A stretch of DNA of 64,000 bases from Pocillopora verrucosa (taxonomy: Eukaryota > Cnidaria > Anthozoa > Scleractinia > Pocilloporidae). This document shows, piece after piece, positions 1 to 64,000 of the stretch. The translations under genes and the position numbers were made by a program. Numbering within the stretch: position 1 is the stretch's first letter; the number at the start of each line of letters is the position of its first letter. The notes under the pieces were generated by a model that worked only from the letters and a program-made list of their open reading frames with translations, was not told the DNA's origin and searched no databases. The DNA is taken from assembly GCF_036669915.1 (NCBI RefSeq), contig NC_089325.1, positions 5,601,400-5,665,399 on the forward strand, in the 5' to 3' direction.

Positions 1-49
1 ATCTCTTGGATGGTTTATTAGGACCCAACACATTGACCAGCTTTCAGTT

Positions 50-243
50 GGCATGTTAGCTCAGTTGGTAGAGCGCTGCACCTGTATCGCAGAGGTCATG
101 GGCTCAAATCCCGTACGGGCCTGAATTTTTTTCAGTTCCTATTTTGAACTACTAGTTCAGTAGTGTTCTTAGCTGCGAGGATCTCTTAATTTGGTTTATT
201 CACCGCAGTGCAAATATATGAATTTCATATATCTAAAATCATC
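50..243 (+). repeat. tRNA-derived SINE, coral type
   Basis: Positions 50-121 fold as a tRNA cloverleaf: D arm GCTCAGTTGGTAGAGC, anticodon loop CCTGTAT (anticodon TGT, threonine-like) and T arm GGGCTCAAATCCC with a good B box. The acceptor stem has an A.G mismatch, the anticodon stem one mismatch, and no discriminator/CCA context is evident. It is followed directly by TGAATTTTTTTCAG and a body with paired ATATATGAATTTCATATAT, which matches my memory of an abundant coral SINE. I read it as a retroposon, not a working tRNA gene. Confidence 0.75.
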
Positions 244-2009
244 ATTATAGAATTTTTTAAATCTATAGAATTTTCCTCATTTAGCTCTTGGGATTATTGA
301 AGTTTTGAGTTCACTTTGGTGAACTGTGCAACTGTGGCAGTGGTGAGCTGGAGAATAGGCTGTGGTGTGCTTAATTAAGTTTATCAACGATAAGTATTGT
401 ACTGTCTTTAGGAGTCGCTCCTTGTCGAGAACATTACTCGCTGTTTAATAAAGCAGTCGAGTTTGTAGGATTGTAGTGTTTTTCTGTCGGTTAGGTCAGT
501 AATACCGTAACATGGCCCCCAGAAAAAATTTTAGCAATCGACATGCTACTAATGCAAAATGAATATTACTTCATTTGAATTAAACACATAAAGCAGTCAG
601 TCAGCAGGAACCGATGAGATCGATTAGAAATTATCGTATCGGATGTGCTTATGGGGTTAAATACTTTAGGTAAACTTTCGATAAGCGTAGAGTACTGTCA
701 TCAAAACCTGACTTCATTGATAAGATCAACAAAAGTGTATAGAATGTTAGCTTGGTACCATTCCGCACTATTGATACATTTTAGTTACATACGAATTATT
801 TTGCCCCCAAATAAAAAAGTTAGATCTCCTACCTAAGGGTCGGGTCGCATTACAGACCAATTTTTATTCTGACTTGAAAAAATTGGCTGAAAAAACAAAT
901 TGCATCAGACCGGAAATGAAAATATCATTGAGCTTATACGGTTGTATTTCAACAAGTGAAAATGCAAGCGTCAATCACACAGGGGAAATTTGAGCGATGA
1001 AATTGTTTTCAGTCACGACACTTGCCATGCGGCCGAAAAGGGTAACAGTGACTCTCAGGTTTTCTTTGTTCAGCGCTCACAACAGGCCAAATTGGGGGTG
1101 TGTTTCCCAGGCCCTGAAGGAAGGAATACTGCTCACTTCTTGGCATTTGATGGCCGTAGTTAGGAAAGGGAAAATCTCTGTCTCTGCAGCTTCGAACTGC
1201 ACGTAATGAAAACGTCGGTGTGAATGATGAAATTTCGCGCTCTTTTTCACGTTCGTGACCTTGCCGTCAATATCGGAAGTCATTCTTTTCAACTGTTGAC
1301 AGCTTTAGCGGCAGGCTCCCTTGGTTTTTCGAGATTTGGAAAAATTGGTCAGCCCCACCCAAGCACACCGGCGTCTTTGGTGTTTTTCCCGATTTTGAAA
1401 TTTTAAAAAATCACAAATGAGGGTCGCATTAGAAAACAGATGTGTTGACAACTTTTAGACCCTGGAGTAAACAATTTTCAGCAAAATTGTCTGGAATGCG
1501 ACCCAGCCCTAGTCTTCTGGGTAAAATTCGAGTTTTTCTTTGAGATTGTAACTCACTAAGTCGAAATGATAACGCAGACCGTAAGATCGCTCGAAAACAC
1601 TCATCAGAGAGAGGGGAAACACGAGCATTTAGAAATGTATTATCGCTCGAAAACTTTCAAGAGTCACTAAACAGAAAGAAAGAAACATTATACACTAATC
1701 ATCAATTGTAAATTATTGTAATTTACATCATTGAGTTGGTTCACCTTACAACGCACTTGTGTTTTGAACTACTAATCGGATATTTAGAATTAGTAAACCT
1801 ACCAGCTCGGTGGAATTATATTTACATCAAACGCGCTTAGTTTGGTTCGATTGAAATGAATCCGACGTTTGAAACTTTTGGCGTGCTACATTAAACATAA
1901 CTGATGCTGTTAGAGCAGTAACACGGTGTTTAGACCTTTTAATTTTCTTAGCATGAATCTCCCAGGATCAAACGCCGGATTCATTTTTGTTGCTTTTAAT
2001 GAATAAAGG
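244..2009. other. No gene seen
   Basis: AT-rich DNA with only short open frames that overlap in both strands and show no recognisable domain, splice structure or codon pattern. It lies 3' of the minus-strand receptor gene and may contain its 3' UTR. Confidence 0.5.
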
Positions 2010-5000
2010 TTAGTCATGTACAGGAAATGTCTTGCAGCTATAATTATTCACACCATTTTTAGGGCTTTTTCTATGATGGTGAAAGTAAAGGCCCACAATT
2101 GGTGATATCACAATACAAACGATGATTCCACATGCCACCACCCATTTAAAGGAGGATTCTTCCGAGGATTTTCTTGGCACTGAAACGCCGGGCTCTAGAA
2201 CAGACATAAAAAAGAAAGAACAACAACAACTCTGATGATTAAACCGTAGTAGTTGGATTAATAGATAATGTAAAAGGGTAGATGGCTAAATGAGTATGAA
2301 GATCCGTTTGAAGGTTAATTAATAGGAATAAAAGTATTCTTACATGTTGGATGGTAACTGATAAAGTGTTTGAACTTGTAATATGTGAAATCACTTGCAG
2401 TCTCAGCTCAGGCTACCGGTCCTGAAAAGGGGTCGGTGGGTTTGTAGAGTACATACATACATACATATACTTTATTTATGCTCGAAATTCACAGTGTAGC
2501 TGTAGAGCTAATATCTTCTAGACTTGTGGGAAATATTTATTGTTAAGATGATAAAAAGCTACTAAAGAAAATAAGTTTCTTCCGTAATTCTCGTGTAATT
2601 TACCTACAGGCTTACTGGTGCAAAAATACTGTAACTTAGAGGGGGCAAACCAAAAAATACGAACATTACCTTCCGATGTATCTAGAGATCCTGTACATGT
2701 ACTTGTTGCTCTCGTAACTGTGGAGACATCTGTCTGTTGTGGAATAGCGGTTTCTAGTGGACCTGTGTATAATAGTTTATGCAAAATCAACTTTAATATC
2801 TGGCAGTGTTAAAACTTCGGAAATACAATTGGTGGAGTAAAGAAGTTTAAAGGAGTCGAGAACATAGAATCAGTTCAACAGCTAGACCCCAGATCTCCGC
2901 ACCCGACACACGTTATCTTCTAAACTGTGCTCTTCCTTGTGGTCTTCAATTATTTCTTCTTTTTTCCGAACAGTATGTTAAAAAAATGTCTTACCACCCC
3001 TATGACGCAGCGGCGGTTTATTGACGTTGGTTACCTCAATTCTCGACAGATCAGGAATGGAACAAAATTGTCTAGATCAATCATCCAGTGACTAAATGTA
3101 ATGTTTGTCCATTCACGAAGGTAACAGAGCTCGTGTAGTATAACAGTTTTAATTGTATTTATGAAAAAGAAATAACAACAATCTGCAATCACCGCAAAAG
3201 GTATTATACTCGCAATTCGTAGTGATCTTGGAAGTACTTTTGACGATTTCTCCTGATAATCCAGTGCGGTCTTGCGATTTCAGGGACTCTTCCGATAAAG
3301 GAACGACAACTTTGATCCCGACTGAACAAAAAAATTTCCCTTCAACCTTATCAATTGTTGCCACTATTGAAGATACTTTCATATACCTCTTTTCTGCGGA
3401 CCCCGTCGTGGAACCCACAAATGAACCATAATCACTGTAATCTGAAATACAATTTTAGGTCAGAACGAATATTCTCTGTGCTGTCTTGAACGATACTACT
3501 TACCTCTGGACTCAACTTGAAGCTGGACCGAGTCGGTCAACGGGGTATTCTGAAGTCCGTATTCTACCACTATTCCATACGTCTTGCCATCTTCAAGTTT
3601 TACATTGTAAAGTTCAAACACTGCGACAGAGGATGTCAAATTTCCTGCCCAACCCACGGAGGACTTATATGAAGACCTTGTTGAGGCAAAACCACTCGAG
3701 TTGACAGCTATCAACTTTGTTTTCAGGAAGCCAGGACTCTTCCAAATACCAAACACAACCTCAAAAAGATCATTCTTTAGATCTCCTGAATTGTAGTGCC
3801 ACCTAAATGACACAGTCTCGCCAATAGGGACGTTTATGAACCTTTTTGGAGCAGAGATCATACTTGGATAAACTATAGCATGAATGGAAACTGGAATAGA
3901 CATGATAAGGCAAAAGTCATTATTGAACGTGGATGTAGGGGGGGGGGGGAGTCGGAGAAAAGAATGAAAAATCCTCCTCTCCTTAACCCTGGTGATAAAT
4001 GATGGCTGGTCCTTAACGTTTAAGAAGTCATAAAGGACTTATAAGGTCCAATAACGCTGGGCCTATTTTTTACTGAAAATATATTCTCTTGATTCTTGAG
4101 AATCCACCATAATATCGGTAAGTTTCACTCTCAAGAGAAGGCCTTGCGGGTTTTCTTATTCTTTTCTTCTGTCTCTTAATGATTCCACACCTTTCACAGA
4201 CAGCTCAGTGGCTGACATAACATACTTCATAGGTTGACTAGCACTGTGTCGTACAGGTAACAGACACTCCGTCAAGAAGCAACCTTTAGATGAATTCACA
4301 TCCTTAAGGAAATTCACTTCCTTAAGGAAGTGAACTTATTTCCTTAAGGAAGTCTTGAAAGTACTCTTTTAACTCTCATTTAAAAACAGTTCGAGAAACT
4401 GTAGCTCTCAATGTATTAGTCATATCAATTTTTTTGCGGTAAAAGCCTATTATAATGATTTACTTTGGTATGATGGGACACCAAACAGATACGACTGAGC
4501 CACAAATGTAGCGAGGATGGTTACGGAGAGTGAAATTTATTTCGTAACTGATTTCCATGCATGATCCTTCTTTTTGACGCAATCTTGCTCAGAGGTCTAC
4601 AGTCACGTCTTCTGTTCAGTTGAAGATCTGCCAAATCCTCAAATTTCCAAATTAACGCAGTTACTCGATTCAAATCACTCCGTACATTAGCTCAACTGCA
4701 ACGAGGTTACCGTGGTCCGTCAAGATATTGCCTGTGATATATTTAACCTCTTAAATCATAGTTTCAGTTCCGCTTTTTCTCAGAAATGATATTACCAAAG
4801 GGGATCAGTTTCTGAGAAACGGATGCATTTTAACTTAAAGAAACAAATGATTCCAAAATTTCATTTTGAAGACTTCACCCCGATTGCATCAACATAGATA
4901 ACGGAATCGAATTTCCTGAAGCGTGGATACCTACAATCAAGAAACACAACAGTAGACCGTTACGACAACAGACCGCCGAGGGAACAACTTGGAGTCAGAC

Positions 5001-6360
5001 CTCTTGGAAAATCAGAACTCATCGAAACAATGCTGTTCGAAATTCACTAATCACATGATGATCGCCGTGATACAAATGATAACGCGTGGACCCCATCGCC
5101 TGATGAAGACTAGCAGAAAGCAGTCGAAAGGTCGTGATCTACATCTCAAGTGACTTCATCGTGAGACAAACGATTAAACAGTTTTTTATGACTTACAACC
5201 ACGATGAGCAGCCAACCTCTTTTAAAATATATTGTGTTGAACTGTTTGGGTTAACTGGCTTGAGCAACTCAAGCAAGTGAGAGGCCCCAGGAGTCTGTTC
5301 AGGAACTTTACTTAGTCTCCGAGACTTTGTCTCTCTTCTACTAATTCAGCCCCAAATACCCGCTCTTAACTACTTTGTCGGTAAGCATGTTTGGGCTTAC
5401 GGACAACTGACCATGGCAAAGAAAATATAAACATATTTTTAGAACACTAACCAAAACAATCTCACAAGACATTCGAAAGAACAACAAAGTACTTAGCAAC
5501 GATCAATCTTCGAGAACAAGAGAGAGTTAAAACCTAAACAAAACTCCCTGCCTAGGACTCTAAGGAAGGTCAAGGACAAATCCAAACACGACTCGCGATG
5601 ACGATTATCGTACGATTATTAAGCCCTACTACAACGATCAAGGACACAACTCTCAAAGGGTAAAAATAAATATGTGGCCTTGCAGCACGTGACAAACCAA
5701 GACTCGCACAAGGATTTCAAGATAATCTAACAAACCTAGCACTTAGTTAGAACAATTTTAGTATAGCTCATAACAATTGTCTCGAAATCTTGAAGAACGG
5801 TGTCACCAGTTTGCCACACACTATGTAGTAGCAACTGTAAAGTTAAAATTGAAAATATGGCACTTAAATATGAATAATTCATCCCATATTGAACTAATTT
5901 GAATATTGTCTAGAAAGGCGCGCCGTGCCTTCAATTGTCCCGTGTGAGCATATTTCCTCTGCATATTATTCGCTTAGTTTCACTTCTTAACGATCGACTT
6001 CCGCTTCGCAATTCTTCTGAAGTGTGATATACACTAATGCTCCGAAGTTCGCATTTATTATCATATTTCGTCGGTAAAAAGACATCGTCAATCTTAAATG
6101 TCATTTCAGCATTTTGCGTAAGGCTTTTGGTCTGCTTATTGATAAAACGCGGTTTGAAAAATACTTGAAATATAGCATTCTTCTTCTGTTCTTCAGGTTT
6201 CTGACCGACGATCGTTTTGGACACCAAGGTAGGACTGTTAATTGACCGACATAAAATCATGTCCAAGAGCTCATTAACTCCTACGCGAAGAACTGTTTGG
6301 CTTACCTGTAACGAAGTGAATCACAAGATGACAAATCCAAAGTATCGAAGGTTTCTTCAT
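2010..6360 (-). CDS. Kinase-less Ig-like membrane receptor, paralogue of the receptor tyrosine kinase at 17.6-27.8 kb
   Basis: Proposed exons (minus strand): 6306-6360 signal peptide (MKKPSILWICHLVIHFVT), 3504-3890 Ig-like domain, 3238-3441, 2670-2762 Thr/Ser-rich stalk, and 2010-2194 membrane exon with stop. All junctions are GT/AG and all four introns are phase 1. The joined frame is open for 307 residues. The Ig-like exon is about 85% identical to the first Ig-like exon of the plus-strand kinase gene and lacks the usual cysteine pair. The last exon has a helix (WVVACGIIVCIVISPIVGLY) followed by only about 28 cytoplasmic residues, with no kinase. The 3238 donor (AGTACTT) is weak, so that exon end is the least certain. 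A second signal exon lies at 7817-7868. Domain architecture is seen; a decoy or co-receptor role is inference. Confidence 0.65.
2994..3061 (-). pseudogene. Relic of the second Ig exon in the minus-strand receptor
   Basis: Reverse-complement sequence reading IPDLSRIEVTNVNKPPLR matches the start of the I-set Ig exon of the kinase gene ([16 protein letters not shown] at 18319). The splice acceptor AG is replaced (ttgttcCATT versus tttgcagCCATG), and after about 20 codons homology stops and the frame closes. The exon is therefore dead here. Confidence 0.65.
3891..6305. other. Intron region with repeat debris
   Basis: No coding exon recognised. It contains a run of twelve G near 3940, an inverted copy (about 3990-4165) of sequence at 10130-10310, three copies of the palindrome TTCCTTAAGGAA between 4300 and 4350, and a stretch (about 4850-5200) with a phrase CCTGATGAAGACTAGCAG that resembles tails of degraded retroelements. 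The last point is weak. Confidence 0.4.
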
Positions 6361-7099
6361 CGCTTTGATTGATACAATTTAAAACAAATGAAATGGTTCA
6401 AATACGATTATAACGACCCAAGTTACACAGAGAAATGAAAAGAAGTGTAAAAAGCTAATTTTGCCTAGAAATCATGAAATAAATTACTAATTTTGATGCC
6501 GCAAATTTAAAGGAAAAAGCAGCAGCATACTCTTCACGTTTTTATCGGGAGCCACTTACATTGCAGCTGAATCAGCAGTGAAAAGTGTATTGAAATAAAT
6601 ATGCAGTCGTAACGAATTAATAACCACGCAACGTTTGTGATATTTGATAAGAATATTTCCCGCCTCTCGGCCAACTAAACATTAAATCACTTGTTTAATC
6701 TCGAGTTTTTGTCTAATTCCTAAATTTCCAAGATCTGTTAGCTGTTAACGTAATGATATTTAACTCAATGATATTTAACTCAATTAGATTCGAGTAAATT
6801 AGGTCATGTTAAAGGCACCTAGCAAAGAGTTTCGCGGTCTTTTTTCATAGACTTGCCTTTAAATTTCTCATTTATACAGTGACTTTTGTACAAAGGGCTA
6901 TTACATTTGGCAAAATTTCGTGATTTCAGAAAGCAAGGAATTAATATTTTTCGGAAAGTGCGGTCTTAAGGATTTTTTTTTTTAAGATTCGAATCGGCTC
7001 CAATTCCCAACTCCGGCTACATTCTCTGGGATTCCTGATTTTCCACCGTTGTCAAGATTCAGAGTTACGTTAATAGCTGTAGACAATTCAAAGAACTGT

Positions 7100-7950
7100 C
7101 TAATAAGCGACATTTCCTAATAGGTTGCGGTGATACATTAGCTCCGAGTGGCTATGTTGTTTACGATAAAGCTTTCCTTTCTCACGCATACGAAATGTAA
7201 AGCCTTGAATGTGTTCTGAGGCTATTATTTGTTTTGATGTCTTTAAAGTAATTCTAGCACGTTTCTTTTGCTTTTTTACGGTGTATTTCGATAGAAACTT
7301 TCGACTGAAAATGATGAACAATACCAGACGGCGTTTCTGAGACCGCGTATGGCGACAGTCGCTTTCCACTTTCTTTGATAATTCTCATTACTCACCTGTT
7401 TTCGCGTCTCCATATCAAACTTTGCCTATTGTTATGGCTTAATCTGGGAAACTGACACGTTTCGAACATGAAAGGTGCTTTGCTGTTAGTTTCGCTCTCG
7501 CTACTTCCGCCTCACAGCAACTTACATCTATTTTGACCAAATTACCGCATTCTCCTTTTACTACAGTTTCCCGAAATTTGCCTGCAATTTGTATCATCTT
7601 TTGTGTCTAAGAGGGGGCATTGTAAAATTCATTATGACGAGCTTCCTTTAAGATATTGAGCCACTCAATTCGCAGTCCACTACTTCGAGTTTTGTATTTT
7701 TCACTTTCCTCGTAAGAATATTAGCCAAATGTTCGGTTATTCTAAAGCAACGTGAAGAAGACAACATTTTCAAAAACATCTTCAACATCATAACATCAAA
7801 CCCACGTCAATCTTACCTGTGAGGCACAGAACAACCACACAAAGGATCGAAGGTGGAAATGCTTTCATAGCCAAGATAAACAAATGCTGCTCTGCTTTTG
7901 ATGTGTCTGGGTAATTCAAGCTTAGTCGTACACTTCTTTAGAATCTGCGC
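7100..7950. repeat. Duplicated flank X1 with alternative signal exon
   Basis: Similar to 12900-13550 (X2): shared landmarks are a TTTGTGTCTAAG...GGGGG phrase, the CTTACCTGTGAGGCAC splice-site region and the GATAAAC..ATGCTGCTCTGCTTT stretch. Divergence is substantial, so the duplication is old. X1 carries the intact first exon listed separately; X2 carries a broken one. Confidence 0.6.
7817..7868 (-). other. Alternative first exon with signal peptide for the minus-strand receptor
   Basis: Reads ATG then 16 further codons (MKAFPPSILCVVVLCLT) and ends ACAG/GTAAG in phase 1, which is exactly the phase the Ig-like exon at 3890 needs. The peptide is a good secretory signal: Lys near the start, then a run of Val/Leu/Cys. 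It is related to the first exon at 6306-6360 (shared P-S-I-L core). Either could start the receptor, giving two promoters, or it may be the start of a lost neighbour gene. Confidence 0.5.
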
Positions 7951-8054
7951 GAAATGGTTCGAAAACGAGCATACAACGAAATTTGGCTCGAAAACATTTC
8001 CCAGAAAAATAGCGTTCAAAACTTCCGTTGTTTTTTAAAAACCATTGGCAGAAA

Positions 8055-8115
8055 TATTGGACAAGATGGCGGCCGCGCTTGCGCATTTCGCCCATAATGG
8101 CGTCCAAATAATATA
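8055..8115. promoter_or_regulatory. GC-rich YY1/NRF1-like promoter candidate
   Basis: In otherwise AT-rich DNA this stretch contains CAAGATGGCGGCCGC, which matches the YY1 core (AAnATGGCGGC), followed by GCTTGCGCATTTCG, close to an NRF1 half-site. YY1 sites of this form typically sit just downstream of transcription starts. It could serve the plus-strand kinase gene, whose first exon I could not find, or the minus-strand receptor. Motif match only. Confidence 0.3.
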
Positions 8116-9057
8116 AGAACCTGTAGGGAAATTTGTAAATTTCTGAAATATAACAATCAGGAGCTCAGGGTCCCGTCCGCTCTCGATCGAGACATATTCA
8201 GTACTGATTCTGCTATTCATCAAACCTCTCAGTGACTCGATAAATAAAAACCACTTACTTCCCGAGCCAGTTCCTTTGTCATTGTCCATTGACCTAAGTC
8301 GCCCTACAGTTCTTCAAAATCCGTCGTTCTCCATCCCAAACACTCGCCTATTACAGGAAAGTGCATCGATGAAGTCAACTGCTCTCGATCGAATTGACTG
8401 CTACTGAATTCGAAGCGTCCAAATATCCTAAAAAATTGCCATTTCCTCCTATCAAAAAACTTCCCAACGCGCTAGAATATCCCTTATTTTTCATGCTGAG
8501 TAAGTAACGAGACACCATGTTGAAAACTATGACTGAAATGGTTTAACACGTGCAAAGCTGATCTTCGAATCGTCGGCCATATTTCTTTATGTTCTTGCTG
8601 GTAAATAAATTAGTTCTCAGGTCCTTTTATGAATAAAAATATGCTAGGCGTTGAATGTAAATTCAGTCATCTTGGCGCGAAAATTTAATAAAAGCAAATC
8701 AAAATTCTGACATCATGTCATCGCTCTGCCTCGAAAAATCCCAAAGATGTACTTGCAGGTCTTCTTTTTTTTTTCTTTTAATCAAATAGAAGATCTGTGG
8801 TGCTCAAATTGGGTAAGTCATGGTACGAAACACGCTTCTTTGAGGATCAAGCCCTGATCGCCGCCCTATTGAATTCTCTTGATATACTATTGTTCCGGAG
8901 TGTAATACGTTATACCGCTGATAATTGTTAGCGGGCCCGAAATGTCCTTGATTTCTGGCGATGATATGACGTGTCCGCGAAATTATTTGCATTCATTTAA
9001 AAGCAGATTCCCCCCCCCCTCCCCCCTTATTGGCGGTTAATGGTCGGTCAATTTTCT
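8116..9057. other. No gene seen
   Basis: Short open frames only, without recognisable domains. A polypyrimidine tract lies near 8765 and a C-rich run near 9010. Confidence 0.4.
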
Positions 9058-9350
9058 AAATAAATAAAGGAGGTAAGTTTCTAAAGAAACTGTGGTGATG
9101 CTTCGGTGGGAGAGTATAACAGGGTGATTTTGTATTATCTACTAAGTTGATAACGTAAATTGGTCACCGTAAATTGTTAAAAGGCTGACGTTTCGAGCGT
9201 CATAAACCCTAAGCACAATCCGCAATTTCTCCTATCACTCTGACGAAGGGCTAACGCTCGAAACGTCAGCCTTTTAACTCTTTACAGTGGCCAATTTACG
9301 TTATAAACTCGGTTGATAACACTGAGAATTACCCTGTAATTTTCTAAATA
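9058..9350. repeat. Foldback (MITE-like) element, family 1
   Basis: Starts with the phrase GGTAAGTTTCTAAAGAAACTG and GGTGGGAGAGTATA, then has two inverted arms: GGCTGACGTTTCGAGCG near 9183 and CGCTCGAAACGTCAGCC near 9255, flanked by inverted TAACGTAAATTGG / CCAATTTACGTTATA. Other copies are at 31823, 38082, 50243, 56566 and 58722. No protein is encoded, so it would be a non-autonomous element. Confidence 0.8.
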
Positions 9351-9861
9351 TACCACTTTGTATTCTGTTGGCGGCGACTGATCCCCTTCCGTTCACCATG
9401 AAAACCAAGTATTTGATTCGTACTGTTACAATTTTCATCTGTTTGAATTCTATAGATTGGTATTTAACAGCCTCGTGGAAGGCTACTGCTGAGCGTGGTG
9501 CTTGAGAAATGAATTTCGATTTTCTACGATTCTCTTGTTATGATTTTCAAGAAATCTTTACTAAGTTCTGTAAATCTTTGCTCTTGAACAGTTATAATAG
9601 CGGAGCTCGCAGAGCGTAGCCCCATAATTTTACAAAATAGTAGTAACCCATCAAGCCGAAAAAATTTGGATGTACGACCGTACGACCGACCGTTTAAGGT
9701 ACTACTTTTAGCATGTGCGGCTAACGGTACCACGGGCACTATCTTATAATCAGTCCTCTACACGGACACGGAGAAGTTGCGAATGAAAATCCATTAATAT
9801 TACCACGCACTTTATCCACAGTGGGGGCTTTAGTTTTATTGAAGAGACGTGCGGGAAAAAA

Positions 9862-12725
9862 ATGCGAGCTCCGCTTTTAGGCTTGCCTAAATCTATATAT
9901 TATTCTATTGTGCTCATGAAATTGATATCATTGAAAGACGTGCGGGCCATGTGTATATTCTATTGTACTTATAAGGTGATATCACTGAAAGACGTGCAGG
10001 CCATGTGCATCGACAAGAACAAATTTATTTTCTTTTTGACGGAGTGTCTGCCATCTGCACGACACAGTGCTATTCAACGCAGGAAGTATGTTATGGCCAG
10101 CTATTGAATAGTCTATGAAAGGTGGGCAAACCAAAGTAAAAGGGGACAACCACAAGGCCTTACGTTGAGTAATTTTTGAGTGAAACTTACCGATATCATG
10201 GTGGATTCTAAACAATCAAGAGAATATATTGCAGGAAAATATAGGCCCAGGGTCGATAAGTCCCTTATCACTTCTTTGCCATAAAACGTTGACTCTTGCA
10301 CGTGTGGAAGACTTGACTTGGATTCCCTCAGAAAAGAAAAAGGGAAGAGCGTATTTAATATCCATGAGAAAGCTTCCATGTCTGGAGGATGAACCTTGAT
10401 CATTTCCATTTTAGGAAACTGATACAGTAAAGCTACATAGAAAACTTTGTTTTTTCACTGCAGTTCGGAAAGTGAAATAGGAACTGCATCTCCTGACCCA
10501 GTTGACCAGCTCGTCACAGATTTTTGTGTGTTAAGTCATGTTCCCATATCACTGGAACACTGTAAAAGGAAAATGGTAGCAGCTTGAAGGTTGTAATTTC
10601 CTTTTTTGAAGCGGCCTTGCTGCCAGACAGTGTGTTACTTTCACTTTACCGAATTTGGAACTTGACCCAATGCAAATATCGAAGAGCAAAACACTGCTTC
10701 AGTTTACTGATTCAAAGTCATGACCAATGATTTCCGTCACAATTCTAAGAAAAATGTAAACAAATTAACCTTTGGGTCAACATGGCTAAGAGGGTATACC
10801 AAAATAACCGGATCGAACGGCTGACTGACGTTCTGCGGAAATGTAAACGAGAAACCGTCTAAAGTCCTTTTTTTTTCCTCGAAACATGGTTGCTTTCCTT
10901 TCTGCCCACTTATACCTGCTCCATTGGCGATCATATATGCTTAGGGATATGTTTGAAGACGTTAAAACAACACTTTAAGAGTGTGGATAAGCTACCACTT
11001 CCTTGCTTATCAAGTTTATATCCGACTTATCGACCGTTTGAGCTAAATGCTCGGTAACAAAGAGTGACTGTTTTTGTCGGAGAATCTGAACTTGCACCAA
11101 GGAGCACCCGATAAACTCACTGACGGCTGAATGAACAAAATGTACCGATGGCCGAAAGAAGTCCTTTTTGTCTTTTGTCTTTTGTCTTTTTGCAGTAACA
11201 GGTAAGCGTAGGTGTATGATATAGTAGCTAATAGTTTGTATTTATTCATTAAGAGTTAAGGAAATTAATTCGTTTCAAAGCGACCTCACCCGAAAATCAC
11301 GAGGTTTCGATCTGTAGTTAAGCTATCCAATCTATGTAATCTAATATTTGCAATTTTGTTCACTATTAATTGAATAACAGGTTCCTCAAGCAGTCAGCAC
11401 AAGAACACTTAATACTTGTAAAAGGGAATGTATTTAGTAAGTTCGAGGCGGATTTTTCGCACTGCATCTAGCCATCAAAAGCAGCTTCCTAATTTGTGTA
11501 CATGAAATTCAGTAAATCGAAATGTAGATGCAAGTATGCCGAATCAGTATTTAGAGCAGGAGAGGGAAATTATCAACAATAACGACATATTTAGGTATAT
11601 AATGCATTATCTTTCAAAGAGTCGTGAATAGCAAATAACAAGAAAGGGAATGCCAAAATGTCATCTTCATGCATTCACTTTACTTCCCTTTACAACATGT
11701 TATCTAATAGATAAGTAACGTGAAAAGGCAAACTTATCAGGTATCAGACTAGCAGATGATATATCAAGTAACATGAATTTAGCTAAACTTAGCTTATTCA
11801 CAAGAAAATGTATAACAACCAGAAGACAGAATGTCCACTGAATGAGATCTCTTGACGTGAATTTACCCCCTGACTTAGGCCTTCAACCACTTCAGGGAAT
11901 CCTGAAGGCGTTGAGATTCAAAGGACTATAATTGGAGAAAAGAGCTTAAAATTAATTAAATAATAGTGGTTTCGTGATGCTTTGAGCAACTGAGGAAGGC
12001 GAGAGCGTTCGAAAACTCCCGCGAAAGCTGGGGTCTCAAGATTTTGAAAGCGGTATTTTTAAGACAGTGCCGCTGTTTACCTTGTAATAAGCTTTTCGTG
12101 AAATATCAGATTACGAATTAAGTGCTCTTCCGCTACATTTATTTTTAAATTGCATGTTGTGTCTATACCGTTTGAATCAAAACATTTCTGTTAGGACAAA
12201 TAGATATTTAGTACAAGCATTTTGCTGTATGGAAATATTATTTCTGAACATCCGTTCGACTAACTAAGTGAAAGTGACCTTTCGGTACAAAATTCAGTAA
12301 ACGAAGAAAATTATGTCGTGACTGATCCATGTTCCCTGCAAATTTCCTGGCTTTACAACAGAAAGATGGCTTTCAAACTTGACACAATTTTCCTATCTTA
12401 TAGCCAAGAAAGGCAACAAAAAGATCCGAAATATAGCTTTAGTTCACCTTAAACTGAACCTCTTCATTTCTAGGAAATCTGGAGTCAGTCAAGCGTTACT
12501 ACTTAGCAATATTGATAAAATTTCGCACTTATCCTTTTCCATTTTCTTATGGATCGAAAATAACTAAAATAACTTGGGCAAATAATAGTATTTGAAAATA
12601 TTTTATGCTTCTACGCACTACAAAGGTGGTTCATATGAACGTATAATGCATCTTTCGTCGGGCAACAGATAACGCACGTTTTAAAATGATATCTTGTTGT
12701 AAGAAGGAAAGAGGTACGGTTATAT
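9862..12725. repeat. Duplicated block Y1
   Basis: About 2.8 kb that recurs, diverged, at 14240-16900 (Y2) with an offset of about 4.02-4.1 kb. Shared landmarks include GATTTTTGTGTGTTAAGTCATG, ATATCACTGGAACACTGTAAAA, AAAATGCACCGATGGCCGAAAGAAG-like phrases and a GTTCATATGAACG stretch at the end. No open frame is conserved between the copies, so I read it as non-coding flank or intron, not a gene. Confidence 0.65.
9899..10013 (+). repeat. Two-copy 57-bp tandem repeat
   Basis: The segment from TATTCTATTGTGCTCAT through GACGTGCGGGCCATGTG is repeated once with an offset of 57 bases (second copy TATTCTATTGTACTTAT ... GACGTGCAGGCCATGTG). Confidence 0.7.
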
Positions 12726-12899
12726 CAGCAGCATTTATGCGACACTCAAAATTTTCTAGGAATCTGAACCTCATTATATTCGTCTGCAGTGATCCAGTCG
12801 CTTCAGGTATATCAATTGTTTACAATAGCGCTTTCTTGGAATTAATACATACGAAATTAAAATCATTGACTGTATTCAGAAACCAGAATCTGTTTTGGT

Positions 12900-13550
12900 T
12901 CTTGTAGAGTACTTCGAAAACATTTATATCGCCCTTTTACGGTGTACTAAAAAAGAAACTATTGGCCGAAAATATAAAACAATAATAGAAGGGGTGTTTG
13001 CTTCTGCATGAAGCGACATTCGCTTTAGGATTCCTTCGCTAAAGCCATTTAATTTACACATCTGGTTTACTGGCAAACTGGCGTCGTATTCAAAGCGAAA
13101 AAGGTGCCGTGTTATGCCCTTCACGTTCACTAGGTCGTTTGTGTCTAAGGGGGGGGATTTTAAATTTCAGTTTAACTAAGTCTTTTAAGAATATTGAATC
13201 TCTAGCTCCGCAATCAACTTAAGAATATCAAAAACTGTAGGTTTTGTTTTTTACAATTTCCATGTAAAAATGTTCGCCGCCAAAATGCTCGGTTATTATA
13301 AAGTATGATGTAGGGTGGATAATATTTTCAATATCGTTCAAATTCTCAACGCAACAACGACAGAAAAAAACTTACCTGTGAGGCACTGAATCACAACGTC
13401 AAAGGATCGAAAGTTTAAATGCTTTCATCGTTACGATAAACACATGCTGCTCTGCTTTGTATATCCTTGGGTATTCAAGCTTAGTCGTTCCTTCTCCAGA
13501 AACTAAGCCAAAAAAAACTCGAAAATGCACATAGCCAACAGCAACCTTAT
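12900..13550. repeat. Duplicated flank X2
   Basis: Second copy of the 7100-7950 block, lying directly after Y1, so the order is X1-Y1-X2-Y2. Contains the broken first exon at 13376-13428. Confidence 0.55.
13376..13428 (-). pseudogene. Broken copy of the receptor signal-peptide exon
   Basis: Begins MKAFKLSIL like the exon at 7817-7868 and keeps the CTCACAG/GTAAG donor, but codon 10 is TGA and the exon is one base longer (53 versus 52), which also shifts the phase. It cannot start a working receptor mRNA. Confidence 0.65.
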
Positions 13551-14239
13551 CTTTACGATTCAGAAATTTGAATGAACTGATGATTTTTCAATGAACACTG
13601 CATAGCATTTTGCAGAGAGTCAAAAGCTTCCCATGATTCCGAGAATTCACGTGATATTCATGACTGAGCAGATGGGCTTCAAATGGCTTAAGGGGTCATT
13701 ACCATTCTAAAGCCTGTCGTCAGGACCAGCATCTGATGCATCCACCGCTTGTCAATCGATCAATTAGTCATAAAAAGGTGTTACTTTAGGACCTATACTT
13801 TCATATAGTCGTACTCTGATATTGCAAAAGTTGCATAACATAAAACAATGATCCTGATCAATATATTTTATGATAATTAGTCAATAACACGAGATTCTAA
13901 GAATCGCACGCTGACATGAGCAAATCAACATGATCAAGACATTATTCTAAGGCTCTGAGCGGACTTGCACCGAGCTACATGAAGAATTACGTGAGTTACA
14001 AGAGTTCGAGTCATGAGGAAAGATCCTAAAACAACCGGCTCCTTGACTGGCCTTGTAGCATAAAACGTATGGGTATAGGATGGGACGTACTCGGTGGCTG
14101 CATGGACTGAAGCTATATTAGACAATTATCATCGGTAGCATTGACCAAAACTAAGCTAACGACTTATCTTTTAGATGGTACATGTTCTTCGGTGCAGGTT
14201 ATGTAGATTCAGTGGTATTCAAAGCCATGTAAGGCTAGT
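13551..14239. other. No gene seen
   Basis: Unique AT-rich spacer between X2 and Y2 without recognisable coding sequence. Confidence 0.4.
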
Positions 14240-16900
14240 GAAGTGTGTTTAAAGAAATCTTTACTGGGATTTGCCGATGCTTACTCCTGAATTTTGCTGA
14301 AATTGACGGTTATAATATTATACTGCCCAATATTATTGATGCCAGTAAAACACATGCGGGTCATGTGCATCGATCGGTAAGAAAAAATCCTCGAAGAAGT
14401 TTCATTGTTAAAAAAATGAACCGTGATCATTGCCTTGTTAGGAAACTGATACAGTTGTTTACGAAACTATGCTTATTCACTCAGGCCGGAAACTGAAATC
14501 AGGACTGCTTCCCCTTATACAATTGACCTGCTTGTTATATAAAGATTTTTGTGTGTTAAGTCATGTTTCCATATCACTGGAACACTGTAAAAAGAAGATG
14601 GTGGCAGCTTGAAGGCTGTAACTTCCTTTTATTGAGTGGCTTTGCTGCTAGACAGTGTGTTACTTTCACTTTACTAAATTTTGAACTGAAGCCAATGCAA
14701 ATATCATACAGCAAAACAATGTAAAACACTCCTTCAGTTGACTGATTCAAAGGCGTGACCAACGATTTCCGTCACAATTCTAAGAAAAATATGATAGTCT
14801 GAGAACAAATATAAATCTTTACGTCAATATGGCTTAGAGGGTATACTAAAATAACCCGGTCGAATGGCTAATTGACTTTCTGCTGAAATGTAAACGAGAC
14901 AAAAGTTCATAGAACCGCCTCGAGTCGTTCTTCTTTTCCTCGAAACACTCTACCCACTCACTTCTGCTCCATTTTCGATCATGTTCGCCAAGGTATATGC
15001 TTCAAGACGTCAAAACAACACTTGAACAGTTTAGATAAGGCATTACTTCCTTGCTTATCAAGTATATCTCAGACTTATTGACCGTTTAAGCTAAGAGCTC
15101 GGTAACAAAGAGTAACTGTTTGTGCCGGATAATCAAGACTTGCACCAAGAAGCACCCGATGAACTAACTGACGGCTGCATGAACAAAATGCACCGATGGC
15201 CGAAAGAAGTCCTTTTTGTCTCCTGTATTTTTGCAGCAACAGGTATGCGTAAGTGTATGATATAGTAGCCTAGTTTGCATTCATTCAATGGAATTAATTT
15301 GTTTATTGAAAGCGACCTCATTACCAAAATCATGTGGTTTCGATCTGTAGTCAAGCTATCCCAACTATGCAATTTGATATTTTCAATTTTGTGTACCATT
15401 AACCGATAACAAGTTCCTCAAGCATTCAACACAAGAGCAATTCCTAATTGTAAAGTATTTAGTAAGGTCCAAGCGCATTTTTCACACTGCATCTAGCCAT
15501 CAAGTGCAGCTTCCTCTTTCACTTTGTATACATGAAATTCAGTAAATCGAAATGTAAATGCAAGTATGCCGAAGCAGTATTTAGGACAGGAGAGGGAAAT
15601 TATCAACAAAAAAATCAACAACAACATATTTAAGTGCATAATGCAGTATCTTTCAAAGAGTCGTCGATAACAAATAACCAGAAAAGGAAGTGTCGTGTGT
15701 TATCTTCCTGCATTCGCGCGTAATTAATCCGACTCATCATAAGGAGTCCTTTACACTTTACTTTCCTTAACAACAACATGTTATCTGGTTCATAAGTAAC
15801 GTGAATAGGTAAACTTATCAGGTATCAGCCTAGCAGATAATATATCAAGAAACATGACTCTAGTTGAACTTAGCTTATTCACAAGAAAAAGTATAACAAC
15901 AAGAGGACAGAATGTGCATTAAATGAGATATCTTGAGGTGAATTAAGCCTCTGACTCAGGCCTCCAACCACATCGGGGAATCCTGGCAAAGGAGCTGAGA
16001 ATCAAAGGACTATAACCCGAGAAAAAGGCTTGAAATTAATCGACGAATAGTGGTTTTATGATGCTTTGAGCAACTGAGGAGAGCGAGAGCATTCGCAAAC
16101 CCCCGCGAAAGCTGGGGTCCCGAGATTTTGAAAGCGGAGTTTCGAGTTTCTACACAGTCTAGTGCCACTGCTTACCATGTAATGAGCTTGTCGTGAGATG
16201 TCAGATTACGAATTAAGTGCTCTTCCGCTCCATAATGTTTAAATTGTATGTTGTGACTATACCGTTTGAATCAAAACATTTCTGTTTAGACAAATAGATA
16301 TTTAGTAAAAGCATTTTGCTGTATGGAAATATTATGTGTGAACATCCGTTTACTAAGTGAAAGTGACCTTTGGGTACAAAATTCAGTAAACAAAGAAAGT
16401 TATGTCGACTGGTCCATGTTCCCGACAAATTTCCTAGCTTTACAACAGAAAGGTGGTTTTCAAACTTGAAACCTTTTTTTATTTTATAACTAAGCAAGGT
16501 ATCCAACGGATGCGAAATAGCTTAAGTTCACCCTGAACTTCACCTCTTCATTTCTAGGAAATCGGGAGTCAATCGAGCATTACTACTCAGAAATGTTGAT
16601 AGAATTGCGCACTTATCACTTTCCATTTCCTTATGGATCGATGGTCGTTTTATACTCAAGACGTATTATTCCTCTAAAAGAACTTGGGGAAATAATAGTA
16701 TTTGCAAATATGTCATGCTTCTACAGAGTAGAAAGGTAGTTCATCTGAACGCATAATGCGGCTCTTTGAAGGAGAGACCTGCATTACGCGTTTAATACAT
16801 CTTGAAGATGCAATACAAGGTTAGTCCATATGAACGCATAATGAATCTCTTTGTTTAAAGGCGGGCAAAGCACGTTTTAAAATGAGGTCGTGTATAATTA
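14240..16900. repeat. Duplicated block Y2
   Basis: Second copy of the 9862-12725 block, in the same orientation. It ends shortly before the first recognised exon of the kinase gene, so it is likely upstream or intronic DNA of that gene. Confidence 0.65.
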
Positions 16901-17633
16901 GAAAAAGAGCCACAGTTATGTGCTTGAAGTAAATGGGCTCCTTCACGATTGGTCTTTAAAGTCGCTCAGAAGAAATTCAATTGTTTTGTGATACCCTCAG
17001 TCTTTCTTTGAGAGAAGGTTCATCTCAGATTTGGTATTTATTCATCATCCATTTTCTGTTTCTTAACTCCCCAGGACATCATGCTCGTTTCTGTTTCTTT
17101 TTGAAATCATGGTCTTCGTAGCGACTTCTTTTTCTTTTCCTTTGCCAGAAGACAATTTCACAACTTCCAACACGGCCGAGGCTTCATTGACCACGGCGAC
17201 TGTTCGTTTTAATTTGGCCGCCCATAATACTATGAATTATTCGTCTCTCGTGGTTTGTCTTTTTATGCGTTCCGGCTTAATATTAGACGTATCACATGAA
17301 AAACGCTTTGTCCAAAAAAGCAAAAGCCAATAAAATAATTGTCATTTCCCAATTTATATTTAATTGTTGAATTGTTAAATAACAGATCAACTAATAATCA
17401 ATTGCTGAGCCCGAAAAATCTTCAACCTAGAAATATACCTAAAAAATATTACCAGTATTAGACAATCATCCAGAATCATTGACTCAATCAAAATCATTGA
17501 GGGGGGAATTATAAGGATGCTACAGAGCCTTTATGGGGGATCAGGTAGATTTTATTGTAACGCAACCAAAATTTTCCCTTCCCTTTCCCCCTTGCGATAA
17601 ATAAAGACCGATGCCTTGCAATATCATTTACAG

Positions 17634-20600
17634 GATCCATTCAAGCTATAGTTTATCCAAGTATAATCTCTGCTCCAGAAAAGCCAACAAAAGCCTTCAC
17701 CGGCCACACTGTGTCATTAAAGTGGCATTACAATTCAGGAGATCTAAAGAATGATCTTTTCGAAGTGGTGTTTGGTATTTGGAAGAGTCCTGGCTTCCTG
17801 AAAACAAAGTTGATAGCTGTCAACTCAACTGGTTTTGCCTCAACGAGGTCTTCATATAAGTCATCTGTGGGTTGGGCAGGAAATTTGACATCCTCTATCG
17901 CAGTGTTTGAACTTTACAATGTAAAACTAAAAGATAGCAAGAAGTATGGAATTGTGGTGGAATATGGTCTCCAGCATACCCCGTTGACCGACACAGTTCA
18001 GCTTCAAGTTAGTAAGTAATATCGTTGAAGACAACTCGGAGTATGTTGGCTAACTCAAAATGATACTTTTGGTTGCTGTCATTATGGTTCATCTGTAGGT
18101 TATAAGACGGAGTCCGCTGAAAAGAGGTACATGCATGTCTCTTCAATGAAGGCACCAATTGATAAGGTTAGAGGGTCATTGTTTTGTTCTGTCGGGATCA
18201 AAGTTAGAGTTCCTTGACCGGAGGGGTCTCTGAATTATCAAAATAAATCGATAAAGGTTATTTCTAGTTACATTTAGTTACAGTACGATTGATCCAGATA
18301 AATTTGTTTGCAGCCATGCCTGATCTACCGAGAATCACGAACGTCAGTAAACCGGCGCCGCTCAGGAAAGGACAGAACGTGAACCTTACATGTATTGCCC
18401 AAGGCTTGTCTCCTGTTCAAGTCATGTGGAAAAGAAATGACAAAGTATTAGTCAGCGGTACTTCTAAAGCCATATTGACCCTAAGAAATATTACAGCTGA
18501 GGACTGCGGCGATTACGTTTCTGTCGCTAAAAACACCGCCGGAGAAGATACTAGGACTGTTATCCTACTAGGTAAATGGTTTCCCATACGCTTGCCAGAC
18601 GAAGTTTCTTAAGGTGATTCCTCAATAAAAAAAATTATCGCACAATTTTTTTAAACTTTAGATAAGTCACCGTGCTTGTTTAGGAGATATATGCGTCAGG
18701 TACTGGCACTAATCACACGCGTCATTTCACAGGTTTATGGTATATATGGTGCAGCTGGAAGGAAGGGTTTTCAAAGTAACACGTAAAAAAAAAAAAAGAT
18801 AGGTAGAAATTCTCAAGCGTATGGAACAATTTGGTTCATAATTTGTGAGAAAATCACGCAAATTTAAACGATATTGACTCAAAACGTTCCACGAGTCGTT
18901 CCTTTCGAGTTCATGATTTGTATTGGGCTTCGAGCACGCTTTTAGCTTTATCTTTTTTCCGTTCGAAGTTTTTTTTTTAATTTCCCTAATTTAAAGGGGA
19001 TAATTTTTTCATCAAAATTATGCAATAAAAATATAGGTCACCTTCCTCATTCAAGAGCTGAAGACCATCGTACCTCTTTAAATATACCGTGTTCTCGGAA
19101 TGCGCGCGCGCTCATTCCCCTAATTACATGATTCTTATGCGCAATACAGGATGCGCAGTGCAATACTGAGGAATCACCTTAGGATGAAGCTCCGAGCGTT
19201 AGCCCTTCGTATTTCCCCTGGAATTCCTCTTAAAAAACTAATTTTCCTGCTTGAAACAGTACTTCCGGAAAGCCCAACTATACTGAATTCAGACAAAATA
19301 GTGACCAGTCCCAACTGGACGCTACGATGGTCAGCGGTTGAAAGTGAAGGAGAGCTGCAGATGACGTATACAGTTTGGCAAAAACGTGATAGTGAAGAAT
19401 CATGGCAACTGGAAAATGTTACAAGAAACATATTTCACTTTGGACTTGAGGATAATACATCTTACTCGTTCGTGGTGAAAGCTTGGAACAAATGTGGAGA
19501 CAGTATGTTGGACAGAGACAAAATGCTGAACATATCCACCGACTTTGAAAACAAAGTTTCACAAGGATATCGCGTCATATCTCGCGAAACAGTTCCAACA
19601 GAAAACATGGTTCCGACAGGTAAGAAAATGGAAAAAAAAAATCATCATTACTGCCCTATATGTTTCTTCTTAGTCAGTTTATTTTCGGTCAATAGGTCAC
19701 ATAAAAGTTTGCAGATACATGGTGGCTGCCACTAGACTCAATTTTGCTCATAGGCGTAATTGTGTACCTGAACATTTCATGGTTATCGTAGACAAAATGC
19801 CACATAAACATGAATGACTTTAAAGCCCAGAAATTGGGTTGTTTTGTAGGTGAATGTAGAGAGAGACTACGTGACTGAATCTTCTTGGCCAAGAGCATAA
19901 AGCTGGGGAGGGGAAGAGGCACAAAGTAATGACCGCGGTCTGGCTCAAAACCATGGACATGCCAATCTAGTGAACCAATCAAAACTTCACCCCATTTCCC
20001 AGATGTTAACTGTTTTAAATTTCATTCAACAGAGACTGAGACTACACTGACTCCATTCTCCAGCAGCGGACAAATAGACGTCGATTCCTCGTGGAAAATT
20101 GATTTCATCATTTTAATAGTAGTGGGCATCATAATTTTAATGGTAATTGCAATTGTGGTTCTGCGGAAAAAAATTATCCAAGACAAAGAAGATGGTCAAA
20201 GTAAGTAACTTAAAGCGTGCCCTTTGATTGAATGTTGTAAGAAAAAGCTGTAATACATGTTATAACAGAGCCTATCAGGAAAAAGGATAATTTTGTATTC
20301 ATATGAAATGGAGTCACCTAGAGTTCAAAACAAAAACAGGCAAATTGCCTCTACAGCAAGAAAACACAATTCATTCGAGCCGCCATTGATTTTAGTTTTG
20401 CATCTGATTGGTTGGGGAGTTATTTTAGAACAATCGCAGAGCAGAGTGAAGTAAACCATTACAATTTAGATATTTTTTAAATAATGTATGCCTTATAAAT
20501 CAGTTACAGATAGCTTAACCATCAATGATGAAGAAGACGAGGATAAAGCTTTCAGTCTTTTGAAGACGTGAAATCATGTTAGAGTCAAAGGGAACGAAAA

Positions 20601-23600
20601 ATCTTCGTTAAAAAGAGTAACAATTTTTCTATTTTTCTCTCCAAAACTCCATAGGACCCCAAGATTTGTGGAACGGAGGGTAGGTATTCAGTGGCAAATT
20701 AATCTTTACGAGGCATTATTTCAATATCTTTCTGTCTCTTATCAACGGGAAATTGAAGAAATTTAATCATATTTAATCATATGATATTCAGCTTTCTTTA
20801 ATTTTGTAGATTCGCAGGAAAAAGTTGTAGTTCATCGAGCTAGACATCAAAAAATATATGTATCAAAAATGGTAATAGGACCGTATGGAGTCCAATTCGG
20901 TCTGTAATTATACGAGTGATTAACAAAATCGGACAACCTCGAAGCGGAGTCCGATTGGTTTATCACGAGTATGATTACTGACAGAATTGGACGACAAGAA
21001 ATCCTGTTACCAATTAATCATAACCATTTCAATTTCCGAAAAAAATACACCTTCAACAAATATCTCCAGTTGAGACAGTGTCTTTAGTTAAATATTCCTC
21101 CATTTTGGAAATTGCCTCGTTTTTCTTTGGATAAGTGGTTGTTGCTAAGGTTATTGTGATCAATTCTGTGATTGGTGGATTTAGCTGACTGGACCTTGTA
21201 TGATTAGCTGCTTCAACTGTCCGATTACAGGTGTCCGATTACAGCCAACTATCCGATTACACTGTCCGATTACAACTGTACAAAATGATAAGTGAAAAAT
21301 GAAGCAGTTGATACACCAATCACATTTGAGGAAATTGTAGTGGTTAGGATTAAACACTGTATCAATCAATGTTATTTTTTCATTGATTAGGATAAGTACT
21401 CGAATTGAACCAAAAGTTACGTCCGGTCGATGAGTTGATAAACAACAAAAATATAGATTTTCATTATTTGATATGGATTGCTTTTTCAGGTTAACCACAT
21501 CGTTTTCAAATTTACGAGTAAATTCTGCGTTTGATCAGGTGGGGAAAGAATAACCTGTATGGTCTCTTTTAGTGTATACTGAAACAGCTCAAGGCATTCA
21601 AGGCACGCTCTGATTGGCCACTTAAACGCCGCACATCCCTTGCTATTCACCTCTGAGCAACTCGCAGGGGATTAAGATCCAAAATATCGTAATCGTTAAA
21701 GGAATAAATAAGTTAAGATCATCTTTTTGTGCTATTTAGTATTTACTTAAACAACTATCCACCTCAGAGTCGGTGGTTAACGAGGATAATTACCTCGCCG
21801 CTTCACGACTTGGTAAACGTCCACCACCAGCATTCATCTACCGCAAAACATTCTCTACTACGGTGAATAGTTATAAGCTACCGTTGGTTTAATCCAAAGA
21901 TTGTTTCACTATTACTATTTCCAGTTGTTCTCGTTGCCACAAAAAGGTCGAATGCTTCATGATAGTTTGGTTTAGTCACCTGAGTTGATAATGCGAATTA
22001 GCCACCATGAAGAGATTAAGGTCACTTTTGTTGGAATGGCATCCTGAAATTCAGTTCATGCCAAGAACAAAAACCGATTCATACATTGATCGACTCACCA
22101 CAAGTACCACCCAGTCCTGAAAAATTGAAGAATAAGAATTGCCTTACTGAAATATTCTCTTTTACCCTTGACGTAACCTCATCGCCTCCAGAGACCTAAG
22201 TATCTAACCTCTGACAAAATCAATTTATTGAATGATTTGTTTGCAGGCTCATGAGAGTTCTACAGAAACAGAACCAGTGACGACAGTGGTGACTTCACTG
22301 GGACCTTCACAATCCTCGCTGACGAAAGAAAAACCAGTATCAGCAATAGTGGCTAACACTGAGGAAGGAACAGGAGAGACGCCCGAGATGAGCTCCGTTG
22401 CTGCTGCATGCTCCTCTGGTCAGGAGGTCATGTCCTTAACGACGTTTTCCTCACGTGAAAATTATGAGAGTTCTTCAGAAAGAGAACCAGTGACGACAGT
22501 GTTGACTTCACTGGGTCTTTCACAATCCTCGTTGACGAGAGAACAACCAGTATCAGCAATAGTGGCCAACACTGGGGAAGAAACAAGAGAGAGACCTGAG
22601 ATGAGCTCCATTGCTGCTGCATGCTCATGTGGTCAGCAGGTCATGTCTTTTACGACGTGTTCTTCACGTGAAAATTATGAGGCGTTGCACAACTCCACTG
22701 AAGTGAACGCCCAAGTTGCAGCAGCTCCAAATGCAGGGAATGAAAACATTGTCCAAGTTCAAGAGGAAACAGTTCGACGTCCTGACACGTTCAGAGAGAA
22801 CAAACCTCCAAATAACACAACTCAAGGAGTGAATCATTCGGAAGATTACCTGCAACCGGTGGAGCACTTACACTTACAAGCTGCGTTTCAAAACGGAAGT
22901 AGCTCCCGATGTTGTCGTGGAAAGATACAAACCTTGCCTCAAGGTCGTCCTGTACCTAAGCCCAGAGGAAAATTGTCCACGTTTGCAGGAATGACGTCAA
23001 ATTCGCGCAGGCAAGGGGTTCAACAACAAGCAGATGTCGAACGAGTTAACCAATCAAGGTTCTGCACTCCTCATCCAAGAGTTCTACAAGGTGAACACAG
23101 TTATCTGAATGATAGATGTGCAGCAACCCCGTATGAGAGCCCAAGTTATCCACAATCAGTTTTACCTTCTACTTCCAGGAGGGAGTCACCATACACGAAA
23201 GTGCAGAACAACACCAACTGGGAAGTGCCCGGCAAACGCTTGAGACTATTTAAAAGGATCGGCGGTGGAACATTCGGTCAAGTGTGGGAAGGTGCTGTAT
23301 TGGATGTGCGTAATACTCAAGGCTGGTCTATTGCAGCTGTTAAAATGCTAAAGGGTACGTGCTACTGCTAACAAAATATAAAAATGCCTATAAATCCGTC
23401 CTGACTATCGACAGCTTTTAAGGCGAAAGGACGGAGCACTAAATCTAATACCTCATATAATTATCTCAGAGGTGTTTGCATGCACTGCTAAAAATCTTAG
23501 ATTCGTAAATGATATTTTCTTTGAGATAACTAATCTAGGACTGGGAAACATCACATAATCATGCAGCTTCTAATTTCGCTATCTCTTACACACACAAAAA

Positions 23601-26600
23601 ACACGTTATTATTTAAAACCAAAGAGGTAATGTTACATTAAAAGTGCTTAAAATTTAAGATTCATCTTCGTTCTCTAATGAGTGAGGAATTAGTAGCATG
23701 TGCTGCTGGATCACCAGTAACAAGAATTGATAAAGGCACATTGTAATGCAAGCAGTACTTCTTCAAAAAGAAGGAAAGAGTTTTGTGTCGTATCAATAAG
23801 TTATTGAGGAAGTCGCAACTCAATCAGAAAAACTCTTCATTTTTGTGTAAGGATAAGCTACGTAGTAAAAGCCTCAAAACAAAAACTTTGAAAAGAAAAA
23901 TTCTTTGGACCAAGTTTTCTGAAGGAGCGAATGAACAAGATTAAGTTAGAAATACTGTAACTAAAGTTCTCGTGACATTCGCTGTTGCAGAAAATTCCTC
24001 GAAGTCGGATCGAATGGATTTGTTGTCAGAGCTGGACTTGTTGAAGAAACTTAAACCCCATCCTAACGTGATACAATTGTTGGGCTGCTTGACTAAAGAC
24101 ATACTCCGATGTAAAGGAGGGCGTGAATTTAGTGAGTCGGATTATTTCTATCCTATATGCGAGAAGTAAAGATATAGTCGGGAAGGGAAAAGTCTGTCTT
24201 TGTTATATCAAAACTGAAAAACATGCACCCTGAAGAGATTTGATTTCTTTGTTTGCTATTGTTGCTTGTTTGTATGTTTGTTTGTTGGTTTTTTCATAAT
24301 CACACCCCGATTGCGTTCTTCGACGGGACGAGGAGACTGGGACAGTCGCTTTTACTTCAGAAATTGTTGTTTCAAAAACCAGAGCTGATCGGAAATAAAA
24401 AAATAAATTGTATTAGCGGCTAAATGCAGTTATTTGATGGCTAGAGTAGGAAAATAATCGATCTTTCTCTGCGTCAGAATGCCATTGTATAACTTCGACT
24501 CCAAGGATTCATTTTCTTTGCATATTCAGGGCCGCCTCTTGTTATTCTGGAGTTTGTCCCTCATGGTGATCTCCTTGGATATCTAAAGAAAAGTAGAGGC
24601 GAGACAGATGACTACTACGACGTTGAATGCGCAGAAACTTCATTGAAAATACCAACAGGACAACTTTACAAATTCGCTTGTGATATTGCACGGGGAATGG
24701 CGTTCATATCTGCTCATCAGGTGTGGTATTTCACTTAATCTGTTCCATTTTCATCACACGTGATATATTTAACAATTGCTCAGCGATATATTTAACGATT
24801 AAATATCTAGCCACGGCCACTAAGGTGAAAAGTTGTGTAAGTATATACTAAAATACTTAGATAACATAGCACGAAAAGATGATTTTATCTAATTTATTCC
24901 TGCAACGATTACGATATTTTCGGGCTCAAATCCCGTGCGAGTTGTTCAGAGGTGAATAGCAAAGGATATTTGGAGATTGAATAGCAAATAAGAGGGCGTC
25001 TTCAACACTATCCACTGTTTAGTATATACTAAACTCGAGTGTACACTTCGTCCATATGCGATATTTCAATTTTTTTATATATCCAGCTTTCATACTAACA
25101 GACATTTTATTCTCGTGCTAAGAACGCTTGAGAGGAAACTAACTAAACATGGACAAACACAAAGTTAAGAATTAAGAATAAGAGGTGCAAGTCTTTGTCA
25201 AAATTAAAAATACAACATTTCAAACTGAATTGAGAAAACCTTCGTGAAATTCAGTTCTCAAGGAATGACGATAATTCAAAGCGATAGTGTTGAGAAATTT
25301 ACTACACGAGGTTAAACACTGGGCGAAATATTATTTATCAAATTGTTTGTTCACTCGTAGTTCGTTCACCGAGACTTAGCAGCGAGGAACGTGTTGGTTG
25401 GCGAGGGTCTGCGCTGTAAAATCACTGACTTTGGAATGGCAAGAGATCTTGGCAAAGATAAAATTTATGTCAGGAGGTCGAATGTAAGTAAGCATGTACC
25501 CACTTACAGGTACGATGAGTGCGTACTGCTCCCCCCAACCCCTCCTTTCCACGACCTTTCAAATTCGTTACTTCTCAGACTTGATCACATTGATCCTAGT
25601 ATCTCAAACTTTTGGAACTTAGAAATTTATTGACAACTGAACTTACAGAACACTCATTCTGGCTCTATACCGAAAGTGATTAAATGTTCATTGCGTTATT
25701 TCATAGGGAGTTGTACCAGTGAAGTGGATGGCAGTTGAATCACTAACAAAACAAGTTTTTACCACAGAAAGTGATGTGTAAGTAGATTGATGAGCTTGAA
25801 GTAAAAGTGATAACACTTTCCCAAAGGAATATTAACTCAGCGCCCTTTTTAAGAATTCAATGTCTCTTTAGCGTGAAATCAAATCTTCATGTTTCCCCTC
25901 CGATGTTTCCTGCTGAACAGTAACCTGATCATGTAAGAAAGCGAGAAAAGTTTCTTGTATGGGATAGATTTTTCGATGGTCTACATTACAAGAGACTCTT
26001 CGCAAACCAAAAATGGTGATAATCATCTGAGACAGATAGCGGTAACATAATATAAATATAATTTTTTTTCTTTTTGTCTTTCCTTTTTTTTCAGGTGGAG
26101 TTATGGCATCGTCCTACATGAGATATTCACACTCGGTAAATGAAATTTTTTCAGATTTTTGGGAGACTTGGGGTTATTTGGACTCCAATTTCAAACGTCG
26201 TCATATTTTATTTTCGGAGTAAAAACCGTGAGATGGCGGAGAAAGCCTGAGGAGAACACGATATCAGCCTAACTAAGTCACTTCTTGTCGAGGAGGCCTG
26301 ACAATCATCCGTGTGCTGATTATAGACCGTTAAACTGGAATTTCAAGTGCGATCGTGGGGGGCTGCTATCGAACCCAAACAGAAAGTATCATTGTGATCA
26401 TTCGGGCGTGGGTAGTCCTGGAAAGAACAATACGAGCGAAAGTCATCATCAGAGGTCTCTGTGACGGAGATTCGAGGATGTTGATAAGTCAACCATTGTC
26501 ACTGACAACAATCCTTTTCAGAACTACTATAATCCGGACGTGTAGACTACACAATCAACTGCTGATTTCAAACCTTTCACTCTACTGAAAAGAAAATTTG

Positions 26601-27772
26601 CAAGTCTGTTATTACTCAGTACTATCTTTTCTACAGAATCTTTTTCTTCAGCTTTCTGGGAGCTGACATCTTTAAGTTCTTCGCAAGCATACAAACTATT
26701 ATTTTTTTTTCTGAGTCAAATACGCAGTGTTTTTTATCTTTGCAGGGGGGAACCCTTACGATGGAATGAGCGGACAAGAAGTATTTACATACGTGTCGCA
26801 TGGTCATAAATTGCGAAGGTCGTCAGGCGTGAGCCGAGAATTGTACGTAGAATCACGTTCCAGCTAGATTCACACTTATGAATATGCCTCACTTATGAAT
26901 AGGCCTATTCATAAGTGAGGCCCAGAACCCTTTTGGATTAATAATAATTAATAAATAATTATAACGGCTGATCAGAAGAAAGAAAATGTCTCAAAGAGCC
27001 AATCAGACCTTAAATTAAAAACGAACAAACTGCCCAAAGCGCGGGAAAACGCGGGTGATCAATTCGTGATTGCTTTCAGTTTTGTATTTGATTGGTTGAG
27101 AGAGAGGCGTAAGTTTTCTGAACCAATCAAATGGCAAAGTAAAGCAAAACCAATACAATCCGGATAACTTTCGACAATCAGTTGAAAATTGCTGCATTAA
27201 AAACTATAGTTGAGTAAGTGCGTTTCATACATGGAAATAATGCTCCAAAAGGTTCTACTGACCTAAGGAATGTATTTTTATTTTACCTTCCGCTCGTATT
27301 ATTGAGGCTCATTGCCACACATGTCATTAAAACACCGGATTTTTGACCCAACAGTTCAAACCGTCATACTATTTGTTTTTTTTAACAAGTCGCTGGTTAT
27401 ATCGAGTTTTGGTGAGTAAAGACTGACTCATGACTTTACAGATATCTTTAATTGGTTACGTCTGTGTTTACATTGTAAATCACAAATTCCCCTGAATTTA
27501 TATCCGTTTTGACAGTTGGGTTTTTGGTTTTACCCCGCGAAAACTGATCATTAAAGCAGAAAAAGGCAATGCTTCTACATTCATTCGGACAATTTGTTAT
27601 CTTAACAACATGATCACTTGATTCCTACAGATATAAATTGATGCTTCAGTGCTGGGACCAAGAGCCATCTAGGCGACCGACATTCGAATCAATTACGTCG
27701 TGGATGGAAACTTTAACGCATCCTCACTGCACAGAAAGTAGGAATACCTCCCAAATTATAAGCTGGGCGTAA
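17634..27772 (+). CDS. Receptor tyrosine kinase with Ig-like, I-set Ig and FN3 ectodomain (FGFR/VEGFR-like kinase)
   Basis: Exons: 17634-18011, 18314-18571, 19260-19619, 20033-20200, 20810-20871, 22247-23354, 23991-24110, 24530-24720, 25361-25483, 25707-25777, 26095-26135, 26746-26842, 27631-27772. All are GT/AG and the phases agree throughout, giving about 1,039 residues without the missing signal exon. Domains: cysteine-free Ig-like; I-set Ig (LTC...W...DCGDY); FN3; membrane helix ([20 protein letters not shown]); about 350-residue juxtamembrane; kinase. Kinase motifs: GGGTFGQV loop, [27 protein letters not shown] (AVE for APE), [26 protein letters not shown]. The C-terminal tail is only about 15 residues. 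The juxtamembrane region has ENYE sites, a YLND (Grb2-type YxN) and PVPKPR. The exact FGFR/VEGFR orthology and ligand are unknown; the first exon was not found. Confidence 0.85.
18104..18250 (+). pseudogene. Relic exon inside the kinase gene (homologue of the 3238-3441 exon)
   Basis: Sequence [17 protein letters not shown]...[19 protein letters not shown] matches the left gene's exon 3238-3441, but reaches an in-frame TGA right after KVRVP, and the acceptor position has lost its AG. Skipping it keeps the frame because the flanking exons are both phase 1, so the kinase gene stays open. Confidence 0.7.
20335..20480. repeat. Dispersed repeat, family 2 (partial)
   Basis: Shares TTTTAGTTTTGCATCTGATTGGTTG and a following AGAGTGAAGTAAA phrase with 26985-27200. 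Both lie in introns of the kinase gene. Confidence 0.55.
20504..20571 (+). other. Candidate alternative last exon: would give a kinase-less isoform
   Basis: After an acceptor (AAATCAG) and in the phase supplied by the membrane exon, this reads [22 protein letters not shown] followed by TGA. Splicing here would end the receptor with a 22-residue acidic tail just inside the membrane. The alternative is splicing straight to 20810, which leads to the kinase. No transcript evidence is available. Confidence 0.3.
21218..21278 (+). repeat. Short tandem array of a TGTCCGATTACA unit
   Basis: Four imperfect copies of TGTCCGATTACA within about 60 bases, next to further TCCGATT/AATCGGA words from 20910. 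It appears to be part of a larger intronic repeat (about 20880-21290). Confidence 0.6.
21575..21760 (-). repeat. Short element with AGTATATACTAAA-like ends, minus copy
   Basis: The reverse complement matches 24838-25032: shared CGATTACGATATTTT, GCGAGTTGCTCAGAGGTG and AATAGCAA words, with AGTAWAYACTAAA-type words at both ends. Two copies in opposite orientation in one gene's introns. Confidence 0.65.
22253..22678 (+). repeat. Two-copy 71-codon in-frame repeat in the juxtamembrane exon
   Basis: The coding repeat starts [17 protein letters not shown] and again [17 protein letters not shown] 213 bases later; each copy ends SSRENYE. Both are Ser/Thr-rich and each ends at a candidate phosphotyrosine site, so the duplication doubled the site. 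The copies differ at scattered positions, so this is not a very recent event. Confidence 0.85.
24838..25032 (+). repeat. Short element with AGTATATACTAAA ends, plus copy
   Basis: Intronic. Contains a B-box-like GGGCTCAAATCCCGT phrase and AGTATATACT words at both ends; see the inverted copy at 21575-21760. Confidence 0.65.
26887..26920. repeat. Perfect 34-bp palindrome
   Basis: Half-site CCTCACTTATGAATAGG followed with no spacer by its exact reverse complement, inside a kinase-gene intron. A half copy (TTCACACTTATGAATATG) lies just before it. Confidence 0.9.
26985..27200. repeat. Dispersed repeat, family 2
   Basis: Contains AAGCGCGGGAAAACGCGGG and TTTGATTGGTTGAGAGAG followed by a CAATCCGGATAACTTTCGACA phrase. 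Fuller copy of the element seen at 20335-20480; matches a family I remember from coral genomes. Confidence 0.5.
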
Positions 27773-28889
27773 TGTATATCAATGAACTTTTACCTACTAA
27801 CAAGGTTGGAACAGAAAATACTTCAATACCAACAGGGAATGGAAGTCTTGATAAATTTTCCCGGCTTTAAATTACCAAGTTAGCAAGAGAAGATAATCCT
27901 TTCTTGATGTTAATCGTGGTTCAAGGGTTTTCCTTTGGTTACGTTATCCAGCAAAGAGGTTGGAATCAATTATTGTCTATATTTTTGCAACACAGAATCG
28001 ATACAAATAACAATTCCTAGGTTGGACGGCATTCATATAGTGACGCTTATGTTTGTTTTATAGCTGTTCAAAAAATAGGAAGATTTTAAGTATATTATTA
28101 TATAAAAAACTTTATTTCTAAGTTAAATACGGTTAAAAGTATCATTCGTACAAATAAAACATATGAAAATCTCTTAACCTGGTTTACATATTGATGAAAA
28201 GAAAAGTTAAGTTCACTTGGCATGAACAACATGGAGAGATTTTCACTTACACCAAAAGCCAAACATGCCAGTAAAACCTTCGCAGTGTATCTTGGATAGT
28301 GTCACCGATTGCCCCCTTAATCAAATAACACTGGGTGGCCGGTTTACTTTGGCTCCTGGGGAGGCCAACCGACTGAGTTGCTTCACCAATGAAGCTGAAT
28401 ATAGGAAATTTTGTAAGGGTGTTGCGGATAACTAACCGCGAGCTTCTCGAGCTAATATACCTACTCCTTGGTTGAGCTCATGTAGTTTGCGCCTGAGCCT
28501 TTCCAAAGGTGGGTTTCTGTTATTTGCGATTTGTTTGGTTTCATCAAGTTTGTTAATAATGATCTTTCAGTTCTGGAATAATTAACCTATTTGATATGAA
28601 TTCTATTTAACGAGAAAGGCCTAACAGCATCATAGAACTTTGGATTTTAATAACTCTGCTCTACGTCAAACGTGCTGCGCTGCTGAATTCTTTCCCTATT
28701 AAAGCCCATTACAGACCAAAACACATGGTTGGTTTTTGAAAAACATTTTCAGGTGTCTTGGATGCATGAATTCTCCATAATAGTGATCAGAATTTCATAC
28801 TCCTGGTAATATTAACCCGTTGTATACATGATATCGCCAATCAGCTGCTGACACGTCACTCACCTTCCGCGTCACTCAGTCAGGTTGAT
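27773..28889. other. 3' flank of the kinase gene, no gene seen
   Basis: No AATAAA with a clear cleavage context stands out. A stretch around 28300-28520 has longer open codon runs but no recognised protein. Confidence 0.4.
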
Positions 28890-29100
28890 GAATGAACAGC
28901 GGAGCCTTCAACATTCTCAATCCGAAGTCGTTTGTTGGAATTTTTTCAGATTATGGCTACCAAAACACTGAAAAATCCGTATTACTTACAGAAAGCGACG
29001 TTCAAACTTTCCTAGAAGGGGAAGAAAACCAAAATACGGAAAGAAAAACCGAAAGTTGCGTATTCAGTGGCTTAAGTAATGGCATTTCTCGCGGCTGAGA
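28890..29100 (+). pseudogene. Crypton/KIAA1958-like N-terminal fragment
   Basis: An open frame containing ESDVQTFLEGEENQNTERKT, which resembles the N-terminal part of DUF3504/KIAA1958-like proteins related to Crypton tyrosine recombinases. It closes after about 68 residues with no catalytic domain, so it is a fragment. Recognition is from memory and moderate. Confidence 0.4.
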
Positions 29101-30096
29101 ACGAAAATCGACAACTGGAATATTTGTCACCAGCCGCTTTTTGGCCGTGTACCTGAAAGATTTCTTCTGTCGGTAAGGACCAAGTAAATAACTAAGAATT
29201 TTGCATATTGAAAGTTAGGCCCGTTGTTTGTTTTTGTAGTGTTTCAAATCATTTCTTTTTTTTTTTATCTTAAGGCTTAGCGCCCACGCACTTTACGATT
29301 TTTATTCGGGGATTGTCGATCCTTTTATTTTTATCTGTTAATTAAGTCGACTTTTCTTGTCAGTAAAGGGCTATTGCGTTTATATGATAAACAAAATAAT
29401 ACATGGTTGATTGTAGATATGAAATTTTTCTTCTCGTGCTCAACTCGACATCTTACTCGTGAGCAATCAAGCAAACATTCGAAGGGAGATTCCATATCTA
29501 CGCGTACCCATGTAATTATTCTCTATGTACTGTTTAAGTTTCTGCGAGATAAAATTCACAAAACCAACACTGAGAGATACTTTGGCCTGGAAATAACGTC
29601 TAGCAATATATTTGCTTTGTTATACCTTTGTCAAGCCAAGCTTTCATTTCCTTTGTTTTCATTTCCTTTGCATCGAGGAAAAAAAAAAAAAGAAAGCCAG
29701 ACGCATTCTCTCGGTCAGGTTCGCCTCATGGGATAAATAAAAATAAAAAGCGTAATGGAGTAGGATTTCGGATCAAAACCTTCTGGATTCTGGATTTTTA
29801 GCTCCTGAGACAACTGAATTTGTCCAATTCCAGTCATTTGTATTCCAGATGTCAATCCTTGTGGCTTCGAAACTTAAGTCTTTATGTTTTTTGAAATTTT
29901 TGTCCCTCTTTGGCAGACTATGATAGTTTTCTTGTTTGGAAAGGATAGACATAAACTTGTACCTTTGTCCTTCAGACTGGTAGTTCACACCTTTGAGGAG
30001 AAGGTTTCTTGTATTCAGCCATAACTGAAGAAGACAGACGTTCATATCGAAAGGAAAGGACACTGTTGAGATCTCTCTAAGTTTCTCGAGCAGCAT
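29101..30096. other. Upstream region of the URAD-like gene
   Basis: Positions 29260-29400 match, in inverted orientation, the sequence next to the orphan URAD exons (36700-36850 and equivalents), with the shared word TATATGATAAACAAAATAATACATGG. A minus-strand open frame at 29773-30120 has no recognisable domain and is probably chance. Confidence 0.45.
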
Positions 30097-30645
30097 ATGG
30101 CCCGGAAGCTGAGTATTCAAGCCGTGAACGAGCTCAACTATAAAGATGTTATTTCAACCTTCGCAAATGTTGTCGAACACACGTCTCTTTGCGCGGCTGC
30201 CGTTTGCACCAAGGCGCCGTTTTCATCCTCTGAGAGTTTCGTCACTGAGATCTGTCGGTTTATTGACAGTCTGCCAGACGGCGCAAAAGCGGGAATCCTG
30301 CGCAGTTATCAGGATCTATTTGATCATTGGGAATCTTTGTCAAGTGAGTCCCAGAGAGAGCAGACGGAGGCTGGTATTAGATCACTCGGCGCCGAGGAGA
30401 TAAAGCTTTTGAAAAGCTACACCAGACTCTACAAAGAGAAATTCGGCTTTCCGTTGGTAATTTGCGCTCGTTTAAACAACAAAGAGACGATTTTGGAACG
30501 GATTAGAGAGCGTCTCAGCAACGATAGCTACCAGGAATTAAACAACGGGATCAAAGAAGTGAAAGACATAATGGTTTTGAGAGTAAACGACGTGGTGAAC
30601 AGCGAACTTCTAAAATCTAATCCACGTATACTCCGGTTCAAATGA
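30097..30645 (+). CDS. OHCU decarboxylase-like protein (URAD family), catalytic His replaced
   Basis: An intronless 182-residue protein of the 2-oxo-4-hydroxy-4-carboxy-5-ureidoimidazoline decarboxylase family, which makes S-allantoin in uric-acid breakdown. Human URAD is 173 residues. Family features: NELNYKDVISTFANVVE near the start, CAAAV, SQREQ (Glu88) and KFGFPLVICARLNNKETIL. The conserved HPDL block, which holds the catalytic His, reads YQDL (Tyr71-Leu74), and the distance from there to the REQ glutamate is three residues shorter than in the human enzyme. The C-terminus ILRFK is not a peroxisomal signal. The start is the first ATG in the open frame. It could be a non-catalytic relative or a decaying copy; the frame itself is intact. 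Confidence 0.75.
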   Translation: MARKLSIQAVNELNYKDVISTFANVVEHTSLCAAAVCTKAPFSSSESFVTEICRFIDSLPDGAKAGILRSYQDLFDHWESLSSESQREQTEAGIRSLGAEEIKLLKSYTRLYKEKFGFPLVICARLNNKETILERIRERLSNDSYQELNNGIKEVKDIMVLRVNDVVNSELLKSNPRILRFK

Positions 30646-31606
30646 CCTGTTCCAAACTCTCAGTAACCATGTTCAATTTTCCACCCACCGATTTAGGTTT
30701 CATTTTAGCGATTCCAGTTGTAAAACCTTAAAGACTTTTTTAAACGTTTTTTGAGTTAGTCAGAAGAAGTCTCTTTTTTGTCCAATGGGATTGACCTTAT
30801 TGTTAAGAAATGACGAGGTCTGATACAAATTCTTTCACCTGCCGAGGATACCATGAAAGCCCAAAATAACTCTTAAGCACTACCTTTTGTGGATTCATTG
30901 ATGAGTTCAACGGGATGAACTTTCCGACGTTTGGCTCCCTTTCAGAATTTCGATTTGATGAATCAAGCATTTGGCTAATCTATAAAACATTCGCTAATAA
31001 TAAACTAGTCTTAATGTACTCAACTTTTCAATAAACAGAAAAAACTTCAGCCTGATAAATTGAAATTAGAAAATGAAGCTCGCAGAGTTTCAGTTCATAA
31101 AATCGACAAGTCGAATTTGATATGCCTAGTACGTGGATACCTTTTAAATTCTAACCATTAGCGAGAAAGATCAGTTGGGTTTTTCACTTTTGGGGATCAA
31201 GTATCTTAACACGTGGTTAAGTAAAAAGAAACATTGATAGAGTGAATCGCACAACAACGTTTTTAATGGTATGATATGACTAAGGAGCCATTTTCCTAAG
31301 TTATACACTTTTCCTGGCAGTCAGTAAGCGAGGAAGATCTAAATAAAAAACAAAGGCACTGTTCGCTTAAGCAATGGACGACCGCTGTGACTCTCTGCTG
31401 GTTTGCCGGAGTAGTAACCCATGAACAATAGAACAGCTAATCTACTTACTTACAAAATATTGCCGCGGACACAAAAACAATTCGGTGATCGATTAATCAG
31501 AGCCCAAGTTAAGTCTTAGTTATCTTAAAAACCTTTAAATCATTATAAATTATCAGTTGCTATAACTGGCACATGATTGGATTGGATATGTTAACATAAA
31601 CCCTTG
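30646..31606. other. Spacer between URAD-like gene and first transporter
   Basis: No gene. The same spacer follows at 37330-37857 (shortened) and 49015-50019, showing that URAD end plus transporter form one duplication unit. The two genes are convergent. Confidence 0.6.
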
Positions 31607-34323
31607 TCAGGCATCCTCATGTGTATTTTGTTCATCTCTCCCTGCTTCACGTTTCAAACATAGGAGAATAAATGGAAGGAGAGACCCAACGACTCCAACT
31701 CCACCAGCTACAATGAACGCAACGAAGTAGTTACCGAATGTGTCAGCCATTAGACCTGATAAGAAAGATAACAACAAAATGTCTCGAAAAACAAAATGGC
31801 TGGCGTATGAGATGTCTTTAGTCTGGGTAATTTGGTATTATCAACCGAGTTGATAACGTAAATTGGCCACTATAAAGAGTTTCAAAGCTGACGTTTCGAA
31901 ACACTCGAAACGTCAGTTTTGTAACTCTCTACTATGGCTAGTTTACGTTATCAACTTAGTTGATAATACTAAATTACCCTGCTATTCTCTCCCACCGACG
32001 CAATTCCAAGTTTCTTTCGAAACTTACCCCGTTAATTCATTTGTCTGTCTATTTTGAAGTCCTTCAAACATCAGAATGCCACGTTTGTCTCTCTAACGAC
32101 CCATCTGCCTGTTTGACTCACTTCAATTGTTGTTGATATTTTCAAAAGACTCTTCATTAAGATTAAGTAACCAAAGGATGTATAATTCGATGGTTCCAAA
32201 GTTTTTGTCATGGATACGAGAGCCAAAGGGGAGAATCTTTCAACGCTGTTAAAATGCATACTCCAACAACAGCGGCGTCTCATAGGAGTTTAGAAGCTAA
32301 ACAGGATACTCTATTATTATCGGTTATGACTTTTCCGGAGTGGGAGGGAGTCGCCATAGGAGCACATCTCATAATTACCCTGTATATAGCTTGTAAAGGG
32401 AGGGGGATACATTCTCAGCCCCCGGAAGGGGGTTAAGGGTGAAAATACAAAATTGGTCCCCTACCCGACAAAGGTGGACCGATCAAGGCAGAAATTCCGG
32501 AAAACAGCATCAGCAATCCAACGGCGGAAGCCTTTTCATCTTCCTTTACGGCTTTTAGGATTTCAACTATCATAGAAGTAATCATCAATCCATCCGCTGA
32601 ACTGAAAAAGATGGCATAAGTGAATACACCAAAGTATGTCTTCGCCAGGGTCAAAAGCATAGTGGAAGCTGCCATAATGAAAATAGCTGCCTGAAGCAGA
32701 AGGCGGCTGTTTACGAACTTCAAGTCACACAGGAATCCCCCTCCAATGCGGCCAAGAGAGGCAAATATGCCGATAACCATATAAATTGTCGAGCTCTTGT
32801 CAGCCAAAATACCAAGGTCATCACAATGCTTCATCTGAAAATACCAGCAAATGTAAGTTAGACTATGGAAATCAATGATAATCAATAGGTTAATCTGAGT
32901 TGTACACTGAATAATCAGAAATCAGACGAAGACGAACAGTGCATCTCCAGCCCTATGCTAAAAATTTCGTTCAAAAGTCGGCGTAAATTAAGACGACTTA
33001 GAAACCTAAGAACTAGAGGACTAGACGACTTTTAAGTCCTAAAAGAATAGTCAACTAGTTCTAGATACTCACGAGATGCACATATGGGACCAGGCGAGAG
33101 AACATGTAGGCTACTGCTGTTGTTACCAGTACTAGGATGGTCGCATTCTTAAATAACGATAGATTCCAGCTCCATTTTTTTGAGGAACAATTCATGTTTC
33201 TTTCTTGCGATGATGGACTCTGATGAAGAATAACGCCAGTCAGGGATGAAACAGCCAAAAGACCACCAAACACCCGAAAGGTGTTCCTCCACTCTAGAAC
33301 GTCAACTGCCGCCTGAAGAGAAGGACTAAGAATCATCGTTCCTAATCCCTGTCCTGACGTTACTAGTCCGAGAGCAAAGGATTTTCTTTTATCAAAGTAA
33401 TTGTTTACTATAATTGCTTCCGAAACGAAGATCAGCGACTGACCCATTGCAAAAGGTATGCTGAAGGTAACATAAAGCATATAAATAGTGGAAACAAAGG
33501 AGCCCAATGTGACGCCAAGAGAACATAACAGGCAGCCCAGTATTGTTGTAACTCGAAAGCCAAATTTGTTGAGGAAGGCTCCCATTACAGGACCGAGAAT
33601 CAAAGTTAAGCCATGTATGATCGATGCAACCCAAGCTGGAAAACAAAACACAATTCTAGTTACCACCATTACAAACATGTCTCTAATCAGTAATCTCCTC
33701 CTAAAATCCAGGTTCTACTGTTATCACGCAATTTTTAGCTGTGTGATACGTACTTGCATTACTAAGTGACGAGTCAAGTATCATCAAGAACCAGGTTTCC
33801 AACCTTTTTAGAACCCACTATGCTGAGTTTTTTGTTCAGTTTTGCACAGGGCGATTGGGGGTTTTGCTACTTCCTTATCCACTGGTAATGGACCAATCAT
33901 GACGCGTAGATTGTGTTTGAATCTGAAATTATGCTGTTAGAGAGAGTACTTTGTTCATTTAAGCCAAATATAGGGGTTCAATCGGCAGTTTGTTTTTTGC
34001 TGTTTTAGCAGCCCTGTCCAGATTTTTACTTTTGTCTCAGATCCAAATATATGTTCTTATTTAATAACTACAAGTGTGATCTAGCTTAAACTTTACGAAA
34101 AACCATAAACAGCCCTTCTTGTTACACCTGTCCAGTATTACATAAACTGACCTGTACTTTCACGATTTTCCCCGAAAGAGTTCATGAAAACGGGAAAAAG
34201 AACGCCAAAGGCACTGCTAAATCCAATTGTTAGAATCACGCACAAAGTTGTGAGCCCACAAACAAACCATGACCACAGACTATCTTGCTTGAACGTGACA
34301 ATAATACCGCTGAAGAGATTCAT
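31607..34323 (-). CDS. Monocarboxylate transporter-like MFS protein (SLC16 type), copy 1
   Basis: Exons (minus strand) 34152-34323, 33073-33635, 32465-32834 and 31607-31755, all GT/AG, phases 1-0-1, giving 417 residues. About 12 hydrophobic helices are visible. First-helix motif QDSLWSW is a degenerate form of the MCT signature (D/E)G(G/S)(W/F)(G/A)W; the second MCT signature is clear as YFDKRKSFALGLVTSGQGLG; GRIGGGF lies in the second half. MCTs move small carboxylates or related molecules across the plasma membrane, with protons or by facilitation; the substrate cannot be read here. The tail (KREAGRDEQNTHEDA) is short. Start chosen as the ATG shared by all three copies. Confidence 0.85.
31823..32043. 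repeat. Foldback element, family 1, in transporter intron 3
   Basis: Inverted arms GCTGACGTTTCGAAAC / ACTCGAAACGTCAGT, with inverted TTGATAACGTAAATTGG-type outer arms, ending CCCACCGACG...GTTTCTTTCGAAACTTACC. Sits at the same intron position in all three transporter copies, so it was present before they duplicated. Confidence 0.85.
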
Positions 34324-36370
34324 AGTGATACCAATTTCTGACGACAATTGGGTCTGGTCTCCTCTACCCCTTTACCTTTGATGTGCCACCACAAGGAACT
34401 GTCACAAATATGTTATCCTACTACAAAGACTTTTGCTTTTAGAAGTTCAACTGGGCAGATATTCTTGCGGTTGGACCTCCTAAGACAAAACAAAATAGTG
34501 TTTCCGCTCATGATGAAAATTAAACCGTGAAAGAGTTCTTGCGGTCCAAACATCCGAAGAAGTTCTGAAACTTCACCCACAGAGATGTTCTTGAGTTTCG
34601 AACATTCTGCGCCAAATGAAGTTCTCCAACATATTTGAAAAACTTTAACTGCTAGGAAGAACGCAAAGAAAAAAGAAAGTTCATGCGCGTTGATTAACTA
34701 CTGAGAGCGTCGAACCGAAAATGTTTGGCTCGAGATGATCACGTGCAGTTCGAATGCAGCGAGGTCTGTGCGTCATGACAAAGAGCCGGATATTTCACCT
34801 TCCGGCGCCACTTAACTCAGTCAGCTAGCCAGTCCATGATAGTCATCTGAACTCTCACTTTATATTGAAGTATTAAAAATTTTTGAATTCATTTTTAAAA
34901 CTAAATAGGAAACGATCGTATATGTAAGAAAGGTGCGCATTGAACTACAGCAATAAAAAACTTTTCCTTCTTTCCTCAAGAAGAGTCAGAACAAGAAACT
35001 CGTAACTTCATGAAGAACGTGACTATTTCCTTTGTTAATGTTTCAAGTCATGTTTGAACCTAAATGGCACACTTGATCTACATGAGACGGAAGTGTACTG
35101 AATAAACAAAGAAATCATATGAGGAAAAAACCTTTCATGTACTATTTCAAAAATAAGTGCTGGGGTTTCATCAGGGTTTCCAAACACGAGAAAGCTGATG
35201 AAAGTACTAAGTCGCAAACCGAGTACTTTTATTATTTTCGATTGTTTGGAAACCCCGATGAAACTCGATGCACGAGTTTTTGAAATAGCTTCTCAATCAC
35301 GCCTCAGGAATAAAATAAAATGGAAATATTCACGAATTTTTCACATGTTGTCGGCAAGTTTGTTGTTCCGAAAAATTGTATTGTGATGGTGATTTGTCTT
35401 TTCAGAAACGGTATGAGAAATGTTATCACACCGCTGTGGATGATTATAAAAAACAAGTTTAACTCTATTCTTCATTCTCTTCTGCAATGGCTTTATCACG
35501 TTTTCGGCAAGTAAGATATGGAAAGAGGCCAAGTTGTTAAAAAGTGACGTGTTTAAGTCCACTCGTTACAAAAGTAAATGGGCCTCTGGAATATTCGAAC
35601 AATGGCAGAAAGAGGGATTGATACGTGTTATTAATATTCAAATTAAGAAAGGAGTTCACTGGAGCTTGATGCTTTATCAAACTCAAGGGTTTGATGTTTT
35701 CTGAAACTCATGGATAGCACGTCATTCCAGTGTTTAACCGGGGTTTCAAACCACATGCACGTGACTAAATTGGCGTGTCTTGGTTGGATGATCACCTTAT
35801 GAATAATTAATTAGTTTGAGAAATATTTCTTCACAAAAAGTCAAAACACGTAAAATCGAAAACGCTCGACTTATTTTCTCAAGTCTGTTCTCCTTTTAGT
35901 TTACGTCCACCGTTAGAATTTACTTTCTTGGAAAATGCAACGGAGCCGTGCGAGTGCGAATCTGGACGACCTTTAATTTCAAGAACGGCCTAAGTCAACC
36001 CGTCTGGCCCTGCACACAACAGCGTTTACGATGGCGTGAGCGGGGCCGTACGACTCATAGATAAAAGATATCTACGCGGGCGCTTCCTTGTGCCATTTCA
36101 GATAAATAGCTAGGTGAGGGCCAGTGAGCGTCATTCAAATACTCAGTATATACTCTAAATATCGACAGTTTTTAATGGCTGCTACTTTGGTGCGATTAGT
36201 CTACTAGTAAGGAGCTTTCGGGAAAAATTGTTTCAAATAATTTACCATTTATCGTTGTGCGCATGACCAACCAAACTGGTCTAAATATGGAGAGGCGCAA
36301 ACGAAATTTGTCTCCGAATTATAACTGACGATGCATTTAGTAAAGTTTTATCCATGCGATAGATAACTAG
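34324..36370. other. Upstream flank of transporter 1 and duplicated non-coding block
   Basis: Transporter 5' flank up to about 34850, then a block that recurs at 43200-44750 and 46360-47880. Inside, about 35140-35290 is a foldback built from GGGGTTTCATCAGGGTTTCC and its inverted partner GGAAACCCCGATGAAAC. The end of the block is the 3' flank of the orphan URAD exon. Confidence 0.6.
35487..35704 (+). pseudogene. Crypton-like fragment, copy 1
   Basis: Starts MALSRFRQ and, after a frame change, continues KSTRYKSKWASGIFEQW, wording typical of the N-terminal part of DUF3504/Crypton-related proteins. No recombinase core follows. Repeated at 43869 and 47004. Confidence 0.4.
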
Positions 36371-36697
36371 TTAGAGGTTAGAGTTTCCGTACGCAACCAA
36401 ATCTTTCATTCTAAGCATTACTTTCTTTTTCACTTCTTCGATTCCGTGTTTAAGCTCCATTTTCTTATCACTGGTCAAACGCGCTCGAATCTGCTTCGAG
36501 TTAGCTCCCTTGTTGTTCAGACGAGAGCAAGTCACGAACGGAAAGTCAAACTTATTTTTGTACATCTTGTTTAAATCTTCCATCTCCTGACTTTCTTCGC
36601 TACTAAGGGATTTGATCCGTGCGTAGACTATCTTAATACCTTTAGTTGTGATGATACATACGCTGGTGACAAGACGAAAAAAAGCATCTTTCTCCAT
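36371..36697 (-). pseudogene. Orphan URAD C-terminal exon, copy 1 (frame intact)
   Basis: Reads ARIKSLSSEESQEMEDLNKM then YKNKFDFPFVTCSRLNNKG and GIEEVKKKVMLRMKDLV, aligning with the last 80 or so residues of the URAD-like protein at 30097. The end -SNL resembles a peroxisomal PTS1. No URAD N-terminal half (CAAAV, HPDL) was found upstream, so it is either a 3' exon of an undetected gene or a fragment. Opposite strand to the 30097 gene. Confidence 0.5.
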
Positions 36698-36899
36698 GTA
36701 TTATTTTGTTTATCATATAAACACAATAGCCCTTTACTGACAAGAAACGTCGACTTAATTAAAGAATGAAAATAAAAGGATCGACAATCCCCAAATAAAA
36801 ATCCTCAAGTGCGTTGGCACTGAGCCTCAAGTTTAGAAAGTTACCCTTAATTAAATGGCAACTTTGAAAATGATTTAATTTCGTAGCTTTTTACGAAAC

Positions 36900-37010
36900 G
36901 TGATCTGAATACATCAATCATACCTATGGTGATAAAGAACTACGTAGATGTTAACAAGTTTGAAGGCCGGATATCCAAGCAATTAAATGTAGCATAACAT
37001 TCAATTTCCT
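36900..37010 (+). other. Coding-like module A, copy 1 (identity unknown)
   Basis: Plus-strand reading NTSIIPMVIKNYVDVNKFEG then RISKQLNVA, stop. The same peptide recurs at 42171, 45290, 48424 (plus) and at 54955, 57330 and 59635 (minus). I do not recognise the protein. Confidence 0.4.
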
Positions 37011-37184
37011 CTCTTGTTTGAAGGGTCAGTTACTTAAATAATTTGACTGGCAAAAAATTTCATAAAAGAATTAGTTGAGCGAACATAACATAGAACATTA
37101 AAATTGGTATGTTACGTTCTTATCACCTGTTAATGATTAGTCTGATTCCAGGAGTAAACGAGATCTGGGAATAAAAGTATGGTG

Positions 37185-37330
37185 CATGGTTTTCACGAAG
37201 TGGGGTCAAATATCCTCTTTTGATAAGATAGAGGGTTTAGGGAAAGTAACACTGAGAAAACTGCCCACAAACAATGCACAAAGTAATAATAAGTCGCTGG
37301 TCACCAGCTTTATGCTGCATCATACTTTCC
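37185..37330 (+). other. Coding-like module B, copy 1 (identity unknown)
   Basis: Reads VFTKWGQISSFDKIEGLGKV and LPTNNAQSNNKSLVTS. Repeated at 42457, 45576 and 48700 (plus), 56161, 56933 and 59230 (minus). In the minus copies it runs straight into ICIITSKGIKIAYAR, the start of the orphan URAD exon, so it may be the next part of the same ancestral gene. Confidence 0.4.
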
Positions 37331-37857
37331 ATTGGTAATTTGTTTTTGTCCAATGGGATTGACGTTATTGTTAAGAAGTGACGAGGCCAGATGCAAATTC
37401 TTTCACCTGCCGACGATAAATTGAGATCTTGTTGACTATGAAAGCCCAAAATTACTCTTAAGCACTACCTTTTGTGGATCCATCGATGGGTTCAACGGAA
37501 TGAACTTTTCGACGTTTGGCTCACTTTCAGAATTTCGATCTGATGACTCAGGCCTTTGGCAAATCTATACAACATTCCCCACTAATACACTAGACTTAAT
37601 TTACTCAACTTTTCAATAAACAGAGAAATCTTCAGCCTGATAAATTGAAATTGGAAAATGAAACTTGCAGAGATTCAGTTTATAAAATAACAAATCGAAT
37701 TTGATATGCTTAGTACGTAAATACCTTTTAAATTCTAGCCATTAGCGAGAAAGATCAGTTGGTTTTTCACTTTTGGGGATCAAGTACCTAAACACGTGGT
37801 TAAGTAAAAAGAAACATTGATAGAGTGAATCGCACAACAACGTTTTTAATAGTATGA

Positions 37858-40577
37858 TCAGGCATCTTCCTGTGTGTTTTGTTCATCTCTCCCTGCTTCA
37901 CGTTTCAAACAAAGGAGAATAAATGGAAGGAGAGACCCAACCACTCCAACTCCACCAGCTACAATGAACGCAACGATGTAGTTACCGAATGTGTCAGCCA
38001 TTAGACCTGATAAGAAAGATAACAACAAAATGTCTCAAAAAAAAAAATGGCAGGCATATAAGGTGTCTTTTGTCTGTCTGGGTAATTTGGTATTATCAAC
38101 GGAGTTGATAACGTAAATTGGTCACCATAAAGAGTTTTAAAGCTGACGTTTCGAAACGCTCGAAACGTCAGCTTTGAAACTTTCTACGGTGGTCAATTTA
38201 CGTTATCAACTTAGTTGATAATACTAAGTTACCCTGCTATACTCTCCCACTGACGCAGCACCACAGTTTCTTTCGAAACTTACCCCGTTAATTCATTTGT
38301 CTGTCTATTTTGAAGTCCTTCAAACATCAGAATGCCACGTTTTTCTCTCTAACGACCTCTCTGCCTGTTTGACTCACTTCAATTGTTGTTGATATTTTTG
38401 AAAGACTCTTTATTAGGATTAGGTAGCCAAAGGATGTACAAATTGATGGTTCCAAAGTTTTTGTCATGGATATGAGAGCCAAAGGGGAGAATCTTTCAAC
38501 GCTGTTAAAATGCATGCTCCAACAACAGCGTCGTCTCATAGTCGTCGTCTCTCTATTATTATTAGTTATGACTTTTCTGGAGTGGGTGGGAGTCGCCATA
38601 GGAGCACATCTCATAATTACCCCGTATATAGCTTGAAAAGAGTGGGGATATATTCTCAGTCCCCCGGAGGAGGGGTGGAGTATAAAAGTGGAGAGACAAA
38701 ATTGGTCCCCTACCCGACAAAGGTGGACCGATCAAGGCAGAAACTCCGGAAAACAGCATTAGCAATCCAACGGCGGAAGCCTTTTCATCTTCCTTTACGG
38801 CTTTTAGGGTTTCAATTATCATTGAAGTAATCATCAATCCATCCGCTGAACTGAAAAAGATGGCATAAGCGAATACACCAAAGTAAGTCTTAGCCAGGGT
38901 CAGAAGTATAGTGGAAGCTGCCATAATGAAAATAGCTGCCTGAAGCAGAAGGCGGCTGTTTACGAACTTCAAGTCGCACAGGAATCCTCCTCCGATGCGG
39001 CCAAGAGAGGCAAATATGCCGATAACCATGTAAATTGTCGAGCTCTTGTCGGCCAAAATACCAAGGTCATCACAATGCTTCATCTGAAAATGCCAGCAAA
39101 TGGAAGTTAGACTATGCAAATCAATGATAATCAATAGGTTAATCTGAGTTGTACACTGAATAATCAGAAATCAGACGAAGACGAACAGTGCATCTCAAGC
39201 CCTATGCTAGAAATTTCGTCCAAAAGTCGGCGTAAATTAAGACGACTTAGGAACTTAAGAAATAGTGAACTAGACGACTTTTGAGTCTTAAAAGAATGGT
39301 CCATTAGTTCTAGATACTCACGAGATGCACATATGGGACCAGGCGAGAGAACATGAGGGCTGCTCCTGTTGTGATTAGTACTAGGATGGTCGAATTCTTA
39401 AATAACGATAGATTCCAGCTCCATTTTTTTGAGGAACAATTCATGTTTCTTTCTTGCGATGATGGACTCTGATGAAGAATAACTCCAGTCAGGGATGAAA
39501 CAGCCAAAAGACCACCAAACACCCGAAAGGTGTTCCTCCACTCTAGAACGTCGACTGCTGCCTGAAGAGAAGGACTAAGAATCATCGTTCCTAATCCCTG
39601 TCCTGACGTTACTAGTCCGAGAGCAAAGGATTTTCTTTTATCAAAGTAATTGTTCACTATAATTGCTTCCGAAACGAAGATCAGCGACTGACCCATTGCA
39701 AAAGGTATGCTGAAGGTAACGTATAGCATATAAATAGTGGAAACAAAGGAACCCAATGTGACGCCAAGAGAACATAACAGGCAGCCCACTATTGTTGTAA
39801 CTCGAAAGCCAAATTTGTTGAGGAAGGCGCCCATTACAGGACCGAGAATCAAATTTACGCCATGTATGATCGATGCTACCCAAGCTGGAAAACAAAAAAA
39901 TTCTAGTTACCACCATTACAAACATGTCTCTAATCAGTAATCTCCTCCTAAAATCAAGGTTCTATTGTTATCACCCAATTTTGACTCTGCGATATGTACC
40001 TGCATTATTAAGTGACGAGTCAAATATGATCAAGTACAAGGTTTTCAATCTTTTTAGAACCTCACTATGCTAACTTTTTGTTCAGTTTTGCACAGGACGA
40101 ATGGGGGTTTTGCTACTCCCTTATCTACTGGTGATGGACCAATCCTGACGCGTAGATTGTGTTTGAATCTGAAATTATGCTGTTAGGGAGAGTACTTTGT
40201 TCTTTTAACCCTAATATAGTGGTTCATTCGGCATTTTTTTTTTTTTTTACTTTTTTTAGCAGTGGCCCTGTCCAGATTTTTGCTTTTGTCTCAGATCCAA
40301 AAATATATTCTTATTTAATAATTACAAGTATGATCGAACTTAAACTTTACGAAAGACCATAACCAGCCCTTATTGTTACACCTGTCCAGTATTACATAAA
40401 CTGACCTGTACTTTCACGATTTTCCCCGAAAGAATTCATGAAAACGGGAAAAAGAACGCCAAGAGCACTGGTAAATCCAATTGTCAGAATCACGCACAAA
40501 GTTGTGAGCCCACAAATAAACCATGACCACAGACTATCTTGCTTGAAAGAGACAATATTACCACAGAAGAGATTCAT
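37858..40577 (-). CDS. Monocarboxylate transporter-like MFS protein (SLC16 type), copy 2
   Basis: Exons (minus) 40406-40577, 39322-39884, 38714-39083 and 37858-38006 have exactly the same lengths (172, 563, 370, 149) and phases as copy 1, giving 417 residues. Both MCT motifs are kept (QDSLWSW; YFDKRKSFALGLVTSGQGLG). Differences from copy 1 are scattered substitutions, for instance TGAALMFSRL for TAVAYMFSRL. An in-frame upstream ATG at 40646 would add 23 residues, but it is not shared by the other copies. The spacer after its stop lacks about 335 bases present in units 1 and 5. Confidence 0.85.
38082..38303. repeat. Foldback element, family 1, in intron 3 of transporter 2
   Basis: Same arms and same position as in transporter 1. 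Confidence 0.85.
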
Positions 40578-41629
40578 AGTGATACCAATTTCTGACCAAA
40601 AGGCTCTGGTCTCCTCTGCCCTTTTAACTTTGATGTGCCACCACAAAGAACCGTCACAAATAGGTTATCCTACTACAAAGACTTTTGCTTTTAAAAGTTC
40701 AACCGGGCGGATTTTCTTGCGGTTGGACCGTTCCTACGACAAAACAAAGTAGTTCTTCCGCCTATGAAAATTAAACCGTGAAAGAGTCTTTGCGGCCCAA
40801 ACATCCGAAGAAGTTCTTGCGTTTCTGAAACTTCATCCACAGAGATGTTCTTGTGTTTCGAACATTCTGTGCTAAATGAAGTTCTCCTGACCAACATGTT
40901 TGAAAATTTTAACCGCTAAGAGGAACGCAAAGAAAAGAAAAAGGAAAGTTCTTGCGCGTTGAACTACTCGGAGTGCCGAACGGGACAATGTTGGCTCGAG
41001 CTGATCACGTACAGTTCGACCGCAGCGAGGTCATGTTTGAACCTAAATGGGACACTTTACCAACCTAAGGCGGCAGTGTGCCAGATTAAAAAAAATTCAT
41101 GTGATAAAAAAAACTTTTTATTTATTTCTTCACAAAAAGTCAGAACAAGTAAAATCGAAAATGCTCAACTTATTTTCTCAAGTCTGCTTTCCTTCTAGTC
41201 CACGTCCACTGAGCGAATCCGAACGGCCATAACTTTTAGGACCGGCCTACGTCAACCCGTCCGGCCCTACACACGACAGCGTTTAGGATGGCGTAAGCGG
41301 AACCGTATCACTCATGCGATAAAAGATTTCTACACATGTGCTTACTTGTACCATTTTAAATTAATAGCTAGGTGAGGGCCAGTAAGCGTCATTGAGATAC
41401 TCAGTATATGCTCTAAATATCGACAGTTTTTAATGGCTGCTACTTTAGTGCGATTAGTCACTAGCAAGGAGCTTTCGGGAAAAATTGTTTCGAGCAATTT
41501 ACCGTTTATCTGTTGTCCACATGACCAACCAAACTGGTCTAAAATTTGTGAGAAGCGCAAACGAAATTTTCTCCGAATTATAACTGACGATGCCTTTAAT
41601 AAAGTTTTATCCATGCGATAGATAACTAG
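40578..41629. other. Upstream flank of transporter 2
   Basis: Shortened compared with unit 1: the foldback and Crypton-like block is missing, and the flank passes directly (near 41035) into the 3' flank of the next orphan URAD exon. Confidence 0.5.
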
Positions 41630-41970
41630 TTAGAGGTTAGAGTTTCCGTACGCAACCAAATCTTTCATTCTAAGCATTACTATCTTTTTCAGTTCTTCGA
41701 TCCCGTGTTTAAGCTCCATGTTCTTATCATTGTTTAGACGCGCGCGAATCTGCTTCGAGTTAGCTCCCTTGTTGTTCAGACGAGAGCAAGTCACGAACGG
41801 AAAGTCAAATGTACTTTTGTACATCTTGTTGAAATCTTCCATCTCCTGACTTTCTTCGCTACTAAGGGATTTGATCCGTGCGTAGGCTATCTTAATACCT
41901 TTAGTTGTGATGATACATACACTGGTGACAAGACGAAAAAAACATCTTTCTCCATGTATTATTTTGCGTA
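41630..41970 (-). pseudogene. Orphan URAD C-terminal exon, copy 2 (frame intact)
   Basis: Same as copy 1 with substitutions (KSTFDFPF for KNKFDFPF; LNNDKNMELKHG), stop at the same place, again ending -SNL. The frame is open upstream to 42001 but with no further homology. Confidence 0.5.
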
Positions 41971-42170
41971 TCATATAAACACAATAGCCCTTTACTGACA
42001 AGAAACGTCGACTTAACTAATGAATGAAGTAAAAGGATCGACAATACCCAAAAAAAAATCGTTAAGTGCGTTGGTGCTGAGCCTCAAGTTTAGAAACTTT
42101 CCCCATAATTAAACAGTAACTTTAAAAATGATTCAATTTCGTAGCTTTTTACGAAACGTGATCTGAATAC

Positions 42171-42260
42171 ATCAATCATACCTATGATGATAAAGAACTA
42201 CGTAGATGCTAACAAGTTTGAAGGCCGGATATCCAAACAATCAATTATAAATGTAGCATA
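42171..42260 (+). other. Coding-like module A, copy 2
   Basis: Same peptide as at 36900 (IIPMMIKNYVDANKFEG). Confidence 0.35.
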
Positions 42261-42456
42261 ACATTAATTTCCTCTCTTGTTTGAAGGGTCAGTTACTTAA
42301 ATTATTTGACTGGCACGTAGATAAAAGATTTCACGAAAGAATTAGTTGAGCGAACATAACAGAGAACATTAAAATTGGTATGTTACGTTCTTATCACCTG
42401 TTAATGATTAGTCTGATTCCAGGAGTAAACGAGATCTGGGAATAAAAGGTGATGAT

Positions 42457-42600
42457 GCATGGTTTTCACGAAGTGGGGTCAAATATCCTCTCTTGATAAG
42501 ATAGAGGGTTTAAGGAAAGTAACACTGAGAAAACTGCCCACAAACAATACACAAAGTAATAATAAGTCGCTGATCACCAGCTTTCTGCTGCGTCATGCTT
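42457..42600 (+). other. Coding-like module B, copy 2
   Basis: Reads VFTKWGQISSLDKIEGLRKV, then LPTNNTQSNNKSLITS. Confidence 0.35.
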
Positions 42601-42619
42601 TCGATTCATGCTCTCCATT

Positions 42620-42775
42620 TCCATTAATTTGCACTCGTTTAAACGATTAAGAGACAATTTTGGAACGGATTAGATAGCTGCCAGGAATTAAACATCGGGA
42701 TCAAGAAAGTGAAAGACTATGGTTTTGAGAGTAAAGGACCTGGTGAACAGCGAAACTTCTAAAATCTAATCCCCG
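42620..42775 (+). pseudogene. Decayed URAD 3' end, unit 3
   Basis: Matches codons from the ICARLNNKETIL region to the stop of the 30097 gene, but has TAA for the lysine after ARLN, and a deletion removing part of ERLSNDSYQ. Confidence 0.7.
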
Positions 42776-42859
42776 TATACTCCGGTTCGAGTGACCTGTT
42801 TCAAACTTTCAATAACGATGTGTAAATTTTCCACCCATTGATTTATGTTTCATTTGAGC

Positions 42860-43200
42860 AATTCCTATGAAAAAACAAAGTAGGTTTTCGCCTATGAAAA
42901 CTCAACCGTGAAAGAGTTCTTGCGGCCCAAACATCCGAAGAAGTTCTTGCGTTTCTGCAACTTCATCCACGGAGATGTTCTTGATTTTCGAACATTCTAC
43001 GCCAAATGAAGTTCTCCAACATATTTGAAAAATTTAACTGCGAGGAAGAACGCAAAGAAAAAAGAAAGTTATTGCGCGTTGATTTACTACTGGGAGTGGA
43101 AAATGTTTGGCTCGAGCTGATCACGTGCAGTTCGAATGCAGCGAGGTCTGTGCGTCATGACAAAGAGCCAGATATTTCACCTTCCGGCGCCACTTAACTC
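42860..43200. promoter_or_regulatory. Transporter 5' flank without a transporter, unit 3
   Basis: Matches the region upstream of the transporter genes (34490-34800, 40735-41030), but is fused directly to the URAD 3' flank at the word ATTCC; the transporter is absent. Any promoter here is orphaned. Confidence 0.6.
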
Positions 43201-44753
43201 AGTCAGCTAGCCAGTTCATGATAGTCATCTGAACTCTCACTATATATTGAAGTATTAAAAAATTTTTAATTCATTTTTAAAACCAAATAGGACACGATCG
43301 TATATGTAAGAAAGGTGCGCATTGAACTACAGCAATAAAAAACTTTTCCTTCTTTTCTCAAGACGAGTCAGAACAAGAAACTCGTAACTTCATGAAGAAC
43401 GTGACTATTTCCTTTGATTGATGTTTCAAGTCATGTTTGAACCTAAATGGCACATTTGACCTACATGAGACGGAAGTGTACTGAATAAACAAAGAAATCA
43501 TATGAGGAAAAAACCTTTCATGTACTATTTCAAAAATAAGTGCGGGGGTTTCATCAGGGTTTCCAAACACGAGAAAACTGATGAAAGTACGAAGCCGCAA
43601 ACCGAGTGCTTTTATTGTTTTCGATTGTTTGAAAACACCGATGAAACCCGATGTACGAGTTTTTGAAATAGCTTCTCAATCGCGCCTCAGGAATAAAATA
43701 AAATGGAAATATTCACGAATTTTTCTCATGTTCTCAGCAAGTTTGTTGTTACGAAAAATTGTATTGTGATGGTGATTTGTCTTTTCAGAAACGGTATGAG
43801 AAATGTTATGACATAGCTGTGGATGATTATAAAAACAAGTTTAACTGTATTCTTCATTCTCTTCTGCAATGGCTTTATCACGTTTTCGGCAAGTAAAATA
43901 GTAATAGGCCAAGTTGTTAAAAAGTGACGTGTTTAAGTCCACTCGTTACAAAAGTAAATGGGCCTCTGGAATATTCGAACAATGGCAGAAAGAGGGATTG
44001 ATACGTGTTATTAATATTCAAATTAAGAAAGGAGTTCACTGGAGCTTGATGCTTTATCAAACTCAAGGGTTTGATGTTATATGAAACTCATGGATAGCAC
44101 GTCATTCCAGTGTTTAACCGGGGTTTCAAACCACATGCACGTGACTAAATTGGCGTGTCTTGGTTGGATGATCACCTTATGAATAATTAATTGGTTTGAG
44201 AAATGTTTCTTCACAAAAAGTCAAAACACTTAAAATCGAAAATGCTCGATTTATTTTCTCAAGTCTGTTCTCCTTTTAGTTTACGTCCACCGTTAGAATT
44301 TATTTTCTTGGAAAATGTAACGGAGCCGTGTGAGTGCGAATCTGCACGGCCTTTAATTTCAAGACCGGCCTAAATCAATCCGTCAGGCCCTGCACACAAC
44401 AGCGTTTAGGATAGCGTGAGCGGGGCCGTACGACTCATAGATAAAAGATATCTACGCGGGCGCTTCCTTGTGCCATTTCAGATTAATAGCTAGGTGAGGG
44501 CCAGTGAGCCTCATTCAAATACTCACTATATGCTCTAAATATCGACAGTTTTTAATGGCTGCTACTTTGGTGCGATTAGTCTACTAGTAAGGAGCTTTCG
44601 GGAAAATTTGATTCAAATAATTTACCGTTTATCTGTTGTCTGCATGACCAACCAAACTGGTCTAATTATGGAGAGAAGCTCAAACGAAATTTGTCTCCCA
44701 ATTATAACTGACGATGCATTTAGTAAAGTTTTATCCATGCGATAGATAACTAG
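43201..44753. repeat. Duplicated non-coding block, unit 3
   Basis: Copy of 34850-36370 including the GGGGTTTCATCAGGGTTTCC foldback (43550-43690) and the URAD 3' flank. Confidence 0.7.
43869..44084 (+). pseudogene. Crypton-like fragment, copy 2
   Basis: Same MALSRFRQ start and KSTRYKSKWASGIFEQW segment in a different frame, as at 35487. Confidence 0.4.
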
Positions 44754-45100
44754 TTAGAGGCTAGACTTTCCGTACGCAACCAAATCTTTCATTCTAAGCA
44801 TTACTATCTTTTTCAGTTCTTCGATTCTGTGTTTAAGCTCCATGTTCTTATCACTGGTCAAACGCGCCCGAATCTGCTTCTAGTTACCTCCTTTGTTGTT
44901 CAGACGAGAGCAAGTCACGAACGGAAAGTCAAACTTATTTTTGTACATCTTGTTTAAATCTTCCATCTCCTGACTTTCTTCGCTACTAAGGGATTTGATC
45001 CGTGCGTAGACTATCTTAATACCTTTAGTTGTGATGATACATGCGCTGGTGACAAGACAAAAAGAACATCTTTCTCCATGTATTATTTTGTTTAACATAT
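44754..45100 (-). pseudogene. Orphan URAD C-terminal exon, copy 3 (premature stop)
   Basis: Same exon as copies 1, 2 and 4, but the codon before KQIRARL is TAG (44880-44882), where the others have TCG, with further changes beside it. The C-terminal 40 residues could not be made. Confidence 0.65.
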
Positions 45101-45289
45101 AAACACAATAACCCTTTACTGACAAGAAACGTCGACTTAATTAACGAATGAAAGTAAAAGGATCGACAATCCCCAAATAAAAATCCTCAAATGCGTTGGC
45201 GCTGAGCCTCAAGTTTAGAAACTTACCCTTAATTAAATGGCAACTTTGAAAATGATTTAATTTCGTAGCTTTTTACGAAACGTGATCTG

Positions 45290-45372
45290 AATACATCAAT
45301 CATACCTATGGTGATAAAGAACTACGTAGATGCTAACAAGTTTGAAGACCGGATATCCAAGCAATTAAATGT
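45290..45372 (+). other. Coding-like module A, copy 3
   Basis: Same peptide as at 36900 (IIPMVIKNYVDANKFE). Confidence 0.35.
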
Positions 45373-45575
45373 AGCATAACATTCAATTTCCTCTCTTGTT
45401 TGAAGGGTCAGTTACTTAAATTATTTGACTGGAACGTAGAAAAAAAATTTCACGAAAGAATTAGTTGAGCGAACATAACATAGAACATTAAAATTGGTAT
45501 GTTACGTTCTTATCATCTGTTAATAATTAGTCTGATTCCAGGAGTAAACGAGATCTGGGAATAAAAGGTGATGAT

Positions 45576-45720
45576 GCATGGTTTTCACGAAGTGGGGTCA
45601 AATATCCTCTCTTGATAAGATAGAGGGTTTAGGGAAAGTAACACTGAGAATACTGCCTACAAACAATGCACAAAGTAATAATAAGTCGCTGATCACCAGC
45701 TTTATGCTGCGTCATGCTTT
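45576..45720 (+). other. Coding-like module B, copy 3
   Basis: Reads VFTKWGQISSLDKIEGLGKV, then LPTNNAQSNNKSLITS. Confidence 0.35.
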
Positions 45721-45734
45721 CGATTCATGTTTTC

Positions 45735-45905
45735 CATTTCCATTAATTTGCGCTCGTTTAAACGATTAAGAGACAATTTTGGAACGGATTAGAGAGCATC
45801 TCAGCAACGGTAGCTACCAGGAATTAAACAACGGGATCAAAGAAGAGAAAGACAATGTTTTGAGAGTAAAGGACCTGGTGAACAGCGAAACTTCTAAAAT
45901 CTAAT
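45735..45905 (+). pseudogene. Decayed URAD 3' end, unit 4
   Basis: Matches the last 55 or so codons of the 30097 gene with the same TAA after ARLN as unit 3, but without unit 3's internal deletion. Confidence 0.7.
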
Positions 45906-45999
45906 CCCCGTATACTCCGGTTCGAGTTACCTGTTTCAAACTTTCAATAACGATATATAAATTTTCCACCCATTGATTTAGGTTTCATTTGAGCAATTC

Positions 46000-46360
46000 C
46001 TATGACAAAACAAAGTAGTTTTTCGCTTATGAAAATTTAACCGTGAAAGAGTTCTTGCGGCCCAAACATCCGAAGAAGTTCTTGCGTTTCTGCAACTTCA
46101 TCCACGGAGATGTTCTTGATTTTCGAACATTCTGCCTCAAATGAAGTTCTCCAACATATTTGAAAAATTTAACAACTAGGAAGAACGCAAAGAAAAAAGA
46201 AAGTTATTGCGCGTTGATTAACTATTGGGAGTGGAAAATGTTTGGCTCGAGCTGATCACTCGTGCAGTTGAATGCAGCGAGGTCTGTGCGTCATGACAAA
46301 GAGCCGGATATTTCACCATCCGGCGCCACTTAACTCAGTCAGCCAGCCAGTTCATGATAG
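46000..46360. promoter_or_regulatory. Transporter 5' flank without a transporter, unit 4
   Basis: Same fusion as in unit 3, at the same junction word ATTCC following TTTCATTTGAGCA. Confidence 0.6.
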
Positions 46361-47890
46361 TCATCTAAATATTCACTATATATTGAAGTATTAAAAATTT
46401 TTAATTCATTTTTAAAACTAAATAGGACACGATCGTATATGTAAGAAAGGTGCGCATTGAACTACAGTAATAAAAAACTTTTCCTTCTTTCCTCAAGACG
46501 AGTCAGAACAAGAAACTTGGAACTTCATGAAGAACGTGACTATTTCCTTTGATTGATGTTTCAAGTCATGTTTGAACCTAAATGGGACGCTTGACCTACA
46601 TGAGACGGGAGTGTGTTGAATAAACAAAGAAATCATATGAGGAAAAAACCTTTCATGTACTATTTCAAAAATAAGTGCGGGGGTTTCATCAGGGTTTCCA
46701 AACACGAGAAAACTGATGAAAGTACGAAGCCGCAAACCGAGTGCTTTTATTGTTTTCGATTGTTTGGAAACCCCGATGAAACCCGATGTACGAGTTTTTG
46801 AAATAGCTTCTCAATCGCGCCTCGGGAATAAAATAAAATGGAAATATTCACGAATTTTTCTCATGTTCTCAGCAAGTTTGTTGTTACGAAAAATTGTATT
46901 GTGATGGTGATTTGTCTTTTCAGAAACGGTATGAGAAATGTTATGACATAGCTGTGGATGATTATAAAAACAAGTTTAACTGTATTCTTCATTCTCTTCT
47001 GCAATGGCTTTATCACATTTTCGGCAAGTAAGATATGGAAAGAGGCCAAGTTGTTAAAAAGTGACGTGTTTAAGTCCACTCGTTACAAAAGTAAATGGGC
47101 CTCTGGAATATTCGAACAATGGAAGAAAGAGGGATTGATACGTGTTATTAATATTCAAATTAAGAAAGGAGTTCACTGGAGCTTGATGCTTTATCAAACT
47201 CAAGGGTTTGATGTTTTCTGAAACTCATGGATAGCACGTCATTCCAGTGTTTAACCGGGGTTTCAAACCACATGCACGTGACTAAATTGGCGTGTCTTGG
47301 TTGGATGATCACCTTATGAATAATTAATTAGTTTGAGAAATATTTCTTCACAAAAAGTCAAAACACGTAAAATCGAAAATGCTCGACTTATTTTCTCAAG
47401 TCTGTTCTCCTTTTAGTTTACGTCCACCGTTAGAATTCACTTTCTTGGAAAATGTAACGGAGCCGTGTGAGTGCGAATCTGGACGGCCTTTCATTTCAAG
47501 ACCGGCCTACGTCAACCCGTCCAGCCCTGCACATTACAGCGTTTAGGATAGCGTGAGCGGGGCCGTACGACTCATAGATAAAAGTTATATACGCAGGCGC
47601 TTTCTCGTGCCATTTCAGATTAATAGCTAGGTGAGGGCCAGTGAGCCTCATTCAAATACTCACTATATGCTCTAAATATCAACAGTTTTTAATGGCTGCT
47701 ACTTTAGTGCGATTAGTCTACTAATATGGAGCTTTCGGGAAAAATTGTTTCAAATAATTTACCGGTTACCTGTTGTCCACATGACCAACCAAACTGGTCT
47801 AAATATGGAGAGAAGCGCAAACGAAATTTGTCTCCCAATTATAACTGACGATGCATTTAGTAAAGTTTTATCCATGCGATAGATAACTAG
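46361..47890. repeat. Duplicated non-coding block, unit 4
   Basis: Copy of 43201-44753. Confidence 0.7.
47004..47221 (+). pseudogene. Crypton-like fragment, copy 3
   Basis: Here the frame is open from upstream through KSTRYKSKWASGIFEQW to VHWSLMLYQTQGFDVF, so the frame break of the MALSRF start is the only damage visible; still no recombinase domain. Confidence 0.4.
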
Positions 47891-48217
47891 TTAGAGGTTG
47901 GACTTTCCGTACGCAACCAAATCTTTCATTCTAAGCATTACTATCTTTTTCAGTTCTTCGATCCCGTGTTTAAGCTCCATGTTCTTATCACTGGTCAAAC
48001 GCGCCCGAATCTGCTTCGAGTTAGCTCCCTTGTTGTTCAGACGAGAGCAAGTCACGAACGGAAAGTCAAACTTATTTTTGTACATCTTGTTGAAATCTTC
48101 CATCTCCTGACTTTCTTCGCTACTAAGGGATTTGATCCGAGCGTAGGCTATCTTAATACCTTTAGTTTTGATGATACATACGCTGGTGACAAGACGAAAA
48201 AAAACACCTTTCTCCAT
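47891..48217 (-). pseudogene. Orphan URAD C-terminal exon, copy 4 (frame intact)
   Basis: As copy 1, frame intact, ending GKSNL. Confidence 0.5.
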
Positions 48218-48423
48218 GTATTATTTTGTTTATCATATAAACACAATAGCCCTTTACTGACAAGAAACGTCGACTTAACTAATGAATGAAATAAAAGGAT
48301 CGACAATCCCTAAATAAAAATCGTTAAGTGCGTTGGCGCTGAGCCTCAAGTTTAGAAACTAACCCTTAATTAAATGGTAACTTTGAAAATGATTTAATTT
48401 CGTAGCTTTTTACGAAACGTGAT

Positions 48424-48505
48424 CTGAATACATCAATCATACCTATGATGATAAAGAACTACGTTTGAAGACCGGATATCCAAGCAATTAGATGTAGCAT
48501 AACAT
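48424..48505 (+). other. Coding-like module A, copy 4 (internally deleted)
   Basis: Has IIPMMIKNYV and then a deletion of about ten bases before the DRISKQLDVA-like part, breaking the frame. Confidence 0.35.
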
Positions 48506-48699
48506 TCAATTTCCTCTCTCGTTTGAAGGGTCAGTTACTTAAATAATTGGACTGGAACGGAGATAAAAAAATTTCATAAAAGAATTAGTTGAGCGAACAT
48601 AACAGAGAACATCAAAATTGGTACGTTACGTTCTTATCACCTGTTAATAATAAGTCTGATTCCAGGAGTAAACGAGATCTGGGAATAAAAGTATGATGC

Positions 48700-48835
48700 A
48701 TGGTTTTCACGAAGTGGGGTCCAATATCCTCTCTTGATAAGATAGAGGGTTTAGGGAAAGTAACACTGAGAATACTGCCTACAAACAATGCACAAAGTAA
48801 TAATAAGTCGCTGGTCACCAGCTTTATGCTGCATC
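48700..48835 (+). other. Coding-like module B, copy 4
   Basis: Same nucleotide module as at 37185. The opposite strand holds a 68-residue open frame (48612-48818) with a signal-like start, but this is not open in the other copies. Confidence 0.35.
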
Positions 48836-48849
48836 ATGCTTTTCATTGC

Positions 48850-49015
48850 TGATTTGCGCTCGTTTAAACGATAAAGAGACAATTTTGGAACGGATTAGAG
48901 AGCGTCTCAGTAACGATAGCTACCAGGAATTAAACAACGGGATCAAAGAAGAGAAAGACAATGTTTTGAGAGTAAAGGACCAGGTGAACAGCGAAGCTTC
49001 TAAAATCTAATCCAA
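48850..49015 (+). pseudogene. Decayed URAD 3' end, unit 5
   Basis: Matches the end of the 30097 gene, but with a stop-containing junction after the ICARLN region; followed by the normal spacer. Confidence 0.7.
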
Positions 49016-50019
49016 GTACACTCCGGTTCGAGTGACCTTTTCCAAACTCTCAATAACGATGTTCAATTTTTCACCCAATGATTTAGGTTTCATTTTAGTA
49101 TTTCCAGTTGTAAAAGACTTTTGGAATTTTTTGAAAACTGTTTGAGTTTGTCAGAAGAAGTTTCTTTTTTGTCCAATGGGATTGACCTTGATGTTAAGAA
49201 GTGACGAGGCCAGATCCAAATTCTTTCACCTGCCGAGGATAAATTGAGATCTTGTTGACTATGAAAGCCCAAAATAACTCTTAAGCACTACATTTTGTGG
49301 ATCCATCGATGGGTTCAACGGAATGAACTTTTCGACGTTTGGCTCACTTTCAGAATTTCGATCTGATGACTCAGGCATTTGGCAAATCTATAAAACATTC
49401 GCCAATAATACACTAGACTTAATTTACTCAACTTTTCAATAAACAGAAAAAACTTCCGCCTGATAAATTAAAATTAGAAAATGAAACTCGCAGAGATTCA
49501 GTTCATAAAATCAACAAATTGAGTTTGATATGCCTAGTACGTGAATACCTTTTAAATTCTTACCATTAGCGAGAAAGATCAGTTGGGTTTTTCACTTTTG
49601 GGATCAAGTATCTTAACACTTCGTTAAGTAAAAAGAAACATTGATAGAGCGAATCGCACAACAACGTTTTTAATGGTATGATATGACTAAGGAGTCATTT
49701 TCCTAAATGACTAGTTATGCACTTTTTCTGGCAGTCAGTAAGTGAGGAAGATCTAAGTAAAAAACAACGGCACTGTTCGCTTAAGCAATGACGACCGCTG
49801 TGACTCTCTGCTGGTTTACAGGAGTAGTAACTCATGAACAATAGAACAGCTAATCTACTTACTTACAAAATATTGCCACGGACACAAAAACAATTCGGTG
49901 ATCGACTAATCAGAGCGCACGTTAAGTCTTAGTTATCTTAAAAACCTTTAAATCATTATAAATTATCAGTTGCTATAACTGGCGCATGATTGGATTGGAT
50001 ATGTTAACATAAACCCTTT
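49016..50019. other. Spacer between URAD end and transporter 3
   Basis: Full-length copy of 30646-31606; no gene. Confidence 0.6.
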
Positions 50020-52904
50020 TCAGGCATCCTCCTGTGTGTTTTGTTCATCTCTCCCTGCTTCACGTTTCAAACAAAGGAGAATAAATGGAAGGAGAGACCC
50101 AACCACTCCAACTCCACCAGCTACAATGAACGCAACGAAGTAGTTACCGAATGTGTCAGCCATTAGACCTGATAAGAAAGATAACAACAAAATGTCTCAA
50201 AAAACAAAATGGCAGGCATATAAGGTGTCTTTTGTCTGTCTGGGTAATTTGGTATTATCAACTGAGTTGATAACGTAAATTGGCCACCATAAAGAGTTTC
50301 AAAGCTGACGTTTCGAAACGCTCCAAACGTCAGCTTTGAAACTCTCTACTATGGTCAGTTTACGTCATCAACTTAGTTGATAATACTAAATTACCCTGCT
50401 ATTCTCTCCCACCGACGCAACACCAAGTTTCTTTCGAAACTTACCCCGTTAATTCATTTGTCTGTCTATTTTGAAGTCCTTCAAACATCAGAATGCCACG
50501 TTTGTCTCTCTAACGACCCATCTGCCTGTTTGACTCACTTCAATTGTTGTTGATATTTTCAAAAGACTCTTCATTAAGATTAGGTAACCAAAGGGTGTAT
50601 AATTCGATGGTTCCAAAGTTTTTGTCATGAATACGAGAGCCAAAGGGAAGAATCTTTCAACGCTGTTAAAATGCATGCTCAAACAACAGCGTCGTCTCAT
50701 AGGAGTTTAGAAGCTTAACAGAATACTCTATTATTATCGGTTATGACTTTTCCGGAGTGGGAGGGAGTCGCCATAGGAGCACATCTCATAATTACCCTGT
50801 ATATAGCTTGTAAAGGGAGGGGGATATATCCTCAGCCCCCGGGGGGGAGGGGGGTTAAGGGTGAAAAGACAAAATTGGTCCCCTACCCGACAACGGTGGA
50901 CTTATCAAGGCAGAAATTCCGGAAAACAGCATCAGCAATCCAACGGCGGAAGCCTTTTCATCTTCCTTTACGGCTTTTAGGATTTCAACTATCATAGAAG
51001 TAATCATCAATCCATCCGCTGAACTGAAAAAGATGGCATAAGCGAATACACCAAAGTAAGTCTTCGCCAGGGTCAAAAGCATAGTGGAAGCTGCCATAAT
51101 GAAAATAGCTGCCTGAAGCAGAAGGCGGCTGTTTACGAACTTCAAGTCACACAGGAATCCCCCTCCGATACGGCCAAGAGAGGCAAATATGCCGATAACC
51201 ATGTAAATTGTCGAGCTCTTGTCAGCCAAAATACCAAGGTCATCACAATGCTTCATCTGAAAATGCCAGCAAATGTAAGTTAGACTATGCAAATCAATGA
51301 TCATCAATAGGTTAATCTGAGTTGTACACTGAATAATCAGTAATCAGACGAAGACGAACAGTGCATCTTCAGCCCTTTCCGAGAAATTTCATTTAAAAGT
51401 TGGCGTAAATTAAGACGACTTAGGAACTTAAGAAATAGTGAACTAGACGACTTTTAAGTCTTAAAAGAATAGTCAACTAGTTCTAGATACTCACGAGATG
51501 CACATATGGGACCAGGCGAGAGAACATGAAAGCTGTTCCTGTTGTGACCAGTACTAGGATGGTCGAATTCTTAAATAACGATAGATTCCAGCTCCATTTT
51601 TTTGAGGAACAATTCATGCTTCCTTCTTGCGATGATGGATTCTGATGAAGAATAACTCCAGTCAGGGATGAAACGGCCAAAAGACCACCAAACACCCGAA
51701 AGGTGCTCCTCCACTCTAGAACGTCAACTGCTGCCTGAAGAGAAGGACTAAGAATCATCGTTCCTAATCCCTGTCCGGACGTTACTAGTCCGAGAGCAAA
51801 GGATTTTCTTTTATCAAAGTAATTGTTCACTATAATTGCTTCCGAAACGAAGACCAGCGACTGACCGATTGCAAAAGGTATGCTGAAGGTAACGTATAGC
51901 ATATAAATAGTGGAAACAAAGGAGCCCAATGTGACGCCAAGAGAGCATAATAGGCAGCCCAGTATTGTTGTAACTCGAAAGCCAAATTTGTTGAGGAAGG
52001 CTCCCATTACAGGACCGAGAATCAAAGATAAGCCATGTATGATCGATGCTACCCACGCTAAAAAACAAAAAAAATTCTAGTTACCACTACTGATTTTCGT
52101 CTGAGATGTTTTTCCCGCGAGACGCAACAGAGACTGACGGTGCTATTGCTTTGATGTAACACGAACATGTCTCTATACAGTAAACTACTAATTCTACTGT
52201 TATCATGCAATTTTGGCTGTGTGATATGTATTCGCATTATTAAGCGACGATTCAAGTAGGATCAAAAGCCAGGTTTCCAATCTTTTTGGAACCCCATTAT
52301 GCTGACTTTTTTTGTTCAATCGTGCATAAGGTGATTGGGGTTTTGTTACTCTCAAACAGTTGCATATTTATCCATTGGTGATGGACCAATTTATCTTGAC
52401 GCGTAAATTGTTTGAACGTGGAAGCCAGGTCAGTATCACTCGTTCACTGGTTAGATATAACTCGCTCCAACGGTTAATAATGCAAAATATTCGTCCAGTG
52501 GACTACATTATGTTGTTAGACGGAGAGTACTTCGTTCTTTTAACCCAAATATAGTGGTTCATTCGGCAGTTTGTTTTTTGCTGTTTTAACAGCCCTCTCC
52601 AGAGTTTTGCTTTTGTCTCAGATACAAAAATACATTCTTATTCAATAACTGTCAGTTTGATCGAGCTTAAACTTTACGAAAGATCACAAACAGCCCTTAT
52701 TGTTACACCTGTTCAGTATTACATAAACTGACCTGTACTTTCACGATTTTCTCCGAAAGAGTTCATGAAAACTGGAAAAAGAACGCCGAGAGCACTGCTA
52801 AATCCAACTGTCAGAATCACGCACAAAGTTGTGAGCCCACAAATAAACCATGACCACAGACTGTCTTGCTTGAACGAGACAATAATACCGCTGAAGAAAT
52901 TCAT
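50020..52904 (-). CDS. Monocarboxylate transporter-like MFS protein (SLC16 type), copy 3
   Basis: Exons (minus) 52733-52904, 51495-52057, 50887-51256 and 50020-50168: lengths and phases identical to copies 1 and 2, 417 residues. Motifs QDSLWSW and YFDKRKSFALGLVTSGQGLG are kept; changes include ISPPLSG for IGPPLSG and a GSMNCSS loop. In-frame TGA just upstream of the shared ATG (MNFFSG) supports that start for the whole family. Intron 1 is longer and differs in its central part from copies 1 and 2. Confidence 0.85.
50243..50458. repeat. Foldback element, family 1, in intron 3 of transporter 3
   Basis: Same arms and position as in transporters 1 and 2. Confidence 0.85.
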
Positions 52905-53487
52905 AGTGATACCAATTTCTGATCAAAAGGCTCTGGTCTCCTCTGCCCGTTTACCTTTGATGTGCCACCACAAGGAACCGTCACAAATGGGTTATCCTAC
53001 TGCAAAGACATTTGCTTATAACAACTCAACCGGGCGGATATTATTGCGGTTGGACCTCCTATAACAAAACAAAGTAGTTTTTCCGCTCATGAAAATTCAA
53101 TCGTGAAAGAGCCCTTGCGGCCCAAACATCCAACATCTTGCGTTTCTGAAACTTCATTCACAGAGATGTTCTTGTGTTTCGAACGTTCTGCGCCAAATGA
53201 AGTTCTCCAACATATTTGAAAAATTTAACTGCTAGGAAGAATGCAAAGAAAGAAGAAAGTTCGTGCGCGTTAATTAACTACTGGGAGTGCCGAACTGGAA
53301 AATGTTTGGCTCGAGCTGATCACGTACAGTTCGAATGCAGCGAGGTGTGTGCGTCATGACTAAGAAAAGAGTATTTCACCTTCCAGCGCCACTTAACTCA
53401 GTCAGTCAGCCGGTTAATGATCGTCTGAACTTATTATATGTTGAAGTATTAAAAAATGTTGAATTCACTTTTAAATCTAACAAATAG
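52905..53487. other. Upstream flank of transporter 3
   Basis: Matches 34324-34910 up to the insertion point at 53487. Confidence 0.6.
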
Positions 53488-54818
53488 AAAAGCCTTGACT
53501 GTGCTCTGTTCTGTTATAAAGCACGCAGGAAGCGGCTAGAGCACGAAAGAAGTGTAGGGAGAAACACGAGACGTAGTCGAGTGTTTTTTCCCAATTCTTG
53601 AGTGCTCTAGCCGCTTCCTAAGTGCTTTATAACAGAACAGGGCACAGTCAAGGCTTCTCTATTTGTTTTATAATAAAGAATCCGTTAAGTTACCCAAGCA
53701 TTACTTTCAATTCTCAAAACAAACTTTATTTCCAAAGCGAACAACAGTGTCGTCAGCATGCTCTATACTCTCATAAAGCACGCTTCAATAAGCCAATCAG
53801 AATCCCTGTTAGAATGGTTCAAATAATCTGATTGGCTGTACAAGACTAAAGCTGTCAAAAGTGTCAAACCATCAAAGTTCACATTCTACGATAGTTTACA
53901 AACTAAAATAGTACGGCAAGTCGAATTTAACACTTTTTCCTGAAGTTTTTAAGTCTCTTATACAGAATCTTGAAGTGAAATTTTCAGTGAAGTTCAGCCG
54001 AATTATGGCTCATAAAAACACGCGAGTTTTTTCACATGAAAAGGTAGAAAACAAACTGTTCAAAGCGAGTGTTTTTTGAATGAACGACAGCCGAATTGAC
54101 CGGAACATGAAGATCACTCGTGATGACAGCGCCGCAAAACTCGGCTGCAGTGACTGATGTGACTTTCCACTCAACGTATCGGAAAGGATATCAGAGCAAG
54201 CTCTTATTTTTTCACTCGAAGGGTGGCCGATGTAGTTTCTGAGGCTTGCTTTACTGTGATGACCGGAGATCGCTATGATGAGCGAGCCGCGATGAACTTC
54301 AGTATGATCATATTCGCTCAGACACCGTCATGATTAGTATGAATTTTAACAATTATGCCAGTTTGGTTAAATTTTTCATCATTTTTGTTTTGTTCTGTTT
54401 TGCTTTGAACACTGAACTTTACATACTATACGAGTGTTAGCTGTGTTTGATTTTTATTACCGTACGTAAGCTTGCAATCTAACTGAGCGTGAAAATCTTT
54501 AAAACTCGGAATGTTTATTTTGTTTTTCCTTTGAGGATTTTCGTATCTGCTCACGTTTTAATAACGTAAATTACGGCGCCTGGTATGTTTACAAATCTTT
54601 GTTTGATTCTTCTGTTATTACTTGCCGGCTCGCTTCAGTTCCAAAATTTCACTTTCAATTATCGAAAAGAGCTAAAAGAAGTCCCGGAAAAGCTCGAACA
54701 TAGTACAATTGGCAGATGGCGTGACAGCTTTAGCTCAGCTCTATGCTCTATACTCTCACAGAGTACGCTCTTTCAACCAATGACAGCGCGCGTTATATCC
54801 GAACTTTATTATAAATAG
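53488..54818. mobile_element. 1.3-kb non-autonomous insertion (composite foldback element)
   Basis: Three paralogous units (34902, 43285, 46420) read TTTTAAAACTAAATAGG straight into ACGATCGTATATG; here the same flank is split, with AAATAG at both ends (53482-53487 and 54813-54818), as expected for a 6-bp target duplication. The left end is itself a foldback (53479-53672: AGCCTTGACTGTGC... with its inverse). The right part has GCTCTATACTCTCA and AACTTTATTATAA words seen also near 53760. Possibly two nested elements. No transposase. Confidence 0.7.
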
Positions 54819-55150
54819 AACACGATCATATACGTGCACACTGAACAACTACAGCAATGAAAAACTTTTCCTTCTTTCCTCTGTGAAATTTTTTATCCTC
54901 GTTCTAGTCAAATTATTTAAGAAACTGACCCTTCAAACTAGACAGGAAATTGACATTTAATTGCTCGGATATCCGGCCTCCAAGCTCGTTAGCGTTTACG
55001 TGGTTCTTTATCAACGTAGGTATGGTTGATGTAATCAGATCAAGCTGCGTATTAAGCTATGAAACAAAATCATTGTATAAGTTACGATTTAATTAAGGGT
55101 AATTTTATAAACTGTGGTGCTGCTTCGGTGGGGGATATAACAAGATAATT
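54819..55150. other. Flank after the insertion, with module A (minus) and half a foldback element
   Basis: The minus strand of 54955-55060 reads IPTLIKNHVNANELGGRISE, another module A copy in inverted orientation to the 36-48 kb copies. A half copy of family 1 (ACTGTGGTGCTGCTTCGGTGG) is at about 55110-55145. Confidence 0.45.
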
Positions 55151-55660
55151 TGATTCGACTGGACTGGTCTGGTTTATTATTAAATCACATCGCAGTAAAA
55201 TACTGAATTGCGTAATTATTTACAAGCTACTAATATACAATTATAAATATAATGGCTTAAAGTTCTATTAAAAGGGGTTCTCATTCATCTCAAACTTGAG
55301 TTGGTTACAGCCGCACACTTCACGAAAAACGAATTAGTAAAACGCTTTGTCTTGGCTGCTGGTACATTGTACGTTCTTTGGCGCCTGAAATTATAATGAG
55401 GGCTGTAGGCTTCAGGAATTAGGTGATGTAGTTTACTGTCCTGATTCTCGCTGATTGATCTAAATAAAGACTTTGTAATCTCTTCGTGGTGTTCCCTGAT
55501 AGAGGTCAAACAGGCGCGCTCCAACGCTTCCCTGTACGGCATTCTAGGAAAAATACACGCCAGAGCTCTTTTCTGAACACTCTCTAACTCCGACTGTAAA
55601 TATTCCATCAACTGTAACGAGTTTCTAGAGTTGACGTCATTCGCTTTGATGAAGGACAAC
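55150..55660 (-). mobile_element. 3' end of a LINE-type retrotransposon (reverse transcriptase tail)
   Basis: Minus-strand frame with LESVQKRALACIFPRMPYREAL, EITKSLFRSI, KLHHLIPEA and KRFTNSFFVKCAAVTN, the characteristic C-terminal end of LINE reverse transcriptases that are common in coral genomes. No endonuclease or catalytic RT core is present, so this is a 5'-truncated dead copy; the AT-rich stretch at 55150-55280 is its 3' UTR. Confidence 0.75.
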
Positions 55661-55794
55661 GCTCAAAATGTCAGTTTTAAAGACTCTTTACGGTGGTAGG
55701 TTTGCATTTCCAACTCATTTGAAAAAAAAAATCTTACGATTTATTGGCTGGATGTTCAGTAGAGCTTTGCGGCTCCGATATACCCAATGCCTGT

Positions 55795-55875
55795 TCACGT
55801 CAGAAGGGCCAATTTTACCATGGAGCATTTCTTTAAAGATGCCAGCTGCTATATCTTCATGAGAAAGTATTCAAA
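55795..55875 (-). other. Coding-like fragment before module A (copy 1)
   Basis: Reads DIAAGIFKEMLHGKIGPSDV. The same phrase precedes module A at 57430-57490 and 59705-59765, so it belongs to the same unknown sequence. Confidence 0.35.
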
Positions 55876-56059
55876 GCCACTGAGGTGAAACAAGTTCATA
55901 TATGGAAAAAAAACAGAAAGATGGCAAAACTTGGAGAAACATGTCATGCAAACGAGCCTTGTATATGAGGTTTCAGTAACTAACGTCAGTTTGCATATAT
56001 AAACAATGACCATTAACTGGACCGTAACCGAATGAATCAAATAGATGTTACACATGGTC

Positions 56060-56170
56060 AAAGGGCGTTTATATAACTTTTCGTCTTTCAAAGTCTGGCG
56101 GCCCGACTACAACTCCACTCACTAGGAAATTTCTTATTGTGATATTATGATATCCTGGCTTTACCCTTGT
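56060..56170 (-). pseudogene. Fragment of the SGNH hydrolase 3' end
   Basis: About 110 bases almost identical to 59935-60055, the last codons of the hydrolase (DFERRK reversed frame, SGVVVGPP region), with a deletion of about 17 bases in the middle. Confidence 0.75.
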
Positions 56171-56364
56171 AGCAATCTGGTGAGAGCTCCCATCCGCACG
56201 TAGGCTATCTGAATACCTTTAGATGTGATGATACATATAGCACTCGTGACCAGCAATTTATTATTACTTTGCGCATTGTATGTGGGCAGTATTCTCAGTG
56301 TTGTTTTCCCTAAACCCTCTATCTTATCAAGAGAGGATCTTTGACCCCACTTCGTGTAAAACAT
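56161..56364 (-). other. Module B fused to the start of the URAD C-terminal exon, copy 1
   Basis: Reads TKWGQRSSLDKIEGLGKT, LPTYNAQSNNKLLVTS, then ICIITSKGIQIAYVR without a break. Confidence 0.45.
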
Positions 56365-56565
56365 GCATCATCCGGTTACTCCCAGATCTCGTTTACTGCT
56401 GGAGTCCGTACCAATCATTAACAGGTGGTAAAAACATAACATACCAATTTTAATGTTTTCTGTTATGTTCGCTCAACTAATTCTTTCGTGGAATTCTTTC
56501 CTCGTTCTAGACAAATTATTTAAGTAACTGACCCTTCAAACGAGAGAGGCAATTGATGGTGATGA

Positions 56566-57169
56566 CGTCAGAGCGATCGCTAATCGCTCTGACGAAGGGC
56601 TAACGCTCGAAACGTCAGCTTTTTTACCCTTTACGGTGGCTAATTCACGTTTTCAACCCAGTTGTTAACACTAAATTACCTGAATGCAATTACAGACTGA
56701 TGGATGAATTCGGAAATTAAGACGAGGTGTAAACCCACAAGGACACTAGATTACTTTAATGAAGGACCATCAATTCTTTTGACCGAAAGCCGTTAGATAT
56801 TGAAATATAAAAAAGATAAAAACGTCACTAGACCATTATAACTATAAATTTGCATATTTTTATCATTTAAATTCCTTATCAGTAGAACCTAATGACAGGA
56901 GATAAGTAGGAGAGCGTTAGGCGATACTCAAATCATTTCAGAGAGGATCTGGTGAGAGCTCCCATTCGTGCATAGGCTATCTTGATACCTTTAGATGTGA
57001 TGATACATAAAGCACTCGTGACCAGCAATTTATCATTACTTTGTGAATTGTATGTGGGCAGTCTTCTCAGTGTTGTTTTCCCTAAACCCTCTATCTTATC
57101 AAGAGAGGATCTTTGACCCCACTTCGTGTAAAACATGCATCATCCGGTTACTCCCAGATCTCGTTTACT
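56566..57169. repeat. 604-bp duplication, copy 1
   Basis: Reads identical to 58863-59466 (offset 2297) by eye. It covers half of a family 1 foldback element (56566-56692) and module B copy 2 (56933-57136, minus). Confidence 0.85.
56933..57136 (-). other. Module B fused to the URAD exon start, copy 2
   Basis: Reads TKWGQRSSLDKIEGLGKT, then ALCIITSKGIKIAYARMGAL. Confidence 0.4.
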
Positions 57170-57307
57170 GCTGGAGTCCGTACCAATCATTAACAGGTGG
57201 TAAAAACATAACATACCAATTTTAATGTTTTCTGTTATGTTCGCTCAACTAATTCTTTCGTGGAATTCTTTCCTCGTTCTAGACAAATTATTTAAGTAAC
57301 TGACCCT

Positions 57308-57502
57308 TCAAACGAGAGAGGAAATTGAATGTGATGCTACATTTAACAGCTCGGATTTCCGGCCATTAAACTTGTTAGCATCTACGTAGTTCTTTATCAA
57401 CGTAGGTATGATTGATGTATTTACGTCAGAAGGGCCAATTTTACCATGGAGCATTATTTTGAAGGTGCCAGCTGCTATATCTTCACGAGAAATTATTCGC
57501 AA
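57308..57502 (-). other. Coding-like module A with its upstream part, copy with longest open frame
   Basis: 65 residues: RIISREDIAAGTFKIMLHGK, IGPSDVNTSIIPTLIKNYVD, ANKFNGRKSELLNVASHSIS. Recurs with conserved reading at 59611-59814. Not recognised; lies 5' of module B in transcription direction. Confidence 0.4.
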
Positions 57503-57604
57503 CCACTGAGGTGAAAAAAGTTCATATATGCAAAAAAAAAACAGAAAGGTAGCAAAACTTGGAGAAACATGTCATGCAAACGAGCCTTACAGATGAGGTT
57601 TCAG

Positions 57605-58060
57605 TAAGGGCCAGTTCGCACTACGCGAAATTTTGTTTGTTTAGCAAAAAAATCTGTCAACGCGAAATCGTTTTCAATGCGAACGATTTGTTTGACCCAT
57701 CAAAATTTTCGCAAGTGCCATCAAACTTCAAAGATACCGTCAACTAGCTTTGGAGGTCTACAATTTTTCGTCGGACGAGAAAATCTATAGTTCCTTGACA
57801 GATACCCTTCAACTGGTCATCATATTTCGTAATTGATACCAGGCTAAATGGTATTATGTACGAGTGTCTTCTCTCTGAACGTAGCCTCTCAAGAGTGTTA
57901 GTAAGTTGTCGAATGACTCTCTCCACATTTTCAAGTTTCTACGGAAAAAGGCCTCAGGGAAGTTACGCTGGTGCATGTGAAAACGACGGCGGCGTCGACG
58001 TCTGTTGAGCAGCTGAGTTAACGTCTCCATGATCCGTAAAAGCCGAATCCTTCCCAACAA
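57605..58060 (-). mobile_element. Harbinger-like transposon 5' fragment
   Basis: GGGCCAGTTCGCACTACGCG at 57607 resembles Harbinger terminal repeats. Minus-strand frames at 57744-58060 read RNFPEAFFRRNLKMWRESFD, NLLTLLRGYV and REDTRT, typical of the N-terminal part of Harbinger-type transposases. The frame breaks and there is no DDE region or matching second terminus. Confidence 0.5.
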
Positions 58061-58194
58061 AACCAGAATTAATTATTGACTAGTCACAGTCAGGTTTTGT
58101 ATGGCAAGCAAACAGCAAAGAAAGGCTATTAAAACATATCGTGGGGGTATTTTGCTTTGCGATCAGTCTTTGACTGGAAACGACTTAAAAGGAA

Positions 58195-58305
58195 AAGCAT
58201 TGTGCATCTGTGCGCAAGTCTGTATCTGTATTTCCGTCTGAGCGTACATCTTGTTTAAATCTTCTATCTCCTTATTTTCCTCGCCACTTAGAGATTTGAT
58301 GCTTA
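58195..58305 (-). pseudogene. Chimeric scrap: SGNH hydrolase interior joined to URAD exon
   Basis: The first half matches hydrolase sequence at 60260-60310 (TGTATTTCCGTCTGAGC), and at GTACATC it changes to the URAD exon (TTGTTTAAATCTTC, SEE..EIEDLNKMY reversed). Confidence 0.6.
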
Positions 58306-58720
58306 TTCCAGCGTGGATGTGCTATCGTTTGGACTCTGGTGCTTAAGCTTCCCAGTGGCTGGCCAGGTTACGGTGATTTCGTAGAATAGCCTCTTTACCG
58401 TGGTTTGGAAGGTCGTCAAATAACTACCACATCGTTGTGGTGAATTGCCCGAATGACGCAGACGCCGGGCCTCTTGCAGAACAAGGCTGCTGCACAAAAA
58501 GAGGTTCCCTCTACAACATTTCCAAATTATAAATAATCATTTTTCGTCGTCAAGCATGTTGATGGCAGAAATACTCATTTGGGAAGACATAATTTCTCGC
58601 ACAATCTGTTATGATGTCTGTTAGAAAAAAAATACGATTAGATAGGGCCAACTTTAAATGGTATGCCTTTTACTGGCACACATATCCCATGGATATGAAC
58701 TGAATGCAATTACAAATGAA
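58306..58720. other. No gene seen
   Basis: One minus-strand open frame of 64 codons without recognisable content; probably transposon debris. Confidence 0.35.
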
Positions 58721-58721
58721 T

Positions 58722-58724
58722 AAA

Positions 58725-58769
<45 letters not shown>

Positions 58770-58983
58770 TATAGCAGGTAATTTAGTGTTAACAACTGGG
58801 TTGAAAACGTAAATTAGCCACCGTAAAGGGTAAAAAAGCCGACGTTTCGAGCGTTAGCCCTTCGTCAGAGCGATCGCTAATCGCTCTGACGAAGGGCTAA
58901 CGCTCGAAACGTCAGCTTTTTTACCCTTTACGGTGGCTAATTCACGTTTTCAACCCAGTTGTTAACACTAAATTACCTGAATG
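58722..58983. repeat. Foldback element, family 1, most complete copy
   Basis: Near-perfect inverted arms: TTAGTGTTAACAACTGGGTT ... and its inverse AACCCAGTTGTTAACACTAA, around a centre with CGTTAGCCCTTCGTCAGAGCG and its inverse separated only by ATCGCTAAT. Confidence 0.9.
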
Positions 58984-59466
58984 CAATTACAGACTGATGG
59001 ATGAATTCGGAAATTAAGACGAGGTGTAAACCCACAAGGACACTAGATTACTTTAATGAAGGACCATCAATTCTTTTGACCGAAAGCCGTTAGATATTGA
59101 AATATAAAAAAGATAAAAACGTCACTAGACCATTATAACTATAAATTTGCATATTTTTATCATTTAAATTCCTTATCAGTAGAACCTAATGACAGGAGAT
59201 AAGTAGGAGAGCGTTAGGCGATACTCAAATCATTTCAGAGAGGATCTGGTGAGAGCTCCCATTCGTGCATAGGCTATCTTGATACCTTTAGATGTGATGA
59301 TACATAAAGCACTCGTGACCAGCAATTTATCATTACTTTGTGAATTGTATGTGGGCAGTCTTCTCAGTGTTGTTTTCCCTAAACCCTCTATCTTATCAAG
59401 AGAGGATCTTTGACCCCACTTCGTGTAAAACATGCATCATCCGGTTACTCCCAGATCTCGTTTACT
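58863..59466. repeat. 604-bp duplication, copy 2
   Basis: Partner of 56566-57169. Includes module B copy 3 (59230-59433, minus), which reads identically to copy 2. Confidence 0.85.
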
Positions 59467-59610
59467 CCTGGAATCAGACTAATCATTAACAGGTGATAAG
59501 AACGTAACATACCAATAGTTATGTTCTCTGTTATGTTCGCTCAACTAATTCTTTCGTTAAATCTTTTATCTTCGTCCTGGTCAAATTACTTAAGTAACTG
59601 ACCCTTCAAA

Positions 59611-59814
59611 CTAGACAAGAATTGAATGTGATGCTACATTTAACATCTCGGATTTCCGGCCATCAAACTTTTTAGCATTTACGTAGTTCTTAATCAACAT
59701 AGGTATGATTGATGTATTCACGTCAGAAGGGCCAATTTTACCATGGAGCATTACTTTAAAGGTACCATATGCAAAAAAAGCAGAAAGGTAGCAAAACTTG
59801 GAGAAACATGTCAT
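59611..59814 (-). other. Coding-like module A with upstream part, copy 2
   Basis: Reads GTFKVMLHGKIGPSDVNTSI, then PMLIKNYVNAKKFDGRKSEM; compared with 57308-57502 the changes are mostly conservative (I/V, D/N, N/K, L/M). Confidence 0.4.
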
Positions 59815-59931
59815 GCAGACGAGCCTTGTAGATGAGGTTTCAGTAACTTACGTCACTTTGCATAAATAATGACTGTTTACCGGACCGTAACCGAACGAAG
59901 CAGATAGATGTTATACATGGTTAAAGGCTGT

Positions 59932-61515
59932 TTATATAACTTTTCGTCTTTCAAAGTCTGGCGGTCCGACTACAACTCCACTCACTAGGAAATTTCCGTT
60001 GCAAACTGTTCTGACTGTGATAGTATGGTATCCTGGCTTTACCCTTGTAGCAACAGTATCCAACCGAGTTTGTCCATAGATCGACTTTGTGTTAATATAA
60101 ATCGTTTTGTTCTTCTCCTCATCCAGCCTTACCTCGGCCTTTCCGCCATTGCCAGACGTTCGTGTCAAAATTATTACAGACCTGGTGTTGTAAGAGGAGC
60201 TAACAGAGGGAACATAAAAACGAAACTTTATACTACTGTAACGCCGCCACGTTCCCCACCCCCCCTGTGCATCTGTTCGCATGTCTGTATTTGTATTTCC
60301 GTCTGAGCTTCTTTCATCACGGAAACTACCGTATGGTGAAAATCCATCGTTCTGTGTGATTTGAATTTGGATATTGGGGCGATGAAGATCTTTGAAAATA
60401 TTTGGTGTCATCCTGGTCCAGCAAAGCGGTTGTTTCAGAACTTCAGTGTCTCGTTTTAGTGATAACAATTCTGGTAAAGGCGCAAAGCGATAGGTAATGT
60501 TTCCATTGCTTAGGTCATTCAAAACCTGATCAAAAACCCCGCGAATATAGTCAATCATTAACATAGAAATAAGTGCATGGGCCTTGATACCAATATGAAG
60601 GCCATCAGAGCCGGCCATATTAGTGACGACCGCTGTCCATTTATCGTCTTCCTTGCGGCACAGTACTTCCTTCAAACTAAAAGAGGTTATACCGTAGTGT
60701 CGCGCCACTTCGGTTTGGCCAAAATTTTCTAAGTTAATGCATCTTGGGTTTACAACTTTTTTGGTATTTGGGTCTACACCGAGGCCGCTGACGAGGTTTA
60801 CGTATAGAATCGCGGGGACCGAAGGATATAGGAGCACTTGACGAGTCAATTGTTCAAAAGCTTCAGCTTTTCCTCTCATGTTGAAATTAATAGAAGCATC
60901 AATGAATGCGAGGTCGATTGTTTGATTTTCTGGGATAAAGGTCTTGTAGCAAAAGGCGAAGAAGTAACTCCCAGTTCCTCCAATAGTAACCTCGTAACTT
61001 TTCATGAACGACTTTGTGACCTTACCAATCGTTTTGTTCCACCAATCTGCGAAAACTTTGAAAAACAATCCGTCTAAACTTTTTTCATCTGTTCCCAATT
61101 TTCCCCCCGCACTATTTGAGCCTCCGATGACTGCAACATTGATTTGCTGACCCTTCACCGCTTTTATGAGCACGTTCTTCAAACGGACAGGATTTCCAGG
61201 TCGAATGGCTTTCGACATCAATTCACCGTTAAGTTTCAAGTCGCCCATTTCTCTCCACCTCGAGCGGTAATTCCATTGCTGAAATGGATCTTTCTCTAAT
61301 TCCGCATATAATTCCGTCTGTACACGCCGTGAAATTTTCGAGCCGAATTGAACAAAGTTTTCATGTTTAATACTGTTACTCAGGTTTTCCTTCCAAGGCA
61401 ATGAATGATTTTTACTCAGAAAATTGTCGACGTCATTGTTTCCAAATGAACGCCATTCCTGGAACGTAAACAAAGCTACAAGTAATAAACTTTTATACGA
61501 AGGAAACGACTGCAT
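59932..61515 (-). CDS. Secreted SGNH/GDSL-like hydrolase, intronless
   Basis: 527 residues from the first ATG, with a plausible signal peptide (residues 1-18, YKSLLLVALF core). SGNH features: block I GGSNSAGG at 131-138 with Ser133 as nucleophile; IGGTGSYFF at 178-186; LAFIDASINF near 203-212; GSDGLHIG at 302-309 with Asp304 and His307 as the expected catalytic pair. Residues from about 345 to the end form a separate, probably beta-rich domain. The family hydrolyses esters, often acetyl groups on sugars; the substrate is not readable. No intron in about 1.6 kb, unlike its neighbours here, which suggests a single-exon family or retroposition. A fragment of its 3' end lies at 56060-56170. Confidence 0.75.
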   Translation of the reverse strand: MQSFPSYKSLLLVALFTFQEWRSFGNNDVDNFLSKNHSLPWKENLSNSIKHENFVQFGSKISRRVQTELYAELEKDPFQQWNYRSRWREMGDLKLNGELMSKAIRPGNPVRLKNVLIKAVKGQQINVAVIGGSNSAGGKLGTDEKSLDGLFFKVFADWWNKTIGKVTKSFMKSYEVTIGGTGSYFFAFCYKTFIPENQTIDLAFIDASINFNMRGKAEAFEQLTRQVLLYPSVPAILYVNLVSGLGVDPNTKKVVNPRCINLENFGQTEVARHYGITSFSLKEVLCRKEDDKWTAVVTNMAGSDGLHIGIKAHALISMLMIDYIRGVFDQVLNDLSNGNITYRFAPLPELLSLKRDTEVLKQPLCWTRMTPNIFKDLHRPNIQIQITQNDGFSPYGSFRDERSSDGNTNTDMRTDAQGGWGTWRRYSSIKFRFYVPSVSSSYNTRSVIILTRTSGNGGKAEVRLDEEKNKTIYINTKSIYGQTRLDTVATRVKPGYHTITVRTVCNGNFLVSGVVVGPPDFERRKVI

Positions 61516-64000
61516 GGAGGTTTAGAATTTAAATAAAAATTTTTGTCTTCATGAAGAATTAATCTGTCTTCAGTTACCACCAGTTGAAATGCACAGGTGT
61601 CAATACCCTGCAGTGCAGGCGTCTTTTTAGTGCGAGCTAACGCTAAAAGCTCGCGATCCTTTGTTCGACCGGCCATTTTTGATTTCAATCTAACATTGCG
61701 CTCGTCGTACAATTTTTCACAGCGACAGTTTGGTTCACGTTTTTTAGGAATTTAACTTTCCATCAGAAGTAGGTAACTGAGTTGAGAGCGCTAAAAAGAT
61801 AACGATGTGATAGTGCCCCGCGGCAACACGAGTCAGCGCTCCTCTGAATATTGAATTGATTTGGTGGTGCTACAGAAGGAGTCCGCCGTATTAAAATTTG
61901 GCTTCTTAGCTCGAAAAGAAAAAGCTGAAAAAAGCTGAAAATTGAAAAAAAGCTGAAAATTTTGTAAGTGACTTCTCTTCCCGATCAGCTTCGCGTTTGC
62001 TTGTTATTCTGACCTGGGTTGTTCAAATATGGGTTAAGATAACCCAAGGTTAGCATGAAATTTGATTTCAGATCTGAAAGCTTTAAAAGAAAATTCAGTT
62101 AAAACCTTTTTATTTGCAATTTGATCATTGGATGTTCTAAAGAGAAGAGGGAAAATTTTCTCTAAAAGGCTTTGACAAAAAGAAATATAGAAACCTGCAT
62201 TAAAATTTAACCCTGGGCTAGCATTAATCGGCCTTTGAACAACTGGGCCCTGATGTGTTAAAAAAAAAAGAAGTGAACTATTTCATCATTTCTTTACCCA
62301 GTACCTCGCCCTCTAGGGAAAGGTCGCCCCGACCCCGACTCGACTAAAACGATCTTCTTTTGCCAAAAAAGACATCAGATCTTTTAGGATGTTGTTGTTC
62401 CATGTTTGTTTTTCATCAAATTCCGTCATAAAAAGAGAAAGCACTCAAACCAAAAAAAGGCCAAAACTCTGCGAGGCTAGTGCAAGTCGGGAATGAAAAT
62501 TCAAATTTCGACGCCTGTTTTCCTAAGAAAATATTACTGCACACTTCAATTTCAAAAATACAATTTTAATTACCTCATAAACGGAAACTCGAAAGCATTT
62601 TTTACATTTATAATAACCTAAAAGCAAACATCTATACAAGTAAATGTGACCCTGTAAATGTCCCACGTTCCTTTAGAACATGCGGCAATATCACACTAAA
62701 ACCGACACAGACGTCTCTCTACAGCATTCAAATGCAACACCAATGCAGTAACCTTTGCTTCAAGTCAGTCATATGGACTCCTTGAAGATACCAGTTAGGT
62801 GGTTTTATGACGCTTATTTATGCTGGCATGCACGCCCTACGTGTTACACTGTGCCTTAGGTTTACCCTAATAAAGTTGCGTTACTATTAGTGCTAGCCTA
62901 AAGAGAGCTTGACTCAGTTTCAAGGTTCAGCAGATGTCCAACCTGACTAGTCTATATTTTTTTGTTCTTGGACAGAAATTCATCAAGCTGAGTCGAAAAA
63001 TGAATACAATGTCCTACAATTTGCGATAGAGTCATTCCTTCAATATGCACACGTTTGATCAAATACTAACAAGAATTTCTGAAATAAACATAGGTAGAGA
63101 TCATCGACCCGATAAGTCTTGGAAAAAACCGTAGAGTTTATTAGTATGCTAAGGTGAAACAATTTTTTTGAGAACAGTCAACTTTGCATACATGTTTTTC
63201 GCGTCCGATCTCATTCATCTTGTAGGTAACTCTTTGAGAATTATGGGAATAGCAGAAATGAATGACACTAAGCAATCCTAATATACGCATTACGCCATGA
63301 TACTCTTCCTTGTCAGAAGAGATAAGCCGTCCATTCCATATTCAGTATTTCTCGCCAATACACATGTTTGGTGAATGGTTCCAGCCCTGAAATATGAATT
63401 GTAAAGCGTCGCAACTCGCGGCATACCCTGGCAATACAGTTGGAATACACTAATAGCGTACGTTTCCCTGTTTGCGTCGCAAACACCCAATTCGAAAAAT
63501 GTTACACGTGTGTGCAGATTGGAGCGGAAACATTTGTGTTATTTAGAGGATATTCAATTGTATGCTAACCTAGAGTAGTCCGCAATCAGTCATTATAAGG
63601 CTAATATTTCACTATCATTATTGTCAAGCAGTAACATTCAGTTTCACATAAAACAGTCTTCAACTAATCCCAATATTTCAAACGCTGACATTCCCATTTT
63701 GCCAGTTATGTGTTGATAGGGGAACACCATATCCTTGTTTAACCCTTCAACTCTTAAGATCTGAATGTTAATTCTCTCCTCTAGCTGCACACACATTTCC
63801 AAGTAAATTAGTTATGAGAATTTGGTGTTAGATCAAGATAACAACTTCTATCTGATAAGTTTGAGTATTCTCGTCGCCTGTTTGCTGGAAAATGTACAGT
63901 TTTTAAAGGAAGAAGTTAGATGTTGGACATTTCTGGAAGTTAAAGGGTTAAGTGATTTAACTACAGAAGACCAAAGCCCTTAGCGTGAGTAATGGCTTTC
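61516..64000. other. No gene seen
   Basis: Upstream region of the hydrolase, then AT-rich DNA with only short, overlapping open frames. A direct AAAAAGCTGAAAA repeat lies near 61920-61955. No recognised element. Confidence 0.45.

What the first reader, a model, noticed from the sequence alone, without database searches (positions are those of the whole stretch)
2010..27772. Head-to-head pair: a receptor tyrosine kinase and its kinase-less twin
The two genes share the same cysteine-free Ig-like exon at about 85% identity with matching phase-1 borders, but only the right one continues into FN3 and kinase exons. The left one ends 28 residues after its membrane helix. Kinase-less receptor paralogues can act as decoys or co-receptors for the same ligand. 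A pair made by inverted duplication in a cnidarian would be a compact example.
Basis: partly seen in the sequence, partly recalled or inferred. Interest (0 to 1): 0.75.

Follow-up and report, generated by a model that had tools for sequence, protein, structure and literature searches.

The report
Kinase-less receptor array beside receptor kinases
The left gene looks real in outline, but it is not a lone twin: it is one of about ten kinase-less surface-receptor genes in one cluster that carry the same outermost domain as neighbouring kinase receptors, which suggests they tune or compete with those kinases.

Summary
The left (3504-3890, minus) and right (17634-18011, plus) Ig-like exons are 84% identical in protein, both phase 1-1, and only the right gene continues into Ig2, FN3-like, membrane and kinase exons. 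The window's genome, searched here, puts the pair at the end of a ~360-kb cluster. The left exon belongs to 10 kinase-less genes found there ("T", all minus: Ig1 - stalk - membrane helix - short tail), beside 5 kinase loci ("K") and an older kinase-less type ("D", Ig1-Ig2-helix). T genes look like mosaics: in the three T copies compared, the 5' exon and intron match a D gene (75-78% DNA); in the two compared, a ~700-bp Ig1 cassette matches K (80-82%) in inverted orientation. A dead stub of the next Ig exon is in 10 of 10. The left gene's candidate signal exons lie at 6306-6360 and 7817-7868, the right gene's at 15179-15242. The T Ig1 core shows purifying selection (pN/pS 0.46, P = 0.0009 against neutrality, post hoc split); the helix exon does not. 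Most likely role (inferred): membrane-held competitor or partner of the kinase receptors. Expression and ligand are unknown.

The parts
7817..7868 (-). Left gene, candidate signal-peptide exon A (MKAFPPSILCVVVLCLT|G, donor GTAAGA, phase 1)
   Evidence: similar exon with ATG and GT donor upstream of kinase-less copy 5421613; a frame-broken copy near 13.4 kb of the window
6306..6360 (-). Left gene, candidate signal-peptide exon B (MKKPSILWICHLVIHFVT|G, donor GTAAGC, phase 1)
   Evidence: similar exons upstream of 5470162 and of the D gene 5282570; the copy at 5421613 has lost its ATG and donor
3504..3890 (-). Left gene Ig1 exon, V-like, no cysteines, phase 1-1
   Evidence: AG and GT borders kept in 10 of 10 kinase-less copies, frame open in 9 of 10 (5455258 has a TAA)
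3238..3441 (-).
   Evidence: intron in the right gene; stop or frame break in 7 of 9 other kinase-less copies; against: its acceptor AG is kept in 8 of 10 copies
3007..3101 (-). Stub of the second Ig exon; splice acceptor deleted
   Evidence: 74% to 18268-18361; stub found in 10 of 10 kinase-less copies, acceptor AG absent in all 10
2670..2762 (-). Left gene stalk exon (Thr/Ser rich), phase 1-1
   Evidence: detected in 9 of 10 kinase-less copies (not in 5584827 at the cut-offs used)
2010..2194 (-). Left gene last exon: membrane helix and short tail with stop
   Evidence: 10 loci on C14 (5565666 frame-shifted), one on C2 with two stops, and two weak rows elsewhere; tail length varies
15179..15242 (+). 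Right gene candidate signal-peptide exon (MNKMHRWPKEVLFVSCIFAAT|G, donor GTATGC; a second phase-1 donor GTAAGT six bases on)
   Evidence: same exon at 91% in the kinase gene at 5.29 Mb; a frame-broken copy at 11131 in the window; not found at the kinase locus at 5.37 Mb, and the region before 5540000 was not read
17634..18011 (+). Right gene Ig1 exon
18314..18571 (+). Right gene Ig2 exon (I-set with cysteines)
   Evidence: of 86 listed matches only 4 reach 50% identity, at the four plus-strand kinase loci of the cluster
19260..19619 (+). Right gene FN3-like exon
   Evidence: fn3 24.4 bits, cut-off 25
20033..20200 (+). Right gene membrane-helix exon
22266..23354 (+). Right gene juxtamembrane exon (two 71-residue repeats) and start of the kinase domain
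   Evidence: acceptor choice inferred (an AG at this place is also in the gene at 5.29 Mb); an unseen small exon before it is not excluded
23991..27772 (+). Right gene remaining kinase exons (23991-24110, 24530-24720, 25361-25483, 25707-25777, 26095-26135, 26746-26846, 27631-27772)
   Evidence: end 24110 read by eye; [11 protein letters not shown] and the ATP-site lysine are present in the translation

Best explanation
The left gene is one member of a tandem family (10 copies found) of kinase-less, single-Ig, single-pass surface proteins ('T' genes) in a ~360-kb cluster that also holds five receptor tyrosine kinase loci ('K') and an older kinase-less type ('D'). Origin (inferred from sequence): the ancestral layout was a D gene and a K gene head to head. 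An Ig1 cassette of K (end of the upstream intron, Ig1 exon, next intron, first 22-48 bases of the Ig2 exon) was copied in inverted orientation into, or converted with, the divergent minus-strand gene. The Ig2 exon died by loss of its acceptor, and Ig1 was joined to a stalk and membrane exon of unknown origin. The chimera then multiplied. Working (inferred, not shown): T proteins display nearly the same V-like Ig1 as the kinase receptors but have no kinase and only a short, unconserved tail, so they most likely bind the same partner, or the kinase receptors themselves, through Ig1. They would then act as membrane-held competitors or co-receptors that set the threshold of kinase signalling.
For: Genome search: 14 Ig1 exons at 80% or more in the cluster: 10 go with the T membrane exon, 4 lie in three kinase loci. 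Matches to the right gene's Ig2 at 50% or more only at kinase loci (4 of 86 listed); no kinase exon beside T genes in the stretches read or in the capped list. One branch parts T from K (98, unrooted). Ig2 stub with dead acceptor in 10 of 10 T copies. Mosaic: the left gene's 5' region matches D 5282570 at 75.5% over 988 columns, its Ig1 cassette matches K1 at 81.6% over 658; outside the 5' region the left gene shares only a 50-base piece of Ig1 with D. Two further T copies agree with D, one with K; the other seven were not compared this way. Constraint: left against right exon dN/dS 0.36; codons 31-123 have 7 nonsynonymous and 16 synonymous changes, P = 0.003 even if only one copy were neutral; five T pairs: pN/pS 0.56 (P = 0.004), core 0.46 (P = 0.0009). 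Ig1 profile against PDB: 59 of the 60 rows shown (of 398) are named antibodies, nanobodies or sodium-channel beta subunits, all V-type by recall; best E 0.005.
Against: No expression data. The T membrane exon is not distinguishable from neutral (pN/pS 0.78, P = 0.31) and tails differ between copies. Several T copies are damaged: TAA in Ig1 of 5455258, frame shift in the helix of 5565666, lost start or donor in some signal exons. Over the whole exon the left-right comparison does not exclude one neutral copy (P = 0.26); the core/N-terminal split was made after looking. Left against single T copies, dN/dS ranges from 0.26 to 1.06. Codons 1-30 of Ig1 evolve as if unconstrained. Signal exons similar to A or B and intact were found for 4 of 10 T copies; the wider hydrophobicity scan reaches 9 of 10 together with these, but its opposite-strand control gave 1 and 2 candidates against 3 and 3. 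The edges of the mosaic and the source of stalk and membrane exons were not found. Shared ligand is pure inference.
Confidence: 0.6

Rival explanations
1. The T array is largely a decaying by-product: tandem copies of a gene fragment with chance open frames, little or no protein function.
For: Helix exon not shown to be constrained and tails unconserved; damaged copies; whole-exon left-right test does not exclude one neutral copy (P = 0.26); intact signal exons similar to A or B for only 4 of 10 copies.
Against: Ig1 open in 9 of 10 T copies with splice sites intact in 10 of 10; pN/pS 0.56 (P = 0.004) over the exon and 0.46 (P = 0.0009) in the core among T pairs.
Confidence: 0.2
2. T and D proteins are recognition molecules in their own right (homophilic or allorecognition-like, as the Alr family in Hydractinia), and the kinases are the signalling arm of the same polymorphic locus.
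For: Clustered, multiplying, partly pseudogenised Ig-superfamily single-pass genes, as described for Alr (PMC11067881, passages read); N-terminal segment of Ig1 is fast (pN/pS about 1 among T copies).
Against: No polymorphism data; no sequence link to Alr tested; fast segment is compatible with plain relaxation.
Confidence: 0.2
3. One reading: one inverted duplication produced this kinase-less gene from the right gene.
For: Shared 658-column block in inverted orientation.
Against: Ten related T genes parted from K by one branch; 5' end of T matches the D type; the left exon is nearer to other T genes (up to 95%) than to the right gene (84%).
Confidence: 0.05

Closest known systems
FGFRL1 (kinase-less FGF receptor; PMC2806250, abstract read)
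   Same: Kinase-less single-pass relative of an Ig-type receptor tyrosine kinase (in part recalled)
   Different: [quoted passage not shown] T genes are a multi-copy array, keep only one cysteine-free Ig, and have a short unconserved tail
Paired immune receptors, e.g. CD300A/CD300C (PMC12447643, abstract read)
   Same: Similar ectodomains with different signalling halves, with evidence of gene conversion preserving ectodomain similarity
   Different: Here the signalling partner is a receptor tyrosine kinase; exchange is between divergently transcribed neighbours; no ITIM or ITAM system was tested; ligand unknown
Hydractinia Alr allorecognition complex (PMC11067881, passages read)
   Same: Clusters of single-pass Ig-superfamily genes and pseudogenes in a cnidarian
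   Different: No kinase genes are mentioned in the passages read; sequence relationship not tested; allelic polymorphism unknown here
RET / Tie2 / FGFR kinases
   Same: Kinase domain of the right gene: best single-stretch PDB score is RET (273 bits), then Tie2 (237) and FGFR1/2 (230) (the top row, 295 bits in two stretches, is a chain labelled EGF receptor)
   Different: Ectodomain is V-like Ig1 + I-set Ig2 + FN3-like, not a RET ectodomain (RET's recalled)

Membership tests
Receptor tyrosine kinase (right gene) | Signal peptide, extracellular domains, one membrane helix, tyrosine kinase domain with catalytic motifs | tested here: met
   catalytic motifs read in the translation; exon joins and the signal peptide are predictions
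Kinase-less receptor paralogue (left gene) | Shares ectodomain with a receptor kinase, has a membrane helix and a stop, no kinase downstream | tested here: met
Kinase-less receptor paralogue (left gene) | Expressed protein | not testable with these tools
   no transcript data held
FGFRL1 | Several Ig domains with conserved disulfides | tested here: not met
   left gene has a single Ig-like exon without cysteines
Ig superfamily V-set (Ig1) | V-type Ig fold or profile match | tested here: inconclusive
   no Ig family of Pfam for any of 14 members; PDB profile: V domains at E 0.005 and above, partial matches; AlphaFold model from two sequences poor, pLDDT 39
Paired receptors | Same ligand, opposed signalling | not testable with these tools
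   ligand unknown; only ectodomain similarity shown
Alr allorecognition family | Sequence homology to Alr proteins, high allelic polymorphism | not tested
   no Alr sequence or population data used

The most novel reading that the evidence does not exclude
A cnidarian paired-receptor locus built on a receptor tyrosine kinase: the kinase receptor's outermost V-like Ig cassette was copied in inverted orientation into its divergently transcribed kinase-less neighbour, and the chimera multiplied into at least ten membrane-anchored competitors, giving a fast-changing recognition cluster that tunes kinase signalling.
Probability: 0.35. Interest if true: 0.75.

Novelty: new variant of a known kind. 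Interest (0 to 1): 0.6.

Why it matters
Kinase-less receptor decoys are usually discussed as single genes (recalled). Here the likely intermediate steps can be read in one chromosome: a recurring head-to-head kinase / kinase-less layout, the transfer of one outer-domain cassette between them, the dead stub of the next exon, and the expansion that followed. If the products are made, the cluster gives a tractable test of how a receptor kinase acquires a battery of competitors, and a candidate recognition locus in a cnidarian.

Tried and rejected
Prokaryote and viral collections gave no confirmed relative of Ig1. PDB by single sequence gave nothing meaningful for Ig1; Pfam gave no Ig family. Homology of the left and right membrane exons: weak and biased by hydrophobic composition (4 of 500 DNA shuffles and 1 of 1000 protein shuffles reached the score); not claimed. 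A terminal acidic exon after the right gene's helix (20511-20572) that would give a kinase-less isoform: the block recurs in three kinase genes, but its acceptor and phase differ between them; left open. Paper searches on the subject: the titles and abstract starts listed describe no such cluster; none of those listed papers was read, and the library holds open-licence PubMed Central papers only.
Full report
CHECK OF THE OBSERVATION. The left Ig-like exon is at 3504-3890 (minus) and the right at 17634-18011 (plus). Both start after AG and end before GTAAGT in phase 1. They share 84% of 123 residues within a DNA block of 658 columns at 81.6% that also covers part of the following intron. A second block (3007-3101 against 18268-18361, 74%) is the 5' end of the right gene's Ig2 exon; in the left gene the five bases with the splice acceptor are missing. 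The right gene reads through a candidate signal exon at 15179-15242, Ig1, Ig2 (I-set, 7e-13), an FN3-like exon (24.4 bits, just under Pfam's cut-off of 25), a helix exon, a 1089-base juxtamembrane exon and a complete tyrosine kinase (PF07714, 7e-86). The kinase's best single-stretch PDB match is RET; the first row is a chain labelled EGF receptor that scores in two stretches.

LEFT GENE MODEL. The same stretch is intron in the right gene and has an in-frame stop there; differences fall 8/10/12 on codon positions, little different from even. In the 9 other kinase-less copies, 7 show a stop or frame break in this stretch, and in 2 (5571109, 5588506) the similarity ends at about residue 37 without a displayed stop. 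Against this, the acceptor AG before it is kept in 8 of 10 copies, so an occasional or poison exon is not excluded. All exons are phase 1-1, so skipping it keeps the frame.

THE CLUSTER. The window is C14:5601400-5665399 of a 353-Mb genome. Ig1 has 31 listed matches; 14 at 80% or more lie between 5.29 and 5.62 Mb of C14. Local annotation of 304 kb in two blocks (the window included) plus four stretches of 6-7 kb gives 10 kinase-less 'T' genes, all minus: Ig1 at 5421613, 5455258, 5470162, 5510918, 5523263, 5565666, 5571109, 5584827, 5588506 and 5604919 (the left gene). The stretch 5461400-5561399 was read only in those four pieces. The T helix exon is found at all 10 loci (split by a frame shift at 5565666), at one place on C2 with two stops, and in two weak rows. 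The stalk exon was detected in 9 of 10. Kinase exons listed in the cluster (capped list) sit at five loci: the right gene, 5.291-5.303 Mb, 5.542-5.552 Mb and 5.372-5.381 Mb (all plus), and 5.402-5.407 Mb (minus; a stop-bearing Ig1 lies 8 kb upstream, link not shown). Of 86 listed matches to the right gene's Ig2, the 4 at 50% or more are at the four plus-strand loci. A further kinase-less type, D (Ig1 at 33-40%, an Ig2 confirmed by Pfam in the one tested, a helix read by eye in the two looked at, no kinase found nearby), lies at 5269751, 5282570, 5326401, 5366550 and, broken, around 5344200. A third Ig1 type is at 5276914. Strand and kinase go together: 4 of 5 kinase loci are plus and 16 of 16 kinase-less Ig1 places minus (Fisher P = 0.0008; tandem copies are not independent). 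Each plus kinase locus has a kinase-less minus gene as its nearest upstream Ig1 neighbour; for the locus at 5.29 Mb the two candidate start codons are 1.7 kb apart.

ORIGIN. In a tree of 14 Ig1 exons one branch (bootstrap 98) parts the 10 T copies from the K copies (unrooted). All 10 T copies carry the Ig2 stub, and none keeps the acceptor AG. One D gene, 5282570, was compared with three T genes: the left gene matches at 75.5% over 988 columns around signal exon B and 70.4% over 422 around exon A; T5421613 at 78% and 67%; T5470162 at 77%. The Ig1 cassette of two T genes was compared with the right gene: 79.8 and 81.6%. So T genes are mosaics; that a K cassette moved inverted into a D-like neighbour is the simplest reading, not a shown event. 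The region between the window's two genes holds a second, frame-broken copy of each start exon: 11131 plus (in the duplication 10389-12557 / 14416-16641) and near 13.4 kb minus (in the repeat 7809-7937 / 13368-13495).

CONSTRAINT. Left against right: dN/dS 0.36 over 123 codons, which does not exclude one neutral copy (P = 0.26). In codons 31-123 there are 7 nonsynonymous and 16 synonymous changes (P = 0.003 against one neutral copy). Codons 1-30 show the opposite (16 and 3), and the two parts differ (Fisher P = 0.0007). The split was chosen after seeing the data. Among five T pairs, overall pN/pS is 0.56 (P = 0.004) and the core 0.46 (P = 0.0009); one pair includes the copy with a stop, and one pair (5571109/5588506) shares branches of the tree with two others, so independence is approximate. 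Left against single T copies, dN/dS runs from 0.26 to 1.06. The T helix exon is compatible with neutrality (0.78, P = 0.31). So Ig1 seems kept as a protein module while the tail is free to vary, which fits a tethered binding domain; it also fits an array in which some members are dying.

SIGNAL EXONS OF T GENES. Exons similar to A or B with ATG and GT donor were found upstream of 4 of 10 (5604919, 5588506, 5421613, 5470162); 5510918 has one without ATG and donor. A scan for any hydrophobic phase-1 start exon adds candidates for 5584827, 5571109, 5565666, 5523263 and 5510918, and none for 5455258; the same kind of scan found 1 and 2 candidates on the opposite strands against 3 and 3, so such candidates alone are weak.

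WHAT Ig1 IS. No Ig family of Pfam matches any of 14 aligned members. In a profile search of the PDB, 59 of the 60 rows shown (of 398) are named antibodies, nanobodies or sodium-channel beta subunits; one has an uninformative name; best E 0.005, partial matches. From recalled V-domain motifs, the first cysteine position is tryptophan (W30, invariant in 14 of 14) and the second is not cysteine in T and K. A V-like fold is probable, not proven.

MECHANISM. Shown: a shared Ig1, a predicted helix, a short tail, and no kinase exons found in the T genes. Inferred: surface display and competition with, or pairing to, the kinase receptors. Not known: ligand, expression, polymorphism.

Noticed in passing
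window 30446-53480: Large tandem array: aligned stretches of 0.5-4.8 kb at 88-95% identity carrying repeated MFS-type transporter exons on the minus strand (PF07690 in the one tested); an OHCU decarboxylase exon (PF09349) at 30070-30642 plus.
   Followed up: partly
window 10389-16641: Direct duplication of about 2.2 kb (79-85%) between the two genes that includes the right gene's signal exon; the copy at 11131 is frame-broken.
   Followed up: yes
window 20511-20572 (plus): Acidic block [19 protein letters not shown] followed by a stop, just after the right gene's helix exon; it recurs at 79% and 89% in two other kinase genes. It may be a tail exon giving a kinase-less isoform, or just conserved intron.
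   Followed up: partly
window 22251-22681: Two 213-base in-frame repeats at 89% in the juxtamembrane exon; the kinase gene at 5.29 Mb shows at least three units.
   Followed up: partly
G000 C6, about 6.0-18.2 Mb: Dozens of tyrosine-kinase exon matches and Ig exon matches, suggesting a much larger receptor-kinase expansion on another chromosome.
   Followed up: no
   Followed up: no
L012, C14:5291557 and 5292728: Two Ig1 exons with identical protein 1.17 kb apart in one kinase gene: a recent internal duplication or an assembly artefact.
   Followed up: no
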